Part shown: one piece after another, positions 1 through 64,000 of the stretch
Layout of the letters: every line of letters starts with the position of its first letter
How positions within the stretch are numbered: position 1 is the stretch's first letter
Source: Stieleria magnilauensis
Lineage (GTDB): Bacteria > Planctomycetota > Planctomycetia > Pirellulales > Pirellulaceae
DNA length: 64,000 bases
Direction of reading: 5' to 3'
Assembly (NCBI GenBank): GCA_007753675.1
Contig: CP036432.1
Span: 6,422,394-6,486,393 of the forward strand
Made by a program: the position numbers and the translations under genes
The notes under the pieces: model-generated
Database searches by the model: none
Told to the model about the DNA's origin: nothing
Seen by the model: the letters and a program-made list of their open reading frames with translations, nothing else

Positions 1-615
1 CGGGCATTGGATTCAACACGTATCAATGTGATCTTCTTCGCAGGATCGATCCCATTTACGATCGCGGCATACCTACAACTGTTTCAGGCTGCCAACGTTG
101 GCGATTTCCTGCCTAACGATGGACCGGCCGACCGGCTGGTCTTACTTGGTTGGCGACCCCATGACGCCGGCTGGCTGAGCAGTGCGTTGCAATTCATCGG
201 CACCCTGTTGTTCAATTTCAACACGTACGATGCCATGCGTCCTTCGCTGAACTGGTTGCACCAGGACCTCGAAATCTGGGTGCCGGACTTTGCCGGTTCT
301 GTGCTTTTCTTGTTATCAGGATATCTGGCCTATATCGAAATCTGTCACGCACACTGGGCTTGGAAGCCGTCGGACATTTCCTGGTGGGTCGCCTTCATCA
401 ATTTACTGGGGTGCCTCGGGTTCATGATTTCGGCGTTGTTTGCTTTTGTGCCGCCGCTAGGATCAAGCGTCGTGTCGGCATCTCTGGCCACCGCATTCAC
501 GCTACAAGGTGCCCTCTGTTTTCTCATCGGCGCCTTCCTTTTGCTTCCCGAAGCAGCGTTGAAAAATGCGCCTTCGAACGTAGGGCAATGGAAACCACCC
601 GAACGTAAAAGATGA
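1..615 (+). CDS. Multi-pass membrane protein of unknown function (5' end outside window)
   Basis: The frame is open to the window edge, so the true start is probably upstream; the first internal candidate is TTG at 7. About 200 residues are visible, with at least four hydrophobic segments (near residues 5-25, 55-70, 95-115, 125-150 and 160-180). The C-terminal stretch FTLQGALCFLIGAFLLLPE is the most recognisable part, and a degenerate copy of it recurs on the minus strand at 33092-33181. I recognise the general pattern of conserved YrhK-like bacterial membrane proteins but can assign no reaction. No partner gene is visible. Confidence 0.7.
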   Translation, partial: RALDSTRINVIFFAGSIPFTIAAYLQLFQAANVGDFLPNDGPADRLVLLGWRPHDAGWLSSALQFIGTLLFNFNTYDAMRPSLNWLHQDLEIWVPDFAGSVLFLLSGYLAYIEICHAHWAWKPSDISWWVAFINLLGCLGFMISALFAFVPPLGSSVVSASLATAFTLQGALCFLIGAFLLLPEAALKNAPSNVGQWKPPERKR

Positions 616-679
616 ACCAAGTCGAGCATCCACACTCGACCTGGTCCAACAGTCTCCTATCGCACATGCAGAAGGCTGT

Positions 680-835
680 CTATGGTTGCTGCATTTCAGC
701 ACCCAACCGTCGAAGTCCATCGCCGACAGTTTTCAGATGCCCTGCCGATCGCGCGGCCTCTTGCAAATACAAAGCGATCACAAAGTACGCGCGGCCAATG
801 CCGCGTCCGAAAGTTGGCAGGGCGATAATAACTAT
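680..835 (-). pseudogene. Remnant of a secreted helical stress protein (fourth family member)
   Basis: Translating the minus strand gives YLQEAARSAG followed by HLKTVGDGLRRLGAEMQQP and a stop. The protein at 31394-32131 has YLQEAARSA and, about 50 residues later, HLKQVGDGLQQLGAELQQP with the same C-terminal stop. This is therefore a 3' remnant of that family with its start gone and an internal deletion joining two conserved blocks. It is not expected to be expressed. Confidence 0.7.
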
Positions 836-920
836 CTACGGAAATCCTTCCGCTCGGGCGACGAGTTCCTTGCCGGTCCCACTTTCGCCGGTGGTAACCC
901 AGAGGGTTTTGCTTTGACTT
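836..920 (-). pseudogene. Walker A fragment of a sigma-54 activator
   Basis: Minus-strand translation contains TTGESGTGKELVARA, the Walker A region typical of the AAA+ domain of NtrC-type enhancer-binding proteins, ending in a TAG at 836-838. The intact activator at 1910-3358 has the equivalent GESGTGKEVIARA. Nothing else of the domain is preserved nearby. The fragment lies directly upstream of the helical-protein remnant on the same strand. Confidence 0.5.
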
Positions 921-1128
921 AAGCAGCTCTTTGACTCAATTGGATGAAATAGAAACTCTGCGATTTTTTCGATGTCTAGGTTCAATTGCATCCGCCGTGC
1001 CAACGTGCCTCTCTGTGGAGCGTTCTACACCACCTCGTCTAGCATTTGCCGAAAATGTGAGGTAATGCCTCGGCCTTGTCGGGGCAACTTTCCCCGACGC
1101 GACGAGTTGCCTCAATAGAGCATTGAAT

Positions 1129-1145
1129 CGGTCAGTGATTGGTCG
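1129..1145. promoter_or_regulatory. Putative enhancer (UAS) palindrome, variant
   Basis: CGGTCA-GTGAT-TGGTCG matches the palindrome CGACCA-N5-TGGTCG at 10 of 12 fixed positions. It ends exactly 74 bp before the -24 element at 1219, the same spacing as at 30571 and 33355. It is inferred to be the binding site of a sigma-54 activator. Confidence 0.55.
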
Positions 1146-1218
1146 CAGTGGCCATGGATTGGCCAGGTGAAATGAAACATGGCTTAGTTTACGCTCGACT
1201 CTGTGCGTTTGCGGGATT

Positions 1219-1234
1219 TGGCACGAAGTGTGCT
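1219..1234 (+). promoter_or_regulatory. Putative sigma-54 promoter (-24/-12)
   Basis: TGGCACG-AAGT-GTGCT matches the sigma-54 consensus TGGCACG-N4-TTGCW perfectly at -24 and at four of five positions at -12. The predicted start of transcription is about 48 bp before the ATG at 1294. Confidence 0.65.
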
Positions 1235-1293
1235 TATTTGCGTCGCATCGAATCTTCTTTGCAAACCCTATTGAAGCTCCGGAGTACGAACCG

Positions 1294-1524
1294 ATGCTAG
1301 TCATTAAATCTCCATTCGTGTTGCCTACCGACCGCCCTCGCCTGGATTTGGAAGACACTGATCCAAACCGCCAGGATCAGTGTCAAGACAGCCGAATCGA
1401 CATCCTGCGGCTGGAGATTTCATCGCAGTGGGACGAATGCGAAAAGCAAGCAAGGCACGTCGAAGCAAAGCGGCGATTGGCTCAACTGGGGACGCTGCTG
1501 TTTGATCGTAGCGAAGCGTGCTGA
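1294..1524 (+). CDS. Small charged protein of unknown function
   Basis: This gene encodes 76 residues from ATG 1294. I prefer this start to an upstream GTG at 1228 because the GTG falls inside the sigma-54 promoter-like sequence. The product is hydrophilic, rich in Asp, Arg and Gln, probably helical after residue 35, and has no signal peptide or membrane segment. The next gene begins one base after its stop, so the two are likely co-translated. I do not recognise the family; the evidence for it being real is the promoter/UAS pair and the tight coupling. Confidence 0.5.
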   Translation: MLVIKSPFVLPTDRPRLDLEDTDPNRQDQCQDSRIDILRLEISSQWDECEKQARHVEAKRRLAQLGTLLFDRSEAC

Positions 1525-1525
1525 G

Positions 1526-1843
1526 ATGGAAATGACCACTAGACCCGAGCGACCGACGCCAAGGTTAGGTTCAGACGCTCGATCGGAACGGTTGCCGTCG
1601 GCAAAACAAACGAAGGAGAAGCAAAAATGTGCTACACCGCAGATTGTGATGGACGCGAATGAACTCGTTCTTAATCATTCTCACTTGCGCGGCTTCGCCA
1701 GCGGATTGGTCATTTGCCTTGTCGACGACTCACTCGTGATCACGGGGACTTTGCCATCGTTCTACCTGAAGCAATCAGTGCAAGAGGCCCTTCGTGAACT
1801 CGGAAAAAAGATCATCAATCGCGTGAATGTCCTACCGCGGTAA
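1526..1843 (+). CDS. BON-domain-like small protein
   Basis: The product has 105 residues. The first 45 are polar and disordered-looking; residues 50-105 resemble a BON fold, with the central hydrophobic strand GLVICLVDDSLVITGTLPSF followed by a helix (LKQSVQEALREL) and a final strand (IINRVNVL). BON domains bind membranes or hydrophobic ligands and are frequent in small stress proteins. No signal peptide is evident. The start at 1526 overlaps an alternative TTG at 1502 that would run into the preceding gene. It probably shares the promoter at 1219. Confidence 0.6.
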   Translation: MEMTTRPERPTPRLGSDARSERLPSAKQTKEKQKCATPQIVMDANELVLNHSHLRGFASGLVICLVDDSLVITGTLPSFYLKQSVQEALRELGKKIINRVNVLPR

Positions 1844-1909
1844 AGAATGACAATGGAATTCCCAGCGTGGACACAATCGCCTGGGCACGGATTCAACCTG
1901 AAATCGGAG

Positions 1910-3358
1910 CTACGTTACCGATGCTGATTTTTCGAGCGACATGCCAAGCGATTCCAGCCGCGCACGCAAGGTCGTCCGTGTGATTCCGAGTCGCTTCGCC
2001 GCTTGCGTGAGATTCCCATCGGTTTGCTTCAGCACTTCTGCAAATATCTCTTTTTCCGCAAGATTGATTAGCTCGCGATGAATGTTCTCACTGCCCTCGG
2101 CGAGCAATTCGCGAGTCAGCGAGGCAAAGTCAATCCCGCCGGGCGCAGGCGTCGCTGGAGCCGCCACGACTTTGGACGGGGCACCTTCGCGAACCGTTTC
2201 TGGCAGAAACGTTGGCACGATGATGGGGCCAGATGCTTCGAGCAACGCGTGCTTCACCGCGCTCTGCAATTCGCGAACGTTGCCTGGCCAGCGATAGGTG
2301 TTCAGAAGCGTGATTGCTTCGGCGGCGAACCCGGTGATTTCTTTGTTAAGTTCCCTGGCGAATCGCTTGAGGAAATAGTTCGCCAGTAGTTCGATATCGT
2401 CACCACGTTCGCGCAACGGCGGTAGTTTGATCATGTATACGTTCAGACGATAATACAGGTCGCTGCGAAAATCCTTGTCCGCAATTGCTTGTTCGAGTTT
2501 ACGGTTGGTCGCCGCGATTAAGCGTGCATTAGTACTGATTGTTTCGGTTCCCCCGACGCGCTCGAATGTTTGGTCTTGCAACACACGCAGTACTTTGGTT
2601 TGCATCAGCGGTGTCATGTCGCCAATCTCGTCCAAAAACAACGTGCCGTCGTTACACAGTTCAAACTTGCCAACTTTCTTTCTTTCGGCGCCGGTGAACG
2701 AACCTTTTTCGTGGCCGAATAACTCACTTTCAAGCAGGTTCTCTGGAATCGCAGCGCAGTTGATCGCTAGAAAGCGTTCAGCTGAACGCTGGCTGTACTG
2801 AAAAATCGCACGGGCAATGACTTCTTTACCAGTGCCACTTTCGCCCAGGATCAATGCGGTCACGTTCTGTCGAGCAACGCGACCGATCGCCCGATAGACT
2901 TCCTGCATGGCCGGGCAGTTGCCAATCAACAAATCAGATTCGCCCTCGGTGGGAACTTCATCAAGACTTTTGTCGGGAACGACGGCCCGGACTCGCGTCA
3001 TGCGGCTGGTTTCCGCAGCGTCCTCGATCAGCGGAATCAGTGTATCGGGATCGAGCGGCTTGAGGATGTACTCAAACGCACCTCGCTGCATCGCTTCGAT
3101 GGCGGTGCCTGCCGTGCCACGTCCCGTCATCAGGATGATGGGAACTTTGGCGTCGATGCGATGCAGTTTCTCAAACGCCTCCATGCCCGACATATCGGGC
3201 AACCGGATGTCGCACAACACAACGTCGGGAGTGCAGTCTAAGAAAACGTCAATACCTTGCTGCGCACTCGCACATGTGACCACTTCATCATTAGGAAACG
3301 TCATTTCGATCGTTTCGAGTATGAGCGGCTCATCGTCGATAACAAGTAATCGTGTCAT
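1910..3358 (-). CDS. Sigma-54-dependent response regulator (NtrC family)
   Basis: The 482-residue protein has three standard parts. A receiver domain (1-120) carries the acidic pocket D8/D9, the phosphorylatable D50 in CDIRLPD and a conserved KP. An AAA+ sigma-54 interaction domain (about 145-370) has Walker A GESGTGKE, the L1 loop GSFTGA, Walker B LFLDEIGD and the arginine-rich YYRLNV segment. A Fis-type helix-turn-helix (NLTQAAKRLGITRTTLRARL) closes the C-terminus. Such proteins bind upstream palindromes and open sigma-54 promoters by ATP hydrolysis. GSFTGA instead of GAFTGA is a tolerated family variant. No histidine kinase gene is adjacent, so it is an orphan here. It is the best candidate to bind the CGACCA-N5-TGGTCG sites in this window. 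Confidence 0.95.
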   Translation of the reverse strand: MTRLLVIDDEPLILETIEMTFPNDEVVTCASAQQGIDVFLDCTPDVVLCDIRLPDMSGMEAFEKLHRIDAKVPIILMTGRGTAGTAIEAMQRGAFEYILKPLDPDTLIPLIEDAAETSRMTRVRAVVPDKSLDEVPTEGESDLLIGNCPAMQEVYRAIGRVARQNVTALILGESGTGKEVIARAIFQYSQRSAERFLAINCAAIPENLLESELFGHEKGSFTGAERKKVGKFELCNDGTLFLDEIGDMTPLMQTKVLRVLQDQTFERVGGTETISTNARLIAATNRKLEQAIADKDFRSDLYYRLNVYMIKLPPLRERGDDIELLANYFLKRFARELNKEITGFAAEAITLLNTYRWPGNVRELQSAVKHALLEASGPIIVPTFLPETVREGAPSKVVAAPATPAPGGIDFASLTRELLAEGSENIHRELINLAEKEIFAEVLKQTDGNLTQAAKRLGITRTTLRARLESLGMSLEKSASVT

Positions 3359-3549
3359 ATGCTGTTTTGAGTCGGTTCTGCGAAGAGAGGAGACGAGCGT
3401 TGGACCGTTCGCAACTAACCGATTGTACGGTTTGCCAGCAGTCGTTGAAAGTCGGACGGCATTGCGTCTGTGGCCTTTCGCTGAATCTGCGGGTGAGAAC
3501 TGTAAGAAATTGCGCCGACTTTAGGGCTAGGGTGGCGAGGCGAAAGGGC

Positions 3550-3696
3550 TTTCACGACAAAGCCAAGCTGGCGATGAAAAAGGCCTACGGTTTCAAACCC
3601 TTCAAAACGATCGCAATCGCCCTCGATTACCAGCTCAGATATTACCAGCTCAGAAACCTGCCGGATCCCGATTTCACCCACAGATTCCGCGAATGA
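3550..3696 (+). pseudogene. Possible transposase C-terminal remnant
   Basis: A plus-strand frame reads KKAYGFKPFKTIAIAL and ends PDPDFTHRFRE before a stop. This resembles, from memory, the tail of some transposases (AYGF...EIALYH...LPEPxFTHRF). The frame also holds a 15-bp tandem duplication (3626-3640 and 3641-3655) that repeats YQLR. The rest of the 415-bp gap 3359-3773 has no convincing gene. Low confidence. Confidence 0.3.
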
Positions 3697-3773
3697 GGTT
3701 TAGTTTGATTGCAACGCCTGCAATTTCCGCGACGTGAGCAGCGAGCTTGGGTTGGTCTTGGATTAGGATGTGG

Positions 3774-5849
3774 TTAAGCATGGACGGGTTCGAGCCATTG
3801 CTTAAACGCGGCGGAGTCGAGCGACTCTTTGACCAACAATTCGCGAGCGATGGCTTCAAGGTGGGCGCGGTGCTCGGTGATAATATGCTTGGCTTCTTCA
3901 TAGGCATCAGCAAGTAACTGCTTGACTTCCTGGTCGATTGTTTGCTCGGTCTGGTCGCTGCAATCGGTATGCAAGCCTCCTGCACCAGACTGCAGGTACA
4001 TCGGTTGACGGCTGGCACAGTGCAATAATCCGATTTGGTCACTCATGCCGTACATGCACACCATTTGCCGAGCCATCGCGGTCGCTCGTTCCAAATCGTT
4101 TTCGGCACCAGTACTGATCTCGCCGTACACAATCTCTTCCGCCGCTCGGCCACCGAGCAACCCTCTCAGGCGTTCGATCAATTCCGTTCGCGTCATCAGG
4201 AACTTTTCTTCGGTCGGTAATTGCAGCGTGTAGCCCAGTGCCGCCCGACCGCGAGGCACGATACTGATTTTGTGAACGGGGTCGGCGTGCTCACTGAACG
4301 TACCGACCAAGGCATGACCTACTTCGTGGTATGCGACACGCTCTCGTTCGTGCTCGTTCAGACGACGACTCTTGCGTTCAGGACCAGCGACCACTTTCTC
4401 TACGGCTTCTTCAAGGTCGTGTTGCGTGATCGTTTTCGACTTCCGACGCGCGGCCATCAGCGCCGCTTCGTTCAATGCGTTGGCAAGATCCGCACCGGAG
4501 AATCCCGGTGTGGCTTGAGCGATTCGGGTCAAGTCGACCTCTTCTTCAAGTGGTTTATTGCGGGCGTGGACTTTTAGAATCGCGACTCGTCCGTCGATGT
4601 CCGGCGAATCGACGATCACTTGGCGATCGAAACGACCGGGACGCAGCAGAGCTTTGTCGAGCACTTCGGGCCGGTTGGTTGCCGCCAATAAAATCACACC
4701 GACGTTAGCTTCAAAACCATCCATTTCAACCAACAATTGGTTAAGCGTTTGTTCCCGTTCATCGTTGACTGCTCCGACATGCACGCCTCGTTCACGACCG
4801 ATCGCATCAAGTTCGTCGATAAACACGATGCACGGCGCAGTGGCTTCGGCTTGTTTGAACAGGTCACGCACGCGCGAAGCACCCACACCGACAAACATTT
4901 CGACAAAGTCGCTGCCTGAGAGCGAAAAGAACGGCACCTTGGCTTCACCGGCAACTGCGCGAGCCATCAACGTCTTGCCGGTTCCGGGAGGTCCAACCAG
5001 TAGAACACCTTTCGGGATTTTGGCCCCCAGTGACGCGTATTGCTCGGGATGTTTTAGGAAATCGACAACTTCTTCGAGTTCATATTTGGCTTCGTCACAT
5101 CCGGCGACGTCATCAAACGAGACTCCTGTGGATTCTTCGCCAGCCAGTTTCGCTCGGCTTTTACCGATGCTCATCATGGCCGAACCGGCGGAGGCCAAAC
5201 GGCGGGACAGAAATGTCCAGATCAAGAATACGATTGCAAACGGGATGAACCAGGACGTCAGCAAGCTGTAGAGAAAACTCGGCCGGATTCCTTCAAATTT
5301 AACGTTTGCCGCTTCGAGGTCTGCGATCAATTGTGGGTCGTCGACACGGACGGTACGAAAAATGAACTCGCTTGGCTTCGGTGCCGCTGCAGCCTTGACG
5401 GTGGCGGGTTCGGCGGAGATTGCAAGCTTGGGCGTTTGTTTCGCGTCGGGGGTCGATTCGGGTTTGGTTTCCGGAGCGGTTTCGGATTTGGTCGCCGGAA
5501 CAGTCCCCACTGGCTGCTCGGCTAGTTTTTTGTCATTGGCAACGCTGGCTTGGTTGTCAGTTGCTTTGTCGACGGTGGGTTGAGTTTCCTTCTTGCCGGA
5601 CAACCGTATCAAACCCACGATCGCATCGTCCTGGACATCGCACTCAACGACCTGCTTGTTTTTGACGTAATCCTTGAAGTCGCTGTAAGGGATCGTCCGA
5701 ACTGTCCCGCGAGCACCAAAGTCTTGCCACAGCCACAGCATCAATAACATCATCCCGGCGTACCAAATAAGGGCTTGCCAATTGATTTGCGGTGTTGGCC
5801 CGAGCGGTGAGTCATTGCCCGGTGGCGTCGGTTCGGTCGGCTGAGGCAT
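3774..5849 (-). CDS. ftsH: ATP-dependent zinc metalloprotease FtsH
   Basis: From ATG 5849 the protein has 691 residues. A start at 5927 is possible; starts further upstream would overlap the preceding gene. Order: first transmembrane segment ([15 protein letters not shown]), a periplasmic domain with an unusually long Ala/Pro/Lys/Thr-rich low-complexity insertion, a second transmembrane segment ([14 protein letters not shown]), the AAA+ module with Walker A GPPGTGKT and Walker [13 protein letters not shown] region [17 protein letters not shown], and the M41 peptidase with zinc site HEVGH. FtsH degrades misfolded membrane proteins and some regulators. It follows the secreted helical protein gene by about 140 bp on the same strand and probably shares its sigma-54-type promoter at 6724. 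Confidence 0.95.
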
Positions 5850-5988
5850 AGTGTCGTGTGAAATAAGTGAAGCGTACGGAGGCGATTCCTGAAAGGCCTT
5901 AGCAGCCGGGAGCAAAATTTCCGACATTGCAGGATGTATCCGAGGCGGATGCCAGACGGATTTTGTCGTACCGCTAAGCGCGGGGTGG

Positions 5989-6675
5989 CTATCTTTTTGA
6001 TGCCAAGTAGTTTCCGAGCTTCTTGGTTTCTTCACCGACGAACGTCAATGCCTTGCTGACGTCCTCGACAGCGTACCCGGCGCCTGCTTTCAGCTTTGGC
6101 TCTAAATCTTTGGCGGCTTGCAACGTGACTTTTGCTCCGGCTTCCCACTCGCGGCCAGCCCACTTTGCTGCGCTTTCGACATCGCAGACGGCGCGGTTTA
6201 AGTACGATCCAGCGCCTGGCGCGTCGCCAGCCTTGATTGCCGTGCCAGCTTTTGCGTGATACTCGACGGCCATTGCCTGATTGGCTCGGGCAAAAGAATC
6301 GGCCATTTCACGGCGGCCGATCGTTGCTCCGTTCCTGACCCTGACTGCCAATGCGGTCAGCTCGGCGGCGGATTTTTTCAGCGCCGCTTCGGCGGCGGGC
6401 GTTGCATTGACCGCAGCAGTCTTTACATACGCCGCAGCCTTTTCAATGTCCGCAGCGGCTTCATCGGCCTTCTTGCCAAGGAATGTTTCGTGAGCCGCCG
6501 TCATCAATCGCTGTGGTTCGGACATCAACTTTGTCCAGTCATCTTCGTGGACTGTGATCGATTTGGCCGGCACCGCCGCATTTGACACAGCTGTTTTTTC
6601 GACTGGCGGTTGATCGGCAAAAGCGCTGGGACTCAAGAGCATGAGACTCAGAACTGCTGTCGGAAGCGATTTCAT
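5989..6675 (-). CDS. Secreted Ala-rich helical stress protein (paralogue A)
   Basis: The product has 228 residues with a clear signal peptide (MKSLPTAVLSLMLLSPSAFA). The mature part is almost entirely helical and rich in Ala, Lys and Glu. It shares the layout of the proteins at 31394-32131 and 33540-34232: an aromatic-rich opening (DDWTKLMSEP), then a block of the form EAAADIEKAAAYVKTA, then ELTALAVRVRNG, then a final Lys/Leu helix. The fold may be of the YfdX type, but that is a guess. It lies upstream of ftsH and behind a near-perfect sigma-54 promoter. A periplasmic chaperone-like or structural stress role is inferred only. Confidence 0.8.
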   Translation of the reverse strand: MKSLPTAVLSLMLLSPSAFADQPPVEKTAVSNAAVPAKSITVHEDDWTKLMSEPQRLMTAAHETFLGKKADEAAADIEKAAAYVKTAAVNATPAAEAALKKSAAELTALAVRVRNGATIGRREMADSFARANQAMAVEYHAKAGTAIKAGDAPGAGSYLNRAVCDVESAAKWAGREWEAGAKVTLQAAKDLEPKLKAGAGYAVEDVSKALTFVGEETKKLGNYLASKR

Positions 6676-6723
6676 GGTTTGATTCCTTTGATGGGAGTTG
6701 GGAAGCGAGTCGCCGTCATGCGA

Positions 6724-6739
6724 AGCACTCGGCGTGCCA
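6724..6739 (-). promoter_or_regulatory. Putative sigma-54 promoter for paralogue A and ftsH
   Basis: On the minus strand the sequence is TGGCACG-CCGA-GTGCT: perfect at -24, four of five at -12. The -12 lies about 49 bp before the start codon at 6675. The trx promoter at 41580-41595 is identical at 14 of 16 positions. Confidence 0.7.
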
Positions 6740-6791
6740 ATCCTGCGAAGCTGTGCTTGCCGCGAGATTTTGCGCTGATGGACACGCCGGA

Positions 6792-6808
6792 CGACCAGCG
6801 TCTGGTCG
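6792..6808. promoter_or_regulatory. Enhancer-like palindrome CGACCA-N5-TGGTCG (perfect)
   Basis: CGACCAG-CGT-CTGGTCG is a perfect 7+3+7 inverted repeat. It lies between the divergent genes for paralogue A and the H+-ATPase, 53 bp from the -24 of the leftward promoter and 125 bp from the candidate rightward one, so it could serve both. Confidence 0.65.
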
Positions 6809-6932
6809 CAGCGATCAAATTCTGTTCGTTCTCTAAATCACTCGGCGAGCGATTTCCTGGTTGGCCGAAGTCATTGCTCGAAGTCGACGGTGCGGGTGAG
6901 TTCCACCGACAAAAAATGGACAATTGCAAATT

Positions 6933-6948
6933 CGGTCCGCCATTTGCT
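6933..6948 (+). promoter_or_regulatory. Candidate sigma-54 promoter for the H+-ATPase
   Basis: CGGTCCG-CCAT-TTGCT has a perfect -12 and the invariant GG-N10-GC, but only four of seven at -24. It resembles the element at 46393 (TGGTCCG-CCGT-ATGCG). Confidence 0.4.
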
Positions 6949-7057
6949 GTGCAATTGGTTCAGAACCGGGAGACTAGAAAATGGAAATTCAAACACAAAC
7001 CCACTCGCCGAGTTGCGTCAGAGCATCGACGCCTATTATCCGACCGCCAACTCCATC

Positions 7058-9589
7058 ATGTTGAAACACGAACTTTTGCTGCCCGAGGGAATTAGAGAGC
7101 TGCAAACGCTCAGCGTCTCGGAACTACAAACGAAACTGGCGACAACAGACGCAGGGCTTTCGACGGCCGATGCCAAGGCACGATTAGCGCAATACGGACC
7201 GAACGAATTGCCCGAAGAGTCGGTCAATCCGCTATTGAAATTCCTCAGCTACTTCTGGGGACCGATCCCATGGATGATCGAAGCCGCCGTCGCCCTGTCT
7301 GCAGTCGCGCAGCACTGGCCCGATTTTGCCATCATCCTGGTGTTGCTGCTCGCCAATGCTATTGTCGGTTTCTGGGAAGAGCACCAAGCGGGCAATGCAA
7401 TCGCGGCACTCAAAGCCAAGCTGGCGATCAAGGCCCGTGTGATGCGTGACGGAAAATGGGTCACGATACCGGTGCGAGAAGTCGTCCCAGGCGATGTGAT
7501 TCGGCTTCGACTGGGGGATATCGTTCCAGCCGACGCAAAGCTATTGGGCGAAAACGCTGGCGAACACACCGCCTATCCAGACGATCCACGGGGCCCAAGT
7601 CGGGCGACGTTGGCTAAGAATGCCATTCAAGTCGACCAGTCGGCGTTGACCGGCGAATCGTTGCCAGCGGACCGGAAGCCCGGCGATGCAGTCTATTCGG
7701 GTTCCATCGTGCGGCAAGGTGAAATCGACGCGTTCGTCTACGCCACCGGCACGGATTCCTACTTTGGGCAAACCGCTCGATTAGTGCAGCAAGCTCACAC
7801 CACCAGCCACTTTCAACGCGCCGTTCTCAACATCGGCAACTACTTGATCATGTTGGCCGTCGGCTTGGTCTCGCTGATTATCATGGTTGCGTTGTTTCGT
7901 GGCGACCCGATGTTGCAAACACTTCAGTTTGCGCTCGTGTTGACCGTCGCTGCGATCCCGGTTGCAATGCCGACCGTGCTGTCGGTGACGATGGCTGTGG
8001 GTGCAAGGTTACTGGCAAAGAAGGAAGCGATTGTCACGCGTCTCGCTGCGATCGAAGAGTTGGCCGGTGTCGATATCCTGTGCAGCGACAAGACAGGGAC
8101 CCTGACCCAGAACAAGCTAACACTGGGTGACCCCTTCTTGATGGATGGCGTATCCAAGGACGAAATCTTATTGGCTGCTGCCTTGGCGTCGCGTGCCGAG
8201 AATCTGGATGCGATCGACGAAGCGGTCTTGGCGTGGTGCGATTCCAGCAAGACCCGCAGCTACCGAGTCAGCCATTTCCAGCCATTCGATCCGGTTCAAA
8301 AGCGCACCGAAGCCACGGTTCACGCCGATGACGGCGGTGAGTTTAAAACAACCAAGGGGGCACCCCAGATCATTATTGAACTGGTTGACAATCCAGGGGC
8401 GATACGAGATCGCGTCAATGTGGCGGTGAATGAGTTCGCATCGCGAGGGTTTCGCTCGTTAGGGGTGGCGCAGTACGACGATCACAATCAATGGCGGTTC
8501 TTGGGTGTGTTGCCGTTATTTGACCCACCGCGTGAACAGGCAAAGTCAACGATCGAGAACGCTCGGGAAATGGGCGTTTCCGTCAAGATGGTCACGGGCG
8601 ACGCCCTGGCCATCGCTCGCGAAACGTCTGCGAAATTGGGATTGGGAAACAACCTCATCGACGCGACCAGTTTCGGAGACACCAAGCATCACGAGGGGGC
8701 TGCGCTTGGCGAATTGATCGAGCGGGCGGATGGATTCGCACAAGTCTTTCCTGAGCACAAGTTCCATATTGTCGACGTTCTGCAGCAACGTGGGCACATC
8801 GTCGGCATGACGGGTGATGGAGTCAACGACGCGCCGGCATTGAAAAAAGCCGACTGTGGAATCGCAGTTTCAGGGGCAACGGATGCAGCACGAGCCGCCG
8901 CGTCGATCGTGCTAATGACGCCGGGCCTGTCAGTGATCGTCGATGCCATCAAGGAGAGCCGCAAGATCTTTCAACGGATGAATAGCTATGCGATTTACCG
9001 CATCGCTGAAACACTGCGGGTGCTGCTATTCATGACGCTGGCCATTCTGGTTTTCAATTTCTATCCGTTGACTGCCGTGATGATCGTAATGCTGGCACTG
9101 CTCAACGACGGAGCGATTTTGTCGATCGCATATGACAATGTTCGCTACAAAAAACAACCCGAGTCGTGGAACATGCGGATGGTGCTGGGGGTCGCAACGG
9201 TCTTGGGCGTGATCGGACCGATCGCTGCCTTTGGGTTGTTTTACATTGCCGACCGAGTCTACCAGTTGGACCGGCCGCACATCCAAACGCTGATGTACTT
9301 GATGTTGTCGGTCGCGGGACACATGACGATATTCCTCGCACGCACGCGCGGTCCATTCTGGTCGTCCGCACCCGCACCGATCTTGTTGGCCGCGGTGGTA
9401 GGGACGCAGGTGATTGCCACGTTGATCGCCGTCTACGGACTTTTTATGACTCCGTTGGGCTGGGGTTGGGCATCCTTTGTATGGGGTTATGCGATAGCTT
9501 GGTTCTTGGTCAGTGATCGCATCAAGTTGCTGGCATATCAAGCTTTCGATCCCGTGAAAGTTTTTAGTCGCCGTCGACAATCGATGTAG
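7058..9589 (+). CDS. Plasma-membrane proton-efflux P-type ATPase (P3A)
   Basis: From ATG 7058 the protein has 843 residues; a GTG at 6890 would place the start upstream of the candidate promoter. It carries the cation-ATPase N-terminal domain, the A-domain TGES loop (QSALTGESLPAD), the phosphorylation site CSDKTGTLTQNKL, the nucleotide-binding domain, the hinge GDGVNDAPALKKAD and about ten membrane segments. The overall pattern and the single Asp in the hydrophobic M6 region (LLNDGAI) fit the H+-exporting P3A class related to fungal Pma1. It would pump protons out at the cost of ATP and help in acid or energy stress. The stop codon is the TAG of a REP-1 repeat. Confidence 0.9.
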   Translation: MLKHELLLPEGIRELQTLSVSELQTKLATTDAGLSTADAKARLAQYGPNELPEESVNPLLKFLSYFWGPIPWMIEAAVALSAVAQHWPDFAIILVLLLANAIVGFWEEHQAGNAIAALKAKLAIKARVMRDGKWVTIPVREVVPGDVIRLRLGDIVPADAKLLGENAGEHTAYPDDPRGPSRATLAKNAIQVDQSALTGESLPADRKPGDAVYSGSIVRQGEIDAFVYATGTDSYFGQTARLVQQAHTTSHFQRAVLNIGNYLIMLAVGLVSLIIMVALFRGDPMLQTLQFALVLTVAAIPVAMPTVLSVTMAVGARLLAKKEAIVTRLAAIEELAGVDILCSDKTGTLTQNKLTLGDPFLMDGVSKDEILLAAALASRAENLDAIDEAVLAWCDSSKTRSYRVSHFQPFDPVQKRTEATVHADDGGEFKTTKGAPQIIIELVDNPGAIRDRVNVAVNEFASRGFRSLGVAQYDDHNQWRFLGVLPLFDPPREQAKSTIENAREMGVSVKMVTGDALAIARETSAKLGLGNNLIDATSFGDTKHHEGAALGELIERADGFAQVFPEHKFHIVDVLQQRGHIVGMTGDGVNDAPALKKADCGIAVSGATDAARAAASIVLMTPGLSVIVDAIKESRKIFQRMNSYAIYRIAETLRVLLFMTLAILVFNFYPLTAVMIVMLALLNDGAILSIAYDNVRYKKQPESWNMRMVLGVATVLGVIGPIAAFGLFYIADRVYQLDRPHIQTLMYLMLSVAGHMTIFLARTRGPFWSSAPAPILLAAVVGTQVIATLIAVYGLFMTPLGWGWASFVWGYAIAWFLVSDRIKLLAYQAFDPVKVFSRRRQSM

Positions 9590-9625
9590 CCGAACTCGCC
9601 AGAATTTCGACTTCATTGGGTTCCC
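9587..9625 (+). repeat. REP-1 palindromic repeat, left arm (degenerate)
   Basis: GTAGCCGAACTCGCCAGAAT starts at the stop codon of the H+-ATPase gene. It matches the left arm of the repeat seen intact at 40925, 46315 and 47523. The right arm is not recognisable. Confidence 0.6.
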
Positions 9626-9713
9626 GATCCAATCTCCGGCGAAATCAACCCTTGTTGACTGGCGTTCAACAAGCCGGTATGCTTCCGTCGATCAATGCAT
9701 CGGAGCACTTGGC

Positions 9714-10112
9714 ATGAACAAAACGAATCATCAATTTGGCCTGCGCCTACGCCAAGATCGTGAAAGAGCCGGGATGACGGTACGTCAATTGGCCGAAGCG
9801 GCTTCCATCAACTACTCCTACATCACCAAGATCGAAAAGAGCACCGGCAAATCGGGCGTTTCTGATGTTGTGGTGCGAGCGTTGGCGGCAGCTTTGGATG
9901 CCGACGAATACGAGTACCTGTACCTAAGCCAATTGGTTCCCGAGTCGATCGAGCCAATCTTCGCGACCGACGAATCTCGAGAGTTCTTACACGAAGTCAC
10001 CTCGCGGAAGTTGAACGCGGACGATTGGCAAGCCCTACAGCGTTGCTTGGAGTCACGGGCGAGTTACGACAACACTCGCCGGACCAAGACGAAGCCCAGC
10101 AGCGTCGCTTAA
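9714..10112 (+). CDS. XRE-family helix-turn-helix regulator
   Basis: The protein has 132 residues. Residues 8-65 form a Cro/C1-type helix-turn-helix (LRQDRERAGMTVRQLAEAA, then INYSYITKIE); the C-terminal half is acidic then basic. Its stop is 27 bp before the methylase gene on the same strand, so it is likely the controller of the methylase-nuclease operon, as C proteins are in restriction-modification systems. That role is an inference from position. Confidence 0.85.
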   Translation: MNKTNHQFGLRLRQDRERAGMTVRQLAEAASINYSYITKIEKSTGKSGVSDVVVRALAAALDADEYEYLYLSQLVPESIEPIFATDESREFLHEVTSRKLNADDWQALQRCLESRASYDNTRRTKTKPSSVA

Positions 10113-10139
10113 AACGGCAGTCACACGAAAACAAACATT

Positions 10140-13100
10140 GTGCGGGCAACCGTGTCCACTGAATCCAGCACTCCCGAATACCGAAACCTCATCGAAGCGT
10201 TGGGCCTTGCGCCCAGCAACGACGGTGGCGGCGTGCTCAGCGGAGACTCGCTTCGTGACGCCAGGACAAGTTTCAGGTCGAGCCACTTGCTCGACAAGCA
10301 TTTTCGCTACGCATCCGTTCTCGATACAGACAACCTGGGCGTGACGGACGTTTTTGAAGTCAACGGAACGCCCTGCATCTACTTCAAGAGTTTGTCTGCG
10401 GAGCCGACGGCGGAGCAGATTCATCACTGGCATCGGACGGCCTGGAATCATGGTTTGGGGCGAATGCTCTGGATCGTCACGCCGAAATCGCTCCGCGTAC
10501 TCAATGCGTTTCATCCACCGCCGGAGGAAACAACGAGTCTTCCCAAGCGACATCCGGCGGAACTGTTGCAAGAGGCCACCGACGACCTAGAACAAATCCG
10601 CAAGTACGAACTGGACCGCATTGGCTTGGAAAGCGGCCAGTTTTGGACGACGAAAGCGGGCCGGAAGATCAACAAGGCGACCCGGATCGACGAAAAGTTG
10701 GCTGCTGATCTTGGCAAGGCTGCCCAGCTTTTGACGGTTGCCGGTTGTGATCCGCTAGCGGCACACCGTTTGATGCTGCGCACGATGTTCACGGCCTATC
10801 TGGAGGCTCGCGGTGTTCTGCCAAATGAGCTGTTCGCTGACTTGAAGAGTGAGTCGTTCAAGGAAGTACTGACCAGCGTCAAAGAAACACAAGCGTTCTT
10901 TGAGGGAATGCGAACGACTTTCAACGGCGATCTCTTCCCGCCGCCACCGACCAAGGGTTCGCCCAACGAGTCCTATCGTTATGCAAAGCCGCAATTGGAG
11001 ATCGCCCGTTCGATCGTCATCCGACGCGACCTGACAAGCGGCCAGTTGTCGCTCGACTTCTGGCGTTACGATTTCGAGATCATTCCGATTGAATTGATAA
11101 GTTCGATCTATGAGCGTTTCATCTACGCGGGCGATCCGAAACTGGCGAAGGAGCGCGGCACCCACTACACGCCTGTCAATCTAGTGGACCTCGTGTTTTC
11201 GCAGGTGTTCGATGATGGATTGTTTTCCGAGCCGCTGAGCGACAAGCCAAAAGTACTGGATTTGGCGTGTGGGTCAGGTGTCTTTCTTGTCGATGCGTTC
11301 CGTCGTTTGGTTGCTCGCCGCGTGGCGGAGGGAAAGGAGAAGCTAAGCCGAACATTGGTTCGCGATGTCTTGGCCAAACAGCTCTTTGGCGTTGACCTGG
11401 AGGAAACGGCGATTGAGATTGCCGCGTTCAGCCTTTGTTTGACCGCGTTTGAACTGGACCCGTCGCCCGACTCGATCAAACAATTGAAATTCAAAGATAG
11501 CCTGAAGGAGCGAAACCTATTCGTCGGTGATGCTTTTCAATCGGACGGGTTCGCGGAACGGCCCGAGTTCAAGAACAAGCAGTTTTCGATCGTCGTTGGC
11601 AACCCACCTTGGAAGAAGACACGCGGTTCCAAAACCAGTGCGGAAACAAGTGCCAAGTCGCACATTGCGTTTTGTGATTCCCTTGATCCTCCTGTCCAAC
11701 TGGGATTCCGATCACCAATCGACCAAGCGTTCATTTGGCGAAGCCAGCACTTTTGCGATCCCGGTGGGCGAATCGGATTGATCGTCGATGCAAAGAACTT
11801 CTTCAGCCCGCAACCACAGTCGCAACTCGCCAAACAAGATTTGTTCGGACGAATGCGACCGAGGGTGCTGTTGAATTTGTCGTCGCATCACAACAAAGAA
11901 TTGTTCCCTTCGGCCGAACAGCCAGCCATGATTTTCGTTGCGGAAAACACCAAGCCAACGGTGCATGACGAGGTAACGATCGCGTCCACCGAACGAAGTG
12001 AACGGTTTCGCAAGCACGGGATTGTTGAGCTGTTCTTTGACCGCGTGAATTCACTTTCGTTCGCGAACGTTCGCCAGCACGAATACTTGCTGAAACTCGC
12101 GATCAACGGCGGGCCAAGAGACTTCGCGATCTTGAAAGGGCTGTACCGAGAGTTCTCTACGGTTGGTGATGTACTCGACCAATGGGGAACCGCACTGATG
12201 CCGGGCTACAAGGGGAGGGATGCCGGAGCAGACGTCCCGAAAAACATGGTTGGCATGCGTATGCTGGAAGATCACCAGCTAGAACTGCTCTATCAGCCGA
12301 CCGATTCGCTACCGAAATTTGAGTATGAACGGATGCATCGGCCTCGCGATCTTCGATCGTATTTGGCACCACTAGCGATTGTTCCGCAGGGGCTTTCAGG
12401 CAACCGTCTCGCGGCCACCACAGTTGAACAAGACGTGATCTATGCAAGGTCATACTCGGGCATGCCAGTTGGCCATCCTTTCCAGTCGCAGGTTCTCGCA
12501 TGCTTCTTCAATTCATCACTCGCCGCTTATTGCTTTCTGCACACTGCCTCGCGATTCGGAATTGACCGCCAAATCGCCGAGCAGAATGACTTTGCACGAC
12601 TGCCGTTCCGCGACTTTGATACAAAAGACGATGCGGTGATGGAGATGGTCCGCCTAGTTGCACAAGCAAGACGTGACGGTTCGTTTGATGATTTTGCAGC
12701 ACTCGACACTGCAGTTTTTGATTTCTTTTCTTTGGAAAATTGGCAACGGGACTATGTGACCGATGTTGTCAACGTTGACATGGACTTTGTCCGCAACGGA
12801 ACCAATTCAGATGGTTGCAATACCGCCGAAGCGAGTGAACTGGCTTCTTATGCCGATACCGTCTGCTCTACGATCCGCGGCAACATCGGCGATACAAAGT
12901 TAAAAGTAACCGCCGACATCATCGAAGCGTTGGAAGATATCTGCGCGGTCGTCATCCGTTTCGACGAATCCCGTAATCGAAAGGTCCAAACGATCGCGCG
13001 AGCGGACTTTAATTACTCGGGACGACTCGCCGAACTACTGCACTCGCCGTTGACCGCGACGTTCCAACTTCGACGCTCGCTCGTGTACTTTGACGGAGAC

Positions 13101-13199
13101 CGCTGCATCATCGTCAAGCTTTCGCAAAAACGATTCTGGTCGCGGGCTCGCGGATACGATGATGCGGATTCCATCCTCGCAGAATTGGTTCGGCCGTAG
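10140..13199 (+). CDS. Large N6-adenine DNA methyltransferase (type IIG/Eco57I-like)
   Basis: The product has 1019 residues from GTG 10140 (a second GTG lies at 10152). Residues 1-150 form an alpha/beta N-terminal domain. SAM-binding motif I is LDLACGSGVF near residue 373 and the catalytic motif IV is NPPW near 488; that order is typical of gamma-class N6-adenine methylases. The C-terminal third (about 680-850) looks like a TaqI-type target recognition domain (FFNSSLAAYCFLHTASRFGI). The N-terminal segment DVFEVNGTPCIYFKSL could be a degenerate nuclease core, but the acidic residues are not in the usual places, so I do not call it an active endonuclease. It sits between an XRE regulator and a PD-(D/E)XK-like gene. 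Confidence 0.85.
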   Translation: MRATVSTESSTPEYRNLIEALGLAPSNDGGGVLSGDSLRDARTSFRSSHLLDKHFRYASVLDTDNLGVTDVFEVNGTPCIYFKSLSAEPTAEQIHHWHRTAWNHGLGRMLWIVTPKSLRVLNAFHPPPEETTSLPKRHPAELLQEATDDLEQIRKYELDRIGLESGQFWTTKAGRKINKATRIDEKLAADLGKAAQLLTVAGCDPLAAHRLMLRTMFTAYLEARGVLPNELFADLKSESFKEVLTSVKETQAFFEGMRTTFNGDLFPPPPTKGSPNESYRYAKPQLEIARSIVIRRDLTSGQLSLDFWRYDFEIIPIELISSIYERFIYAGDPKLAKERGTHYTPVNLVDLVFSQVFDDGLFSEPLSDKPKVLDLACGSGVFLVDAFRRLVARRVAEGKEKLSRTLVRDVLAKQLFGVDLEETAIEIAAFSLCLTAFELDPSPDSIKQLKFKDSLKERNLFVGDAFQSDGFAERPEFKNKQFSIVVGNPPWKKTRGSKTSAETSAKSHIAFCDSLDPPVQLGFRSPIDQAFIWRSQHFCDPGGRIGLIVDAKNFFSPQPQSQLAKQDLFGRMRPRVLLNLSSHHNKELFPSAEQPAMIFVAENTKPTVHDEVTIASTERSERFRKHGIVELFFDRVNSLSFANVRQHEYLLKLAINGGPRDFAILKGLYREFSTVGDVLDQWGTALMPGYKGRDAGADVPKNMVGMRMLEDHQLELLYQPTDSLPKFEYERMHRPRDLRSYLAPLAIVPQGLSGNRLAATTVEQDVIYARSYSGMPVGHPFQSQVLACFFNSSLAAYCFLHTASRFGIDRQIAEQNDFARLPFRDFDTKDDAVMEMVRLVAQARRDGSFDDFAALDTAVFDFFSLENWQRDYVTDVVNVDMDFVRNGTNSDGCNTAEASELASYADTVCSTIRGNIGDTKLKVTADIIEALEDICAVVIRFDESRNRKVQTIARADFNYSGRLAELLHSPLTATFQLRRSLVYFDGDRCIIVKLSQKRFWSRARGYDDADSILAELVRP

Positions 13200-13210
13200 G
13201 GGCTTGATCG

Positions 13211-13876
13211 TTGGCAAATGGAACCTTCGGCCGCTTGAACGCCGATGTGCGTCACGACGCGCAGTGGGGGATTCTATGCACTTCATTAGACATATTGCAC
13301 GAAGCGTGGCCGGATGTCATCACGGACGCTGGTTTTGAAGCTGCGATGGACGAAGATTCGATCACAAATATCTTGCGACAGAAAATGCGTGCAGTGAAGG
13401 CCCAAAGATCGCCCCCGCCGGAAATGCGATTCGAGAGAGAGGCCCAGTCGGACGCAGTGGATGACGACACTCCGCTGGGACTGATCGACATCATGGTCTG
13501 CTACACCTGGAATGAGGTGACGCATTTAGTGATCGAATGCAAACGTATTTGGAGCACCGACAATTCACTCGCACTGAAGTACGTACGGGAAGGTGTTTGT
13601 CGATTTGCGTCCGGCAAATACAGTGCGGGTCACGCGCTCGGAGCAATGGTGGGTTATGTGCTGTGCGGTAACGCTATCGGCTGCATTGACCGCATCAAGC
13701 GAACACTTCTCAAAGAGCCTGTTTCAGTAACGGGATACGACAAAATTCACGGATGGAAGAACACTCAAGCCGTGGTTGCATCCAAGACACTGGGACGGAC
13801 GAAACATACACAGAAGTCTCATCGCTACAAAATATCGCTGTTGCACACATTTGTTGAAGTGACCTCGTCATTCTAG
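13211..13876 (+). CDS. PD-(D/E)XK nuclease-like protein
   Basis: The product has 221 residues from TTG 13211, 11 bp after the methylase stop. No earlier in-frame start exists. The core LGLIDIMVCYTW followed by HLVIECKRI fits the D-(x)n-E-x-K pattern of restriction-endonuclease-fold nucleases (D of IDI, E and K of ECK). An upstream helical section (AMDEDSITNILRQKMRAV) may supply an extra acidic residue. The C-terminus is basic. It is inferred to be the cleaving partner of the methylase. The TAG stop is part of a REP-2 repeat. Confidence 0.65.
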   Translation: MANGTFGRLNADVRHDAQWGILCTSLDILHEAWPDVITDAGFEAAMDEDSITNILRQKMRAVKAQRSPPPEMRFEREAQSDAVDDDTPLGLIDIMVCYTWNEVTHLVIECKRIWSTDNSLALKYVREGVCRFASGKYSAGHALGAMVGYVLCGNAIGCIDRIKRTLLKEPVSVTGYDKIHGWKNTQAVVASKTLGRTKHTQKSHRYKISLLHTFVEVTSSF

Positions 13877-14215
13877 CGGCCGGGCGCAAGCTCAATGCAT
13901 CTACTTTGTAGCGGTACGATGCGAGTGGGTTGTTGATATAGCCGGCGAAGCAGAGTTGATTGTGAGCCGCTGGCCGTAAGGCGCCTCGGGTCCGTTGCAG
14001 CGTTTATTGGTTGGCGCCAACGTGATTTGGTTGCGTAACAGACCCGGCCGCTTACGCGATCACGGCTCACCAGGTCAGCAAGTCTGCTCGCGCCTTACCG
14101 CCAACAATACAACCCGATTGGTGCCAAAGTAGATGGCATTGGGCGCAAGCTCTCCGGCACGCTACGGCAATCCAGTACCGAGACCGGACGGTTCGCGCCG
14201 TTCGGGTAAAACGTC
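13872..14215. repeat. REP-2 palindromic repeats in a 347-bp intergenic gap
   Basis: The gap holds arms of the second repeat family: CTAGCGGCCGGGCGCAAGCTC at 13873, and GGCGCAAGCTCTCCGGCACG near 14143 with CGGACGGTTCGCGCCGTTCG near 14185. No gene is visible. The repeats lie between the nuclease gene and the convergent usp gene and may act as a bidirectional terminator. Confidence 0.5.
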
Positions 14216-14223
14216 CAGTGAGT

Positions 14224-14703
14224 TCACAAACGTAGCACCATCACGGGACAATGAGCCAGTCGGACGACTCTTTCGGCGGTTGAACCGATCAGCAGACGTT
14301 TAAATCCGGTGCGGCCGTGCGAAGGAAGCACAATCAAATCGAATTCGTTGGATTCCGCATAAGCAGCGATGCCGTGGGCAGGTTCGTCCACGATGGTGTC
14401 GTAATTCAGACCGTGGTGTCGTGCGTCGCCAAGCTCGCCGTGCAGCATCTTGAGAGCTTGGGCTTGATGGTCCGCGTCGATTTCGGCGGCCAGGTCGACG
14501 TTGGGTAAATCCAACACCCTGCCAGCGCCTAGTTCCATTCCCATGTCGCCGGAGTACCCGTAGAGCGGCGAGGGGTCAACCACGTGCAATACCGTGACAT
14601 TCTCGTTCTTGCCAGCAATCTTCATCGCAGTGTCGATCGCCGATTGCGAGAACTTGGAGAAGTCATAGGGGGCCAGGAGTTTTTGGTTTTCAAAGTAGTT
14701 CAT
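14224..14703 (-). CDS. Universal stress protein (UspA family)
   Basis: The single-domain protein has 159 residues with the Rossmann-like Usp fold. It opens with KLLAPYDFSKFSQSAIDTAM and ends with the ATP-binding signature SHGRTGFKRLLIGSTAERV (G-2x-G-9x-G-S/T) and CPVMVLRL. This marks it as the ATP-binding class. It belongs to the same stress context as FtsH and the SpoIIAA-like gene, but I found no sigma-54-type promoter in front of it. Confidence 0.95.
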   Translation of the reverse strand: MNYFENQKLLAPYDFSKFSQSAIDTAMKIAGKNENVTVLHVVDPSPLYGYSGDMGMELGAGRVLDLPNVDLAAEIDADHQAQALKMLHGELGDARHHGLNYDTIVDEPAHGIAAYAESNEFDLIVLPSHGRTGFKRLLIGSTAERVVRLAHCPVMVLRL

Positions 14704-14741
14704 GGATTCGTCTTATCGTTTGGATCGGCTCAGGAAGGTTG

Positions 14742-14903
14742 TTAATGGTCGCTTGGAATCAAGAACTCCTTGATTTTCGAAAGGCGGTAGCCCCAGGCTT
14801 GTGCGAATTCGACTCGCGGCGGCATCGTGATTTCTTTTCCGTTGCAAACCACGTCGACGACGAATGGCTTCGGAGTGCAAATTGCATTGACGAGCGGATT
14901 CAT
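14742..14903 (-). CDS. Possible 53-residue small protein
   Basis: An ATG at 14903 opens a frame of 53 codons ending 38 bp before usp. The peptide has a strand-like VVDVVCNGKEITMP and a polar tail. I do not recognise it, and no ribosome-binding site decides it. It may be a decayed piece, since it follows the truncated glutamate-synthase fragment on the same strand. Confidence 0.25.
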   Translation of the reverse strand: MNPLVNAICTPKPFVVDVVCNGKEITMPPRVEFAQAWGYRLSKIKEFLIPSDH

Positions 14904-14958
14904 GGCGCCACTGACGATGCCGCTGCCCAGTCATTACTCCAATCTGCTGGCGGATCAG

Positions 14959-15228
14959 TTAGCAACACGCCGGGTTCAAGGTATTCGTACAATTCGGCAA
15001 TTGATGCAGTTCCGGTCGAATTCCTTCCGCCAACCAGCGGAAGTGGGCGAGGATAGGATAGTTACGCAGCAAGCTGTGGCGTGATTGGGTGATGTCCCAG
15101 CACCCCAGCAACAACAGAGGAATCAGGGCAACCAACGGAATCAGCCAAACAGACGATACCAATACCCCGATGCAAAGGAAAAGAAATGCAAGCCCAAGGA
15201 CGATGGCAAAGGTGGAGTAGCGGAGCAT
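14959..15228 (-). pseudogene. 5' fragment of an FMN-binding glutamate synthase-family gene
   Basis: The first about 75 codons encode two hydrophobic segments and then RNYPILAHFRWLAEGIRPELHQ, the diagnostic N-terminal signature of the membrane-anchored FMN-binding glutamate synthase family (normally about 500 residues, continuing QYF...). Here the sequence diverges right after ELHQ and stops 13 codons later. The rest of the gene is absent, so this is a truncated relic. Confidence 0.7.
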
Positions 15229-15322
15229 GGTGATTGCTTGTTAGCGGAACGGCGCGAGCGGCCTCGCCCCTGGGAAATCGTGAACTACCGGCAGGCTTGC
15301 GCTGGGCCGCCAGATTGCAGTG

Positions 15323-15529
15323 TCAGGCGTCGGCAGCGCTGCGTCCGATCAGATAGTACAGTACCATGCCAACAAAAGGTAAAAACAGAACTAGCAGAAT
15401 CCACAATAGCTTGTGCCCAATGCCTCCTCGGCCCATCAGCAGGCTGAAGATCGCGATGATATCGAGTACTAGCACAATCGTGCCGAGAATGCCGTGGCTG
15501 GTTTGGAAGGTGTATGCGAGCAGGTCCAT
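15323..15529 (-). CDS. Small PLDc_N-type membrane protein
   Basis: The protein has 68 residues and two transmembrane helices. The second half (LLWILLVLFLPFVGMVLYYLIGR) is the typical signature of the phospholipase D/cardiolipin synthase N-terminal domain (PLDc_N), often found alone as a small membrane protein. The function of stand-alone copies is unknown. It lies between a broken gene and the SpoIIAA-like gene on the same strand. Confidence 0.8.
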   Translation of the reverse strand: MDLLAYTFQTSHGILGTIVLVLDIIAIFSLLMGRGGIGHKLLWILLVLFLPFVGMVLYYLIGRSAADA

Positions 15530-15618
15530 GCATTGATATCCTTAGCGTAACGGGACGATTCGTCAGACTGGGGGCGTGATGGCTTGAAGTGAGGTAGCTG
15601 AAGGCTTGCGTCAGGCTG

Positions 15619-15999
15619 CTAGGGAGTGGTCGCAGTCATATCTGTTTGTATCCATTCGCGTGCCTTGGCTACATCAGCGATGTCAAAGTATTGGATCATT
15701 GCGGACGTAAAAGGCTTGCAGAATACTGCCATGCCCTTCTCCCATTTGTTTTCACCGACAATCGCCAGTCGTTCAATGTGTCCGTGGTGCTTGAGATCGA
15801 ATTTGATGTCTTCCCATAACGCCCCGGCGTCCCACCCGTGAAAGTCGTGCAGGACGACTAGCATACGAATCTTGCCGAACTCGGCGATTCTCTCTTCGGT
15901 CATCGGCAAGAAGGCATCGTAAGCCTCTTTGGACAACCTGCCTGAAACCTGCACTTCAATGATTTTGCCTTCGGCGTGTTCGACGATGATGAACGACAT
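15619..15999 (-). CDS. SpoIIAA-like (STAS-related) protein
   Basis: The product has 126 residues. Features are the opening strands IEVQVSGRLSKEAYDAFLP, the central MLVVLHDFHGWDAGALWEDIKFDLKHHG and RLAIVGENKWEKGMAVFCKPF, all typical of the SpoIIAA-like family (PF11964). Members have a STAS-like fold, and some shuttle between cytosol and membrane. It has its own sigma-54-like promoter and UAS at 16106-16180. A two-domain relative lies at 32254-33039. It is not close enough to the sigma-70/PP2C pair to infer an anti-sigma partnership. Confidence 0.9.
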   Translation of the reverse strand: MSFIIVEHAEGKIIEVQVSGRLSKEAYDAFLPMTEERIAEFGKIRMLVVLHDFHGWDAGALWEDIKFDLKHHGHIERLAIVGENKWEKGMAVFCKPFTSAMIQYFDIADVAKAREWIQTDMTATTP

Positions 16000-16105
16000 A
16001 GCTTGGTTCCCTGCGTTAGAAGCGTATTTTCAATCCCTACCTCGCCAGAGATTGGATTGTTGTCGGAAACCCAACACATTGGCGACCTATGCGTTGACTG
16101 ATGGC

Positions 16106-16121
16106 GGCATGCTGCGTGCCA
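16106..16121 (-). promoter_or_regulatory. Putative sigma-54 promoter for the SpoIIAA-like gene
   Basis: The minus strand reads TGGCACG-CAGC-ATGCC: perfect -24, three of five at -12, with the GG-N10-GC core. The start codon at 15999 lies about 95 bp beyond the predicted transcription start. Confidence 0.6.
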
Positions 16122-16163
16122 ATTCGCTAAAGTAATGCAATTTGCGAGTCTAGGCCACTGAAA

Positions 16164-16180
16164 CGACCAGATATTGGCCA
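16164..16180. promoter_or_regulatory. Putative enhancer palindrome, variant
   Basis: CGACCA-GATAT-TGGCCA matches the motif CGACCA-N5-TGGTCG at 10 of 12 positions. It lies 43 bp from the -24 of the SpoIIAA-like promoter. Confidence 0.5.
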
Positions 16181-16246
16181 ATGCGGACAAATGCTGCTCG
16201 GTTCGGCATGTCATTGAACTGCGACTTGTGCAAACTTCGAATCACG

Positions 16247-16682
16247 GTTAGCGTTCCATCTGTCCAGGGTGGCCTTGCTGTCGGGGGCAGCTGCCGGCGG
16301 CCAGGCGTCACCCACGTAAATTCTGTAGCGGCCGCTCCCCACGTCTCTAGCACGCAGTTCATCGGCGTTGACGCTGAGGCGGCGCCTTGACGTCACTGGG
16401 GTATCTCTGAGCCCTACTTCCGCTCGACTCCCAACGGGCGGTGCGGCGTGCGGTCAAGGGGTTCAGTCTTTCGCTAAGAGAAAGGCCCACTGAATCACGC
16501 ATCGCATGTCACGAGGGAGTCTGGCGTCTGTTGATCCACCACGGGCCACGAGAGATCAAAACGCATTCGCGGTAGCATCCCTGGTAACCTACGGCCAGAA
16601 GACCCCTAAAGCTGGCGATAACCTTGAGCTGGCGATAGCCCTGCTCGCCATCCTGTCAACATACATAGATAGAACGCATGCC
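16247..16682 (+). mobile_element. IS66-derived short element (MITE-like), copy 1
   Basis: The left end is GTTAGCGTTCCATC at 16247 and the right end GATAGAACGCATG at 16668, degenerate forms of the inverted repeats GTAAGCGTTCTATC/GATAGAACGCTTAC of copy 3 at 54993. The interior shares long blocks with copy 2 (inverted, 28559-29123). No complete reading frame is present. The whole 713-bp gap 16000-16713 holds only this element and the SpoIIAA-like promoter. Confidence 0.65.
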
Positions 16683-16713
16683 TACTGGGGGCAATTAGTT
16701 CGTGCAATCCTGC

Positions 16714-17652
16714 TCATACCGAATCGGGGATAACCGTTTTAATCTCACCGATTACGCTGAGCGGAAACGTGATAGTCTGGTCCGTACGAACGCCCTCGGG
16801 GATCTCAACAAAACGGCACGCGACCACGGTGATGTTGTCGCTGCCACCGCCTTCATTCGCTTCTTCGACAAGCAAACGACACGCTTCGTCCATTCGTTCT
16901 GCGCTGGAAATGACGTTGCCGATGCGTTTTCGACTGAGATATTTGGTCAGCCCATCGGAGCAGAGTATCAGCGAGTCACCGATCCGAAGATCGATTGACG
17001 TCAAGTCTGAATAGACGTCTCCGGAGCCACCCACGACGTTCCATAACATTTGGTGCATCTTGCCTTTCGGATCAGGCTGCATTTCGTTGGAATGCATGCG
17101 ATGTGAAGCGGACACTGCACCAAGAGTATGGTCATTGGTTAGCTGATGAGTCTTTCCGTCGCGATTCAAGTAGCAACGACTATCGCCTGCGTGAACCAAA
17201 TACAATTTCGGCCACAAGACAAATGCCAATGTAAGCGTCGATCCCATTCCTCGTTGCGAGGGAGCGCCCGCAACTTCACGATCGATCATCCGTTGGCAAT
17301 GTGGAAGCATGTCAATGAAACACTCAAGGATCGGATCATGGCTTCCGTCGTCTGTTTGTATTGCATCGGTCGGCATCGCACGACAACCGGGTGCGTTCAG
17401 CAAGAAGTCGACGATTCCTTCGACCGCCAACTGACTGGCCCGCTCTCCTGCCGCGTGGCCACCCATCCCGTCTGCCACGACTAGAATCTTTCCTCGTCCC
17501 TCACCGAACATTCGAGTGTGATGATTGATTGGCAAACTAGATTGAAAAACCTTCATGGTTCGACCAACATCCGCGATCATGAATTGGTCTTCATTTGTTT
17601 CGCGTTTTCGGCCGATATCGGTCATTCCGAAGACTTCGATTCGGTGAGACAT
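16714..17652 (-). CDS. PP2C-family serine/threonine phosphatase
   Basis: The product has 312 residues and one PPM/PP2C catalytic domain. Metal-binding and signature motifs are present: RETNEDQF, VVADGMGGHAAGE, VHAGDSRCYL, LCSDGLTKYL and GGSDNITVVACRF. It would dephosphorylate Ser/Thr residues with Mn/Mg. An insertion near residues 110-135 is family-variable. It follows the sigma-70 gene by 52 bp on the same strand and is probably co-transcribed, which suggests a signalling link but does not prove one. Confidence 0.92.
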   Translation of the reverse strand: MSHRIEVFGMTDIGRKRETNEDQFMIADVGRTMKVFQSSLPINHHTRMFGEGRGKILVVADGMGGHAAGERASQLAVEGIVDFLLNAPGCRAMPTDAIQTDDGSHDPILECFIDMLPHCQRMIDREVAGAPSQRGMGSTLTLAFVLWPKLYLVHAGDSRCYLNRDGKTHQLTNDHTLGAVSASHRMHSNEMQPDPKGKMHQMLWNVVGGSGDVYSDLTSIDLRIGDSLILCSDGLTKYLSRKRIGNVISSAERMDEACRLLVEEANEGGGSDNITVVACRFVEIPEGVRTDQTITFPLSVIGEIKTVIPDSV

Positions 17653-17704
17653 GAGTGCTCCATTCGTGTTCGTGAAGTGGCAAGAGTCAAACGGAGATCG
17701 GTTA

Positions 17705-19102
17705 TCAGCTCAAGTAGCGTCGCAACACGTCGGATTCCTCATTTTGCAATAGCGCGTAGATCGCTCGCTGCTCGATTTGACGAATTCGTTCGCGGGAGAT
17801 GCCGAAGACCCTTGCAACGTCCGCAAGTGATCGCGATTCACCGTCGTCTAGCCCGAACCGAAGTTTCAAGACTTTGCGCTCTCGCGGTTCTAGGTGCCCA
17901 AGCAATGAGTTGATTCGGTAGCGTAGTTCAACCAATTCCACCGACTCGACTGGATTCTCAGTTCGCGTACAGGGTAAGCGACTGCCCTGTGGCCTGACTT
18001 CTTGATCGGCAAATCCGGACGCGTCCAAGCTAATGATCGCACCAATGGAATGCTCCACCCTTTGAAACTGGGTTTCCGTCAATCCAATTAACGCACAGAG
18101 TTCACGACGGCTTGGTTTGTGTCCAATCTCCTGCCTGAGTTGTCCAATTGCCTTCATGACCCTTGTTGCCTCAGCCATCGCGTGGGGAGGCAGTTTGACC
18201 GTCCGGCTTTGGGTGGCAGCAGCACGAATGACCGCCTGTCGAATCCACCAAGTCGCATAGGTCGAAAACTTGAATCCACGACGATGATCGAATTTCTCGG
18301 CGGCCCTCATCAGACCGGCGTTACCTTCTTGGATCAGGTCCAGCAATGCGACGCCGCGACCGCGGTACTTCTTTGCGACCGAGATCACCAAACGAAGGTT
18401 GCCTTCGCATAAATCCTTTTTCGCCTGAACGTATCGCGAGTATTCATATTGGATTTTGGCGAATCGGTATCGAAATCGCGACGGCGTGTGCGCTGTCGCG
18501 AAGCTGAACGCTCGAATTTCGGCTTCGGACGTTTTTTGCTGACGTACGTATCGTGTTGCCTGTCGATCCAGCTCAAGTAACGTCGCGTAGTGGCGTTCAA
18601 CGTAATCGAACTTCACTCCGACTTCTTCAACCAAACGGATCGCCCGTTCACGTCGCCGCAGGAAGCGAGCATAGGTGCCCCGCCTTCTTCGCCGAGTAGT
18701 GGATCGTTTGGTTGACGTCGCGAAATCATCGGATTGGGAATCAAGAATGGCGATCAGTGTCCGCAAGTTGGACTGGAGAGTAGCGACGGCGCGTGCTTTG
18801 GCACGTTGATCTCGAATTTCAAAGTCGAGCACTCGATCGGCGCGACCACCTCCATCGGCAAGGACAATCAGTTCCTCAGTGACTGCTTGCATCACCGAAC
18901 CGATCCGCAACATTTCGCGACGGACCACTGTGCGGGCATTGTCGATTTCAGTAGCAAGTTCCAACTCGCGAGATCGAGAGAGGAGTGGTGTATGACCCAT
19001 TTGTTGCAAGTAGATTGCAGTCGAGTCAGCCATCTCGTCGTAAGAGTCAGTCGAGGTCGTCGTCTGACCTGTCCACGTGTCCGCTGATGTGATTGAGACC
19101 AC
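17705..19102 (-). CDS. Sigma-70 family RNA polymerase sigma factor (group 2, RpoD-like)
   Basis: The product has 465 residues. Region 1.2 is [18 protein letters not shown]; regions 2.1-2.4 are [33 protein letters not shown] and [12 protein letters not shown]; region 3 covers [12 protein letters not shown]; region 4.2 is [21 protein letters not shown] spacer rich in Arg (TRRRRRG) separates regions 1.2 and 2. It lacks a long region 1.1, so it is an alternative rather than the main sigma factor. A sigma-54-like promoter lies upstream, suggesting a sigma cascade. The PP2C gene follows. Confidence 0.93.
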
Positions 19103-19171
19103 GGTATTACCTAGTTCGATGAGGTTGGCCTTTGCAGCGCATTGACAATGCGACGCACGACCTACTTGCTA

Positions 19172-19187
19172 AGCAACAATCATGCCG
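19172..19187 (-). promoter_or_regulatory. Putative sigma-54 promoter for the sigma-70/PP2C operon
   Basis: The minus strand reads CGGCATG-ATTG-TTGCT: perfect -12, five of seven at -24. It lies about 70 bp before the start codon. Confidence 0.55.
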
Positions 19188-19238
19188 AACATGAATCGGC
19201 CTATCGGCGGGCGTTCTGCGACAGCGGATCCTGGCAAT

Positions 19239-19253
19239 CGAGGCATCATGCCT
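19239..19253. promoter_or_regulatory. Palindrome upstream of the sigma-70 gene
   Basis: GAGGCAT-C-ATGCCTC is a perfect 7+1+7 inverted repeat, 52 bp from the -24 element. It differs from the CGACCA palindrome, so it may be an operator for another regulator. Confidence 0.35.
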
Positions 19254-19353
19254 CACTGGGGCATAATTGTGCTGTCACATAGTTGCTCGCTGGAGGCAAG
19301 GGCGATCCACCCCGATCCGGATGAGTCGCAGGATAATTGAGCAACTCGCCGAA

Positions 19354-20022
19354 TCATTCTTTGGAGGTCAGGACCAGAAAACCTCGGCTCGTCTCCGACG
19401 ATGAATCAACGGTCACCATCGACGAGTGCAGCAATGGATGGCGAACCCAACAAGGAGGCAGCTTGTATCGGGCGACATCCATCAGCAAGAACATATCTTC
19501 TTGCGAGTGGAAAGCAGCTAGTGGCGAGAAGTGCCCATGTCCTTTCTGGCCCAGACATCGACGATCAAAGTCTACGATGACCCGTTTGCTTGGATCGCCC
19601 ACCGCACCCACCAAGAGCATTCGACATTCGTCGACCGATAGCTCATCCGCCTTTATGACATCGACGGTGACGGCGAAGAGAGATAGCATTGTTGCTAGCT
19701 GCGCCAGAGTATTTCCGTGTTTCTCGACCTCAATCGGACGACGAAAGTGAAGTACGTCGTCGGTGAAGAAGTTGTCCTGAGTAAATACCTTATATGGGTA
19801 GATTTGCGGTGAGTCTGGAGCTGGAACGCAAAGCGAATTTAAAGCCGTGACGGCACTGGCAATTCCACAATAGGTCATGAACTCTTCGCTAACGAATGAG
19901 CGGCACAAGCTCCAGAAATGCGGCTTGATGTCGGCATGATCGAAGAGGTCAGCGCCTTGCTGACAATTGGTATAAACAATGTCGGCGATAGGCACGTTCT
20001 GTGGTGACGTGTTTGGCTGCAT
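19354..20022 (-). CDS. Phytochelatin synthase-like cysteine peptidase
   Basis: The product has 222 residues, the usual size of bacterial PCS-like proteins. The papain-like triad is visible: C52 in TYCGIASAVTALNSL, H164 in GHGHFSPLAAF and D182 in LLMDVARYKLPPCWV. Bacterial members mainly cleave glycine from glutathione and make little or no phytochelatin. No signal peptide is apparent. The FAD oxidoreductase gene ends only 9 bp before its start, so the two form an operon; a joint role in thiol or xenobiotic-conjugate turnover is an inference. Confidence 0.9.
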   Translation of the reverse strand: MQPNTSPQNVPIADIVYTNCQQGADLFDHADIKPHFWSLCRSFVSEEFMTYCGIASAVTALNSLCVPAPDSPQIYPYKVFTQDNFFTDDVLHFRRPIEVEKHGNTLAQLATMLSLFAVTVDVIKADELSVDECRMLLVGAVGDPSKRVIVDFDRRCLGQKGHGHFSPLAAFHSQEDMFLLMDVARYKLPPCWVRHPLLHSSMVTVDSSSETSRGFLVLTSKE

Positions 20023-20031
20023 TCTCGGTTC

Positions 20032-21282
20032 CTAATCAGGCTGATCGCTAGTGGAAGCTCGTTTAGACTCGACATGCTCCGGCTGAAACCCCATGCCAAT
20101 GTACTTTCCGGCCAAACGTCTCAGGATCGGAGCGAACAGCCACGCTCCGATTTTGGCATACCACGGAACAAGGATCGCCTGATCGGGCGACGTGTTTCCG
20201 CCGAACAGCATCGCGTGCATGCGAACCTGCCAGTGTTGCGTTTTGCGAGCCGCCGGTTCGCGGCGAGTTTGGACCGCTTGCAGATGCTTGGTTGCGAGCG
20301 AACCAGAACGCAGCGGCTCGGTCAGGAGGTTTGCCGCAGCCACCGCATCCTGAATCGCGACATTGATTCCCACTCCGCCCATCGGTGACATCGCATGTGC
20401 GGCATCACCAATAAAAAGCAATCCATCTTCGTACCATTTCGGTAGGTGATTGACCTGCACGGTCAGCAGCTTGACGTCTTTCCAATCGCCCAGTCCTTCC
20501 GCGACCTGCTTTAGCGAGGGACACACCACGCCAATCGTTTCACGAAAATGATTGAGTCCACGCTGCTTAATTGCGTCAAATCCGCCTTTGCGAATAATCA
20601 TCGCGACTTGATAGTGAGTGCGACGCGGGATGGTGACCAGCATGTGGCCGTCTCTGAACCACGCCAACGTGTGACCATCGTCTTCTGCCGGACGATCCAG
20701 TCGGAACCAAAGTGCGTCAATCGGCACGCCGTCCTCGATGACCTGCTGATTCGTGGCCGCGCGAAGGGTCGAACTGCGTCCGTCGGCTGCAACGACCAGA
20801 TCAGCTCGAATCGTGTACTCGCCATCAGGCGATTCACATCGTACGCCGACCACCTTGCCGTGCTCGCGGATCACGTCGCTGGCATGAGTATTCATCCGCA
20901 GATCGAACGTGTCGAACTTTCGCCCTTGCTCGCTGAGAAGAGTCAGGAAATCCCACTGCGGGACGAAGCCAATGAATTTGCACTTTGTTGGCAGATGGGC
21001 GAACGTCGGACCGGCGATCGATCGACCTTCAAAATTCACATACAGCTGTTCCGCTCGAAAATCGGTGATTTCAAGGACTTGGTCGAGCAGTCCCAGTTCG
21101 TTCATCAGTTCCAGAGTGGAAGGATGAATCGTGTCGCCCCGAAAGTCGCGCAGAAAATCCGCGTGCTTCTCCAACACGACGACCGGCACCCCGGCGCGGG
21201 CCAGTAAAAAGCCAAGAAAGATTCCCGCAGGTCCGCCGCCCACGATGCAACAGGTAGTGGTTTCAACTTTGTCCATTTTCAT
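20032..21282 (-). CDS. FAD-dependent aromatic-ring hydroxylase-type oxidoreductase
   Basis: The product has 416 residues with the PHBH-fold pattern: dinucleotide-binding VGGGPAGIFLGFLLARAG at the N-terminus, the conserved RGDTIHPSTLELMNELGLLD, DG motif VVAADGRSSTLR near residue 165, and GDAAHAMSPMGGVGINVAIQD near 290. The enzyme would use FAD and NAD(P)H to hydroxylate or oxidise a small substrate that cannot be told from sequence. It is the first gene of the operon with the phytochelatin synthase-like gene and is divergent from the persulfide genes across a 254-bp spacer. Confidence 0.9.
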   Translation of the reverse strand: MKMDKVETTTCCIVGGGPAGIFLGFLLARAGVPVVVLEKHADFLRDFRGDTIHPSTLELMNELGLLDQVLEITDFRAEQLYVNFEGRSIAGPTFAHLPTKCKFIGFVPQWDFLTLLSEQGRKFDTFDLRMNTHASDVIREHGKVVGVRCESPDGEYTIRADLVVAADGRSSTLRAATNQQVIEDGVPIDALWFRLDRPAEDDGHTLAWFRDGHMLVTIPRRTHYQVAMIIRKGGFDAIKQRGLNHFRETIGVVCPSLKQVAEGLGDWKDVKLLTVQVNHLPKWYEDGLLFIGDAAHAMSPMGGVGINVAIQDAVAAANLLTEPLRSGSLATKHLQAVQTRREPAARKTQHWQVRMHAMLFGGNTSPDQAILVPWYAKIGAWLFAPILRRLAGKYIGMGFQPEHVESKRASTSDQPD

Positions 21283-21536
21283 TAGTTCTCGATTTTGTCA
21301 ACTTTCGGATTGAATTATCCTCGATTGACCAGTCATTGCCATCGGTGCCCAACGATGTGGCTGCGAATTCGCGGCAAATTCTGCTTGCCAAGCTGCAGCC
21401 AGTCGATGACGTCGGTGTCATCAGTACTCGGACGAGAAGAATTCGATAGAATACACTTCCGGTTGATTCACGGCGAATTAGGAACCATGAGCATAACGAA
21501 TCGACGATCGCATACTCAGCATTCAAGGAGAGACTC

Positions 21537-21986
21537 ATGCAGGATCAAATCAAAATCAACGACGCAATTACCGTTGGAGCACAGCCCACGGCTGAACAAC
21601 TCAGCGGTCTCAAAGATTCGGGATTTCGGTCGGTCCTGAATCTGCGAGCCGACGGCGAAGACGATCAACCTCTGTCGCCTCATGACGAAGGCGAACAAGC
21701 CAAACAGCTCGGCCTCGAATATGAGAACATTCCTGTCACGATGAAGACCATGTCGCCGGAACTCGTCGATCGCGTTCGAGGTCAGTTCGGCAAACTGCCA
21801 ACGCCAATCTACGTTCACTGCCAGAAAGGAAAACGTGCGGGCGCGATGGCAATGATGCACACCGCCTGCGAAGCGGGCAAGAGCGGTGACGAGACGTTGG
21901 CGATGGCCGAGCAAATGGGGTTTGAGTGTAACCAGCCACAGCTTGCCGAGTTCGTGAAGAGTTACGTGGACAACAATCGCAAATAG
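21537..21986 (+). CDS. DUF442/BLH-type phosphatase-like protein
   Basis: The product has 149 residues. It opens with the family signature INDAITVGAQPTAEQLSGLKDSGFRSVLNLR and has the phosphatase loop HCQKGKR (Cys95, Arg100), the short C-x4-R form typical of DUF442 (beta-lactamase hydrolase-like) proteins. These occur with sulfur-oxidation genes, often fused to persulfide dioxygenases. The next gene starts 11 bp downstream and is exactly such an enzyme. The role in sulfide or persulfide metabolism is by association; the substrate is unknown. Confidence 0.88.
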   Translation: MQDQIKINDAITVGAQPTAEQLSGLKDSGFRSVLNLRADGEDDQPLSPHDEGEQAKQLGLEYENIPVTMKTMSPELVDRVRGQFGKLPTPIYVHCQKGKRAGAMAMMHTACEAGKSGDETLAMAEQMGFECNQPQLAEFVKSYVDNNRK

Positions 21987-21997
21987 GAAACGCAACG

Positions 21998-23416
21998 ATG
22001 CTGCTATATCAACGCTTCGTACCGGGGTTGGCGATCGCCTCTTACGTGGTCGGCGACGAACGGAGCGGTCAGGCCGTCGTCGTCGATCCGACGAGAGATG
22101 TCGACGACTACATTCGCTACGCCAAGGACAACGATTTGCACATTCGTCATGTGCTGGAAACCCACGTGCATGCCGACTACGTCTGTGGGTCGAGTGAACT
22201 GAAGGCTCGTCTGGGAAAGGACGTTGAAATCCATTGCTCAGGCGCTGGCGACGATGAGTGGACTCCGCCTTATGCCGACCATGTTGTCAGCGATGGAGAT
22301 GAAGTCGCCGTCGGCAGCGTACGGCTTAAAGCCATGCACACTCCCGGTCACACACCAGAGCACACGTCTTGGGCGCTTTACGATGACTCCCGCAGTCGAG
22401 ATACGCCGTGGCTCATTTTCACGGGTGACTTTCTGTTTGTGGGCGATGTCGGACGCCCGGACTTGCTCGGCAAGGAAGCTCAGCAGCAACTTGCCCATCA
22501 GCTCTACCAAAGCGTCTTCGAGCGTCTGTCCGGTTGGCCCGACATCACCGAGATTTTTCCGGGACACGGAGCGGGATCACTCTGCGGCAAAGCAATCAGC
22601 TCGCGCCGCAGCTCGACTGTTGGATACGAACGTCGTTTCAATGCGTCACTCAAGGAGAAGCCAGAGGCCGGATGGGTTGCGGACTTGTTGGGCGACATGC
22701 CGTTGACTCCGCCGTATTTTCGGCGCATGAAGCAAGTCAACAGCAAGGGACCAAAGGCTATCGGAAATCTGCAATCGGGCGAGCAGCGATGGAATGCGAA
22801 GAGCGTGCATGAGCGCGTTTGCGATAACTGTCTGATTGTAGACGTTCGGTCCAAGGAAGCGTTCTCAGCCGCCCACATTCCCGGCTCGATCAATATTCCC
22901 TTCGGTCCGACGTTGCCGACTTGGGCCGGCTGGGTATTGCCGTACGACCGACCGACGCTGCTTGTTCTGGATGAACCCGGACGACTGCAGGAAGTCAATA
23001 CACATCTGTTGCGTGTCGGATTCGACGACGTTCGGGGGTACTTGGAAGGCGGCATCGATGCGTGGGAGACCAGCGGTTTTGAATTGACCACGCTCAAGAC
23101 GCAGTCCGTCCACGAGCTACAAAAATCGATCTCGCACTCGCAGGACGCGATCACGGTCTTGGATGTACGGACGGAGAAAGAATGGAACAGCGGCCATATT
23201 GACCGAGCGCTCCACATTCACGGCGGGACGTTGCAAGATCGGTACTCGGAAATCTCGCGAGACAAGCCGGTCGCAGTGATCTGCGGCAGCGGCTATCGCG
23301 GCAGCATCGCGGCCTCGTTCCTGCAGCGTGAAGGCTATGAGAGGGTCTCCAACGTGATGGGTGGAATGAGTGCGTGGAAGGCTGCCGAATTGCCTACGGA
23401 GAAGAACAACTCGTGA
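21998..23416 (+). CDS. Persulfide dioxygenase-rhodanese fusion (ETHE1/CstB-like)
   Basis: The product has 472 residues. Residues 1-240 form a metallo-beta-lactamase domain with metal ligands in ETHVHADYVCGS, MHTPGHTPEHTSW and FTGDFLFVGDVGRPDL, as in ETHE1-type persulfide dioxygenases. A first rhodanese domain (about 265-355) lacks the active-site Cys (LLVLDEPGR), and a second (about 370-465) keeps it (CGSGYRGS). The protein would oxidise glutathione persulfide to sulfite and transfer sulfane sulfur. It lies between the DUF442 gene and a TauE-like sulfite exporter gene, a classic sulfide-detoxification set. Confidence 0.92.
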   Translation: MLLYQRFVPGLAIASYVVGDERSGQAVVVDPTRDVDDYIRYAKDNDLHIRHVLETHVHADYVCGSSELKARLGKDVEIHCSGAGDDEWTPPYADHVVSDGDEVAVGSVRLKAMHTPGHTPEHTSWALYDDSRSRDTPWLIFTGDFLFVGDVGRPDLLGKEAQQQLAHQLYQSVFERLSGWPDITEIFPGHGAGSLCGKAISSRRSSTVGYERRFNASLKEKPEAGWVADLLGDMPLTPPYFRRMKQVNSKGPKAIGNLQSGEQRWNAKSVHERVCDNCLIVDVRSKEAFSAAHIPGSINIPFGPTLPTWAGWVLPYDRPTLLVLDEPGRLQEVNTHLLRVGFDDVRGYLEGGIDAWETSGFELTTLKTQSVHELQKSISHSQDAITVLDVRTEKEWNSGHIDRALHIHGGTLQDRYSEISRDKPVAVICGSGYRGSIAASFLQREGYERVSNVMGGMSAWKAAELPTEKNNS

Positions 23417-23883
23417 CGGTGTCAATACTGCTTGCCCTCGTTTTGGCAATGCTGGTTGGCCTGTCGTTGGGAATGCTCGGTAGCGGCGGGGCGATCGTGA
23501 TGTTGCCCGTGCTCGTTTACGTTGCCGGAGTCTCGGCACAGAACGCGGTGAGCATGTCGCTGGCGATCGTTGGCGGCACGAGCGTTCTTGGGGCGTTTGC
23601 CCAGTTTCGCAAAGGACACTTTCATCTCAAGGCGACGATCATCTTTTCCGCCACGGGCGTTGCGGGAGCCTTTCTGCTCGCAGCTTGCGTGGGCATGCTC
23701 GTCGGTAACTGGGCTTCTTCGCGCGTGACAGAATCGTCGCTCAAACGTGGCTTCGCGTGGTTTGTCATCCTCACGGCGGTCGTGATTGGCACCGTCAATA
23801 TTTACGGACTGTTCAAGCCATCAGTACATCCGCGTGCGGCCAGCGCTGCCCAAATGATACCAGCCGGAAATGCGATCGCATGA
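23413..23883 (+). CDS. TauE/SafE-family sulfite exporter, internally shortened
   Basis: The start GTG 23413 overlaps the preceding stop (GTGA), showing translational coupling. The 156-residue product begins like TauE (LGMLGSGGAIVMLPVLVYVAGVS, then AVSMSLAIVGGTSVLGAFAQF) but jumps from GVAGAFLLAACVGMLVG to a C-terminal part (GFAWFVILTAVVIGTVNIYGL). TauE proteins normally have about 250 residues and eight helices; some 85-90 residues seem to be missing. The frame is intact, but export function is doubtful. The last 82 bp overlap the convergent rhomboid-like gene. Confidence 0.7.
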   Translation: MTVSILLALVLAMLVGLSLGMLGSGGAIVMLPVLVYVAGVSAQNAVSMSLAIVGGTSVLGAFAQFRKGHFHLKATIIFSATGVAGAFLLAACVGMLVGNWASSRVTESSLKRGFAWFVILTAVVIGTVNIYGLFKPSVHPRAASAAQMIPAGNAIA

Positions 23884-24470
23884 GCTAAGTCGGCGGCCAA
23901 CAGGTGGCCGTCTTCCGGAAGATGAAATGCGGACCACGCCAGTCGGGATAGCAGTACAACGCCAACGGCTGACAGGACGGGCGTTCGCCACTTCTTCCAA
24001 CTCGCAATGCCAAACCCAAGACACCCGTAATACCCTGCCGATGGGCCGACATCGCGAATCGAGTACAGCAGATCGCCACGCAATGTCTGCATGGCCGACA
24101 AGGGAAGACTAATACCAAGCGAAACGATCAGCAGCGTCAGTAGGTGAATCCCGAAGAATGTCACCATCGCCCGCCGGGTTCCCTGCGACCACTCGACCCA
24201 GCCCACGGCACCCGCAAACATGGTGAGCGAAGCATAGAATTTCCAGCCACCGGCGGTGAACAGGATCGACGTCAACAGCCGATGCAGATGTCCTTCGAGC
24301 AACAGCTTCGTCGAATAACCTGCATCATGATGAAGCTCGGTATCAAGCGGACCTACATGCGTGTGACCGTAGATGCCGAATCCGATCAGCAGTGCCAGAG
24401 CGACCAACGTGAATGGAAGACGCTGAATGGGACGCTGGCGAATGTCTGTTTCATTGATGCGCGAAATCAC
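23802..24470 (-). CDS. Rhomboid-like intramembrane protease candidate
   Basis: The product has 222 residues and about six transmembrane segments. A loop EGHLHRLLTSILFT resembles the rhomboid L1 region, GPSAGYYGCLG the GxSG serine motif, and DLAHAIAF the C-terminal histidine helix. A Ser/His dyad is thus plausible, but the order of helices and the weak match keep this uncertain. The GTG start overlaps the TGA of the HEPN gene (GTGA), implying translational coupling to it. Its end overlaps the convergent TauE gene. Confidence 0.55.
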   Translation of the reverse strand: MISRINETDIRQRPIQRLPFTLVALALLIGFGIYGHTHVGPLDTELHHDAGYSTKLLLEGHLHRLLTSILFTAGGWKFYASLTMFAGAVGWVEWSQGTRRAMVTFFGIHLLTLLIVSLGISLPLSAMQTLRGDLLYSIRDVGPSAGYYGCLGFGIASWKKWRTPVLSAVGVVLLSRLAWSAFHLPEDGHLLAADLAHAIAFPAGIIWAALAARGCTDGLNSP

Positions 24471-25330
24471 AACGTTCCGACCGCGCCAGCGATGATCAAC
24501 GATTGTTGAAAGCCTGACGAGACCGAGTCCGCTTTGTCCTGTGGAGTGAACAACGACGGGTTATCAGTATGCAACTCCGTTAGCAGTTCGGCGAGGCGCT
24601 CAGCAATACGGACGTTCGTGCGATCGGCTGTCTCGACAAGAAAACGCTCTACGTATCGAAGGTCGTGGTTGCTGGGGTTGATCGATTCACCCGGAGCCAC
24701 CTGCTGTTTGACCATCAACGTCAATCGTCGGGCGTCAGAATCGGTCAGCAGCCCCGTGTTGTGGGTAATGTTGTGACGTAGTTGCCATAGTATTCCAAGC
24801 GTCTTCGCACGCTCACGCTCAGCAGCAGGTTGCTGCCTTGCGTTGGGAAAGAGATTCTCCCAAGGCTGGTCGTCAAAATGGCATTTCAGCAACTGCCGAA
24901 AGCGCTCGTTGACGCCTTGATTGCTCAGCCATGTGTCCGACTCACAGAGCGCTCGCCCGACGGTGCCAGCGTCGAATTGAATACTTAGCAACCCCGCACT
25001 CGCCGAAAACTGGTCGAAACGGTTGTCGATGGTGTAGCTGGCGATCGAATCCACGCACAAAATCGCCAACTCCTTAATGAACCGTTCAAACGCCTCGATC
25101 AGGCTTACCAGTACCATCCGATGCAGTGACGATAGGTGTCGGTCAAGCACATTCTGATAAACGGCCTGACCATCAATGTGGTCATTCACATACTTAAGCA
25201 TCGCGACACTACCACCGATTCGTCGCTCAAAATTTCGTATCGGCGCGACATGGTTCGCCGGATTGGCTTGCGTGTGTTGAAGGAGATCGCGAACCTTCTG
25301 GTTCAGATCAATCGGAGGACGACCCGGCAT
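24467..25330 (-). CDS. HEPN-domain protein, putative RNase
   Basis: The product has 287 helical residues without membrane segments. The motif RHNITHN (R185, H190) within LWQLRHNITHNTGLLT has the R-x4-H spacing that forms the RNase active site of HEPN proteins in toxin-antitoxin, RiboL-PSP and abortive-infection systems. The preceding helices (SLIEAFERFIKELAIL) fit the MAE_28990/RiboL-PSP-like HEPN group. A 125-residue acidic protein is encoded 15 bp upstream and a rhomboid-like protein is coupled downstream. A defence or toxin function is inferred from the motif and operon only. Confidence 0.7.
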   Translation of the reverse strand: MPGRPPIDLNQKVRDLLQHTQANPANHVAPIRNFERRIGGSVAMLKYVNDHIDGQAVYQNVLDRHLSSLHRMVLVSLIEAFERFIKELAILCVDSIASYTIDNRFDQFSASAGLLSIQFDAGTVGRALCESDTWLSNQGVNERFRQLLKCHFDDQPWENLFPNARQQPAAERERAKTLGILWQLRHNITHNTGLLTDSDARRLTLMVKQQVAPGESINPSNHDLRYVERFLVETADRTNVRIAERLAELLTELHTDNPSLFTPQDKADSVSSGFQQSLIIAGAVGTL

Positions 25331-25345
25331 GGTTACCCCTACTTC

Positions 25346-25723
25346 TCAGGCAGCGTTTTCTTCAGCGTCTTTTGCCGCTGCGGGGTCTTCCATCATCAGC
25401 CACTGCCAATCATCATCAGCCCACTGCAATAGAAATGTCCGAGCACTTGAATTGTTGTTTTTGTCTGCCATGTCATCCATCTGCTCCAGTTCCATGGCCT
25501 CGCCTTTCGCGGTTATGCCTTCGCGCGGGTCAAAGATGAGGGCGTTCTTGTCAACCTTCTGCAACGCTTTGATCAATTCATCAGGCGGGCAAGGGAAGTT
25601 CACGAACGATGTCAGAAGCGGATCACCGTCGACAAACCACCACATTTCACCCTGCTGCTCGATCCAACTGGCGAGATCAGTCGCTTTGATCGTGTAGTAC
25701 GGTAATTGAATTTGATTTGGCAT
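25346..25723 (-). CDS. Small acidic protein, possible antitoxin of the HEPN gene
   Basis: The product has 125 residues from ATG 25723, rich in Asp, Glu, Trp and Met, with a strongly acidic Ala-rich tail (DPAAAKDAEENAA). It has no signal peptide, membrane segment or recognisable domain. It is the first gene of a same-strand cluster with the HEPN gene 15 bp downstream. The size, charge and gene order fit an antitoxin or a sensor partner, but no homology supports that. Confidence 0.6.
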   Translation of the reverse strand: MPNQIQLPYYTIKATDLASWIEQQGEMWWFVDGDPLLTSFVNFPCPPDELIKALQKVDKNALIFDPREGITAKGEAMELEQMDDMADKNNNSSARTFLLQWADDDWQWLMMEDPAAAKDAEENAA

Positions 25724-25868
25724 TGTGTCGGTCTGTTGACGCTCTTGTCCGTACACGTTCGTGTGGAGTTCTAATTCGTCTCTACATTTTACGCTTGAAA
25801 GCCGTTCCAGTAAAGTTTCTCTCCTTCCGCATCGGCGACGTTCATGCAGTGCGGGCAGCAGCACTGGC

Positions 25869-26513
25869 TCACGTTGCGACGACAATCGACACTGGCATGG
25901 TGAAGAGGGAAATGCGCTCGTGCTTGTCAAACGTAAAGCCGGATTCGGTGACCAGCTTCTCCAGCGGGATCGGCTGGCAATCGACGATGTGCGGAAAATG
26001 CGTGTGCATCCAGATGTAGGTTCGTTCCAGCACACTTTCCTCGTCGCCTTCTTCGACCGACGCCATACTCACAACGCCAAGCCTTCCACCGGGCTTCAGC
26101 ACTCGGCGACATTCCGCCAACACGACCGGTATGGTTTCCAATGGGAACAGCTCCAATGTAAAGCTCATCGTGACGATATCAAATGTATCATCCTGCATCG
26201 GTAGCGGCGGAACCGCCCCGACCAGCAACTCAACACGACTCTCGATAGCGGCTTTTGACACTCGCTTCTGAGCGACCTCTTGCATACCGGGAGAAATGTC
26301 GATTCCAGTGACGTGACCGCTTTCACCCGCTGACTCAGCCAGCTCGACGATCGAATGCCCGGTTCCATAACCAATTTCGAGCACCGATTCCCCGGGTTGC
26401 ACATCGAGTAACTTCAGACCGCGTTGGCGTGCCTCATGTTCGCCGCCGTCGGCGATCAAGTCGTAAGCGTGGCTGATTCGATCGTAAAACTGTTGTGTGA
26501 GATTGGTTGCCAT
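25869..26513 (-). CDS. Class I SAM-dependent methyltransferase (UbiE-like)
   Basis: From ATG 26513 the product has 214 residues; the frame is open further upstream, but the fold begins at MATNLTQQFYDRISHAYDL. Motif I is VLEIGYGTGHS, followed by GIDISPGM (motif II), DTFDIVTMSFTLELF (motif IV region) and RRVLKPGGRLGVV. This is the methyltransferase-11/UbiE type acting on small molecules. The substrate is unknown. It lies upstream of the HEPN operon on the same strand, with 145 bp between. Confidence 0.9.
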   Translation of the reverse strand: MATNLTQQFYDRISHAYDLIADGGEHEARQRGLKLLDVQPGESVLEIGYGTGHSIVELAESAGESGHVTGIDISPGMQEVAQKRVSKAAIESRVELLVGAVPPLPMQDDTFDIVTMSFTLELFPLETIPVVLAECRRVLKPGGRLGVVSMASVEEGDEESVLERTYIWMHTHFPHIVDCQPIPLEKLVTESGFTFDKHERISLFTMPVSIVVAT

Positions 26514-26618
26514 GGCGTGCTCGCAACTTGGAGGCGGTTGGTGCTGTCGTGTCGATCGGATGTCGCAGTTTAACAAGATTGGGCGACCGGAGAAGTCAGA
26601 CACCGTCGGCTCCTGACA

Positions 26619-26991
26619 TTAAGGAGCGGAGTCGGCATGGTCTTCGACTGAGACTCGTCGGCTGCTGATTCTATTCGCGATGATCCAAACAAGCAGCGAC
26701 CAAACAATGCCAGCGGTCCATCCGGCCAAGACGTCGGTGGGATAGTGCGCGCCAAGATAAACGCGGCTGAGTCCAACGAGGAATGTCGCGGCGAAGACTG
26801 CGGACCGCCCATTCATCGAAGGCCTGCGTATCGCCTTCGATCACTTCTTCGGCGAGCTCAATGAATCCCCAAGTCCCTCCGACCACGATCAACGCAGCCA
26901 ACAACCAGATGGGCTCACGGGACCACGAGGACGGGATCAAATTCAGCAAGCGACGCAACATCGATTCTTCCAGCCTTTTACGAACGCGCAA
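26619..26991 (-). pseudogene. PAP2 phosphatase gene with the middle deleted
   Basis: One frame encodes the N-terminal membrane segment and DTQAFDEWAVRSLRRD of PAP2-superfamily proteins. A second frame encodes the C-terminal signature SRVYLGAHYPTDVLAGWTAG. The central section, including the KX6RP and PSGH motifs, is absent and the frame is shifted at the junction near 26800-26830. The enzyme would have been a membrane lipid phosphatase; it is now inactive. Confidence 0.8.
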
Positions 26992-27018
26992 CGGGTTTAC
27001 TCGACCGCGACTTGGCGT

Positions 27019-28260
27019 TTAGCCGGCTGGAATCGTCAGCGTTGGTCCCTGCTTGGCCGCATCGCCTTCCTGCACGGCGAGATTGTAAAGCAAGAGCACA
27101 AACGCCAGTGTTTCCTTTGACGTTATGTCCCGATCATCAATGTAAAACCAACAGCCGCGATAGGGAACTGCCACGGCGGCACGCTCGGGCTTTTCGCAGG
27201 AGCATTTGATGGTCATGAGATCGCCCGTCAACTGTGACCAGTCGAAGTCGTGACCTGCCGAGTCAAACGTGACTGTCACCAAACCACACTCGACATGCTG
27301 CGGCGGCACGCGGACTCCCTGCGAGAGATAGTACATCGCTTCCAGCATACTGCGGGTACTGACGACGAGCTTGTCATACGACTGGGGTCGATTCAGAACG
27401 AATCCTGATTTTTCCTGCTCCATCTCATAAGACACCTGCGCAGTGGACAGATTCAGCAGGGAAGCAAGTTCGACATGAAGCCCGCTGCCAACCACCTCGG
27501 GGGCGAATTGGAGAGCCAGATAGTCTTCATCTCTGTCCTTGCTCCACAGCTGCCAACCTCTTCCATCCTTGGAGGCACGGTATTCAAAGCCTTTTTCCGC
27601 TGCCGCAAGCACGTCGGCAGCCAACAAAGCATCCTGCTTCACGGCCACGCCAACCTGCTCCGCCTGATTAGTGCGGGTTGCTTGAGCGATCTCGACCTGC
27701 CGATGTTCCTGAAGGTCTTCGAGCAAGTCGACCGCAGCCGCGAATTGTTCAAAGCTGGGCTTAAGTTCAGGTGTCGGCCCGCCCGCCGCGGTCGCGTTGT
27801 CCACATCGTTGATGCTTTGCACGGTCAGTCGCAGGACACGCTCGAACGACCAGCCGGTGCGGGTCAATTGGTCAATCGTGTCCAGCGTGAACGGCGTCAG
27901 CAGACGATTGTTAAATTCCTGATCCTGTAACGGCGTGTACGTCAACGTCGGTGTGTCAGTCGCCTGCAATGACAATGAGCCGAAGACCTTGTCAAAGAAC
28001 ATCGGGTGAGAGCTGACCGTTCCGTTCCCCTGATAGGCGTATTGCTGGGTGATGTTCGGTATCGAGAGGAATTCGGGCGGCTCGGCATACCGCAGTCGCA
28101 CGAGGTTCAACAGCATCTCTTCCTGTGCGGTCTGCTGAACCGCGTGGTTGTAAGGAAGGCGGCTATTCTGCAGTGACTTCGGCCCCAGCCGACACCCGCA
28201 ACAGCAGGCAGCGATCACCAGCAACAGTGCAATCTTTGAAACACGCTCACCACCAAACAT
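27019..28260 (-). CDS. Conserved lipoprotein of unknown function
   Basis: The product has 413 residues. A lipoprotein signal ends in ACCCGC, with the likely lipidated Cys in CRLGPKSL. The N-terminal stretch QEEMLLNLVRLRYAEPPEFL is conserved in many Proteobacteria and Planctomycetes lipoproteins without known function. A central Gln/Ala-rich region is probably coiled coil. No partner genes are evident: a pseudogene precedes and a gene-poor zone follows. Confidence 0.75.
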   Translation of the reverse strand: MFGGERVSKIALLLVIAACCCGCRLGPKSLQNSRLPYNHAVQQTAQEEMLLNLVRLRYAEPPEFLSIPNITQQYAYQGNGTVSSHPMFFDKVFGSLSLQATDTPTLTYTPLQDQEFNNRLLTPFTLDTIDQLTRTGWSFERVLRLTVQSINDVDNATAAGGPTPELKPSFEQFAAAVDLLEDLQEHRQVEIAQATRTNQAEQVGVAVKQDALLAADVLAAAEKGFEYRASKDGRGWQLWSKDRDEDYLALQFAPEVVGSGLHVELASLLNLSTAQVSYEMEQEKSGFVLNRPQSYDKLVVSTRSMLEAMYYLSQGVRVPPQHVECGLVTVTFDSAGHDFDWSQLTGDLMTIKCSCEKPERAAVAVPYRGCWFYIDDRDITSKETLAFVLLLYNLAVQEGDAAKQGPTLTIPAG

Positions 28261-28558
28261 CGCACCACCCACTCAAATTCAGCGATTATCGTCCACGCAG
28301 GGCCTCCGGAAGCTCAGCGCAAAATCCGTACACCTTATAAACGGAATCGGTCATGCAGGCTGTATCAATTAAATCAGAGAAACGGTGGCCTCACGCCTAT
28401 CGCATCCCCCCCAGTTTGCCGCCGTGGTTGTATCGCTTTCATTGAGTTGGTGCACTTGGTAATACAAAAAAACCAAGGGGTGTGAAGACGGATTACTTCT
28501 CCGCGTGACAGCATGTTCAGAATTACGAACAGAAGATGTTGCCCAAGTCACGATCGAC

Positions 28559-29123
28559 GTAAGCGTTCTATCTTTCCATGTTGACGGGAGCGGTAGCGTG
28601 GTGGGTTTCTTTCCACTTTTGGAGAAACCCATGGCAGGATTGCCCAACCCACAACTTGCCCGACAGTGGGGAGAGCGACTCGATCGATTTGAGCACTCCG
28701 ATTCGACCGTCGAAAACTTCTGCGAATTCAGACGTGATGGCGAGCGAAGCTATCGCCAGCTTCAGGGGTCTTCTGGCCGTAGGTTATCAGCGATGCGACC
28801 GCGAAAGCGTTTTGATCTCTCGTGGCCCGTGGTGGATCGATAGACGCCTGACTCCCTCGTGACATGCGATGCGTGATCCAGTGGGTCCTTCTTTTAGCCA
28901 AAGACCGAATCCCTTGACCGCACTTCGCGCCGCCCCTTGGGAGTCGAGCGGAAGTAGAGCTCAGAGACACCCCAGTGAGATCAAAACGCAGCCTCAGCCA
29001 CAGCGCCGATGGACTGCGTGCTAGAGACCTGGGAGGCGGCCGCCACCGAGTTTACGGGGCTGCGATTGGCCGCCGGTTGCTTCCCCCGACAGCAAGGCCA
29101 CCCTGAGCAGATAGAATGCTTTC
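28559..29123 (-). mobile_element. IS66-derived element, copy 2 (longest)
   Basis: The ends are GTAAGCGTTCTATC at 28559 and GATAGAATGCTTTC at 29110, matching IS66-type inverted repeats (5'-GTAAGCG). Inside, 28630-28720 encodes MAGLPNPQLARQWGERLDRF and then HSDSTVENFC, which resembles the N-terminus of IS66 accessory protein TnpA (W-x-hv...SGLSVAEFC). The rest is shared, inverted, with copy 1. No transposase gene remains. The 8-bp flanks agree at only 5 of 8 positions, so the target duplication is uncertain. Confidence 0.7.
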
Positions 29124-29125
29124 AC

Positions 29126-29329
29126 AACGACAGTCGCAGAAAGTTCTTGGTCAACGGGGCCGCAGTAGCAGGGGCAGGGGCAGGTTTGTTTGCCGGTACG
29201 CTAGCCGCACAGGAGCAAGCTGCCAAAGATGCTGCCAAGCCATAGAGAGCACATGCTGGTCATGTCGCCATGAAAGGGCACGAGCAAATGCAGATGCCCA
29301 TGACCGACGGACTTACCGATGACATTTAA
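29126..29329 (+). pseudogene. Tat-signal Met/His-rich small protein, start lost and internal stop
   Basis: Directly after the IS66-type element a frame reads NDSRRKFLVNGAAVAGAGAG, a twin-arginine signal peptide, then reaches TAG at 29243 and continues in the same frame with HAGHVAMKGHEQMQMPM to a TAA at 29327. The element seems to have replaced the start codon, and the TAG may be a mutated Gln codon. The Met/His pattern suggests a metal (copper) ligand. The product is not expected to be made. Confidence 0.5.
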
Positions 29330-29835
29330 CCACGTATCGAACAACGATCCTTCCAATTCGCGGAGTACTGCGGCATCAGATCAGACATGTAAATCGAGCC
29401 GTCGTACACTGGCACCCTGCGTGACTGCTTGCCGCCGAGCAACTCATAGACCGGACGGTTCAATACTTTTCCGGCCAGATCCCAAAGCACCATCGTTCGA
29501 GGGCCCAACGGACCTGGCATTTTTCGCGACGCCAGCTCAAAATGTTGGAAGGGATTTTCCCCCAGTAACGGTGCGAGTGCTTCTTTTGGCTTCCAACACC
29601 TGGCAAGGCCCTCGACGCCCAGATTCGTATACAGCCGCACCATTCGGTCGCGGGAGGTCTGGCCGTGACCGCCGCTTCTCGCATTCTTCCCGATGGATTT
29701 TGATCGCCGCGTGGGGAGATCAAAGCTAACGATCCGGGTAATCTTCAGATCCTGTGGGAATTCCGTAGCGGATGCGATACCAGCAAACAGAGTTGAAGCG
29801 GTCGCCGCCCCAACGAATTGACGTCGGTTCAACAA
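29326..29835 (-). pseudogene. 5' fragment of a Tat-exported mandelate racemase/enolase-superfamily gene
   Basis: It encodes a Tat-like leader (MLNRRQFVGAATASTLFAG) and the enolase-superfamily N-terminal domain (VRLYTNLGVEGLA, PRTMVLWDLAGKVLNRPVYELLGG, VPVYDGSIYMSDL). After about 160 residues it diverges and stops. Full-length members have about 400 residues and carry the catalytic barrel, which is absent here. It is a truncated relic. Confidence 0.75.
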
Positions 29836-30119
29836 TTTTGAGTCTCTCAGGTTCGGTCCGGCAGAGTCACTTGGCCTGCAATCTCAGCGTTTTGATTTGA
29901 GAAGTATAGCAATTAAATCGTATTCTCGTTTTACTTCGGTACGGTTCGTTGCGGCTGCGGTACTGATGCTGTCGGCTCGACCGCTGCTTGCGGTCGGGGC
30001 GGCTCTCGTTGTGTCAGTACGTGACTTTTCTTGGGGACTTGGGCGATCATTGCGATAGAACCCACACGGTTCTTTGGTCGCTCCGGATGTGAAACGCTTT
30101 TCGTTGATGACTTTGAAAC

Positions 30120-30425
30120 GAGAGCATTGTGAACGAACGCGAAGCACAGGTTTTCGCGGATGTTGTGCATTGCTTTTCGGCGTAGCTTGGTCGCCGCGGC
30201 GACCCCGCGCAGGTCCCTGCCGAGCAGTTGCACTCCGGCTGACTGAATCGCTATGCCGGTTCCCGTGCCCATCGCAATCCCGAGTTGCTCCGAGACAGCT
30301 CTGGCAGTTGTTTCTGCACCGTCAGTCGGCATGACGACTTTCAGCCCGAGTTCATACGTCTGGCCGGAACCGCCGGCGTGCTCTCCTTGATAGGATAAGC
30401 GATCGCCATGGTGGCGGCGAGCCTG
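30120..30425 (-). pseudogene. Copper P-type ATPase (CopA) remnant
   Basis: Fragments of CopA are spread over two frames: AIAYPIKESTPA, GLKVVMPTDGAETTARAVSEQLGI (the TGD loop reads TDG), and then directly IAMGTGTGIAIQSAGVQLL and DLRGVAAATKLRRKAMHNIREN. About 90 residues between the TGD loop and the GIAMGTGT segment, including GDGINDAP, are missing. The phosphorylation domain is also missing. The surrounding 2.5 kb (28.3-30.7 kb) contains no intact gene. Confidence 0.75.
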
Positions 30426-30570
30426 CCATCGATTGCTACGAAGGTCACCGCTCAATCGCAGTCAATCACTGACAACCCAGCTAGCGCTCGGATGCGTCTG
30501 ACTCAGCACGGCCAGTGTCCGTTATCAATCGGGCACTGGCTGTGTTCTTGTGTACGCCTTGCCAAAGAAC

Positions 30571-30587
30571 CGACCAACAATTGATCG
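30571..30587. promoter_or_regulatory. Putative enhancer palindrome (11 of 12)
   Basis: CGACCA-ACAAT-TGATCG matches CGACCA-N5-TGGTCG at 11 of 12 positions and ends 74 bp before the -24 element at 30661. Confidence 0.6.
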
Positions 30588-30660
30588 GCGCGGACAAATC
30601 CTGTTCGACTCGAACGGTTCAGCCGGCAAAGCAACGTAGGTTTTCCCCTTTGAATACGAA

Positions 30661-30676
30661 TGGCACACGGCATGCT
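30661..30676 (+). promoter_or_regulatory. Putative sigma-54 promoter for the HEAT-repeat gene
   Basis: TGGCACA-CGGC-ATGCT matches six of seven positions at -24 and four of five at -12. The start codon at 30777 follows about 100 bp later. The element at 43790 is nearly identical. Confidence 0.65.
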
Positions 30677-30776
30677 TTGAAATGGTCGAGGCCGCGCCGA
30701 AGTTGAATTGCCCTTAGCAATTTCATTTGGAAGCCTGGAAAGTTTGACCACTCCCCCCCCATCACGCAAGATAACC

Positions 30777-31283
30777 ATGACCGAGATTCAATCGACCTTA
30801 GACGAACTCGCATCTAACGACGGCGCCGTCCGCGAACGCGCGCGGAAGGCACTTGTCGCGACCAACGGACACGAAGTTGTTTACGCCCTAATCGGGGAGT
30901 TGGTTGACCCGCGTCACCAAGTGCGTTGGGAAGCAGCGAAGGCGCTTTCGGAGATCGCTGATCCGGTTGCCGCGATCCCACTAGTTCACGCAATGTTTGA
31001 TGAAGACAATGATGTTGCTTGGGTGGCCGCCGAAGGCGTAGCGAGACTGGGCGAACCAGGTCTCTTGGCAGTGCTCAGCGGCCTGACACGCGCTAGCCAT
31101 TCAGTCGAATACTGCAAAGCCGCTCATCACTCGCTCAAAGAGTTCCGCAAGTCGGGCAAACAGCACACCGAAGTGGACGCCGTGATGAAGGCTCTTGAAG
31201 GTGTCGAGCCAAAGCTGTCGGCTCCCGTTGCCGCCTATCAAGCACTGCAACAAATCCGCATCGGCGAAGTTACCATGCCGTAG
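30777..31283 (+). CDS. HEAT-repeat protein
   Basis: The 168-residue product has about four HEAT/PBS-lyase-type repeats: VRERARKALVAT, HQVRWEAAKALSEIADPVAA, NDVAWVAAEGVARLGEPG and a diverged fourth. Such repeats form a protein-binding scaffold. No catalytic domain is present. ATG 30777 is preferred over an upstream start at 30708, which has no conserved residues. The stop codon is the TAG of a REP-1 repeat. It leads the cluster with paralogue B and the two-domain SpoIIAA-like gene. Confidence 0.88.
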   Translation: MTEIQSTLDELASNDGAVRERARKALVATNGHEVVYALIGELVDPRHQVRWEAAKALSEIADPVAAIPLVHAMFDEDNDVAWVAAEGVARLGEPGLLAVLSGLTRASHSVEYCKAAHHSLKEFRKSGKQHTEVDAVMKALEGVEPKLSAPVAAYQALQQIRIGEVTMP

Positions 31284-31344
31284 CCCAAGTCGCCAGACTC
31301 AATGCCGTCTCAGACACGATCGAGCCTCTGGCGAGATTGGCTAC
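31280..31344 (+). repeat. REP-1 palindromic repeat
   Basis: GTAGCCCAAGTCGCCAGACTC on the left and CTCTGGCGAGATTGGCTAC on the right form an imperfect inverted repeat of about 65 bp. The left TAG is the stop codon of the HEAT gene. Confidence 0.75.
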
Positions 31345-31393
31345 GAGACACCGATCCTGTTTTTCTTAACCCCCGCACGAAGAAGAGAAACCC

Positions 31394-32131
31394 ATGTTAC
31401 GAACATTCACTGCACTGTCGTTGGCCGCTACGTTTGCCGTTAGCACTTTGTCGGCCCAAGCCACGGGCACTCCCCCCGTCACAAAAGCCGCTGTGGCTAC
31501 GAAGAAGACCGATCCCGTTTATCCCGCAAACCCGCCAGTCCGCGGTCTTGCCGAAGTCGAAGAGTTCCTGCTCTTACCATTGCACAAGGAACCGCACTTC
31601 GTCTTGAAAGCAACGGGCGAAGCGTTGCGCAGCAAAGACGACAAAAGAGCGGTCCAGGAAATCCTTCGAGCTATCACATGGTTGCGAGTGATCGAATCGC
31701 ACGCGACACCGGAGGGCAAAAAGAATCTCTCCGACGCGATCGAACAACTCGCGAAAATCGAGACGGACTTGGGCGAGAACAAGACTGTCGAGGCCGCCGC
31801 AGCAGCAAAAGCGATCGGCAGTGCATACTACGCAATCGCCAACGACCACTACTTGAAAGCCAAACAGGATCACACCGGCACGGCCGCCGACATGGATTCC
31901 AACATGGGTGCCAAGCACTTGATCGCAGCAGGACTGTATCTACAAGAAGCAGCCCGATCGGCCAACACGGACCTGTCCAATGATGTCCAAGATTCCCTGA
32001 CGTCCTTGATCGGATTTAAACATCCCGAATCCGATGCCGAAGCGGCCAAGTACGGCAATGTCCTTGCGATGCATTTAAAGCAAGTAGGCGACGGACTGCA
32101 ACAACTCGGTGCAGAACTGCAGCAACCCTAA
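31394..32131 (+). CDS. Secreted helical stress protein (paralogue B)
   Basis: The product has 245 residues with a signal peptide (MLRTFTALSLAATFAVSTLSAQA). The mature protein is helical and Ala/Lys/Glu-rich. It aligns with paralogue C over EILRAITWLRVIESHATP (C: EIDKAISWLKLAESHAMP) and over LYLQEAARSA (C: YLQHAADSA). It ends VGDGLQQLGAELQQP. Function is unknown. It is 110 bp downstream of the HEAT gene and upstream of a SpoIIAA-like gene. Confidence 0.82.
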   Translation: MLRTFTALSLAATFAVSTLSAQATGTPPVTKAAVATKKTDPVYPANPPVRGLAEVEEFLLLPLHKEPHFVLKATGEALRSKDDKRAVQEILRAITWLRVIESHATPEGKKNLSDAIEQLAKIETDLGENKTVEAAAAAKAIGSAYYAIANDHYLKAKQDHTGTAADMDSNMGAKHLIAAGLYLQEAARSANTDLSNDVQDSLTSLIGFKHPESDAEAAKYGNVLAMHLKQVGDGLQQLGAELQQP

Positions 32132-32173
32132 TCGTTGACTCACAGAAGTCGTTGCCGCGCAGTCACGCTCACA

Positions 32174-32187
32174 GGCACGATCGTGCC
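32174..32187. other. 14-bp perfect palindrome upstream of the SpoIIAA-like gene
   Basis: GGCACGA-TCGTGCC is self-complementary and lies in the 122-bp gap before 32254. It could be an operator, or chance. Confidence 0.3.
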
Positions 32188-32253
32188 GCAGGAGCCAATT
32201 GATCTTTGTCGTCGCAGTCGTGCCCGTAGCGAATCAAGTTGGTCGCCAAGCCC

Positions 32254-33039
32254 ATGATGCAGCATCACAAATCGCCGTCTCACGTGATGGCAATTGAGCT
32301 GTTTGGTGTTTTATCCGAACAAGACATCGCCGCGATCAAGACTCGGTTCAATGCGATGCTCGAGTCGCATGAAGAGTTCGGTTTGTATATCGACATGTCT
32401 GAGCTAAACGATATGACCGCCGATGCGATCGTGGCAGACTTGAAGTTTGAACTTTCAGCGATGAAAGACCACCACCGCATTCGTCGCATTGCGTTTATCA
32501 CCGACAAACACTGGGTATCGGCGGTGGTGACGATGTTCCAGCCGTTCTGTCCTCAGGTGACATGCCACTGCTTCCCGCCCAGCGAACACACACGGGCCAT
32601 GGAGTTCGCCTCACAGCTTCCTGAACCGTCCAAGTTGAATGCGACCGACACACCGCCGGTTGCTCGCATTGCCACCGATCGTGACGATTTGATTGCGTTC
32701 GAGTGCATCGGCAGGATGCGTCTTGAAGACTTGCCGATTGTGCTCGAACCACTCAGCGAAGCCTTTAGGTCGGACCAAAAAATCGACTTATTGGTTCGGC
32801 TGACGGACTTCGCAGGATTTGCTCCTGTACTGCTGATGGAGAATTCTATCTACGCGATGAAGTTTGCGGCGTTGAGTCACGTTCGCAAATATGCCGTCGT
32901 CGGTGCTCCGATTTGGCTACGCCGAGCCGCCGAATTGTTCAAGCCAATGATTGATATCGACATGCGATTCTTCCATGCCGACGAAGAAGACGCAGCATGG
33001 GATTGGCTGAAGGTAACTGCGGTGCCGACCAACCATTGA
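32254..33039 (+). CDS. Two-domain SpoIIAA-like protein
   Basis: The product has 261 residues from ATG 32254. Two SpoIIAA-like units follow each other: residues about 12-125 (AIELFGVLSEQDIAAIKTRF, LYIDMSELNDM, RRIAFITDKHWVSAVVTMFQPF) and about 135-258 (LIAFECIGRMRLEDLPIVL, LLVRLTDFAGF, KYAVVGAPIWLRRAAELFKP). The family has a STAS-like fold related to PF11964. It is related to the single-domain protein at 15619-15999. It probably belongs to the sigma-54-controlled cluster starting at 30661. Confidence 0.85.
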   Translation: MMQHHKSPSHVMAIELFGVLSEQDIAAIKTRFNAMLESHEEFGLYIDMSELNDMTADAIVADLKFELSAMKDHHRIRRIAFITDKHWVSAVVTMFQPFCPQVTCHCFPPSEHTRAMEFASQLPEPSKLNATDTPPVARIATDRDDLIAFECIGRMRLEDLPIVLEPLSEAFRSDQKIDLLVRLTDFAGFAPVLLMENSIYAMKFAALSHVRKYAVVGAPIWLRRAAELFKPMIDIDMRFFHADEEDAAWDWLKVTAVPTNH

Positions 33040-33091
33040 TCGGAGCAGGAGAATCCATGCCGCGGATGGTGTTAGGGCAATCGGCGTACGT

Positions 33092-33181
33092 TCACCGATC
33101 GACATTGTACAGGTGATCTTCGGGCAGCATCATCAACGCACCGGCCAGAAAACACGTGCCGCCAATGAGCGTGAAAACGGT
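33092..33181 (-). pseudogene. C-terminal remnant of a membrane protein
   Basis: A minus-strand frame reads TVFTLIGGTCFLAGALMMLPED and stops. It parallels the C-terminus of the membrane protein at 1-615 (TAFTLQGALCFLIGAFLLLPE). The N-terminal part is not found. It lies in the 500-bp gap before paralogue C, which also holds the UAS and promoter. Confidence 0.5.
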
Positions 33182-33354
33182 CGTCAAGTTGGTTGGCGGC
33201 AATCTTCGTCGCCGGTTCCACCACCGATCGATCAGCATAGGCGGGAGTCAGCAGCGACTCTTCGTCGTTAAGTTCGCGTAGATCGATGATCCGATGCACC
33301 ATGCTGGGATTCCTTGTGTTCGGTGAACATTCATGCCCAAAAAGCAATGACAAG

Positions 33355-33371
33355 CGACCAATGTTTGGTCG
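33355..33371. promoter_or_regulatory. Enhancer palindrome CGACCA-N5-TGGTCG (perfect)
   Basis: CGACCA-ATGTT-TGGTCG is perfect in both half-sites. It ends 74 bp before the -24 element at 33445. Confidence 0.65.
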
Positions 33372-33444
33372 GAGTGATCAAAAGCTTCACGCCGGTAACA
33401 CTTAATCATTGGCACACCTCAACAGATTGCGAGTTTCTGCTCTT

Positions 33445-33460
33445 TGGCGCGATTTCTGCT
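33445..33460 (+). promoter_or_regulatory. Putative sigma-54 promoter for paralogue C
   Basis: TGGCGCG-ATTT-CTGCT matches six of seven at -24 and four of five at -12. It is about 80 bp before the ATG at 33540. Confidence 0.65.
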
Positions 33461-33539
33461 TTGTCATCGACATCGAGTCGCGACTGCGATTGGCATGTCG
33501 CCAACGAGATCGCGATAACTTTTGATGAGGAACACAAAA

Positions 33540-34232
33540 ATGAAAACTCTCTCCATGTTTGCACTTGCCGCACTGATGGTCGCGCCGGCCGTTGTCGGTT
33601 CGGCCGCGGACACGACAACCGGCACCAAGACAAAGGGTTCGAAGCCTGCCGCATCACCTGGTTGGTTGGTGATTGAAGAAGATTTTTGGACACCACTGCG
33701 GTTCGAGCCTGTCGAATCGCTCGATACGATTCGCTACCATTATCGCCGCAACGAAGAGAAAGCGGCGGCGAACGAAATCGACAAAGCCATTAGTTGGTTG
33801 AAGTTGGCTGAAAGTCATGCCATGCCAATCACAAAGGAAAAGCTGACCTATGCAGCCAGCGAACTTACTCAGCTTTCGGCCAAGCTTCGTTCGGGTGAAG
33901 TCGCATCGGCCGCCGCGATGGACAGCGCTTTGGGACGTGCCGCACAAGCACTTGGCGAGTGGCACTTCTACAAGGCCAAGGAGTCTTGGGGGAAAGGCGA
34001 AGAGCAAGATGCCGGACGCAACTTGACGATGGCTGCCAACTATTTGCAGCATGCTGCCGATTCGGCTCATCTGCAATTCGGCCCCGACACCACTTCGGTG
34101 ATCACTGACTACTACCGATACGGCTATTGGACCGGTGACACCGTGAAATTCGATCACAACAAACTCGGCAAGGATTTGCAATCGATCGAAAGGGCGGTCA
34201 GCGATCTCGGGAAAGAGATGAAGAACTATTAG
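33540..34232 (+). CDS. Secreted helical stress protein (paralogue C)
   Basis: The product has 230 residues with a signal peptide (MKTLSMFALAALMVAPAVVG). GAGG at 33527-33530 is a good ribosome-binding site for ATG 33540 and decides against the upstream ATG at 33525. The mature protein starts with an aromatic stretch (EEDFWTPLRFEP) like that of paralogue A (DDWTKLMSEP), followed by the block EIDKAISWLKLAESHAMP shared with B. It is all helical otherwise, with no catalytic motif. It has the best UAS/promoter pair in the window. Confidence 0.85.
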   Translation: MKTLSMFALAALMVAPAVVGSAADTTTGTKTKGSKPAASPGWLVIEEDFWTPLRFEPVESLDTIRYHYRRNEEKAAANEIDKAISWLKLAESHAMPITKEKLTYAASELTQLSAKLRSGEVASAAAMDSALGRAAQALGEWHFYKAKESWGKGEEQDAGRNLTMAANYLQHAADSAHLQFGPDTTSVITDYYRYGYWTGDTVKFDHNKLGKDLQSIERAVSDLGKEMKNY

Positions 34233-34288
34233 TTTCACGAAGCGTATCTTCGCTCGCGAAGAGCGTGAGACACTACGGACCCATGTTT

Positions 34289-34304
34289 TGGCGAATTAAA
34301 TGCC
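34289..34304 (+). promoter_or_regulatory. Weak sigma-54 promoter candidate
   Basis: TGGCGAA-TTAA-ATGCC has the GG-N10-GC core, with four of seven at -24 and three of five at -12. It is 168 bp before the channel gene, and no UAS was seen. Confidence 0.3.
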
Positions 34305-34471
34305 GTTCGCCAGGACATGGATTTTTCCATATAGCTGAAGCCGCCAGACGTTGGAGCCATCGAGAGCATTCAAACGCGCGCCAGAGCGTATTCAAAAGCA
34401 CTACCCCACCTACTGTCGAAGGTCGCTACATTTAGGGCGACAGCTAGCATGATTCTTACGAGGCTCCGTCT

Positions 34472-37400
34472 GTGATTTTACTGCGACTTATTGCGATTCT
34501 AACGTCGCTTTCTTACGTGCATGCCACGTTTGCTCAATCCACCAATAATTCCGCGCCGCCAGAGGCGACTAGCCTCGACGCGATCACTCAGCGTCTTGCA
34601 TCGGCATCCGACCTGACGGACCAGAATAAGACTGACATTGGGCAACTGGTGCAAACGATCCAGTCGCAGATTGCAGCGACGGCGAAAGCCAAGTTAGACG
34701 CGACCGGATTTGCGACGGCAACAAACGGCGCGGCAGACGCGATCAAACAAGCCAAAACGGAGCTCGCCAAACCGATTTCCGAGCCAACGCCGCCGAAAGA
34801 CTCCGCCGCACTGAGTGACCTGCAACAACAACTTACAACGACTCAAGCGGGACTCGCTCAAGCACAGACTGACCTCGCCGCCGCAACGGCGGCTCCCACA
34901 ACCCGACAATCACGTACCATCGCGATTCCCGGTTTGATCGCCGCGGCTCAGTCGCAGTTAGACGCCGTGAAAACAAGCCTGGCGCTGCCAGCATCGACAA
35001 GCGAACCGCCTTTGTTGGTACAGGCTAAACGAATGCAATTAGAAACGCAGCAGCAATTGCTCTTAGCGCAAATCGACGGCTACCAGAAGGAACTGGCGAG
35101 TTACGCAGCGACGACCGACTTGGTTCCATTGCAGCGACAACTTGCCGATCGCCACGTCGCAATGCTGACGGCACAAATGAACCAACTGCAGGCTGGCATT
35201 ACACAACGCCGAGTCGACGAAGCGGCGCGTTGGAGAGCTGCCATTGCCAAGGACCTGCAATCCGCCGACGCCGCGACAAAGTCCGCCGCTCAATCAACAA
35301 AGGCATTGATCGACCAGTACGAACAGGTAAACAATCGAATCGCGTCATCATCGGCCAAGGTCGACGAGCTGAAGTCAAAATTGGATGCCGTCAAGGGTGA
35401 CTATACAACAACAACCCAGCGAGTCGACGCGGTCGGGTTAACCGAAGCACTGGGCTTGCTGCTGCGACAACAGCAAGCTCGCTTGGTGGCAGAGAGACAT
35501 CAATATCTACCCGACGGCCAGGGCAAAGCTCAAATGCAACAATTGCAGCTTGAAATGTTTCAAGATCAAGATCAATTGAATCTGCTGAATCAGTCCAGCA
35601 CCAAGCCGGACAGCGTTTCCACACTTCGGATTGCGATCCTCGACAAACTCGTCCCAGCTCAAACAGCGTTGTTTCAAAATTTGGTCACCGTGGACACCGA
35701 TTCGCGACAACTGATCGAAGCAATTGATAAATACCTCAACTTTATCCAAGGCAACCTTCTCTGGATTCCAAGCACGGGAACATTGTCCAGCGATGAAATT
35801 CCGCAGTCCATCGCGGCAGCACGCTGGCTCTTGACGCCAAGTTCTTGGCGCATCGTTGCGTCGGAACTGTTCAGTGATTGTAGGACCAATCCAGTTCGTT
35901 CGGCGTTTTTCGGCTTCTCAATGGTAGCTGCTTTCGCGACGCATCGCCGCCGTCGCCAGCGATTAGAATCGCATGGCAAGACGGCTGCCCGCCGAAACTG
36001 TCAGTCCATTCGCCCGACATTTGCCGCCTTGACGATCACAATTGTATCGTCGGCAATCTTGCCACTGATCATGCTCGGTATCGGTGCAATGTGCATTGCA
36101 CCGGCCAGCAACGAAGAAGTTTTGCGCGCAATTGGCTATGGATTCTATGCCTGCGGCGTCTTTCTGATTCCATTGGAATTGATGCGGCATGTTGCCGCGC
36201 CGTCAGGGCTTGCCCAATCCCATTTCCGTTGGGCCGACTCAACGCGGGCCGCTCTGTCGTCAAAGCTACGATGGTTCTATCCCGCCACGTTGTTTTTGTT
36301 TATCGCAGTGGTTCTTGAACACCAATCCAATGCCGACTGGCAGAGTTCGCTGGGACGAATCGGGCTGATCGGATTCTGGCTGGTTGTCGCAGTCGCCTTG
36401 CATTGGCTTTTCCGACCGCAGTCAGGACTGATCCCGACCAAAGACGGAGATTCCGAACGTTTCATTTTGTTTCGCTCGCGCCGCATCATCTACGCCGCGA
36501 CATTGCTAATTCCCACCCTGCTGATTGCGCTGTCGGCAGCCGGATATCATTACACCTCCGTTGAGCTCAGCAAACGCGTTTTATGGACGCTGGTGGTGGC
36601 GACAGGATTGTTGATCGCCAGCGAGTTCTTGACTCGTTTGGTACTGGTCCATCGCCGTCGATTGGCAATTCTTGAGTCGATGCGTGAACGTGAACGAAAA
36701 GCCGAGGTCACAACGGGCGAAACACTGATGGACGAAGCAGGGATCAACGCCCAGCAGGAAGAACGATGCGATCTTGTTTCGGTGGGGCGTCAGTCACGCA
36801 AAGTTGTCCATTTGCTGTTTGGGGTTGCCTTCGTATCGGCGGCATTGTGGTTCTGGAAAGACATGTTCCCAGCGTTCGATCTGCTCAACCAAGTCACGCT
36901 GTGGTCGGTCGGTGTGGCCGGAGAGGCCAAGCCGGTCACTCTGGCCGATGTCTTGATTGCGCTGCTTACGGTGACACTGACTCTGGTCTCGATCAAGAAC
37001 ATGCCGGGACTGCTGGAGTTGATTTTGCTGCAACGACTACCGCTCGATTCGGGAGCGCGTTATGCGGTCACCACAATGTTTCGCTACGCACTGTTTGTCG
37101 TCGGCTTGATTGTTGCACTAAGCTTCTTGAGCATCCCTTGGTCGCACTACAGTTGGATTGTGGCGGCCGGAACGGTCGGACTGGGGTTCGGGATGCAGGA
37201 GATCGTGGGCAACTTTGTATCGGGCATCATCATCCTGCTGGAACGTCCCATCCGCGTCGGTGACATGGTGACCGTCGATGGCAACATCGGATTCGTCACC
37301 CGCATCCAAATGCGGGCGACGACGATCACAACTCGCGACCACCAAGAACTGATTGTGCCGAACAAAGATTTCATCACCGGAAAAATCCTCAACTGGTCGC

Positions 37401-37735
37401 TCAGTAACGTGACCAATCGTATATTGATCAATGTTGGCGTGGCCTACGGCAGCGATCCAGACCAGGTCCGTGATTGTTTGCTCAAGACGGTCACAGATCA
37501 CCCCATGGTCATGTCGGTCCCTGAACCGGTCGTGTCGATGGAGAGCTTCGGTGACAGTTCGCTGAACTTTGAAATCTGGTGTTATCTGCCGGATTTGACC
37601 AATCGTCAGGGTCTGCGTCACGAACTGTTGGCGGCAATCACACGTGCTCTCGATGGTATTGGCGTCACGATCCCGTTCCCGCAGCGGGACATTCACATCG
37701 TCCACGATTCGTCGGGTGCAAATCAACTCAAGTAG
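34472..37735 (+). CDS. Large mechanosensitive channel (MscK/KefA-like)
   Basis: The product has 1087 residues from GTG 34472. A signal peptide is followed by a long periplasmic region (to about 440) rich in Gln, Ala and Thr with strong coiled-coil character, then about eight to ten membrane helices, and the MscS channel domain near residues 860-1080. The pore helix and beta domain are visible (VGLGFGMQEIVGNFVSGII, RPIRVGDMVTVDGNIGFV, VPNKDFITGKILNWSL). It would release solutes under hypo-osmotic shock. The stop codon is the TAG of a REP-1 arm. Confidence 0.92.
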   Translation: MILLRLIAILTSLSYVHATFAQSTNNSAPPEATSLDAITQRLASASDLTDQNKTDIGQLVQTIQSQIAATAKAKLDATGFATATNGAADAIKQAKTELAKPISEPTPPKDSAALSDLQQQLTTTQAGLAQAQTDLAAATAAPTTRQSRTIAIPGLIAAAQSQLDAVKTSLALPASTSEPPLLVQAKRMQLETQQQLLLAQIDGYQKELASYAATTDLVPLQRQLADRHVAMLTAQMNQLQAGITQRRVDEAARWRAAIAKDLQSADAATKSAAQSTKALIDQYEQVNNRIASSSAKVDELKSKLDAVKGDYTTTTQRVDAVGLTEALGLLLRQQQARLVAERHQYLPDGQGKAQMQQLQLEMFQDQDQLNLLNQSSTKPDSVSTLRIAILDKLVPAQTALFQNLVTVDTDSRQLIEAIDKYLNFIQGNLLWIPSTGTLSSDEIPQSIAAARWLLTPSSWRIVASELFSDCRTNPVRSAFFGFSMVAAFATHRRRRQRLESHGKTAARRNCQSIRPTFAALTITIVSSAILPLIMLGIGAMCIAPASNEEVLRAIGYGFYACGVFLIPLELMRHVAAPSGLAQSHFRWADSTRAALSSKLRWFYPATLFLFIAVVLEHQSNADWQSSLGRIGLIGFWLVVAVALHWLFRPQSGLIPTKDGDSERFILFRSRRIIYAATLLIPTLLIALSAAGYHYTSVELSKRVLWTLVVATGLLIASEFLTRLVLVHRRRLAILESMRERERKAEVTTGETLMDEAGINAQQEERCDLVSVGRQSRKVVHLLFGVAFVSAALWFWKDMFPAFDLLNQVTLWSVGVAGEAKPVTLADVLIALLTVTLTLVSIKNMPGLLELILLQRLPLDSGARYAVTTMFRYALFVVGLIVALSFLSIPWSHYSWIVAAGTVGLGFGMQEIVGNFVSGIIILLERPIRVGDMVTVDGNIGFVTRIQMRATTITTRDHQELIVPNKDFITGKILNWSLSNVTNRILINVGVAYGSDPDQVRDCLLKTVTDHPMVMSVPEPVVSMESFGDSSLNFEIWCYLPDLTNRQGLRHELLAAITRALDGIGVTIPFPQRDIHIVHDSSGANQLK

Positions 37736-37783
37736 CCGAAATCACGGGCGTTTAGAAATCAATCCAGAGCATGGTGCCGCCGT

Positions 37784-38239
37784 TTAACGAAGATTTGATC
37801 GTCTGATGCGTGCAATCAGGTTGAGTAACCGCTGCCAAATACCTGACGATACACGAGAACGAGCCGTGCGATAGCCACTGGCGAAACCATGAAGATGGGT
37901 CATCAATTGCTCGGCCGCACATTCGTAGCGAGAATACACTGCATTTGAAAGAGGCAAGCTGGGGGCGGGGTCGAAGTCAAGAAGAAAGTCCTCGATGTCA
38001 TCGATCGACGCGGAGCGATAATAGCGAACGATGTCCTCCAGCCCGGCTCCACATCGCTTGATCACGATCACCACCACCCAACTGTGATCTTCAGCCAAAA
38101 ATCCGGATAGCTCGAACCAGAGGTGCTGGTCCGGGAATTCTAGAACCTCACAATGGACGTCGACAATTCGTTGCCCGACAAACCGGCATGTCCTTTCGGT
38201 GGAGTCAGCGATCAGGAAGGCGGGCATGATGGTTACCAT
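37784..38239 (-). CDS. Hypothetical protein downstream of the metalloprotease gene
   Basis: The 151-residue frame begins 25 bp after the metalloprotease stop on the same strand. It has hydrophobic strands (SWVVVIVIKRCG), an acidic middle (SIDDIEDFLLDFD) and a basic C-terminus (RLLNLIARIRRSN). I do not recognise a family. The operon position supports expression; an alternative ATG lies at 38227. Confidence 0.55.
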   Translation of the reverse strand: MVTIMPAFLIADSTERTCRFVGQRIVDVHCEVLEFPDQHLWFELSGFLAEDHSWVVVIVIKRCGAGLEDIVRYYRSASIDDIEDFLLDFDPAPSLPLSNAVYSRYECAAEQLMTHLHGFASGYRTARSRVSSGIWQRLLNLIARIRRSNLR

Positions 38240-38263
38240 GTAAAATTTCTTAGGTTGATTTGG

Positions 38264-40882
38264 CTACACCGACATTTGTGCGTCCAGTACCTTTTGAATG
38301 CGTTTCGCGAGGTCGTGAAGATGGGCTGCGGAGTAGGTATCGAGCTTGACATCACCCGCCAGCGCGTTTTCGATTCTTCCACGCAACTGTTCCAGCTCCA
38401 TCGCGGCAATCGCGCGAGCGTCTTCTGGAACATCTGTTTTGCCGAGAACAAAATCGCCTAACTTTGTCAAGTAATCTCGTTGCAGATTGCGACGCACGCT
38501 CTTGATCGCAGGTTGGCGCGGCGTGTAGTCGCCCGGCTTGATCGGCTCCAACTCGCTAAAAATCGAATGCGTCAGACTGGAAATCAATTCCGCAATCGTC
38601 AACGCATCCTCGTCCGCGGGGGTCTTCATTTCGTTGTCGGAAACTCGATTCAAAGTCAGTGGTGAGAAGAATTGATCCAAAATCCGGTTTTGCCACAGCG
38701 ATATCGTTTCTTGCAGTGGGTAGTCGGCTCGCTCGGCCACATCGGTCCCCCAGTGCAACCAACGTGACGAACCCATGTGACTGAATAGGTCCAGCGGCAA
38801 CTCTAGCGCGTCGGCTGCGAACACGGAATTTTCGATCAACGACAACGCTTCTCGCTGTTGCTTTGCTGAAACGATTGCCGCAGGCAGCCTCGCGCCATCG
38901 TCACCCGGTTCGCTACGACTCAACCGAACACCGCCCACGTATCGCGACGCAAAGTGCATCGCTTGACCGTAGGCGGACAACAGCTCGTTGAGCGCCGGTC
39001 GGACGTTTTCGTAACCTTCGCACGATGCCTTGGATCGTTCGACCAATTTTGGCAACAAGCCTCGCACCAATTCCGCCCGCTGGGCCGCATACGCGATCGC
39101 GTCATCGCCTAGATCAAAACGATTCGCGTCCGGGTCCGGGTCAATTCCTCGCGTGTCTTCATCGGTTGCAAACGCCAATCCTGGCTCACCACTACGTGAC
39201 GCAATCTTTTTTAACTCAGGAAGCTCGCCTTGGGTGCTGCCCGAGAGAGGCGTGTACCCGTATTGAATCGCCCAAAGGTCGTAGGGTCCGATCGTTGTTG
39301 AGAAGTAGTCGCCTTGCTGTGTTTTCCCCGGCACAATGTTGGCAGGCAAGTAGTCCATGACCGACGCTGCCAATCCGTCGCGATGAGTCGCCTTGTCGTC
39401 CGACATTTGATCAAGCGATCGAAACGTGCTGGCCTTGAAATTGTGACGCAATCCGAGCGTATGACCGACTTCGTGCATCACGACTTCTTTCAAGCCCTGC
39501 ATCACGACCCGATCCTTCAGTTCGTCTAATCGCTCCGGATCAGCGTGCAGGGCGACCGCTTGCCGAGCCAAGGCGATTTGATGAGCAACGCCACGACAGT
39601 TAGCGCAAGTGTGCCCGTGTCGTGAGTTCGGATCAGTTTGTTGTAGCCGATAGCTAGCCAAGTCCAGCGGACCGCCCGTCATATGGGCGACGTCGTCGGG
39701 CGTCAGCGTTTCGATTTGCTGTGACCACTTGGTGACGAAGTCGGCATCCAAAATGATATCCGCATCGAGGATTTCACCTGTGTAAGGATTGATGCGAGAA
39801 GGCCCCATTGCAAATCCGGCATTGGCCGTCATCCAGCGGAACGTGTTGTAGTTGATATCTTCGGGGTCCCAATCGGCGTCGTCGGGTTGTTGGCGGACTT
39901 CGATTGCATCGACGATTCCCGCTGCTTCAAATGCCTTGTTCCACTCAGCGATGCCGTCGCGAATCGGTTCGCGGTATTTATAGGGAACTGATTTCTCGAT
40001 CCAAAAGACAAGTGGTTTTTTCGGAGCGGATCGCTTGGCATCAGGGTCCGCCTTCGTCAGATTCCAGCGATTGATATAGCGGACGAATTGATCGTCGCCT
40101 TTGGTTTTGGAATAGTCTTTGATTGCGGTAACAAAGTAGCCGATACGGTTGTCCGCCAGTCGTGGTTGGTAGTTGGATTTGCGCAGTCGGCTGATGGAAT
40201 AGTGAATGTGTAACGTCACACCGCGCGAATCGGCAACGGTGTCCATGTGCGCGCGACCACTCGAACCGTAAGTGGCCGCCACTTCAAGCTCGACGTTATG
40301 ATCGAACCCTTTGACCGATGACCACGTTGATCGGTCAGAGGAAAAGCTAAAGCCAGGCAGGACTTGGCTGATCAGCGGCAGGTCCGACATGAAAACGTTG
40401 GTCAAGTCGACCAGATCGCCGCCGCCGGGTCCTTTGCACATGATGGGCAGGCTAAACAGAACGCTGTCGGTGAATGCGTTGTCAACCGACGTGGATTCCG
40501 GTGTATTGGCGGTGGCGCGAAAGCGCACATTGCGACGCACGATCTGAATGCGATCATCAATCTTGCGAAACTTCCACACCCAATCGTCATCAAACCCCCA
40601 AGCCATGCCGCCCAGCAACGGATTCTTACCGATCCCACGTGCAATGGAAGTCAGCACGAGATACTCGCTTGAGAGCTGTTCGCGGCCAATCTCTGCATAC
40701 AGCTTGCCGCCTTTGCGGTATAGTGGAATTGCCCCGTCGATGTTCGTTGAATCCTTTAGGATTCCGGCGTGCTTCGCTGCGTTGCCGTCGGTCTTGGCGG
40801 TTTCGCCAGCCGAGACGGTGGCAACGGAAAGCGGTAACAGGACTGCGAAAACGATGATTCGTGCGAGAGGAGAAAGGGACAT
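38264..40882 (-). CDS. Secreted zinc-dependent metalloprotease (DUF5117 family)
   Basis: From ATG 40882 the product has 872 residues; the signal peptide LARIIVFAVLLPLSVATVSA follows. The family layout is DUF5118, DUF5117, then a metzincin-like catalytic domain with HEVGHTLGLRHNF near residue 470 (HExxHxxxxxH), and a C-terminal domain. GPSRINPYTGEILDADI is a family hallmark before the zinc site. The enzyme is probably periplasmic or extracellular. Substrates are unknown. An upstream REP-1 repeat (40925) separates it from the thioredoxin gene. Confidence 0.92.
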   Translation of the reverse strand: MSLSPLARIIVFAVLLPLSVATVSAGETAKTDGNAAKHAGILKDSTNIDGAIPLYRKGGKLYAEIGREQLSSEYLVLTSIARGIGKNPLLGGMAWGFDDDWVWKFRKIDDRIQIVRRNVRFRATANTPESTSVDNAFTDSVLFSLPIMCKGPGGGDLVDLTNVFMSDLPLISQVLPGFSFSSDRSTWSSVKGFDHNVELEVAATYGSSGRAHMDTVADSRGVTLHIHYSISRLRKSNYQPRLADNRIGYFVTAIKDYSKTKGDDQFVRYINRWNLTKADPDAKRSAPKKPLVFWIEKSVPYKYREPIRDGIAEWNKAFEAAGIVDAIEVRQQPDDADWDPEDINYNTFRWMTANAGFAMGPSRINPYTGEILDADIILDADFVTKWSQQIETLTPDDVAHMTGGPLDLASYRLQQTDPNSRHGHTCANCRGVAHQIALARQAVALHADPERLDELKDRVVMQGLKEVVMHEVGHTLGLRHNFKASTFRSLDQMSDDKATHRDGLAASVMDYLPANIVPGKTQQGDYFSTTIGPYDLWAIQYGYTPLSGSTQGELPELKKIASRSGEPGLAFATDEDTRGIDPDPDANRFDLGDDAIAYAAQRAELVRGLLPKLVERSKASCEGYENVRPALNELLSAYGQAMHFASRYVGGVRLSRSEPGDDGARLPAAIVSAKQQREALSLIENSVFAADALELPLDLFSHMGSSRWLHWGTDVAERADYPLQETISLWQNRILDQFFSPLTLNRVSDNEMKTPADEDALTIAELISSLTHSIFSELEPIKPGDYTPRQPAIKSVRRNLQRDYLTKLGDFVLGKTDVPEDARAIAAMELEQLRGRIENALAGDVKLDTYSAAHLHDLAKRIQKVLDAQMSV

Positions 40883-40924
40883 GCTGTTGGACTCCGAATA
40901 AGTTTGTTGAGGCAGGCAAGATCC

Positions 40925-40983
40925 GTAGCCGAAGCCGCCAGACTTTGGTTGATTCACTCCAGTCACTTGGCGAGATCGGCTAC
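40925..40983 (+). repeat. REP-1 palindromic repeat (complete)
   Basis: GTAGCCGAAGCCGCCAGACT and CACTTGGCGAGATCGGCTAC form the two arms of a 59-bp inverted repeat between two minus-strand genes. Confidence 0.8.
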
Positions 40984-41002
40984 GTCAGTGACGAGCGATT
41001 GA

Positions 41003-41506
41003 TTACGAAACGTCTTGTAACCGCGACATCAATTCGTCTTTGGAAGTGACGCCAATCACACGATCAACGACTTCGCCGTTGTTGAAGATCAACATCGTTG
41101 GTAACGACTTCACTTTAAAATGTGCTGCTGCGGCAGGATTCGCGTCGACATCCAGCTTCCCGACCATGATTTGGTCATTGGTCGAGGTTGCAATTTCCTC
41201 GACGACCGGTGCCATCATCCGGCAAGGGCCACACCAATCGGCATAGAAGTCGACGAGCACGGGCTTGCCTGCATTGAGCACCGTGTCAACGAAGTTGGCT
41301 TCGCTCAGTGGCAGAACTCCGGCGTTGGATGGCTTGACCGGACTCTTGTGGTTCGTTGTGATCGCTTTAATCGTGACGGGCTCAACCAACGCAGCGGGTA
41401 CGTTAACTTGCCGTCCTTGATGGGCCAATGGCCGAGAGGGCGAACAACCCCAAACGAGTGCCAACAGGATGACAGAGGTGGCAGCAATGGAAAATAGTTT
41501 TGACAT
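41003..41506 (-). CDS. Lipoprotein-anchored thioredoxin
   Basis: From ATG 41506 the product has 167 residues. A lipobox ends at WGC (LALVWGC), so it is probably a periplasm-facing lipoprotein. The thioredoxin domain (about 65-165) has the active site FYADWCGPCRMMAPV and the cis-Pro KSLPTMLIF. It would reduce or exchange disulfides outside the cytoplasm. The promoter at 41580 is almost identical to that of the ftsH cluster. Confidence 0.93.
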   Translation of the reverse strand: MSKLFSIAATSVILLALVWGCSPSRPLAHQGRQVNVPAALVEPVTIKAITTNHKSPVKPSNAGVLPLSEANFVDTVLNAGKPVLVDFYADWCGPCRMMAPVVEEIATSTNDQIMVGKLDVDANPAAAAHFKVKSLPTMLIFNNGEVVDRVIGVTSKDELMSRLQDVS

Positions 41507-41579
41507 GGAAAAGTGCTCCAAATACACACAGGTCGTACGCGACCGAATTGTCACCGCACGCTTGCTGATTGAGTGACAA

Positions 41580-41595
41580 AGCACTCGGAATGCCA
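41580..41595 (-). promoter_or_regulatory. Putative sigma-54 promoter for the thioredoxin gene
   Basis: The minus strand reads TGGCATT-CCGA-GTGCT: five of seven at -24, four of five at -12. Fourteen of 16 bases equal the promoter at 6724-6739. Confidence 0.6.
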
Positions 41596-41655
41596 AAGAT
41601 GCAAAAGCCACGTTTTGAGGTACAAAACTGACTTTGCAAGACAAGAACGGAGCGT

Positions 41656-41680
41656 CAGAATGTCTCATTGAGACATTCTG
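41656..41680. promoter_or_regulatory. Perfect 12+1+12 palindrome
   Basis: The left arm is CAGAATGTCTCA, then T, then TGAGACATTCTG. It lies 61 bp upstream of the thioredoxin -24 element and 43 bp beyond the stop of the APC permease gene. It is followed by a CCCC...GGGG stem at 41681-41698 without a T-run. It may be an operator/enhancer, or the terminator of the permease gene. Confidence 0.55.
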
Positions 41681-41722
41681 CCCCGATCAGAAATGGGGCT
41701 ACGGGCGAAGCTTTTCGGTGCC

Positions 41723-43564
41723 TCAGATAATGAGCCGTACGCCGCCGAGTTCGGAGATTCCGAACATAAAGTGATCGCCTGGCGAACCGACGAACATCAA
41801 ATTTGTCGGAATTGACCACTGTCCGGAAAGCTCATGGATCAATCGCGGAGAAAACTCGCCTTCAAGCTTCACGTATTCAATGTCGATTTCCGGGTATGCC
41901 TTGTCCAGGAATTTCAACTGTTCCGCCAACTCCGGCGGCTCTTGTTCGCCCGCTTGCACAACCGTAACGATGCGGACGCGGTCGGTGTGCTCGTTGTCCT
42001 CGATGTACTGCATCACGCGATTCAGGTTGCCGAGACTATCGCCGCGTGTGAAGAACACGATCTGCTGTGCACTAACTTCTTGAATCTTCCGGTACATCCA
42101 ATCCTCGATCCACCGGATGCGAATTCCAATCCGGCGCCACCAACGGGCTTGCGTGAAATGCTGTTTATCAAAAGCGTCCTTTCGCTCACGGCCAATCGCG
42201 CGACGCACGCGGTCGGTAAAGAAGACGAGCAGTTCCAGCAGCTTTAGCCGTGTCAACATGATCGTGACGACCAACAACGTCGGCGCGAAGTATTCCAGGA
42301 ACACGATCAAATACGCTTGGTTCAGTCGAGCATTCCCAAGAATGGCAACCGTGACGGCTGTCAGTGCAACAAGCAAGGTCGGATAACCAGCTTCTGTAGG
42401 TCGCGGCAGACGGGGCCGTTTGATTTTCAGAAGTAAGTTTCCGATCGCAAAGAACGCCATCACGGACAAGAACGAAAGCGTGTAGACAGCCGCCAGCGAT
42501 TTCAGCTCGCCGCCGGTGATCAACAACACCGAAACACACAACACGAAGAATGTGACGATGATACGGTACGGTGTTTTTCGACGATTGAGCTTTGACAAAG
42601 CCCTTGGCAGACACCGGTCCAGCGTCATTCGCCCGACGAGCCCGGTGACGCCGACGTAGCTGGTCAAAGTCGCTCCGCTGAGCACAAGAATGGCGTCGAT
42701 ACTAATCAACCACGCCAGCCAACTGCCGCCGGATGTTTCGCCCATGTGCGAGAGCAATGTGTTCTGATACTGTTCGGCGACCTGAGGAATCGGCACCACT
42801 GCCAACGCCAATATTGCCATGCCGGGATTCAGTACTGTGACGGCGATCCACATGTTGCGCAGCGTTTTTGGAAACACCCCTTCGGCTTGCTCTTCGACAA
42901 AGTTGGCAGACGACTCGAATCCTGAGATGCCCAGCATGGCGGCAGCAAAACCGAAGAACAACGCATGGCCAAACCCGCCGACGGTGGGCGTTCGCATGTT
43001 GGCCCAAAAGATGTCTAGCCCGAATTGGGTGAGCGAGTAGATACCGACGCTCATCAAGAGCAGCATCGAAAACAGGTGAAACACAAAAATACCGATCGCA
43101 ACCACAGCCGACTCGGTGATCCCAACGATCGCCAGGCACATGAACACGGCCAGCAACCCGATTGTCGCGGGGATGACCGGCAAGCCGTGCCACAGCGAAT
43201 GCAGGTAATGCATCGCCTCGTTGGACGATATCACTGCGGTTGCCATGTACGAAAGGATTGTCAAACAAGCCGCGATTGATGCCCGGTATTTGCTGGTTGT
43301 GTTCAGCAGCGCGTTGTAAGCACCACCGTTGAGCGGCAGCGCGCCGACGACTTCGGCATAGATCGACCGAAACAGATACAGCGTTCCCGCGACCAGCAAC
43401 AGGCAAACCGGTGCCCAGCGTCCGGCGTATCCGATCGCCAAAGCCGAAACGTACAGGCAAGAGGACGTGATGTCATTGCCACAGATAGCGGTGGACGCAA
43501 GCTGCCCCAGGCCACCATGTTTGTGAGAGGTCGGATGGGAATCGCCGGTGGTGGGTTCTGACAT
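41723..43564 (-). CDS. APC-superfamily amino acid permease-like transporter
   Basis: The product has 613 residues. About 12 membrane helices occupy residues 20-420, starting with the APC pattern ITSSCLYVSALAIGYAGRWAP and VVGALPLNGGAYNALLNTTS. The C-terminal 180 residues are cytosolic and alpha/beta (VFFTRGDSLGNLNRVMQYIEDN, VRIVTVVQAGEQEPPELAEQL), like a Usp-related regulatory domain. It probably imports amino acids or other organic cations by H+ or Na+ coupling. A candidate sigma-54 element lies upstream at 43645-43660 but is weak. Confidence 0.88.
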   Translation of the reverse strand: MSEPTTGDSHPTSHKHGGLGQLASTAICGNDITSSCLYVSALAIGYAGRWAPVCLLLVAGTLYLFRSIYAEVVGALPLNGGAYNALLNTTSKYRASIAACLTILSYMATAVISSNEAMHYLHSLWHGLPVIPATIGLLAVFMCLAIVGITESAVVAIGIFVFHLFSMLLLMSVGIYSLTQFGLDIFWANMRTPTVGGFGHALFFGFAAAMLGISGFESSANFVEEQAEGVFPKTLRNMWIAVTVLNPGMAILALAVVPIPQVAEQYQNTLLSHMGETSGGSWLAWLISIDAILVLSGATLTSYVGVTGLVGRMTLDRCLPRALSKLNRRKTPYRIIVTFFVLCVSVLLITGGELKSLAAVYTLSFLSVMAFFAIGNLLLKIKRPRLPRPTEAGYPTLLVALTAVTVAILGNARLNQAYLIVFLEYFAPTLLVVTIMLTRLKLLELLVFFTDRVRRAIGRERKDAFDKQHFTQARWWRRIGIRIRWIEDWMYRKIQEVSAQQIVFFTRGDSLGNLNRVMQYIEDNEHTDRVRIVTVVQAGEQEPPELAEQLKFLDKAYPEIDIEYVKLEGEFSPRLIHELSGQWSIPTNLMFVGSPGDHFMFGISELGGVRLII

Positions 43565-43750
43565 GGCAATGTTGCGGAGCGATTTCGGCTACGCTGCGGT
43601 GGAAGATTTTGACTGGGGCAATTTTCCTCAGTGGGCGGCAATGTCGCGAATTCAGGACCAATCAAAAAGTCGCCGCCGCAATCTGCGAAAACTTGCATGT
43701 GAAGTTTACCGTAACCGAAGTCGCAAGACATTGGAGGAAACGCATGCGAC

Positions 43751-43767
43751 CGACCAATCTCTTGCCA
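43751..43767. promoter_or_regulatory. UAS half-site between divergent genes
   Basis: CGACCA-ATCTC-TTGCCA keeps a perfect left half-site; the right half is poor. It lies between the APC permease and site-2 protease genes. Confidence 0.3.
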
Positions 43768-43789
43768 GACCGGCCACGAGTGTCTTCTT

Positions 43790-43805
43790 CGGCACACGGC
43801 ATGCT
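43790..43805 (+). promoter_or_regulatory. Putative sigma-54 promoter for the site-2 protease gene
   Basis: CGGCACA-CGGC-ATGCT differs from the HEAT promoter at 30661 only in the first base. The ATG at 43845 is about 28 bp from the predicted transcription start. Confidence 0.55.
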
Positions 43806-43844
43806 CTCTTGATCCAGCCTTCCCTTTTCTGAGAGTACTAAAAA

Positions 43845-44825
43845 ATGAATAACTCATGGCATTTGGGCCGGTACGCGGGCATTGACATCAGGATTCACTG
43901 GACGTTTTTGCTGCTGCCGATTTGGATTTATTTTTCGTCGTTGGCTGCCGGAAGCGGTGCGGTTGCTGCCACCGTGTCAGTCGCGTTTGTCCTGGCAATT
44001 TTCGGCTGTGTCGTGTTGCACGAATACGGGCATGCGCTCACGGCTCGCCGGTTCGGGATCGGAACTCGCGATATCACCCTGCTGCCGATCGGCGGTGTGG
44101 CGAGTCTGCAAAGGATGCCGCGCAACCCTTGGCAAGAACTGGCCATCGCGGTCGCGGGCCCTGCGGTGAACGTCGCGATCGCGGCAGTGCTGTTTGTTGG
44201 TTTACCGATTCTCGCCGGTGTTTCCTTGCTGCCAATCGCGGTTGCCGGATTATTGGCAAAATTGGCCTGGGTCAACGTTGTGTTGGTCGTGTTCAATATG
44301 ATCCCGGCATTTCCGATGGATGGTGGACGCGTTTTGCGAGCGATGCTTGCACTGGTGATGCCTTACCACAATGCGACGCGGGTTGCCGTTGGCGTAGGAC
44401 GCTTCGCTGCTGTCGGCTTGGGACTGGTCGGCTTGATGTCGGGAAATTTGATGCTGGTTCTGATCGCTGGCTTCGTGCTCTTGGCCGGAGGTGCCGAAAT
44501 GGCGAATGCAGGAAGTCCTGCGGAGCGAACGCACCTACCTTCAACGGCCACACTGCTGGATGTCAATGGCGAAGAAATCGCGAAAATTCCGTCGTCACTG
44601 CCCGTTGTGAGCGCTCAATGGAATGCTCGCAATGTGTTGGGATGGTTGTCGAGCGACACCGTCGACGAGTTCCTGGTGTCGAGTCACGGCGTCGCTATCG
44701 CAGTCGTTCGCAAATGTGACTTGCGACAGGCGGTTCGTTCCGGTCTCGGCGCGATCCCAATCGAACGACTACTCGCGGGTCACTTCCTGCCGTTCCGTGA
44801 TCTCGGGTCAGGGACCGCCGCGTAA
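43845..44825 (+). CDS. Site-2 protease family (M50) zinc metalloprotease
   Basis: The product has 326 residues and about six membrane helices. The zinc-binding HEYGHALTARRFG (HExxH) and the second ligand motif NMIPAFPMDGGRVLRAML (NxxPxxxxDG) are intact. A soluble C-terminal part (about 230-326) resembles a degraded CBS pair. Members cleave membrane-bound regulators or pass signals. Another intramembrane protease, PrsW, lies at 62934. Confidence 0.93.
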   Translation: MNNSWHLGRYAGIDIRIHWTFLLLPIWIYFSSLAAGSGAVAATVSVAFVLAIFGCVVLHEYGHALTARRFGIGTRDITLLPIGGVASLQRMPRNPWQELAIAVAGPAVNVAIAAVLFVGLPILAGVSLLPIAVAGLLAKLAWVNVVLVVFNMIPAFPMDGGRVLRAMLALVMPYHNATRVAVGVGRFAAVGLGLVGLMSGNLMLVLIAGFVLLAGGAEMANAGSPAERTHLPSTATLLDVNGEEIAKIPSSLPVVSAQWNARNVLGWLSSDTVDEFLVSSHGVAIAVVRKCDLRQAVRSGLGAIPIERLLAGHFLPFRDLGSGTAA

Positions 44826-44871
44826 ACATAGATTCGTAGACGAACTCGCCTGATTTTGGAGAGAAACTCGC

Positions 44872-45279
44872 TATGTCCAGAGTTTCTGGCGAGAGTTTCG
44901 CGAATTCATGTTTGCACAGTCGCAGATTCTGCCGGACACGTTGGGGGGGATTCGCGAACTGAAGGAGTCAAACGGCTTCCGCATCGCGGCAGTTAGCAAT
45001 GAAAGCCGCGAGTTGACGGAGCACCGTATCGAGCGATTCAATTTGCATGTGGTTTTTGATTTGTTCGTCTGCTCGTGTTTTGTCAATCTGAGAAAACTTG
45101 ACAGCGACACCTATCGGCTCGCCTTGGATCTGACTCAGGCTCGACTGGAGCGAGTGATCTATGTCGATGATCGCCAAATGTTTGTAGACATTGCCGCGAA
45201 GCTGGGCATCCGATCAGTCTGCCATCAATCCTTGGAGTCCACGAAGAGACAGTTCGCGGAGTTCGGCGTCAGAGTGTAG
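44872..45279 (+). pseudogene. HAD-superfamily hydrolase, N-terminus lost
   Basis: The frame enters with VQSFWREFREFMFAQSQILP and carries the HAD motif II region RIAAVSNESRE, a motif III-like Lys (LRKLDSDTYRLAL) and motif IV-like VIYVDDRQMFVDIAAKLG. The nucleophile motif DxD and the cap start are absent because a stop lies just upstream. An internal ATG at 44908 could give a 123-residue product, but it would lack catalysis. The TAG stop is a REP-1 arm. Confidence 0.7.
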
Positions 45280-45305
45280 CCGAAGTCGCTAGACCGATAC
45301 TGGCT

Positions 45306-45321
45306 TGGCCCAAGATATGCT
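45306..45321 (+). promoter_or_regulatory. Putative sigma-54 promoter
   Basis: TGGCCCA-AGAT-ATGCT matches five of seven at -24 and four of five at -12, 66 bp before the ATG at 45387. No UAS was seen. Confidence 0.45.
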
Positions 45322-45386
45322 CTGTTATCAGGTTCGGTGACGTATTCTATGTTGCCAACTTTACCACTGAAACACCGAGACAAACG

Positions 45387-45647
45387 ATGATCATGCGACC
45401 GGAATCTAAGTCTGACGCACTGCCACCCTTAACGACGCAACCCGAGTTGGTGTACAGAACCGTTCACGGGGTGGAGGTCCGATTCAGGCCCTGCCAACGA
45501 CGTTTCCCAGAATCTCAAACGTCGCGTTTGAACGAATCGACCGGGGATACATTCCCTAAGTTCGATCCGGCACATGGGGTCGTGGATGCTGTTGACGAGG
45601 CGAACGCGGAATCATTCCCTGCCAGCGACGCTGCTGCCCGCTGGTGA
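45387..45647 (+). CDS. Small conserved protein with a VDEA...SFPASD motif
   Basis: The product has 86 polar residues. The tail VVDAVDEANAESFPASDAAA matches a motif (VDEASEESFPASDPP) common in short bacterial proteins of unknown function, which supports this as a real gene. The N-terminal 60 residues are Arg/Pro-rich without a recognisable domain. It stands alone downstream of a sigma-54-like element. Confidence 0.65.
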   Translation: MIMRPESKSDALPPLTTQPELVYRTVHGVEVRFRPCQRRFPESQTSRLNESTGDTFPKFDPAHGVVDAVDEANAESFPASDAAARW

Positions 45648-45730
45648 GCAGACAGTCGCCCAATGCCTGCTGCCTTGGGACTATCGAGCTGGTTTTCTTC
45701 GTCGCCGTTCGGTAGCGACGTTAATTACGA

Positions 45731-46125
45731 TTACGAGAGTCCACCTGCGCTCAGATGGGCGCATTGTGCCACGCCCAGCAACGCTGCTCGCCCCGTGAGC
45801 ATGACTCGGACGGGCACGTCGGCCAGCACCGATCGCAGACGCCCCTTTTGCACAAACGAATGAGCGAAGTCGCCCGCTTGCAACGCGGGTAGGATGCGCG
45901 GCGCGATCCCGCCGCCGACAAAGACACCACCGGTTGCCATATACCGAAGCAAGCAAACTCGGCTGACCGATTGTGATCGCGCAAGAACGTCATTGCCAGG
46001 GCGTCCAAGCTCTCAAAATCGTGACTTGGATAGGTCGCTTCGTCGATCACGGCGAGTGTGCCGTCACATACCCCAAAAAAACCGAGATTGGTTTTTGTGC
46101 CTCCAATATCGCCTGCCAATATCAT
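45731..46125 (-). pseudogene. Glucokinase (ROK/Glk) gene with internal deletion
   Basis: The 5' part, from ATG 46125, encodes MILAGDIGGTKTNLGFF and then TYPSHDFESLDALAMTFL, as in glucokinase N-termini. A different frame encodes the C-terminal signature YMATGGVFVGGGIAPRILP, DFAHSFVQKGRL and VPVRVMLTGRAALLGVAQ. About 200 residues, including the catalytic core, are gone. The gene is dead, although a functional glucokinase may exist elsewhere in the genome. Confidence 0.8.
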
Positions 46126-46244
46126 TGTTTGGTTCTCACTATGCTGAGTCGTATTTATCCTTTTCCGGATACTGATTGGACATGGCGTTCCGGACGTCAA
46201 GACAGGCCATACCTATATCGAATGCGACCAGTGTTTAACCGGTG

Positions 46245-46261
46245 CGACCAATCTTTGGTCG
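46245..46261. promoter_or_regulatory. Enhancer palindrome CGACCA-N5-TGGTCG (perfect)
   Basis: CGACCA-ATCTT-TGGTCG is perfect. A second, half-conserved copy (CGACCA-GTGTT-TAACCG) lies 20 bp upstream at 46225-46241, so the site may be tandem. Confidence 0.65.
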
Positions 46262-46314
46262 ATTGAAACACATCCTTTCGTACAGTTGACCGACTTTCTG
46301 TGCAGTGAAAATCC

Positions 46315-46376
46315 GTAGTCGGCATCGTCAGACTTCGGAAAACGTGAAATCGCCAAACTCTGGACGGTTCGGATGC
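46315..46376 (+). repeat. REP-1 repeat inserted between UAS and promoter
   Basis: The left arm GTAGTCGGCATCGTCAGACT and right arm CAAACTCTGGACGGTTCGG are about 62 bp end to end, and degenerate. Confidence 0.6.
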
Positions 46377-46392
46377 GAATCTCAATCCTGAT

Positions 46393-46408
46393 TGGTCCGC
46401 CGTATGCG
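46393..46408 (+). promoter_or_regulatory. Putative sigma-54 promoter for the ferritin-like gene
   Basis: TGGTCCG-CCGT-ATGCG matches five of seven at -24 and three of five at -12, with the GG-N10-GC core. It is 51 bp before the ATG at 46459. Confidence 0.45.
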
Positions 46409-46458
46409 TTGCTGGAACTCTCGACACACCTCCCCGTCAATTCACTGGAGCCGCACTG

Positions 46459-46914
46459 ATGCCATCGCTTCAAATCAAAGCCATTCTGGAACTCATTCGC
46501 GACTATCACCATCAGCTTGCCGACCAGTTGGAGTCGCTCGCAGGCCACGAATCGGATCAGCGTATCCGTTTGCTGCTGGACTATATGGCCCGGCATGAAA
46601 TCAATTTCGAGAAAACGCTTGCGGGGTATGAAAACGATACGGCCAAGTCGATCCTCCAGACGTGGATCAAGTACGTACCGGACGACGCGGTCACGAAAGC
46701 TACGGAACAATTAAATTTTCACGACGAGATGCCCGCCGACGAAATCTTGGCCGCCGTGATAACGTTCGACCGAGCACTGACGGACATGTATCGTGAACTG
46801 GCCGAGGAAACATCGGTCCCGCGAATCCACGAGCTTTTCACCAAATTGATCGACCTGGAAGACCGCAAGGACCGGCAGTTTTCGATCAGCATTTTGGAAA
46901 TGGCTGACCAGTAG
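46459..46914 (+). CDS. Ferritin-like four-helix protein
   Basis: The product has 151 residues, all helical. Two heptad-rich pairs contain metal-ligand-like residues (RDYHHQLADQLESL, LLLDYMARHEINFEKTLAGY, FDRALTDMYRELAEE, LFTKLIDLEDRKDRQFS). The E/H pattern recalls ferritin-like or hemerythrin-like bundles, but the ExxH pairs are incomplete, so metal binding is uncertain. It has the UAS/promoter arrangement upstream and the YflT-like gene 82 bp downstream, so both may be in one stress operon. Confidence 0.65.
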   Translation: MPSLQIKAILELIRDYHHQLADQLESLAGHESDQRIRLLLDYMARHEINFEKTLAGYENDTAKSILQTWIKYVPDDAVTKATEQLNFHDEMPADEILAAVITFDRALTDMYRELAEETSVPRIHELFTKLIDLEDRKDRQFSISILEMADQ

Positions 46915-46995
46915 TTTTTCAACAAACTTGAATTCAGCGCAAGCCTTCCGGCGTTGCGTTTCTGCCCCCCCTCTTTTGAAACTGAGAATCGCAAA

Positions 46996-47526
46996 ATGAC
47001 ATCCACAACCACCACACCCGATTCCGTCGTCGCCATCTATGACACCCACACTCAAGCCGAAGACGCCATCAAGCAGTTGCAGGCCAGCGGAATCGAACTG
47101 AATCAACTCTCGATCGTCGGGCGCGACTATCACAGCGAAGATCACGCGATCGGCTACTACAACACTGGCGACCGAGTGAAGTATTGGGGAAAACTCGGCG
47201 CGTTCTGGGGCGGCATTTGGGGATTGTTGGTCGGATCAGGACTGTTTTGGCTACCGGGGATCGGGGCAGTGGTCGTCGGCGGTCCGCTGGTGGCCGGACT
47301 GGTCGCTGCATTGGAGAACGCGATTGTCACTGGCGGCATGAGTGCCTTGGGCGCAGCGATCTACAGCGTCGGCATTCCCAAAGACAGCATTGTTCAGTAC
47401 GAATCGAGCATCGAAGCGGGCAAGTTCTTGGTGATGATCCACGGCAGCACCGATAAACTGACCAAGGCCAAGGAAGCACTGCATCAGACCGACGCCGCCA
47501 GTGTCGATCACCACGTTCAAGCGTAA
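46996..47526 (+). CDS. General stress protein (YflT/GSP17M-like) with glycine-zipper membrane segment
   Basis: The product has 176 residues from ATG 46996. The N-terminal part (SVVAIYDTHTQAEDAIKQLQASG, LSIVGRDYH) is the YflT-type domain. A glycine-rich hydrophobic section follows (GAFWGGIWGLLVGSGLFWLPGIG, GGPLVAGLVAALENAI), and a C-terminal domain ends in FLVMIHGSTDKLTKAKEAL. This layout is common in bacterial stress proteins of unknown mechanism. The stop TAA sits inside a REP-1 repeat. Confidence 0.88.
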   Translation: MTSTTTTPDSVVAIYDTHTQAEDAIKQLQASGIELNQLSIVGRDYHSEDHAIGYYNTGDRVKYWGKLGAFWGGIWGLLVGSGLFWLPGIGAVVVGGPLVAGLVAALENAIVTGGMSALGAAIYSVGIPKDSIVQYESSIEAGKFLVMIHGSTDKLTKAKEALHQTDAASVDHHVQA

Positions 47527-47584
47527 CCGAAGTCGCTAGACTTGGGAGACAGACGGAACTCAAGCTCTTGGTGAGTTCGGTTAC
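47523..47584 (+). repeat. REP-1 palindromic repeat (complete)
   Basis: GTAACCGAAGTCGCTAGACT and CTTGGTGAGTTCGGTTAC are its arms. The left arm has TAA instead of TAG and is the stop codon of the stress-protein gene. Confidence 0.75.
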
Positions 47585-47625
47585 GACGCAGATTTCAGCG
47601 CCACTTTACGGCAGACGAGTTCAAC

Positions 47626-47820
47626 ATGACGCGAGATAAGCACCACAACCACCGCCCACAACATCGGAAAAAAGCGATTCACACCGATTGGAGGGCATGG
47701 GCGGCGGTCGCGTTGATGTTGGCGGCGATGGCCGCCTACGTATTGTCGCTCGACGAAGCTATCGGACCGCAAGGCGGCGGACAAGTCGTTCCAGCAATCG
47801 ATGGTGGTGGGGCACCGTAG
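47626..47820 (+). CDS. Small single-pass membrane protein
   Basis: The product has 64 residues: a His/Lys-rich N-terminus, one membrane helix (AWAAVALMLAAMAAYVLSL) and an acidic, Gly-rich C-terminus. Similar short proteins occur next to stress genes in planctomycetes, as far as I recall. The stop is the TAG of a REP-1 arm. Confidence 0.6.
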   Translation: MTRDKHHNHRPQHRKKAIHTDWRAWAAVALMLAAMAAYVLSLDEAIGPQGGGQVVPAIDGGGAP

Positions 47821-47880
47821 TCGAGGCCGCCGGACTTCGGACGGTACGAACAATCCATGCCTATCTAATTTAAAAATACC

Positions 47881-48192
47881 ATGTCTGACCCGCAACTCAT
47901 CCTCGAAGAACTGATCTTCGAGTTATTCATGCAACAAGACGATCTTTGTAACCGCTTGCATCGCGAGCGGCCCGATGTTAAGCCACAATGGGAAGCACTG
48001 CACCGGCAACTCAACCTTCTCAACGATGGATACATGAAGTTGTGCGACGAATCCATTTCCACAGGAGCCGAAGATTGGTTTGCGATGACCGACTTAGCCT
48101 ATGCTATTGGCAAAGGCTTTGCAGACCTTGAATCGTTGTTGCCCACACAGGCACCTCCAGGCATCCCTCCAGCCTTCCATTCTCATTCATGA
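47881..48192 (+). CDS. Hypothetical helical protein
   Basis: The product has 103 residues, mostly helical and acidic (LILEELIFELFMQQDDLCNRL), with no signal peptide. It overlaps the next small gene by four bases (ATGA), a sign of translational coupling. I do not recognise the family. Confidence 0.6.
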   Translation: MSDPQLILEELIFELFMQQDDLCNRLHRERPDVKPQWEALHRQLNLLNDGYMKLCDESISTGAEDWFAMTDLAYAIGKGFADLESLLPTQAPPGIPPAFHSHS

Positions 48193-48347
48193 ACAAAACC
48201 TATTTTCGTCACCTCGCCATCTTCGTCGCCATCCTGATTGCCTTGAACTTTCTGTTTCAATGGCACATTTCGATCATCGGCAGTTTGTTGCTGACCATCG
48301 GGTTGAACTTTGCTTTCAACTTGTTTTCCAACCGTCGGTCGTACTAA
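48189..48347 (+). CDS. 52-residue membrane peptide
   Basis: ATG 48189 overlaps the preceding stop as ATGA. The 52-codon frame encodes two hydrophobic segments (LAIFVAILIALNFLFQW and IIGSLLLTIGLNFAFNLF) and a basic end. The coupling and clean hydropathy support a real small membrane protein. The following 129 bp to the glucoamylase start hold only REP-2-like palindromes. Confidence 0.6.
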   Translation: MNKTYFRHLAIFVAILIALNFLFQWHISIIGSLLLTIGLNFAFNLFSNRRSY

Positions 48348-48476
48348 TTCACATTTTTAGCAGAAGGGGCGTAGGCCGTTCGGCCTCGCACTGATGATGC
48401 GCGAGGTGCGAAAGGGCGTGCGGCCTTCCGCTAAGCATCGTCACCCGCTGGCCCGAAAATCATCAGGAACCACAAC

Positions 48477-50888
48477 ATGAATCGATTGCAAGCTCCCGGC
48501 GCACCTGGCATTGTACCTCGCTGGACCTCTAGCGCGAAAGTCGGAATCGGAACCGCGTACAGCGCTAGCTCGCCCGTTTGGTTCACACTCAGCCACGGCA
48601 TCATCAACGAAATTTACTACCCGCATGTTGATTCGCCCAACACACGCGACTTGCAGTTCCTAATTTCTGATGGCGAAACGTTCTGCCACGAGGAAAAACG
48701 TGATCTGATTCACCAGTGCGAACGGCCTGATCCCGATGCGATGCTGTATCGATTGACCAGCACCGAGCGCGACGGTCGCTATCGAATTGTCAAAGAAGTC
48801 ATCAGCCAACCGCATTCGCCTGTGGTGATGATGTCGGTGAAAGTTCAAATCTCGGACGAGTCTCTCAAGGGAAAGCTAAAGCTCTACGCTTTGCTGGCAC
48901 CACATGTTAAAAACACGGGGGCCGGCAATACTGCAACGGTCTGCGGTGTCGCGGGCCAGCATTTTTTGCACGCCGAGCGGGAAGACGTGCATTTGATCCT
49001 TGGCTGCAGCACTGATTTTGTCCGTCGCAGTGTCGGTTACGTCGGCACCAGTGACGGCTGGCATGACCTGAAAGACAACTTCCAGATGGATTGGCAATAC
49101 GAGGTCGCCAGTGATGGCAATGTCGCGATGACGGGCGAGATCGACATTGCGAGAGGAGCGGAATTCACGATCGGTGTCAGTTTCGGTGACAGCAAGCAGA
49201 GTGCAGCGACAGCATTGTTGCAAGCGTTTGCCAAGCCATTTCCCGGGCAGCGAGCGAAATTCATCGAGCAATGGAAACGGACAGAGCAGCCCAAGTTGTC
49301 GGACGATCCGAAAACGTCTTCGCTGGTACGCCTAAGCCAACATGTTTTGATGGCGCATGAGGACAAAACGTTTAGCGGTGCGACCGTCGCTTCAATGAGT
49401 ATTCCGTGGGGTGATACCAAGGACGACTCCGACGCCGGTGGTTATCACCTAGTGTGGGCACGCGACATGGTGCAAACCACGACGGCACTATTGGCCTGCG
49501 GTGAGACCGAGTTGCCGCTTCGGGCGTTGGTCTGGCTGGCCAGTATTCAGGCGTCTGATGGCGGAATGCCGCAAAACAGTGCGATCGACGGCGCCGCCTA
49601 TTGGCGAGGCGTTCAACTGGATGAAGTCGCCGCGCCGGTGGTGTTGGCTTGGCGACTGAAGGAAGCCAATGCGCAAGGGCAATTTGATCCAACCACCATG
49701 ATCCGTCGCGCCATGCGGTTTTTGATATTGCACGGCCCCGTCACGGCACAAGAACGCTGGGAAGAGAACTCCGGATATTCGCCTTCAACACTGGCGACGA
49801 TTATTTCATCGGTCGTATGCGCGGCGGATTTAATGCGCAGCCAAAGTCGCCAGACTTTGGATGATGTAGAGACGGTCCAAACTCTGGCGAGTTCGGATAC
49901 GGGAGAGATCGAGTTTCTGCTCGACTATGCTGACTGGATGGTCGCGTCCCTCATCGAATGGACCGTCACGACGTGTGGCGAACTTGTCGCTGGGCATCCA
50001 CGGCACTTTGTTCGCATCACTCCCGAGGCGACACATCCCGGTTCGGCCAATCCCGATCCGGACACAGCGGTGTTACAAGTGGCCAACGGCGGCGGAGACC
50101 ATCCTGCACGCAATGTGGTAGACGCCGGATTCTTACAACTCGTTCGGATGGGAATCCTGGCCTGGAACGATCCCATCGTCGTCGATTCGATCGAAGTGAT
50201 TGACGCGGTGCTCAAACGTGATCTTCCACAAGGTCCCTGTTGGCGCCGCTACAATCACGACGGCTATGGGAACCATGACGATGGCAGTGCGTTCAACGGC
50301 ACCGGAGTCGGTCGTGTCTGGCCGCTGATCACTGGCGAACGCGGTCACTACGAAATCGCTGCCGGTCGTGATGTGACACCGTACATCAAGGCGATGGAAG
50401 GCTTCGCCAGCGATGGAGGATTGTTGGCCGAACAGCTTTGGGACGCTGATGACATCCCTGAACATGAACTATTTTTCGGCAGCCCCGCTGGATCAGCGAT
50501 GCCGTTGTGCTGGGCTCACGCGGAATACATTTCCTTGGTGCGAAGCCAGAAAGACGGTGCTTGTTTTGATCGCATCGAACCGGTTTACCAGCGATACGCT
50601 CACGGCAACCCGAATAGCGATTTGGAATTCTGGACGTTTGCCCATCAGCCAATGCGAATCGCGAAAGGCAAGTCGTTGCGGATCGTCTGCGAAACAGCCG
50701 GTTCGGTCCACTGGAGTTTCGACGACTGGGCGACCCGACAAGACACGACGATGAAACCCAATGAATTCGGGTTGTTCTCGGCAGACATTCCCTGCGATTC
50801 GCTCGGCAAAGGCGGTGCGATTACGTTCACGTTCCACTGGGACGATGAACGCTGGGAAGGTCAAGATTACGTGGTCGCCATTTCCTAG
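48477..50888 (+). CDS. Glucoamylase (GH15, glucan 1,4-alpha-glucosidase)
   Basis: The product has 803 residues with the bacterial GH15 layout: an N-terminal super-beta-sandwich (VGIGTAYSASSPVWFTLSHG, YYPHVDSPNTRDLQFLISDG), then the (alpha/alpha)6 barrel with YHLVWARDMVQTTTALLACG, RWEENSGYSPSTLATIISSV and GRVWPLITGERGHYEIAAG. It releases glucose from the ends of starch or glycogen. There is no signal peptide, so it is probably cytosolic. A REP-1 repeat is embedded in the frame at 49837-49900. The glucose dehydrogenase gene follows. Confidence 0.93.
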   Translation: MNRLQAPGAPGIVPRWTSSAKVGIGTAYSASSPVWFTLSHGIINEIYYPHVDSPNTRDLQFLISDGETFCHEEKRDLIHQCERPDPDAMLYRLTSTERDGRYRIVKEVISQPHSPVVMMSVKVQISDESLKGKLKLYALLAPHVKNTGAGNTATVCGVAGQHFLHAEREDVHLILGCSTDFVRRSVGYVGTSDGWHDLKDNFQMDWQYEVASDGNVAMTGEIDIARGAEFTIGVSFGDSKQSAATALLQAFAKPFPGQRAKFIEQWKRTEQPKLSDDPKTSSLVRLSQHVLMAHEDKTFSGATVASMSIPWGDTKDDSDAGGYHLVWARDMVQTTTALLACGETELPLRALVWLASIQASDGGMPQNSAIDGAAYWRGVQLDEVAAPVVLAWRLKEANAQGQFDPTTMIRRAMRFLILHGPVTAQERWEENSGYSPSTLATIISSVVCAADLMRSQSRQTLDDVETVQTLASSDTGEIEFLLDYADWMVASLIEWTVTTCGELVAGHPRHFVRITPEATHPGSANPDPDTAVLQVANGGGDHPARNVVDAGFLQLVRMGILAWNDPIVVDSIEVIDAVLKRDLPQGPCWRRYNHDGYGNHDDGSAFNGTGVGRVWPLITGERGHYEIAAGRDVTPYIKAMEGFASDGGLLAEQLWDADDIPEHELFFGSPAGSAMPLCWAHAEYISLVRSQKDGACFDRIEPVYQRYAHGNPNSDLEFWTFAHQPMRIAKGKSLRIVCETAGSVHWSFDDWATRQDTTMKPNEFGLFSADIPCDSLGKGGAITFTFHWDDERWEGQDYVVAIS
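49837..49900 (+). repeat. REP-1 repeat inside the glucoamylase coding sequence
   Basis: GCAGCCAAAGTCGCCAGACT and AACTCTGGCGAGTTCGGATAC are the arms. The frame stays open, and the repeat encodes about 21 polar residues (SRQTLDDVETVQTLAS) between two helices of the barrel. Confidence 0.7.
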
Positions 50889-50972
50889 CGGCAGGGCGCA
50901 AGCCCTCCGGCACAACGCACGACCTCCAAGCCAAACCACACCCATACCGGACGGCTTGCGCCGTTCTGCCAA
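50886..50972 (+). repeat. REP-2 palindromic repeat (complete)
   Basis: TAGCGGCAGGGCGCAAGCCC and GGACGGCTTGCGCCGTTCTG are its arms. Its TAG is the stop codon of the glucoamylase gene; the dehydrogenase gene starts 16 bp after it. Confidence 0.75.
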
Positions 50973-50987
50973 GAACGAACAAAGCAC

Positions 50988-51770
50988 ATGAATATCACTC
51001 TCGACGGAAAACGCACCCTCGTCACCGGAGCCAACTCGGGCATCGGCGAGTCGATCGCAATGGCACTGGCCGAATCTGGAGCCAAGGTCGTCATCAACTA
51101 CGTTTCGCATCCCGAAGCCGCCAACAACATCGTCGAGCAGATCAAGCAAATCGGCGGTGATGCGATGGCAATCGCTGCCGATGTCTCCGACCCGATCGAA
51201 GTGGCTGCCATGTTCGAGCGAATTGATCAAGCCTGGGGCGGCATCGACATCCTGGTCAACAACGCAGGCATCGACGGCGTTAGCGCAATGACCTGGGAAT
51301 CAGACATTGACCAATGGCAGAAAGTCGTCCAGATCAATCTGTTCGGTGCGTACCATTGCGCCCGCGAAGCCCTCCGGCGAATGGTTCCCAATCAATCCGG
51401 CGTGATTGTAAACATGACTTCGGTTCACGAAGAGATCGCATGGTCGGGCTACAGTGCTTACACCGCCAGCAAAGCAGCACTCGCCATGTTGACCAAGACG
51501 ATGGCTCAGGAAGCCGCACCACACAGCATTCGCGTCCTCTCCGTCGGTCCCGGGGCCATCCAAACGCCTATCAATCAATCGGTTTGGAGCGATCCCGACA
51601 GCATGAAAGACTTGCTGGAAAAAATTCCGCTCAACCGAATCGGTCAAACCGAAGATGTCGCGAAGATGGTCGTGGTGTTGGTATCTCACATCGCATCGTA
51701 TGTTACCGGTCGAACCATCTTCATCGACGGCGGGATGACCGACTATCCCAACTTTTCCCATGGGGGCTAG
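50988..51770 (+). CDS. Short-chain dehydrogenase, probable glucose 1-dehydrogenase
   Basis: The product has 260 residues of the classical SDR type: cofactor motif TGANSGIGES at residue 14, NNAG at about 90, catalytic Ser in NMTSVHEEIAWSGYSAYTASK (Tyr and Lys in YTASK), and a C-terminal FIDGGMTDYP typical of bacterial glucose 1-dehydrogenases. It would oxidise glucose to gluconolactone with NAD(P)+. Its position right behind a glucoamylase gene supports glucose as substrate. Confidence 0.88.
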   Translation: MNITLDGKRTLVTGANSGIGESIAMALAESGAKVVINYVSHPEAANNIVEQIKQIGGDAMAIAADVSDPIEVAAMFERIDQAWGGIDILVNNAGIDGVSAMTWESDIDQWQKVVQINLFGAYHCAREALRRMVPNQSGVIVNMTSVHEEIAWSGYSAYTASKAALAMLTKTMAQEAAPHSIRVLSVGPGAIQTPINQSVWSDPDSMKDLLEKIPLNRIGQTEDVAKMVVVLVSHIASYVTGRTIFIDGGMTDYPNFSHGG

Positions 51771-52419
51771 TTTACCGCCTCCTGAAAGTCGTATCCTGCG
51801 GACTTGTGCTCCTTTTCGCTGTCGGTTTGCTGATCACCCCGATCGGCCACCTGCCGAACATCGATTTCTTGTCAACACGGACGAGTCGTGAGTTTGCCAG
51901 CAACCAGTCGCGAACCGTCAGGACGTGATTCGTCCGACGAGAGTACCGGAATTCGATCAGGCAATCAAAGGCAACTCTGGTCAGACGGGCATTGGCGGCG
52001 ATCACTCTCCTGGGCGGTCGCTGTGATCATCGCCTATCTGCTTCGTGATTTCCTCTTGATCGGTGTTCATCGTTCGAGCGACCACTTTGGCGAGGGGATT
52101 TGGCTGAACTGGCGAAGCCGGATTCCTCAACCTCCCTCGGTTTACGATTCGATTTACTCAAGACTGTCGCTGATAGGTGGGATGCTGCCTACGCAAATGG
52201 CGAAGCAAACTTCATTCAGCAAGTGCGGGAAACGACCAAATCACTTACCAGTAGCGATCCGACGACGGCGGAAGCGATTGGGCAGCTGGATTTCAAACTG
52301 TAGATGCGACATCGATCGTTCAGCTGCAGAACAGTGGGCAGTCCATTGGGTAAAATGCGAACCGCTCGAAGGCAAACAGAATTCCCTATTCACCCACATA
52401 GTTATTCAGGACAGGTTAA
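51771..52419 (+). other. 650-bp stretch without a convincing gene
   Basis: Several overlapping frames exist. One encodes SWAVAVIIAYLLRDFLLIGV (a membrane helix, near 52000-52065), another SLGLRFDLLKTVADRWDAAY and GEANFIQQVRETTKSL (near 52120-52250), and a third LVLLFAVGLLITPIGHLPN (near 51800). No single frame joins them, so this may be a decayed membrane-protein gene. Confidence 0.4.
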
Positions 52420-53337
52420 ATGCTTACGAATATCAAGAACCTTTTAAATAACACCTTCCTTGACAAAGGACTTGAACTTGCCGTTGCCATTGTTGCGGTA
52501 TTGTTGGCCGCTATGGTCGCCAGACGGTTCTTGTTGCGCGATGTAAAAGAGCCCGAAGACCGACGGCGGATTCGCAAGGCAATTTCGCTGACGACGTTCT
52601 TTTTAATCGTTGCCTCGGTAGCAATCATCTTCAGCAGCAACCTAGGCAGTCTTGGCGTCAGCCTGGGAGTTGCTAGTGCCGGGATTGCTTTCGCATTGCA
52701 GGCTGTGATTGCGAACGCCGCGGCATGGATGGCGAACTCGACGGGAGCCTACTACAAGATTGGCGATCGGATTCAAATGGGCGGCGTGACAGGCGATGTG
52801 ATTGGCACCAATGTGATGGTCACAACGGTCATGGAGATCGGCGGTTGGGTGAAAGCCGATCAATACAACGGGCGTGTCGTTCGCATTTCTAACAGCAACA
52901 TCTTTACTTCGCCTGTTTACAACTACACCGCAGACTTTGCTGTGCTATGGGATGAAATCACCATCCCAATCAAATATGGCGGCGATCGAAAACTGGTCGT
53001 CGAAATTCTGGAACGTGTCGCAACAGAAGTCACGGCAGAGGCCATCGAGCAGGCGCAAAAAGAATGGACACAACTGGTAGACAAGTTTGATGTCGAAGAC
53101 GCTCGGGTTGAACCACTCGTCACACTGATCGCTAACGACAACTGGCTTGAGTACAACCTGCGCTATGTGACAAGCTACCATCAACGTCGAATCACAAAAA
53201 GCATCCTTTTTAACCGGCTGATGGATGAATTTGACAAGGTGCCTGAAAAATTCTCGATCGCCTCATCGACCTACGACATCGTTTCATTCCCACCAGTGAA
53301 CGTTAATCTGACCCATGAAAACAACAAACGTTCCTAG
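52420..53337 (+). CDS. MscS-family mechanosensitive channel
   Basis: The product has 305 residues. Three membrane helices lead into the pore helix (LGVSLGVASAGIAFALQAVIANAAAW) and the beta domain (YKIGDRIQMGGVTGDVIGTN, GRVVRISNSNIFTSPVYNY), then a C-terminal alpha/beta domain. It is a small MscS type. Its gene is 32 bp before a second MscS gene on the same strand. Confidence 0.92.
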   Translation: MLTNIKNLLNNTFLDKGLELAVAIVAVLLAAMVARRFLLRDVKEPEDRRRIRKAISLTTFFLIVASVAIIFSSNLGSLGVSLGVASAGIAFALQAVIANAAAWMANSTGAYYKIGDRIQMGGVTGDVIGTNVMVTTVMEIGGWVKADQYNGRVVRISNSNIFTSPVYNYTADFAVLWDEITIPIKYGGDRKLVVEILERVATEVTAEAIEQAQKEWTQLVDKFDVEDARVEPLVTLIANDNWLEYNLRYVTSYHQRRITKSILFNRLMDEFDKVPEKFSIASSTYDIVSFPPVNVNLTHENNKRS

Positions 53338-53369
53338 GAGGCCACAGCAACCAAAGAAGAGACAATCCA

Positions 53370-54203
53370 ATGGAACATCTCAAACCGCTCTTGAAAGACG
53401 CGACTTTCGACCCCAACACTTGGTTCGGGGCGATCGCTTACGGTATTGTATTCTTCCTCTTGGCTTGGGCGACCGTTCGAGCGTTGAATTTCGTGCTTGG
53501 GCGCAGACGAGAACGCCTTGTGGGAACGACAAGTCACGGCGATGTCTCGTTTCTCTATCAACTTGGTCGCAGCACGATTTATCTCGTTGCACTTGTTCTT
53601 TACGCACATTTCATCCCTGCGTTTCGCTCGATCGGAACGGCGCTGCTGGCCGGCGTTAGCGTGGCGTCGATCGTCATTGGGCTCGCCGCACAGACCACGT
53701 TAAGTAATCTGATCGCCGGCGTTGTGCTAATCATTTACCGGCCGTTTGAGCTGGAGGATCGAATCCAGCTTTCGGCACCGACGGGAATCGAAACAGCATA
53801 TGTGAAAGACATCACGCTCGGCTACACCGTCTTAGAGACCGCTGACAATCGAAGGATCGTCGTTCCCAATTCACTAATCGCGAGTCAAATCACAATCAAT
53901 CTGACTCGGACGGAGAAGCGAACGCAGGTTGCATTGCCATTCCACCTCGACGCCGAAGCCTCAGTCGAATCGGCTCGGGAGGTTCTGCTGGACGTTACCA
54001 AAACACACCCGAAAGTCGTGGAAGTCTCAAGTTGCTTGGCAACTCAAGTCGATGGTGCGGGAGTGACTTTGACACTTAAAGTGCTTTGCGATTCGTCTGC
54101 CGATGCTGCTAGAGTGCAAAGCGACGTCATCGAGCAGACGACAAGGAAGTTTCGTGAACAGAATATTTCGCTTGCGATGCCGAGTTCATTTACCAAATCA
54201 TAA
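53370..54203 (+). CDS. MscS-family mechanosensitive channel (second copy)
   Basis: The product has 277 residues. Membrane helices, a pore helix (GVSVASIVIGLAAQTTLSNLIAGV), and the beta domain (RPFELEDRIQL, VPNSLIASQITINL) are clear. It diverges strongly from the upstream MscS, so this is not a recent duplication. The two form an operon, together with the larger channel at 34472 making three in the window. Confidence 0.92.
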   Translation: MEHLKPLLKDATFDPNTWFGAIAYGIVFFLLAWATVRALNFVLGRRRERLVGTTSHGDVSFLYQLGRSTIYLVALVLYAHFIPAFRSIGTALLAGVSVASIVIGLAAQTTLSNLIAGVVLIIYRPFELEDRIQLSAPTGIETAYVKDITLGYTVLETADNRRIVVPNSLIASQITINLTRTEKRTQVALPFHLDAEASVESAREVLLDVTKTHPKVVEVSSCLATQVDGAGVTLTLKVLCDSSADAARVQSDVIEQTTRKFREQNISLAMPSSFTKS

Positions 54204-54260
54204 ACGCCCTCGTAGCCAAGCTTTGACGACTTCGGCTAACCCTATCATTGAAATGCAATC

Positions 54261-54965
54261 ATGAGTTCACAACACATTCATCCGGAATTGCATCGTAGCG
54301 ACCGAATTGGCTGGCTGCGCGCTGCGGTATTGGGCGCGAACGACGGCATCCTGTCGGTCGCCAGCATTGTTGTCGGCGTAGCGTCGGCAAGTACCGATCA
54401 CAAAACCATTCTGCTATCGGGTGTGGCAGGGATGACGGCGGGCGCCATGTCGATGGCGGCAGGCGAATACGTTTCCGTCAGTTCGCAGGCAGATACGGAA
54501 GCGGCGGATCGACGACGCGAGGAAGAGGAACTACGGACGACCCCGGAAAGCGAACTCGACGAATTGACCCAAATCTATGTTCAGCGTGGTTTGGACGAAC
54601 CGCTGGCAAAACAGGTCGCTATACAACTGACCGACAAAGATGCCCTCACGACACATCTTCGCGATGAACTGGGGATCACCGAAGAGCTGGCGGCACGACC
54701 ACTGCAAGCGGCCATGGCCTCTGCTGCCTCCTTCGCCGTGGGAGCGGCGCTCCCGCTGGTGATTGCCCTGTCGTTCCCAACCAAGTGGACGACGGTTGCT
54801 GTCGCGGTGACCACGCTGGCGGGATTGACCGTGCTGGGCGGTTTATCCGCGTCGGCTGGTGGTGCTCCGCCTGCGAAAGCAGCCACGCGAGTCGTGTTTT
54901 GGGGCGCGGTGGCCATGGCCGTTACATCGGCCATCGGCTGGGCTTTTGGAGTTTCGGTCGGTTGA
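54261..54965 (+). CDS. VIT1/CCC1-family Fe2+/Mn2+ transporter
   Basis: The product has 234 residues and five membrane helices: the N-terminal LGANDGILSVASIVVGVASAS and GAMSMAAGEYVSVSSQADTE, a cytosolic acidic metal-binding stretch (RREEEELRTTPESELDELT), then C-terminal helices. Family members move Fe2+ or Mn2+ out of the cytosol. It is 57 bp after the second MscS gene. The IS66-derived copy 3 follows 27 bp after its stop. Confidence 0.92.
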   Translation: MSSQHIHPELHRSDRIGWLRAAVLGANDGILSVASIVVGVASASTDHKTILLSGVAGMTAGAMSMAAGEYVSVSSQADTEAADRRREEEELRTTPESELDELTQIYVQRGLDEPLAKQVAIQLTDKDALTTHLRDELGITEELAARPLQAAMASAASFAVGAALPLVIALSFPTKWTTVAVAVTTLAGLTVLGGLSASAGGAPPAKAATRVVFWGAVAMAVTSAIGWAFGVSVG

Positions 54966-54992
54966 GCGATATTGCTGGCCGGCACTTTCAAG

Positions 54993-55327
54993 GTAAGCGT
55001 TCTATCTACCCAGGGTGGCCTTGCTGTCGGGGGGGAACTGCCGGCGGCCAATCGCAGCCCCGTATACTCGGTGGCGGCCGCTTCCCACGTCTCGAGCACG
55101 CAGTCCATCGGCGCTGACGCCGGTAACCTACGGCCAAAAAATCCATGATGCTGGCGATAGCCTCGCTCGCTTGCGACAGTCAAATCGGAGTGCTCAAATC
55201 GATCGAGTCGCTCTCGCCATTGCCGGGCAAGATGTGGGTCGAGCAATTGCGCCATGGGTTCCTCCAAAAGTGGGAAGAAACCCACCGCGCTACCGCTCCC
55301 GTCAACGCGGGACGATAGAACGCTTAC
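54993..55327 (+). mobile_element. IS66-derived element, copy 3 (best-preserved ends)
   Basis: The 335-bp element starts GTAAGCGTTCTATC and ends GATAGAACGCTTAC, perfect 14-bp inverted repeats with the IS66-type GTAAGCG end. Read on the minus strand, 55285-55180 encodes LARQWRERLDRFEHSDLTV, like IS66 TnpA. No 8-bp target duplication is seen (flanks CTTTCAAG and TCTGGAAA). It is a non-autonomous remnant. Confidence 0.75.
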
Positions 55328-55345
55328 TCTGGAAAGCTACAAGAA

Positions 55346-55750
55346 ATGAAAGAGATGATTACAGATGTCGAGAATTCCAGCGGCGCATTGGCACCATGGC
55401 CCGGCAATCTGCGCAGCTCGCTTGCAACGATGGACGACCTCGGCAAAATCAAGGACGTGCGCGACAAGGCCGAAGCGGTTCGACAGTATGCCAAGTCTGC
55501 CGCACGCGGGTTGGAAATGCAGAACGACGCCGCGGAGGTAAAACTGCGGGCTGAAAGACGAGCAGGAGCCATACTCGCAACCATGCGCATGCGCGGAGGC
55601 GACCGAAAATCGAATGCACGCCGAACCGGGGTGACACTTGAAGAGCTAGGGATTTCCCAAAACCAGTCCACTCGATGGCAATTGTTGGCGAAACGCCCGG
55701 AACGTGATTTCGAGGCTCATTTACAATTGCAGCGGCAGCGGGGCTGCTAA
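55346..55750 (+). CDS. Plasmid/phage-type protein, C-terminally shortened
   Basis: The product has 134 residues. The part DVRDKAEAVRQYAKSAARGL, DAAEVKLRAERRAGAILATM, GGDRKSNARR and LGISQNQSTRWQLLAKRPE is a pattern found in proteins encoded by phages and plasmids, usually near methylase or ParB genes. Those have about 180-220 residues; here the frame ends soon after the FEAHL segment. The gene begins 18 bp after the IS66-derived element. Probably a truncated mobile gene. Confidence 0.6.
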   Translation: MKEMITDVENSSGALAPWPGNLRSSLATMDDLGKIKDVRDKAEAVRQYAKSAARGLEMQNDAAEVKLRAERRAGAILATMRMRGGDRKSNARRTGVTLEELGISQNQSTRWQLLAKRPERDFEAHLQLQRQRGC

Positions 55751-55786
55751 ATTACGTCTTCCGGTGTGAGCCGACTAGCCAAAGAA

Positions 55787-55975
55787 ATGCACTGCCCAAA
55801 GAGAAAGGACGATCCTGATGGAGAGGCTTACACTGTGTTAAGCGAATTGAAGCAACATCGCCAACTGCTGGAAGACATTTTGGCGCCTCAGAAGCCGGGC
55901 GGCAGGATCGAGTTGTCCGCAAAACAGGCTCGGCACGCAAGGCGGCTGCTTACAGGGATGAAACAGCTATTGTGA
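55787..55975 (+). CDS. Small basic protein, possible fragment
   Basis: The product has 62 residues from ATG 55787 (GTG 55766 is possible), rich in Lys and Arg, with a helical middle (YTVLSELKQHRQLLEDIL). No family is recognised. It may be a second piece of the neighbouring mobile gene. The next 190 bp are empty. Confidence 0.35.
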   Translation: MHCPKRKDDPDGEAYTVLSELKQHRQLLEDILAPQKPGGRIELSAKQARHARRLLTGMKQLL

Positions 55976-56166
55976 GAGATTCAGAAGCGGGTGCCAAAGC
56001 CACCTGATGAATCAAGCAATCAGTCTGATTGTTTGAATTGAGGTAGAATGGAGTAACCACCACTAAATCGCCACCGGCCCAACGAGTGAGGGCGGCACAC
56101 GGTTTCCTGTGTCCACGAACCTCGATGCCATTGCGCGCTATTGGCTTGCCGGCTTGCCCAAGCCGG

Positions 56167-56844
56167 TCAACCTGGGCCTTCAGCCTCTGCAGCAGATTGA
56201 TCGCCCGCGTCATTGATCGTCCGCGTCTGACGCTTGCGTCTGCGATTCACGTACCACGCTAAGATCACCGCACCCACGATCAGCCCAAGGAAGAGCAGCC
56301 AACGCTCTCCGTGCTTGAACCAAACCAAAGCGTGTTCCATTTGGGTGCCAAACAAGTAAACAAGCACGCCCCAGACACCGACCCACAGAACGGCTCCGAT
56401 TGTGTTGAACAGGAGAAAACGATGCCACGGGTAACCGACGGAGCCTGCGGCGATTCCATTGAGCTGTCGCAGCACTTCGACGAACCGCGCGATGACAATA
56501 ATCGCTCCGCCGCGACGCCGGAACGTGTCCTCGACTCGTGTCAGTTTTTCGTCGGTAATGCCGACGTTTGGACCAAACCGCACCAACAATTTGCGACCGC
56601 CGAAGCGACCGATGGCATAACCGAGATTGTCTCCAACGATGCATGCCGCAAGCGCGACAGGGATAACCAGAAAGACGCTCATGCTGCCTTGCGAGGCCGC
56701 CAGCGCACCGCCGATCAGCATCGTTTCGCCGGGCAATGGCATCCCCAGGTTTTCCAGCAGGAGCGCCGCGAAGATGCCCGTGTATCCGTATTGCTCAAGA
56801 AAGGGCTTCGCCAGTGCCATGAAGTGGTGAAAGGAGACGCTCAT
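56167..56844 (-). CDS. DedA-family membrane protein
   Basis: From ATG 56844 the product has 225 residues. Upstream in-frame sequence belongs to debris. DedA hallmarks are ENLGMPLPGETMLIGGALAA, GDNLGYAIGRFGGRKLL, the F-x-R-F/G-x-x-R-like VIARFVEVLRQLNGIAAG and WVGVWGVLVYLFG, with about five membrane segments. DedA proteins help to recycle undecaprenyl phosphate or other lipids and need the proton gradient. The C-terminus is basic. Confidence 0.92.
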   Translation of the reverse strand: MSVSFHHFMALAKPFLEQYGYTGIFAALLLENLGMPLPGETMLIGGALAASQGSMSVFLVIPVALAACIVGDNLGYAIGRFGGRKLLVRFGPNVGITDEKLTRVEDTFRRRGGAIIVIARFVEVLRQLNGIAAGSVGYPWHRFLLFNTIGAVLWVGVWGVLVYLFGTQMEHALVWFKHGERWLLFLGLIVGAVILAWYVNRRRKRQTRTINDAGDQSAAEAEGPG

Positions 56845-56859
56845 CGGGTGCCCTTCCCT

Positions 56860-56995
56860 GACGTCTCCCTGATACGCTGACACCCACTCTGGGTGGCATC
56901 CAGTAGCGGCTCGCGATCGGTACGCATGACGCGAACAGGCATACCGGCCAACAGCGCTCGCAAACGCTGCGGGGTCCCAACTGATCCAAACACAG
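56860..56995 (-). pseudogene. Possible glucokinase-like C-terminal remnant
   Basis: The minus-strand frame reads LRALLAGMPVRVMRTDREPLLDATQ. The glucokinase pseudogene at 45731 has LRSVLADVPVRVMLTGRAALLGVAQ at its C-terminus. The similarity suggests a second decayed copy, but only about 25 residues align. Confidence 0.35.
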
Positions 56996-57236
56996 CAACC
57001 GCGAGAATCAACTTTCAACTCCTGATGGGTTTCGATGAATGATGTTGGATAGTCTAGCATCACTTAACATTCGCACATGCCTCCAATCCAACCGTGCCTG
57101 GTGATTTGACCGGACGATCCAAACAGTCATTGGTAATGTATTGCAATCGATCGGGCTGAATTCCGTTTTCAAAAATTTCTCTCGGCGTTCCTGATTCAAC
57201 TCAAAAACCTTTGCTCTCAAAACAGGACTATTTCCA

Positions 57237-57712
57237 ATGGATCTCGCTCACTTGCACTTGCTACTGAATCACTTTCCCATCATCGGCACGCTTTTTGGCG
57301 TCGGATTTCTTGCTTACGGAGTGATCCGTAGCGACGACAGGATCGCCAATGCGGGAAAGGTGGTGTTGGTCTTGATGGCCCTGATGACGATCCCTGCCTA
57401 TTTCACTGGCGAACCCGCCGAGAAGGTGATAAGGGCCTTCCGGGGATCAGCAAAGATGACATCCACGCCCACGAATCCGCAGCCGAGTCGGCATTCATTG
57501 CGATGTTGGTTCTGGGCGGGCTTGCGTTTGTTGCCATGCTGAAGAAATTTCGCGAGAATCGAAAATTCTCGATTGCCCTGCTGGTCGGTTCCGTGATTGT
57601 CTTCGCGCTGATGGCTCGTGTCGGAAATTTGGGTGGACGGATTCAACACGAGGAGATCAAGGGATTGGAGCAGGAAGCACAAAGGGCCGGGGCAAATCCA
57701 AAGACGAAATGA
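57237..57712 (+). pseudogene. DUF2231-like membrane protein gene with a one-base frameshift
   Basis: The first frame (ATG 57237) encodes HLHLLLNHFPIIGTLFGVGF and TGEPAEKVI. The second, from about 57435, encodes GLPGISKDDIHAHESAAESA, LVLGGLAFVAML and NLGGRIQHEEI, the remainder of the same protein. Deleting one base in GTGATAAGGGC explains it: restoring a base after AT would join them. It could be a sequencing error or a recent mutation. The intact protein would have about 158 residues and four membrane helices. Confidence 0.8.
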
Positions 57713-57757
57713 GCGATCGAATTTCACCCGACGTCGCAAACTGAATATCGATCCAGC

Positions 57758-58122
57758 ATGGCAAGAATAGCCCGACATCTTCGCTGTAACTTCCTGTGGT
57801 TGGTCGCCAAGCCAGACATCGACTACCTCATTCAGGTACTCGTTGTTTCCGTCTCGCTCTGTTTGTTTACGTTCTCCGCCGGACATCTATTGGCAAAATT
57901 GTTCCGATTGGACCATTCCAGCCGTGTCGCATTGCTCTATGGACTGGCATGTGGAATACGAGTGCTGGGTTGGTGTTAGTGGCGATGATGCTTGAGGTCT
58001 TCCCCCACGTCCTCCTGCCGATTTCCGCCGGGATTCGCAATGTATTGAAGGTCGGGGTGGATGCGAAGCCATTTGTTGACTTGTTCCTCACAAGACCTCG
58101 TCACGTGTTTTCAGAGCTGTGA
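57758..58122 (+). pseudogene. Bile acid:Na+ symporter-like fragment with frameshift
   Basis: One frame reads LFTFSAGHLLAKLFRLDHSS and VALLYGL; a second continues NTSAGLVLVAMMLEVFPHVLLPI. Together they match the C-terminal half of SBF-like transporters. A one-base deletion near 57945 separates them. The N-terminal half is absent. The gene is dead. Confidence 0.75.
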
Positions 58123-58177
58123 AAATGGGTAAATTGTTCATCCGGCACGGCCCATTTGCTAGTGAGGAAAATCCACG

Positions 58178-60286
58178 ATGAAATCGAAACTTACCTGTGT
58201 GCTCGTCGCATTGATGCCCTTGGGCTGCTTTATCGGCTGCCAGCAGAATGCCGCGAACAATACACCAACCGCTTTCTCTTCCGGCGACGTTGCGGAAGCG
58301 AGTCCGCAACAGGCGGCGACCAAGCAAGAGTCCGATTCATCCGGTGCAGACAGCAAAGAGGTCGCAGATGAGCGCGACTTGGATCGAGCCAGTTGGGAAC
58401 CGACTAAGGGTGAGCGTTCCGAGGACGGGCTGATGACGTATCGCAGCCACAAGGGCGTGCTGCGTGTCGATTTGACCGCCAAACAGACCACCGTCAAATT
58501 TGGCGATACGCAGTATCAGGGCACCCCGTTCAACGGAGACTATGCCGGGCCGTTGCTGCGTGTCCGTCGAGGCGATACGATCCACGTCCGATTGAACAAC
58601 CAGCTTCGAAGTTCGACCAACTTGCACTTTCATGGACTCGGCGTCTCGCCTCTTCCGCCCGCCGATGATGTTCTGATGGAGATCGCTTCCGGTGAGCAAT
58701 ATGAGTACGTCTTGCAAATTCCGATCACCGAAGAATCAGGACTGTTCTGGATGCATTCGCACGATCATGGTCGTTCACAGCGGCAAGTCATGAATGGCCT
58801 TAGCGGCACCCTGATTATCGAAGGCCAGCTCGACCCGTTCCCGCAACTGAAAGGCATCAAGGAACGTGTGCTGGTCTTGAAAGACACGATCCCCGGCAAG
58901 GATGGTCGGCTGCCGCGAGATTTCAGTCTCTCTGATCCCATCATCCGCACGGTCAACGGTCAGGTGAATCCGACACTGGAAATTCGCCCGAACGAAGTCC
59001 AGTTCTGGCGCGTCGCCAATCAAAGCGCCAACCTGTATTACAAGCTTGCATTGGAAGGACACGAGCTGCACGTGCTGGCGCGTGATGGAATGCGTACGAC
59101 AAAACTGTTGCCAACCAACGAATACCTGATTCCTCCGGCTTCGCGAGTGGAGTTTCTGGTGGTCGGCGGCAAGGCTGGAACGTACAAGTTCGCGACGGCG
59201 GACATGGACACCGGGCCGGACGGCGATCAGTACAAGGGTGCCACCATTGCGACGATGGTTTGCAAAGGCGATACGGTTGATCCCATCAAGCTGCCGACGC
59301 CCGATCAGTTTCCGGCTATCGACGAGATCGCGACTCAGAAGGTCGACCACACACGCGAAGTGGTTTTTACCGAAAACAACAAGGCGCACGAGTTTTACGT
59401 TGACGGAAAAATGTTCGATCCCAAACGCGTTGACACTCGTATTCCGCTAGGCAGCGTCGAAGAATGGACGATCACGAACAACACGAAAGAACTACACGTT
59501 TTTCACATCCATCAAGGTGACTTTCTGGTCACCAAGATCAACGGTGAGGCGCAGGAAGCAAACGGACTCCGCGACACGGTCAGCGTGCCCACCGGTGGCA
59601 GCCTGACGTTGAAAATGGATTTTACCGAACCCTTCATTTGTGGTCGCTTCGTCTATCACTGCCACCTGATGGAGCACGAAGACGCCGGCATGGTCGCGGT
59701 CGCCGAAGTCTACGACCCCACGTTTCCGAAGGATAATTACGACGATTTCTACAGCTATGTGCCACATTTGCCGACTCTGGAAATCAAGAAACTGGCCGGC
59801 CCGTTCGAGTTGCGAGATCAGTCCAACCGCGCGGTCAGCCAACAAGACCTATCCGGCAACTACTCGCTGGTCACGTTTGGCTACACGACTTGCACGGGCA
59901 GCTGCACCACGGCAGTACCGAACATGGTGCGAGCAACAAATAAACTGAAAGAGTCTGGATTGGAAATCACACCGTATCTGGTCAGTGTCGATCCGCAGCG
60001 TGATTCGGTGGCCGCGATGGAAGATTACGCGAAACGCTTTGACGGGCTGGTCGCGTTGACCGGTTCAGCCGCGCAGGTCGAACAGGCCGCGATTGCGTTT
60101 GGCGTGCTGTACCGTCCTCGCCCGCTACCCGATCGCGACACCTACTCGGTGCTTCATTCCCCGGACATCTTCTTGCTCGACCCCGATGGCAACTTCGTCG
60201 CCTCGTTCCGTGACAACGTCGCCTCCGAAAAGATCACCCAGCGAGTTCGCCTCATCATGGAGGGCGCAAAGGTGGCGATGAAGTAA
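58178..60286 (+). CDS. Multicopper oxidase fused to a SCO1/SenC domain (lipoprotein)
   Basis: The product has 702 residues. A lipoprotein signal ends in FIGC. The multicopper oxidase part (about 90-515) has the copper-ligand motifs LHFHGLG, FWMHSHDHG, HVFHIHQGDF and YHCHLMEHEDAGM. A C-terminal thioredoxin-like SCO1/SenC domain (about 540-700) has TTCTGSCTTAVP (the CxxxC) and the conserved His in VLHSPDIFLLDPDG. SCO domains deliver copper; fused here, the domain may load or protect the oxidase. The substrate could be Cu(I), Fe(II) or a phenol. Confidence 0.9.
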   Translation: MKSKLTCVLVALMPLGCFIGCQQNAANNTPTAFSSGDVAEASPQQAATKQESDSSGADSKEVADERDLDRASWEPTKGERSEDGLMTYRSHKGVLRVDLTAKQTTVKFGDTQYQGTPFNGDYAGPLLRVRRGDTIHVRLNNQLRSSTNLHFHGLGVSPLPPADDVLMEIASGEQYEYVLQIPITEESGLFWMHSHDHGRSQRQVMNGLSGTLIIEGQLDPFPQLKGIKERVLVLKDTIPGKDGRLPRDFSLSDPIIRTVNGQVNPTLEIRPNEVQFWRVANQSANLYYKLALEGHELHVLARDGMRTTKLLPTNEYLIPPASRVEFLVVGGKAGTYKFATADMDTGPDGDQYKGATIATMVCKGDTVDPIKLPTPDQFPAIDEIATQKVDHTREVVFTENNKAHEFYVDGKMFDPKRVDTRIPLGSVEEWTITNNTKELHVFHIHQGDFLVTKINGEAQEANGLRDTVSVPTGGSLTLKMDFTEPFICGRFVYHCHLMEHEDAGMVAVAEVYDPTFPKDNYDDFYSYVPHLPTLEIKKLAGPFELRDQSNRAVSQQDLSGNYSLVTFGYTTCTGSCTTAVPNMVRATNKLKESGLEITPYLVSVDPQRDSVAAMEDYAKRFDGLVALTGSAAQVEQAAIAFGVLYRPRPLPDRDTYSVLHSPDIFLLDPDGNFVASFRDNVASEKITQRVRLIMEGAKVAMK

Positions 60287-60503
60287 TGTACTTACGGATT
60301 CGATCCATTGAGCTAGATCAGCGAACGCAGACGATACCCGCCCGTACGCATGGGCGCGCTGTGGGCAATCATCAAGGAAACGCCTGCCCACACATTGCAA
60401 CTCCGGAGGGAGGCAAACTTCCGGATGCGGGATAAGGCGTTGGGACGTTTTTGCAACATGCCCAAGTAGAACGCTCTAGCGATTGCAATCCCCTGTTAGG
60501 GAC

Positions 60504-60974
60504 CTATGCATCGTGATGACGGTGACGCTCGACCGATTCGGCGTCACAGGTTTTCAAAACGGCCTGTGCTTCCTCTAGACGATCCGTCTCGCCGGTGACG
60601 ATGATCAACGCCGCACCATCAAGGAGTCGTTGCCTGAAATGCTAGGCAACTTTGGCGTGCTCATCTGCATGCACTATTTCACATAACGCGGCACTTGTTA
60701 GGGCTCCTCCGGCAAACATGGCCAGCGGTGTCGATAGCGGCACAACGAGCACCCTGGTCATTCGTAGCGACCCGATGGCGATCGGACTGGAGATGGATGC
60801 GGCTATCAAACCAGCAAGTCCGGCAGCGTCAGCAAGGCCGCCCATTGAATGTGCTTCTTCATCATCGACCAATGATTTGCCGGTACGAGCGGAATTTAGC
60901 CGCGATGAATCGAAGAATTGCGGCTCAAGATTTAGCGGTTTTGCGCGGAAGCCCTCGGGCATCCCCGTCAGCAA
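60504..60974 (-). pseudogene. Glycine-zipper stress-protein gene with in-frame stop
   Basis: The frame reads DDEEAHSMGGLADAAG and LAMFAGGALTSAALCEIVHA, then a TAG at 60642-60644, and continues in the same frame with RLLDGAALIIVTGETDRLEE and AQAVLKTCDAESVERH to a TAG at 60504. The part after the stop is a typical C-terminal domain of DUF1269/GSP-like proteins. One nonsense change seems to have broken an intact gene of about 150 codons. Confidence 0.7.
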
Positions 60975-61169
60975 AACTGCGAGGCCGCACGGCTTCGCCC
61001 TGCCACTAACAAGTAAGGGTTGCTGGGCTGTGCTGGTTCAAAGTCTTGGCGGGTTCGGTTACCGCTGTTAGATGTCCCGCGACTCGGCAATGTTCTGGGT
61101 TGGACTTCAGCGAACCGGCTGATTTTGACGACAAAAAGGGGGGCTACTTTCTTGGAGACTCCCACTTCA

Positions 61170-62756
61170 GTGCGTTTTCCTGTTTTCTCGCTGCTTTTCG
61201 TTCTGCTGTGCTGCGGGTGTTCCGTTTCGCACCGCCGGGTGAATTGGTGTGCGCCGTCGGTGGAATCGGCGTTGGCGTCCGTAGGCGATGCCTCGCAGAC
61301 GCTCATCGACGCGCTGCTCTCTGCTCGAAGACTTGAGCAAGCCGATGAACCAGCATGCGTGGAAGCGTATTTCCACGTTGCCACTGAAACGCTCCCGAAT
61401 TCACCAATTCACAAGGTCGCCGTCGCCAAACTGGTGGAAACCGCGGGCCGCTTTGGTCGAATCGACATGGAGGTCGGTATCCATCTGGCGTCCGGTAGAG
61501 CGGCAAGCGTTCTTCGATTTCAGACCAACGGATTTGAATGGTCGAATGATGAGTTCCGCGAGTTTATCCCGGTTGGAAAATACTGCGCCGAAGGCCTAGC
61601 ATGCCATAACGCAACGGATGGTCCTGGGACGGCCTTTGTCGTGCTCGGCGAAGATCGTCGTTCTAAACCGTTGCTGCTCGAATGTGAGCCGTTTGCAGCC
61701 ACCGCGATGTTGATTCAGACTGAAGGAAGTTACGAGCTTCATTGGTACGCACCCAAAGTTGCCGCTCAACAAGGATTGGCCTACGACCGCACTGCGCCGA
61801 TTGCCTTCGGGATGATTGGGACAGAGAAGGTGGCGTTGGAAGACTATCGGTTCCCAAGTGAGCCGTCCGCAGGCCCGACGTTGTTCATGGGGCAACCGTA
61901 TCAACGAGGCAAAACGCCTGTCATTTTCGTGCATGGACTGGCATCCGACGCCAGCACTTGGGCAGGCACGATCAACGAACTCCGACAGTGCGAAGACCTC
62001 AACGATCGGTTTCAGTTTTGGTTTTTTGAGTATCCGTCAGGGTTGTCGGTGCTCGGAAACGCCGCTGCACTGCGACAACAAATCAAGTGTTTGATTCACC
62101 GAATCGATCCGAAGGGGACCGATCCAGCACTTCAGCGAATGATCATTGTCGGTCACAGTGCGGGTGGACTGATCGCCAAGGCTCAGTGTTGCGCGAGCGG
62201 AAATCGACTTTGGGATGCAGCGTTCAAACAATCACTAGCCGATTTGAAACTAGCGCCCGAGGTTGAGAGTGATTTGAAACGGGATTTTTATTTTGAGCCA
62301 TCGTCTCGAATCGACCAAGTCATCTACATTGCGACGCCCCATCGCGGTTCGGTGATTTCCTATCACTTGCCTGCTCGATTGGCAACGCATTTGGTTCAGA
62401 CACCGCAACTGATTCGTTCGGAGCATCGTGACTTGCTACGAAACAATCCTCATTCGGTTCGCTGGCAACTTCGACACCGTATGCCCACGTGCGTGGATTT
62501 ATTGAAGCCAAACAGTCAAATTTTGCAGGCACTCGACGCGTGTCCGATTGCTGGCAACGTTCGCGTCGATTCGATCATCGGTTTTGGGCACTCGCATCAT
62601 CCATGGCAAGACTCCGATGGCGTGGTTGCGGTCAGCAGTGCGACCGACAAGCGGTCGACGACGGAAACGTTCATCAACGCAAAGCACACCAAAATCAAGT
62701 CCGATCCGGCAACGATCAATCAATTGATTCGATTGCTCAGCGAGCGTTGCCCGTAG
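61170..62756 (+). CDS. Lipoprotein alpha/beta hydrolase (esterase/lipase-like)
   Basis: From GTG 61170 the product has 528 residues; TTG 61152 is the alternative. A lipobox ends at CCGC. The N-terminal third is unassigned. The hydrolase core starts at VIFVHGLASDASTWAG, with the nucleophile GHSAGG in IIVGHSAGGLIAKAQ, and a late FGHSH probably near the catalytic His. It is probably an outer-surface carboxylesterase or lipase. The TAG stop is part of a REP-1 arm. Confidence 0.85.
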   Translation: MRFPVFSLLFVLLCCGCSVSHRRVNWCAPSVESALASVGDASQTLIDALLSARRLEQADEPACVEAYFHVATETLPNSPIHKVAVAKLVETAGRFGRIDMEVGIHLASGRAASVLRFQTNGFEWSNDEFREFIPVGKYCAEGLACHNATDGPGTAFVVLGEDRRSKPLLLECEPFAATAMLIQTEGSYELHWYAPKVAAQQGLAYDRTAPIAFGMIGTEKVALEDYRFPSEPSAGPTLFMGQPYQRGKTPVIFVHGLASDASTWAGTINELRQCEDLNDRFQFWFFEYPSGLSVLGNAAALRQQIKCLIHRIDPKGTDPALQRMIIVGHSAGGLIAKAQCCASGNRLWDAAFKQSLADLKLAPEVESDLKRDFYFEPSSRIDQVIYIATPHRGSVISYHLPARLATHLVQTPQLIRSEHRDLLRNNPHSVRWQLRHRMPTCVDLLKPNSQILQALDACPIAGNVRVDSIIGFGHSHHPWQDSDGVVAVSSATDKRSTTETFINAKHTKIKSDPATINQLIRLLSERCP

Positions 62757-62925
62757 CCGAACTCGCCAAGAGATTGGATGCTCAATATTCCTAGCGGCGG
62801 GGCGCAAGCCCCATGGCATTTCACGCACGGTTTTAGTGTGCGAGGGAGGTCGGCTTGCGCCGTGCCACTAACGAGTGGGGGCTGTTGGGGGTGTGCTGGC
62901 CCAAAGTCTGGCGACTTCGGCTATA
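62753..62925 (+). repeat. Nested repeats: REP-2 inside REP-1
   Basis: The left REP-1 arm GTAGCCGAACTCGCCAAGAG begins at the esterase stop codon. The right arm CCAAAGTCTGGCGACTTCGG lies near 62901-62921. Between them is a complete REP-2 (TAGCGGCGGGGCGCAAGCCC ... GGTCGGCTTGCGCCGTGCCA). Insertion of one repeat into another is the simplest reading. Confidence 0.6.
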
Positions 62926-62933
62926 ACAAAAGC

Positions 62934-63620
62934 ATGCTACCAATCACACTCTCTCTCCTACCGACACTCGTTTGGGTTCTGCTCTGGCTTTGGATTCGGC
63001 CCAGGTCGCTACCGATTCAATGGTTGGTTGCCGGAATGATTGCTGGAGCACTGGTATGCGCCCCCGTGTACGTCGCAGAAACCCTCGTCGATCAAATCGC
63101 GCCGACGGATCGTTGGTCACGCGATTTCGTTCAGCAAGTCGCGGGCGCCGCTTGCTGTGAAGAGTTTCTGAAGTTGGTCGCCGTGGGAGGACTGCTTCGG
63201 TGGTCCGGTGAGCCAAGTTCGCTGCGAGGCACCCTTGCGATTGCCGCGTCTGTTGGGATTGGATTCATGACACTGGAGAACGTTGTCGCGGTGTCAAACG
63301 CTGCTTCGGCAGATTCAACGGCGATCGGCCGGCAAGTTTCGATCCTGGCAGGACATCCCAGCTACCAAGTCATCATGGGATTCTGCTTGGCTCGTTGGCA
63401 GGCATCACGACAGACGGCCTGGATCATCGCGGCGGTCGCTGTGCCGGTCGTGCTGCACGGCTGGGGGGATTTCTCCGAAGCCGTTTTTCAGGACGAACCC
63501 AACCCAGGCTCGCGGGAGGACACGATTGTGTTTCAATCCTGGATCATGTCCGTGTTTGTGACCGCGATGACCGCGATGGCGTGCCTGAAGCTGTCTCGCA
63601 AACACGAAGCTTTAGCGTAA
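62934..63620 (+). CDS. PrsW-family intramembrane metalloprotease
   Basis: From ATG 62934 the product has 228 residues and about seven membrane helices. The three PrsW motifs are present: CCEEFLKLVAV (EExxK), GFMTLENVVAV (FxxxEN), GHPSYQVIMG (His) and VLHGWGDF (HxxxD). PrsW cleaves anti-sigma factors such as RsiW in Bacillus. No anti-sigma gene is adjacent. The upstream extension to 62778 is repeat sequence and not part of the gene. Confidence 0.88.
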   Translation: MLPITLSLLPTLVWVLLWLWIRPRSLPIQWLVAGMIAGALVCAPVYVAETLVDQIAPTDRWSRDFVQQVAGAACCEEFLKLVAVGGLLRWSGEPSSLRGTLAIAASVGIGFMTLENVVAVSNAASADSTAIGRQVSILAGHPSYQVIMGFCLARWQASRQTAWIIAAVAVPVVLHGWGDFSEAVFQDEPNPGSREDTIVFQSWIMSVFVTAMTAMACLKLSRKHEALA

Positions 63621-63813
63621 TTACAAAGAAGAGAGCTCATGCTCGGGTTTCCCGACAGCCGATGGGAAACTGCAGCGGTTGTGCCGATTCGATGGCTGTG
63701 CCGATTCGATTGGCTACCTTCGTTTTGTGCCCAAGATCATCGATGGTGAAATGATCCGCCTGTCGGTCGAACCCAAGGCTAGCGAGATCAATCGGGCGAC
63801 CACATTGATGCAA

Positions 63814-64000
63814 TCAATCTTCCATTGCAGCTTCGATCGCTCCGCAAGCGATGCGTTTTCCGGCATTGCCGGACGGCTGCGTTTTGAAATCGTCTGGGTC
63901 TGCATGGATGATCACACTCCGTCCTAGGATCGACGATTCGCCGTTCAACCGAATCAATTTGTCTTTGCGTTGATACTTTGCGACGCCTTCTCTATCGGCG
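63814..64000 (-). CDS. sodC: Cu/Zn superoxide dismutase, C-terminal part (5' end outside window)
   Basis: The minus strand from the window edge encodes the C-terminus of a SodC protein: GRSVIIHADPDDFKTQPSGN and AGKRIACGAIEAAMED before TGA at 63814. The His of VIIHA is a copper ligand and the Asp-rich loop plus the Cys of RIACG fit the family. The enzyme would turn superoxide into peroxide and oxygen, usually in the periplasm. It is too short here to see the signal peptide. The gap 63621-63813 holds nothing recognisable. Confidence 0.88.
   Translation of the reverse strand, partial: ADREGVAKYQRKDKLIRLNGESSILGRSVIIHADPDDFKTQPSGNAGKRIACGAIEAAMED

Follow-up and report, generated by a model that had tools for sequence, protein, structure and literature searches.

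A predicted sigma-54 regulon with its own tandem enhancer, most likely under an NtrC-type regulator, in Stieleria magnilauensis

Regulons built on an NtrC-type two-component system and sigma-54 are of a familiar type. NtrC sites are paired palindromic upstream sites with a 5-bp spacer. In E. coli, the sigma-54-dependent NtrC-type regulator ZraR activates the chaperone ZraP and is linked to envelope stress, as the portion of PMC7657598 drawn on here has it. Stress genes may also be clustered, as in the Burkholderia cenocepacia lxa locus, given as 50 genes in the part of PMC6127331 cited. MscS channels and UspA proteins are described as enriched among predicted sigma-54 targets of Planctomycetia, and activator-promoter specificity is stated, in the same excerpt, as not available for all organisms of that study (PMC12316311). 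How an activator is linked through its DNA site to its targets is mostly unknown in planctomycetes; one such link is spelled out here. No description of this particular regulon was found in the open-access papers searched.

Predicted tandem enhancers and target units

For the window, the whole stretch of 64,000 nucleotides analysed here, a sequence-only reading had proposed a sigma-54 regulon marked by the palindrome CGACCA-N5-TGGTCG. The palindromes are present as it described, perfect at 6792, 33355 and 46245, with 11/12 matches at 30571 and 10/12 at 1129 and 16164. The putative enhancer unit is a 37-bp tandem of two 17-bp sites (17-N3-17), 20 bp from centre to centre. Nine copies were found, all within 99.4 kb (6423522-6522911 of the 10.77-Mb chromosome). 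By leave-one-out, eight of the nine scored above all other positions in 304 kb, and the weakest, enhancer 1 (1129-1165, plus strand; 21.2), was surpassed by one background position (21.8). A genome-wide model returned the nine, which are its own training set, at E<=6.2e-4; the next best match elsewhere had E=0.32, among the best 150 of 3972 first-look candidates scored. At this model's sensitivity, the genome appears to hold no further site.

Enhancer 1 is followed after 53 bp by the candidate -24/-12 promoter TGGCACGAAGTGTGCT (1219-1234, plus strand). Small ORFs lie downstream, at 1294-1524 and 1502-1843. A minus-strand promoter at 987 was rejected: it faces a decayed region, and enhancer 1 stands in reverse to it, 126 bp away.

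Enhancer 2 (6792-6828, minus strand) lies 52 bp before the promoter TGGCACGCCGAGTGCT (6724-6739, minus strand), and the first gene after it (5989-6675, minus strand) encodes a helical protein, paralogous to the 31394 and 33522 proteins and called secreted from its N-terminal sequence as judged by eye. Downstream on the same strand is the gene of the FtsH protease (3774-6035; Pfam AAA, Peptidase_M41, FtsH_ext), which may form an operon with it; the activator gene comes about 415 bp further. A weak promoter on the plus strand, at 6933 and ahead of a proton-type P-ATPase gene, shares enhancer 2, the distance here being 104 bp.

Enhancer 3 (16164-16200, minus strand) precedes by 42 bp the promoter TGGCACGCAGCATGCC (16106-16121, minus strand) of a SpoIIAA-like gene (15619-15999, minus strand; PF11964), after which a Usp gene (14224-14703) is next on the same strand. 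Enhancer 4 (30571-30607, plus strand) and, 53 bp on, the promoter TGGCACACGGCATGCT (30661-30676, plus strand) precede a HEAT-repeat gene (30708-31283, plus strand; Pfam), whose true start is probably an internal ATG. Genes for a secreted helical protein (31394-32131) and a double SpoIIAA-like protein (32239-33039), downstream on the plus strand, would be co-transcribed with it. Enhancer 5 (33355-33391, plus strand), degenerate in its second half, lies 53 bp before the promoter TGGCGCGATTTCTGCT (33445-33460, plus strand) and a target gene for another secreted helical protein (33522-34232, plus strand), predicted to be all-helical over residues 53-235, with residues 1-58 at low confidence. The next gene encodes an MscS-type channel (34472-37735). 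As a unit, the 7.8 kb at 30500-38300 are absent from 13 congeners, where matches extend over a portion of either the MscS or the HEAT gene, or over short stretches.

Enhancer 6 (46225-46261, plus strand) has the top model score. The sole promoter candidate for this tandem is the weak sigma-54-like sequence TGGTCCGCCGTATGCG (46393-46408, plus strand), which stands 131 bp from it and is not in phase. The putative targets (46459-47526, plus strand) are a small protein (46459-46914) and a YflT-like protein (46954-47526). The small protein, previously called ferritin-like, matches no family at gathering level; its unit has a full tandem at 46245 and a weak promoter, which leaves its membership less sure. 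Three further target units lie beyond the window, with an M90 peptidase, a BON protein (NDH-2 next) and a cytochrome oxidase.

The units headed by SpoIIAA-like genes, by HEAT genes and by those for helical secreted proteins (the latter with FtsH), as first proposed, are borne out. The units at 19172, 41580 and 43790, and the weaker sites at 34289 and 45306, drop out for want of an enhancer: their best tandem scores within about 260 bp are -5.7 to 5.8, as against 33-44 for the members, which are self-scored. The helical secreted proteins have no Pfam match at gathering level, and a Foldseek search of the PDB with a model of 33522-34232 (mean pLDDT 74.6) gave none at E<=0.001; a YfdX-like or other known identity was therefore dropped. 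An island marked by composition was likewise discarded, as there is no G+C step at the cluster's left edge. In 8-kb steps, G+C is 0.535-0.559 in the cluster, and the adjoining 100 kb on the left give 0.534-0.568. Values of 0.558-0.598 are seen beyond about 116 kb, so that the rise sets in some 16 kb past the last enhancer on the right.

The proposed regulator, a candidate partner kinase and their relatives

The proposed activator (1910-3358, minus strand) is an NtrC-type response regulator with REC, sigma-54 AAA+ and Fis-type HTH domains (PF00072, PF00158 and PF02954, all above cut-off); its translation shows a GSFTGA loop, Walker A and the receiver stretch LCDIRLPD. Orthologues at 63-82% are found in 11 other genomes. 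The sigma-54 contact loop is GSFTGA, a one-residue variant, here and in three of the 11 orthologues, and GAFTGA in the other eight. Nine of the 12 regulators have the recognition helix LGITRTTLR, and those of G245, G136 and G106 have LGISRTTLR; in two paralogues in the own genome it reads LGISRPTLR and LGITRGKLR.

This activator had been described as an orphan, which it probably is not. A CHASE3-PAS hybrid kinase, outside the window at window coordinate 67025-69679 and 64 kb from the regulator, has homologues adjoining the regulator in all 11 relatives (a kinase-like gene, matching this kinase by BLAST, at most 0.9 kb away; domain content was examined in this kinase and in that of G019). It is the candidate partner.

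The own-genome matrix, applied within 8 kb of the 11 orthologues (191.9 kb), gave 15 peaks scoring at least 15 against about 0.7 expected (background rate 3.71/Mb), and 8 peaks of at least 20 against about 0.5. A peak of at least 15 was near the orthologue in 10 of 11 genomes; the 11 relatives represent six genera and are therefore not 11 independent cases. No site was detected within 8 kb of the regulator in G136, whose orthologue is at 63%. In G007 a predicted site at a locus that is not syntenic is followed by a sigma-54 promoter and another SpoIIAA-like gene. Five relatives (G019, G011, G007, G316 and G228) have a HEAT orthologue (55-62%) close to the kinase-regulator pair. Since the promoter candidates in G007 and G011 are 148-228 bp from the sites, tight phasing is not general; the relatives' distances of up to 100 bp show weaker coherence (R 0.63 at 10.5 bp for nine distances, with one orthologous promoter accounting for three). 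Two matches were rejected as sites, 4595595 in G019, which is inside a 1078-aa ORF, and G007:C60, which is without promoter.

It could be that some other NtrC-type activator encoded in this genome binds the tandem sites and that 1910-3358 is merely a neighbour. Other activators exist, since the regulator has at least 23 own-genome matches at E<=1e-60 (among the best 26 of 145 candidates scored), and weak model matches occur in three genomes without an orthologue. A first model (60 relatives, stricter filters) marked, at E<=0.05, the own genome, G007, G031, G032 and G047, and missed G011 and G019; G031, G032 and G047 are without orthologue at E<=1e-175 and have no promoter above 9 within about 210 bp of the match. 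We nevertheless consider this alternative improbable: the sites recur beside this regulator's orthologues, and a second model marked, at E<=0.05, five of 12 orthologue-bearing genomes, besides one false match in coding DNA of G019, and one of 17 congeneric controls (G148), the other 16 being without a whole-genome match. Moreover, of three 20-kb regions around own-genome paralogues, two lack a palindrome-promoter pair, in the third a 10/12 palindrome and a promoter are 191 bp apart, and no tandem score exceeds 11.9. A protein-based scan of genome contigs returned mostly more distant relatives, with no convincing site at the seven loci scanned among the best 80 of at least 591. The recurrence beside its orthologues makes 1910-3358 the most likely regulator of these sites.

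Promoter phasing and palindrome counts

The sigma-54-like sequences sit at the positions claimed for them, scored with matrix weights set after the published consensus. All nine tandems have a candidate promoter; six score at least 13, and three, at 83199 (10.3), 100402 (9.1) and 46393 (8.5, the weakest of the set), could be due to chance. The best-scoring consensus matches in the window are mostly upstream of genes, and the genome has one PF04552 (rpoN) match (E 5.5e-62). In eight of the nine tandems, the end of the near site is 41-64 bp upstream of the promoter, in helical phase (53, 52, 42, 53, 53, 41, 42 and 64 bp; 131 bp at 46393). At a period of 10.5 bp these eight distances give a Rayleigh p of about 9e-4, and among 100,000 random sets (35-70 bp) none was as phased. 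The spacers themselves are hardly alike (mean identity 0.30, maximum 0.41; shuffled 0.25, sd 0.06).

Alternatively, a repressor or a sigma-70-class regulator might bind the sites, the -24/-12 matches being coincidental. Taken by itself, the consensus shows no enrichment in the window, with 16 matches where 13.9 are expected, and the three low-scoring promoters would fit. This reading is very unlikely in view of the phased spacing, of the conserved neighbour, which is a sigma-54 activator and not a repressor, and of the joint pattern: YGGC-N8-TGC 40-100 bp after CGANCA-N5-TGNTCG, a combination designed after the sites were seen, has eight matches in 10.77 Mb, five of them in the cluster within 94 kb, and none for the control. 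Sigma-54 control of the tandems remains our preferred reading, and the rare feature is palindrome plus promoter, not the palindrome by itself.

The estimate that the 12-base palindrome should occur about once in 17 million positions does not hold. Perfect copies number 14 in the genome against one for the reversed control, and there are 232 with at most one mismatch against 77. Eleven of the 14 are outside the window, in stop-free frames (frames, not gene calls) that measure from 594 to at least 3019 nt and have a possible upstream start; within it, the 6792 copy is also in a 1533-nt stop-free frame, without start, and the one-mismatch copies at 33026 and 41161 are within SpoIIAA-like and thioredoxin genes. 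Because of these copies the palindrome alone is not diagnostic, and its use as a rare mark is ruled out. Equal frequency inside genes had been named beforehand as grounds for giving up the proposal; this was found in part for the palindrome alone, and not for tandem enhancer plus promoter. With up to two mismatches, the window holds 20 matches against 3.95 expected, a count reached in 0 of 100 shuffles. That codon bias or chance produced these palindromes, without regulatory meaning, as the 232 copies and the long frames elsewhere might suggest, is extremely improbable given the tandem arrangement, the phasing, the confinement to one cluster and the out-of-sample tandem enrichment near the orthologues, itself a strong argument.

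A proposed stress response and its known counterparts

The architecture, the single rpoN match, the recurrence near the regulator and the kinase pairing in relatives can be read from the DNA itself; binding, phosphotransfer, operon extents and inducing signal we infer. The hybrid kinase would phosphorylate the regulator, which, as two adjacent dimers, would bind the 37-bp tandem of imperfect palindromes near CGANCA-N5-TGNTCG. With the DNA bent, the AAA+ ring would reach the sigma-54 RNA polymerase waiting at the -24/-12 promoter, on the same helix face 41-64 bp downstream in eight of nine cases. The nine enhancers would thus turn on, as one response, the helical secreted, FtsH, SpoIIAA-like/Usp, HEAT-repeat and YflT-like genes, together with the M90 peptidase, BON-domain (NDH-2 next) and cytochrome-oxidase genes. 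The signal may be envelope, osmotic or redox stress. We regard this chain as a whole, from kinase through regulator and nine tandem enhancers to sigma-54 promoters in one stress response, as highly probable.

More tentatively, and with somewhat more doubt than belief, the segment of about 100 kb could be a self-contained stress module, with sensor, activator, nine detectable enhancers and targets including an alternative oxidase operon. It might have arisen as unrelated genes were brought under a single enhancer grammar in phase with the helix, whereas relatives would retain a small core of kinase and regulator, frequently accompanied by a HEAT or efflux gene, and have their other sites elsewhere. 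This would be a case of a regulon assembled at one chromosomal place. The link offered is testable, with a binding site, a spacing rule, a kinase and a target list, and it gives SpoIIAA-like, HEAT-repeat and unassigned helical secreted proteins putative roles as parts of one response.

With NtrC/NtrB-type systems, the locus shares a REC-AAA+-Fis regulator with a GxFTGA loop, sigma-54 promoters, a putative histidine kinase partner and paired palindromes with a 5-bp spacer. It differs from them in its half site and its stress-gene targets, and the regulator scores below the NCBIfam equivalog cut-offs for NtrC (431.8 against 558.6) and AtoC (434.9 against 714). As in ZraS-ZraR/ZraP, the regulator is of the sigma-54 NtrC type; nine target units are predicted here, whereas zraP, zraS, zraR and mgtA are the targets there. 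The hybrid CHASE3-PAS kinase, the helical proteins without a Pfam family and a score of 358.9 against the ZraR cut-off of 760 also set it apart. Clustered or co-regulated universal stress proteins, BON domain and electron transfer recall the lxa locus and the DosR regulon; for the lxa locus, the same part of PMC6127331 describes no sigma-54 control. Compared with the sigma-54 prediction study of Planctomycetia, as far as the excerpt of PMC12316311 extends, what is added here is a predicted map from enhancers to targets.

Tandem enhancer and promoter spacing

The sequence-only reading had described palindromes CGACCA-N5-TGGTCG, three perfect and others near-perfect, and a set of sigma-54-like sequences; a pattern search of the window placed the palindromes where they had been reported and found the sigma-54-like sequences present. 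The argument from the rarity of twelve fixed bases fails as stated, as 14 perfect copies occur in the 10,769,056-base genome (control, 1), and each of the 11 outside the window lies in a reading frame free of stops, the frames being 594 to at least 3019 nt long. The three copies in the 64-kb window are far above a uniform spread of the other 11, from which approximately 0.07 would be expected (calculated by hand). It is the palindrome-promoter pair that gives a strong signal: CGANCA-N5-TGNTCG followed by YGGC-N8-TGC at 40-100 bp, a pattern drawn up only once the sites were known, has eight matches in the genome and none in the control, five of them between 6429118 and 6522911.

Reading upstream of each promoter, the palindrome is one half of a 37-bp tandem, made of two 17-bp sites with 3 bp between them. 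Nine copies were found, six in the window and three past its right end. The near site ends 53 bp from the promoter in the copies at window positions 1129, 30571 and 33355, 52 bp at 6792, 42 bp at 16164 and, beyond the window, 41 bp at 66410, 42 bp at 83120 and 64 bp at 100482. The copy at 46225, which is 131 bp from a weak promoter (46393) and out of phase, is excluded from the phasing statistic. The eight other distances all correspond to the same face of the helix (R 0.94 for a 10.5-bp period; Rayleigh p ~9×10−4), a coherence reached by none of 100,000 random distance sets. Common descent is an unlikely cause of this phasing, because the spacers show hardly any similarity (mean identity 0.30 versus 0.25 when shuffled).

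Divergent from the second enhancer (6792) is a proton-efflux type P-ATPase gene (TIGR01647, 6890-9589), whose weak promoter at 6933 is 104 bp away, near a whole number of helical turns. This enhancer may act in both directions.

A model of the nine tandem sequences recovered all nine, which are its training set, at E≤6.2×10−4. No further match was found below E 0.3 among the 150 of 3972 first-look candidates that were scored genome-wide, so that a divergent tandem could be missed. All nine lie inside 6423522-6522911. When each was left out in turn, eight scored above all other positions of a 304-kb stretch, and the tandem at 1129 was slightly exceeded by one background position. Three promoters of the earlier list (19172, 41580 and 43790) turned out to have no tandem. 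Upstream of two of these, both on the minus strand, inverted repeats were seen by eye, AGAATGTCTCA-TGAGACATTCT at 41596-41710 and GAGGCATGATGCCTC at 19188-19300, which are possibly sites of other activators.

The regulator and its probable kinase

The proposed activator (1910-3358, minus strand) has receiver, sigma-54 AAA+ and Fis-type HTH domains, with GSFTGA and Walker A motifs. Orthologues (E≤1e-175) are present in 12 of 396 genomes of the order, own included, the other 11 at 63-82% identity; in 11 of 13 congeners all relatives of the regulator are more distant. It had been called an orphan. In all 11 other genomes, a kinase-like gene matching a kinase of S. magnilauensis (39-63% identity) lies within 0.9 kb of the regulator. 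The own counterpart, at window coordinate 67025-69679, encodes CHASE3, two PAS stretches, HisKA, HATPase and REC, the same set as the kinase of the relative G019. The orphan label is therefore probably wrong, and the pair appears to have been split in S. magnilauensis, approximately 64 kb apart.

On the minus strand at ~680-1000, stops interrupt decayed fragments: one holds the Walker A part of a sigma-54 activator, and another is apparently the end of a secreted helical protein similar to that at 31394. A strong sigma-54-like promoter (987) faces them.

Sites in related genomes

Out of sample, a matrix built from the own genome alone was applied to 8 kb around the 11 orthologues (191.9 kb). 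Fifteen sites scored at least 15, versus ~0.7 expected (background 3.71 per Mb, 807,616 positions), and eight at least 20, versus ~0.5; as the 11 genomes represent six genera and near relatives have sites in common, the cases are not independent. Ten of the 11 genomes had a site scoring at least 15, and none was found within 8 kb of the orthologue in G136. Around the regulator of the relative G296, three sites within ~6 kb score 24-27, and promoter candidates lie 42, 52, 88 and 137 bp from them; single sites lie 53 bp from a promoter in G245 and 64 bp in G106. A second model, trained with four G007 and G011 sites and one find of the first model added, gave a new site in G007 (E 0.0022), followed at 228 bp by a TGGCACGGGCCTAGCA promoter and a SpoIIAA-like gene of the same family as the own target at 15619, and a new site in G011 (E 0.016), whose locus is apparently the orthologue of that of a G007 training site.

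Other results count against the proposed regulon. In G007 and G011, promoters are 148-228 bp from the sites, and phasing was not seen at these distances. The half sites have drifted in the genus of G019, G316 and G228, at loci L130 and L298-L299 towards TTTATCCG, with the recognition helix still LGITRTTLR. At E≤0.05, in 60 relatives under stricter filters, the first model marked the own genome and G007, but also G031, G032 and G047, which lack the orthologue and showed no promoter near the match; it had no match in G011 or G019. Of the 12 genomes with the orthologue, the second model marked five at the same threshold, besides one false hit inside coding sequence in G019; it also marked one of 17 congeneric controls.

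Putative targets and comparison with known systems

In the window the putative targets are FtsH, three secreted helical proteins that are paralogues of one another (26-31% alike), SpoIIAA-like and Usp proteins, a HEAT protein, a double SpoIIAA-like protein, and a small protein next to a YflT-like one. One secreted protein is all-helical in its predicted structure, which had no PDB match at E≤0.001. Beyond the window are an M90 peptidase, a BON-domain protein then NDH-2, and cytochrome oxidase subunits II and I. In relatives, the genes with a site upstream or nearby encode HEAT and SpoIIAA-like proteins, RND efflux components and SulP transporters; no promoter was seen at the RND site of G296 or the SulP site of G362. 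Taken together, these kinds of genes suggest a response to envelope, osmotic or redox stress. As NDH-2 and cytochrome-oxidase genes (Pfam; locus L142, window coordinates 84433-100303) adjoin the last two enhancers, a respiratory branch is suggested to be part of it; the genes between them are bc1-like by eye only. Within the cluster are also a helix-turn-helix regulator with an Eco57I/MmeI-type N6 DNA methylase (9714-13199) and a phytochelatin synthase homologue (19354-20022).

No published description of this regulon was found among the open-access papers searched. Passages of a 2025 survey (PMC12316311) list MscS and UspA as predicted targets of sigma-54 in Planctomycetia, and state that the specificity of activators for promoters is not available for all the organisms surveyed. 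The best named protein matches, at 49-57% identity, point to a planctomycete. The regulator scores under the equivalog cut-offs of NtrC, AtoC and ZraR, all three. The regulon would nevertheless work in the same way as NtrC-type two-component/sigma-54 systems, whose sequence-testable features it has.
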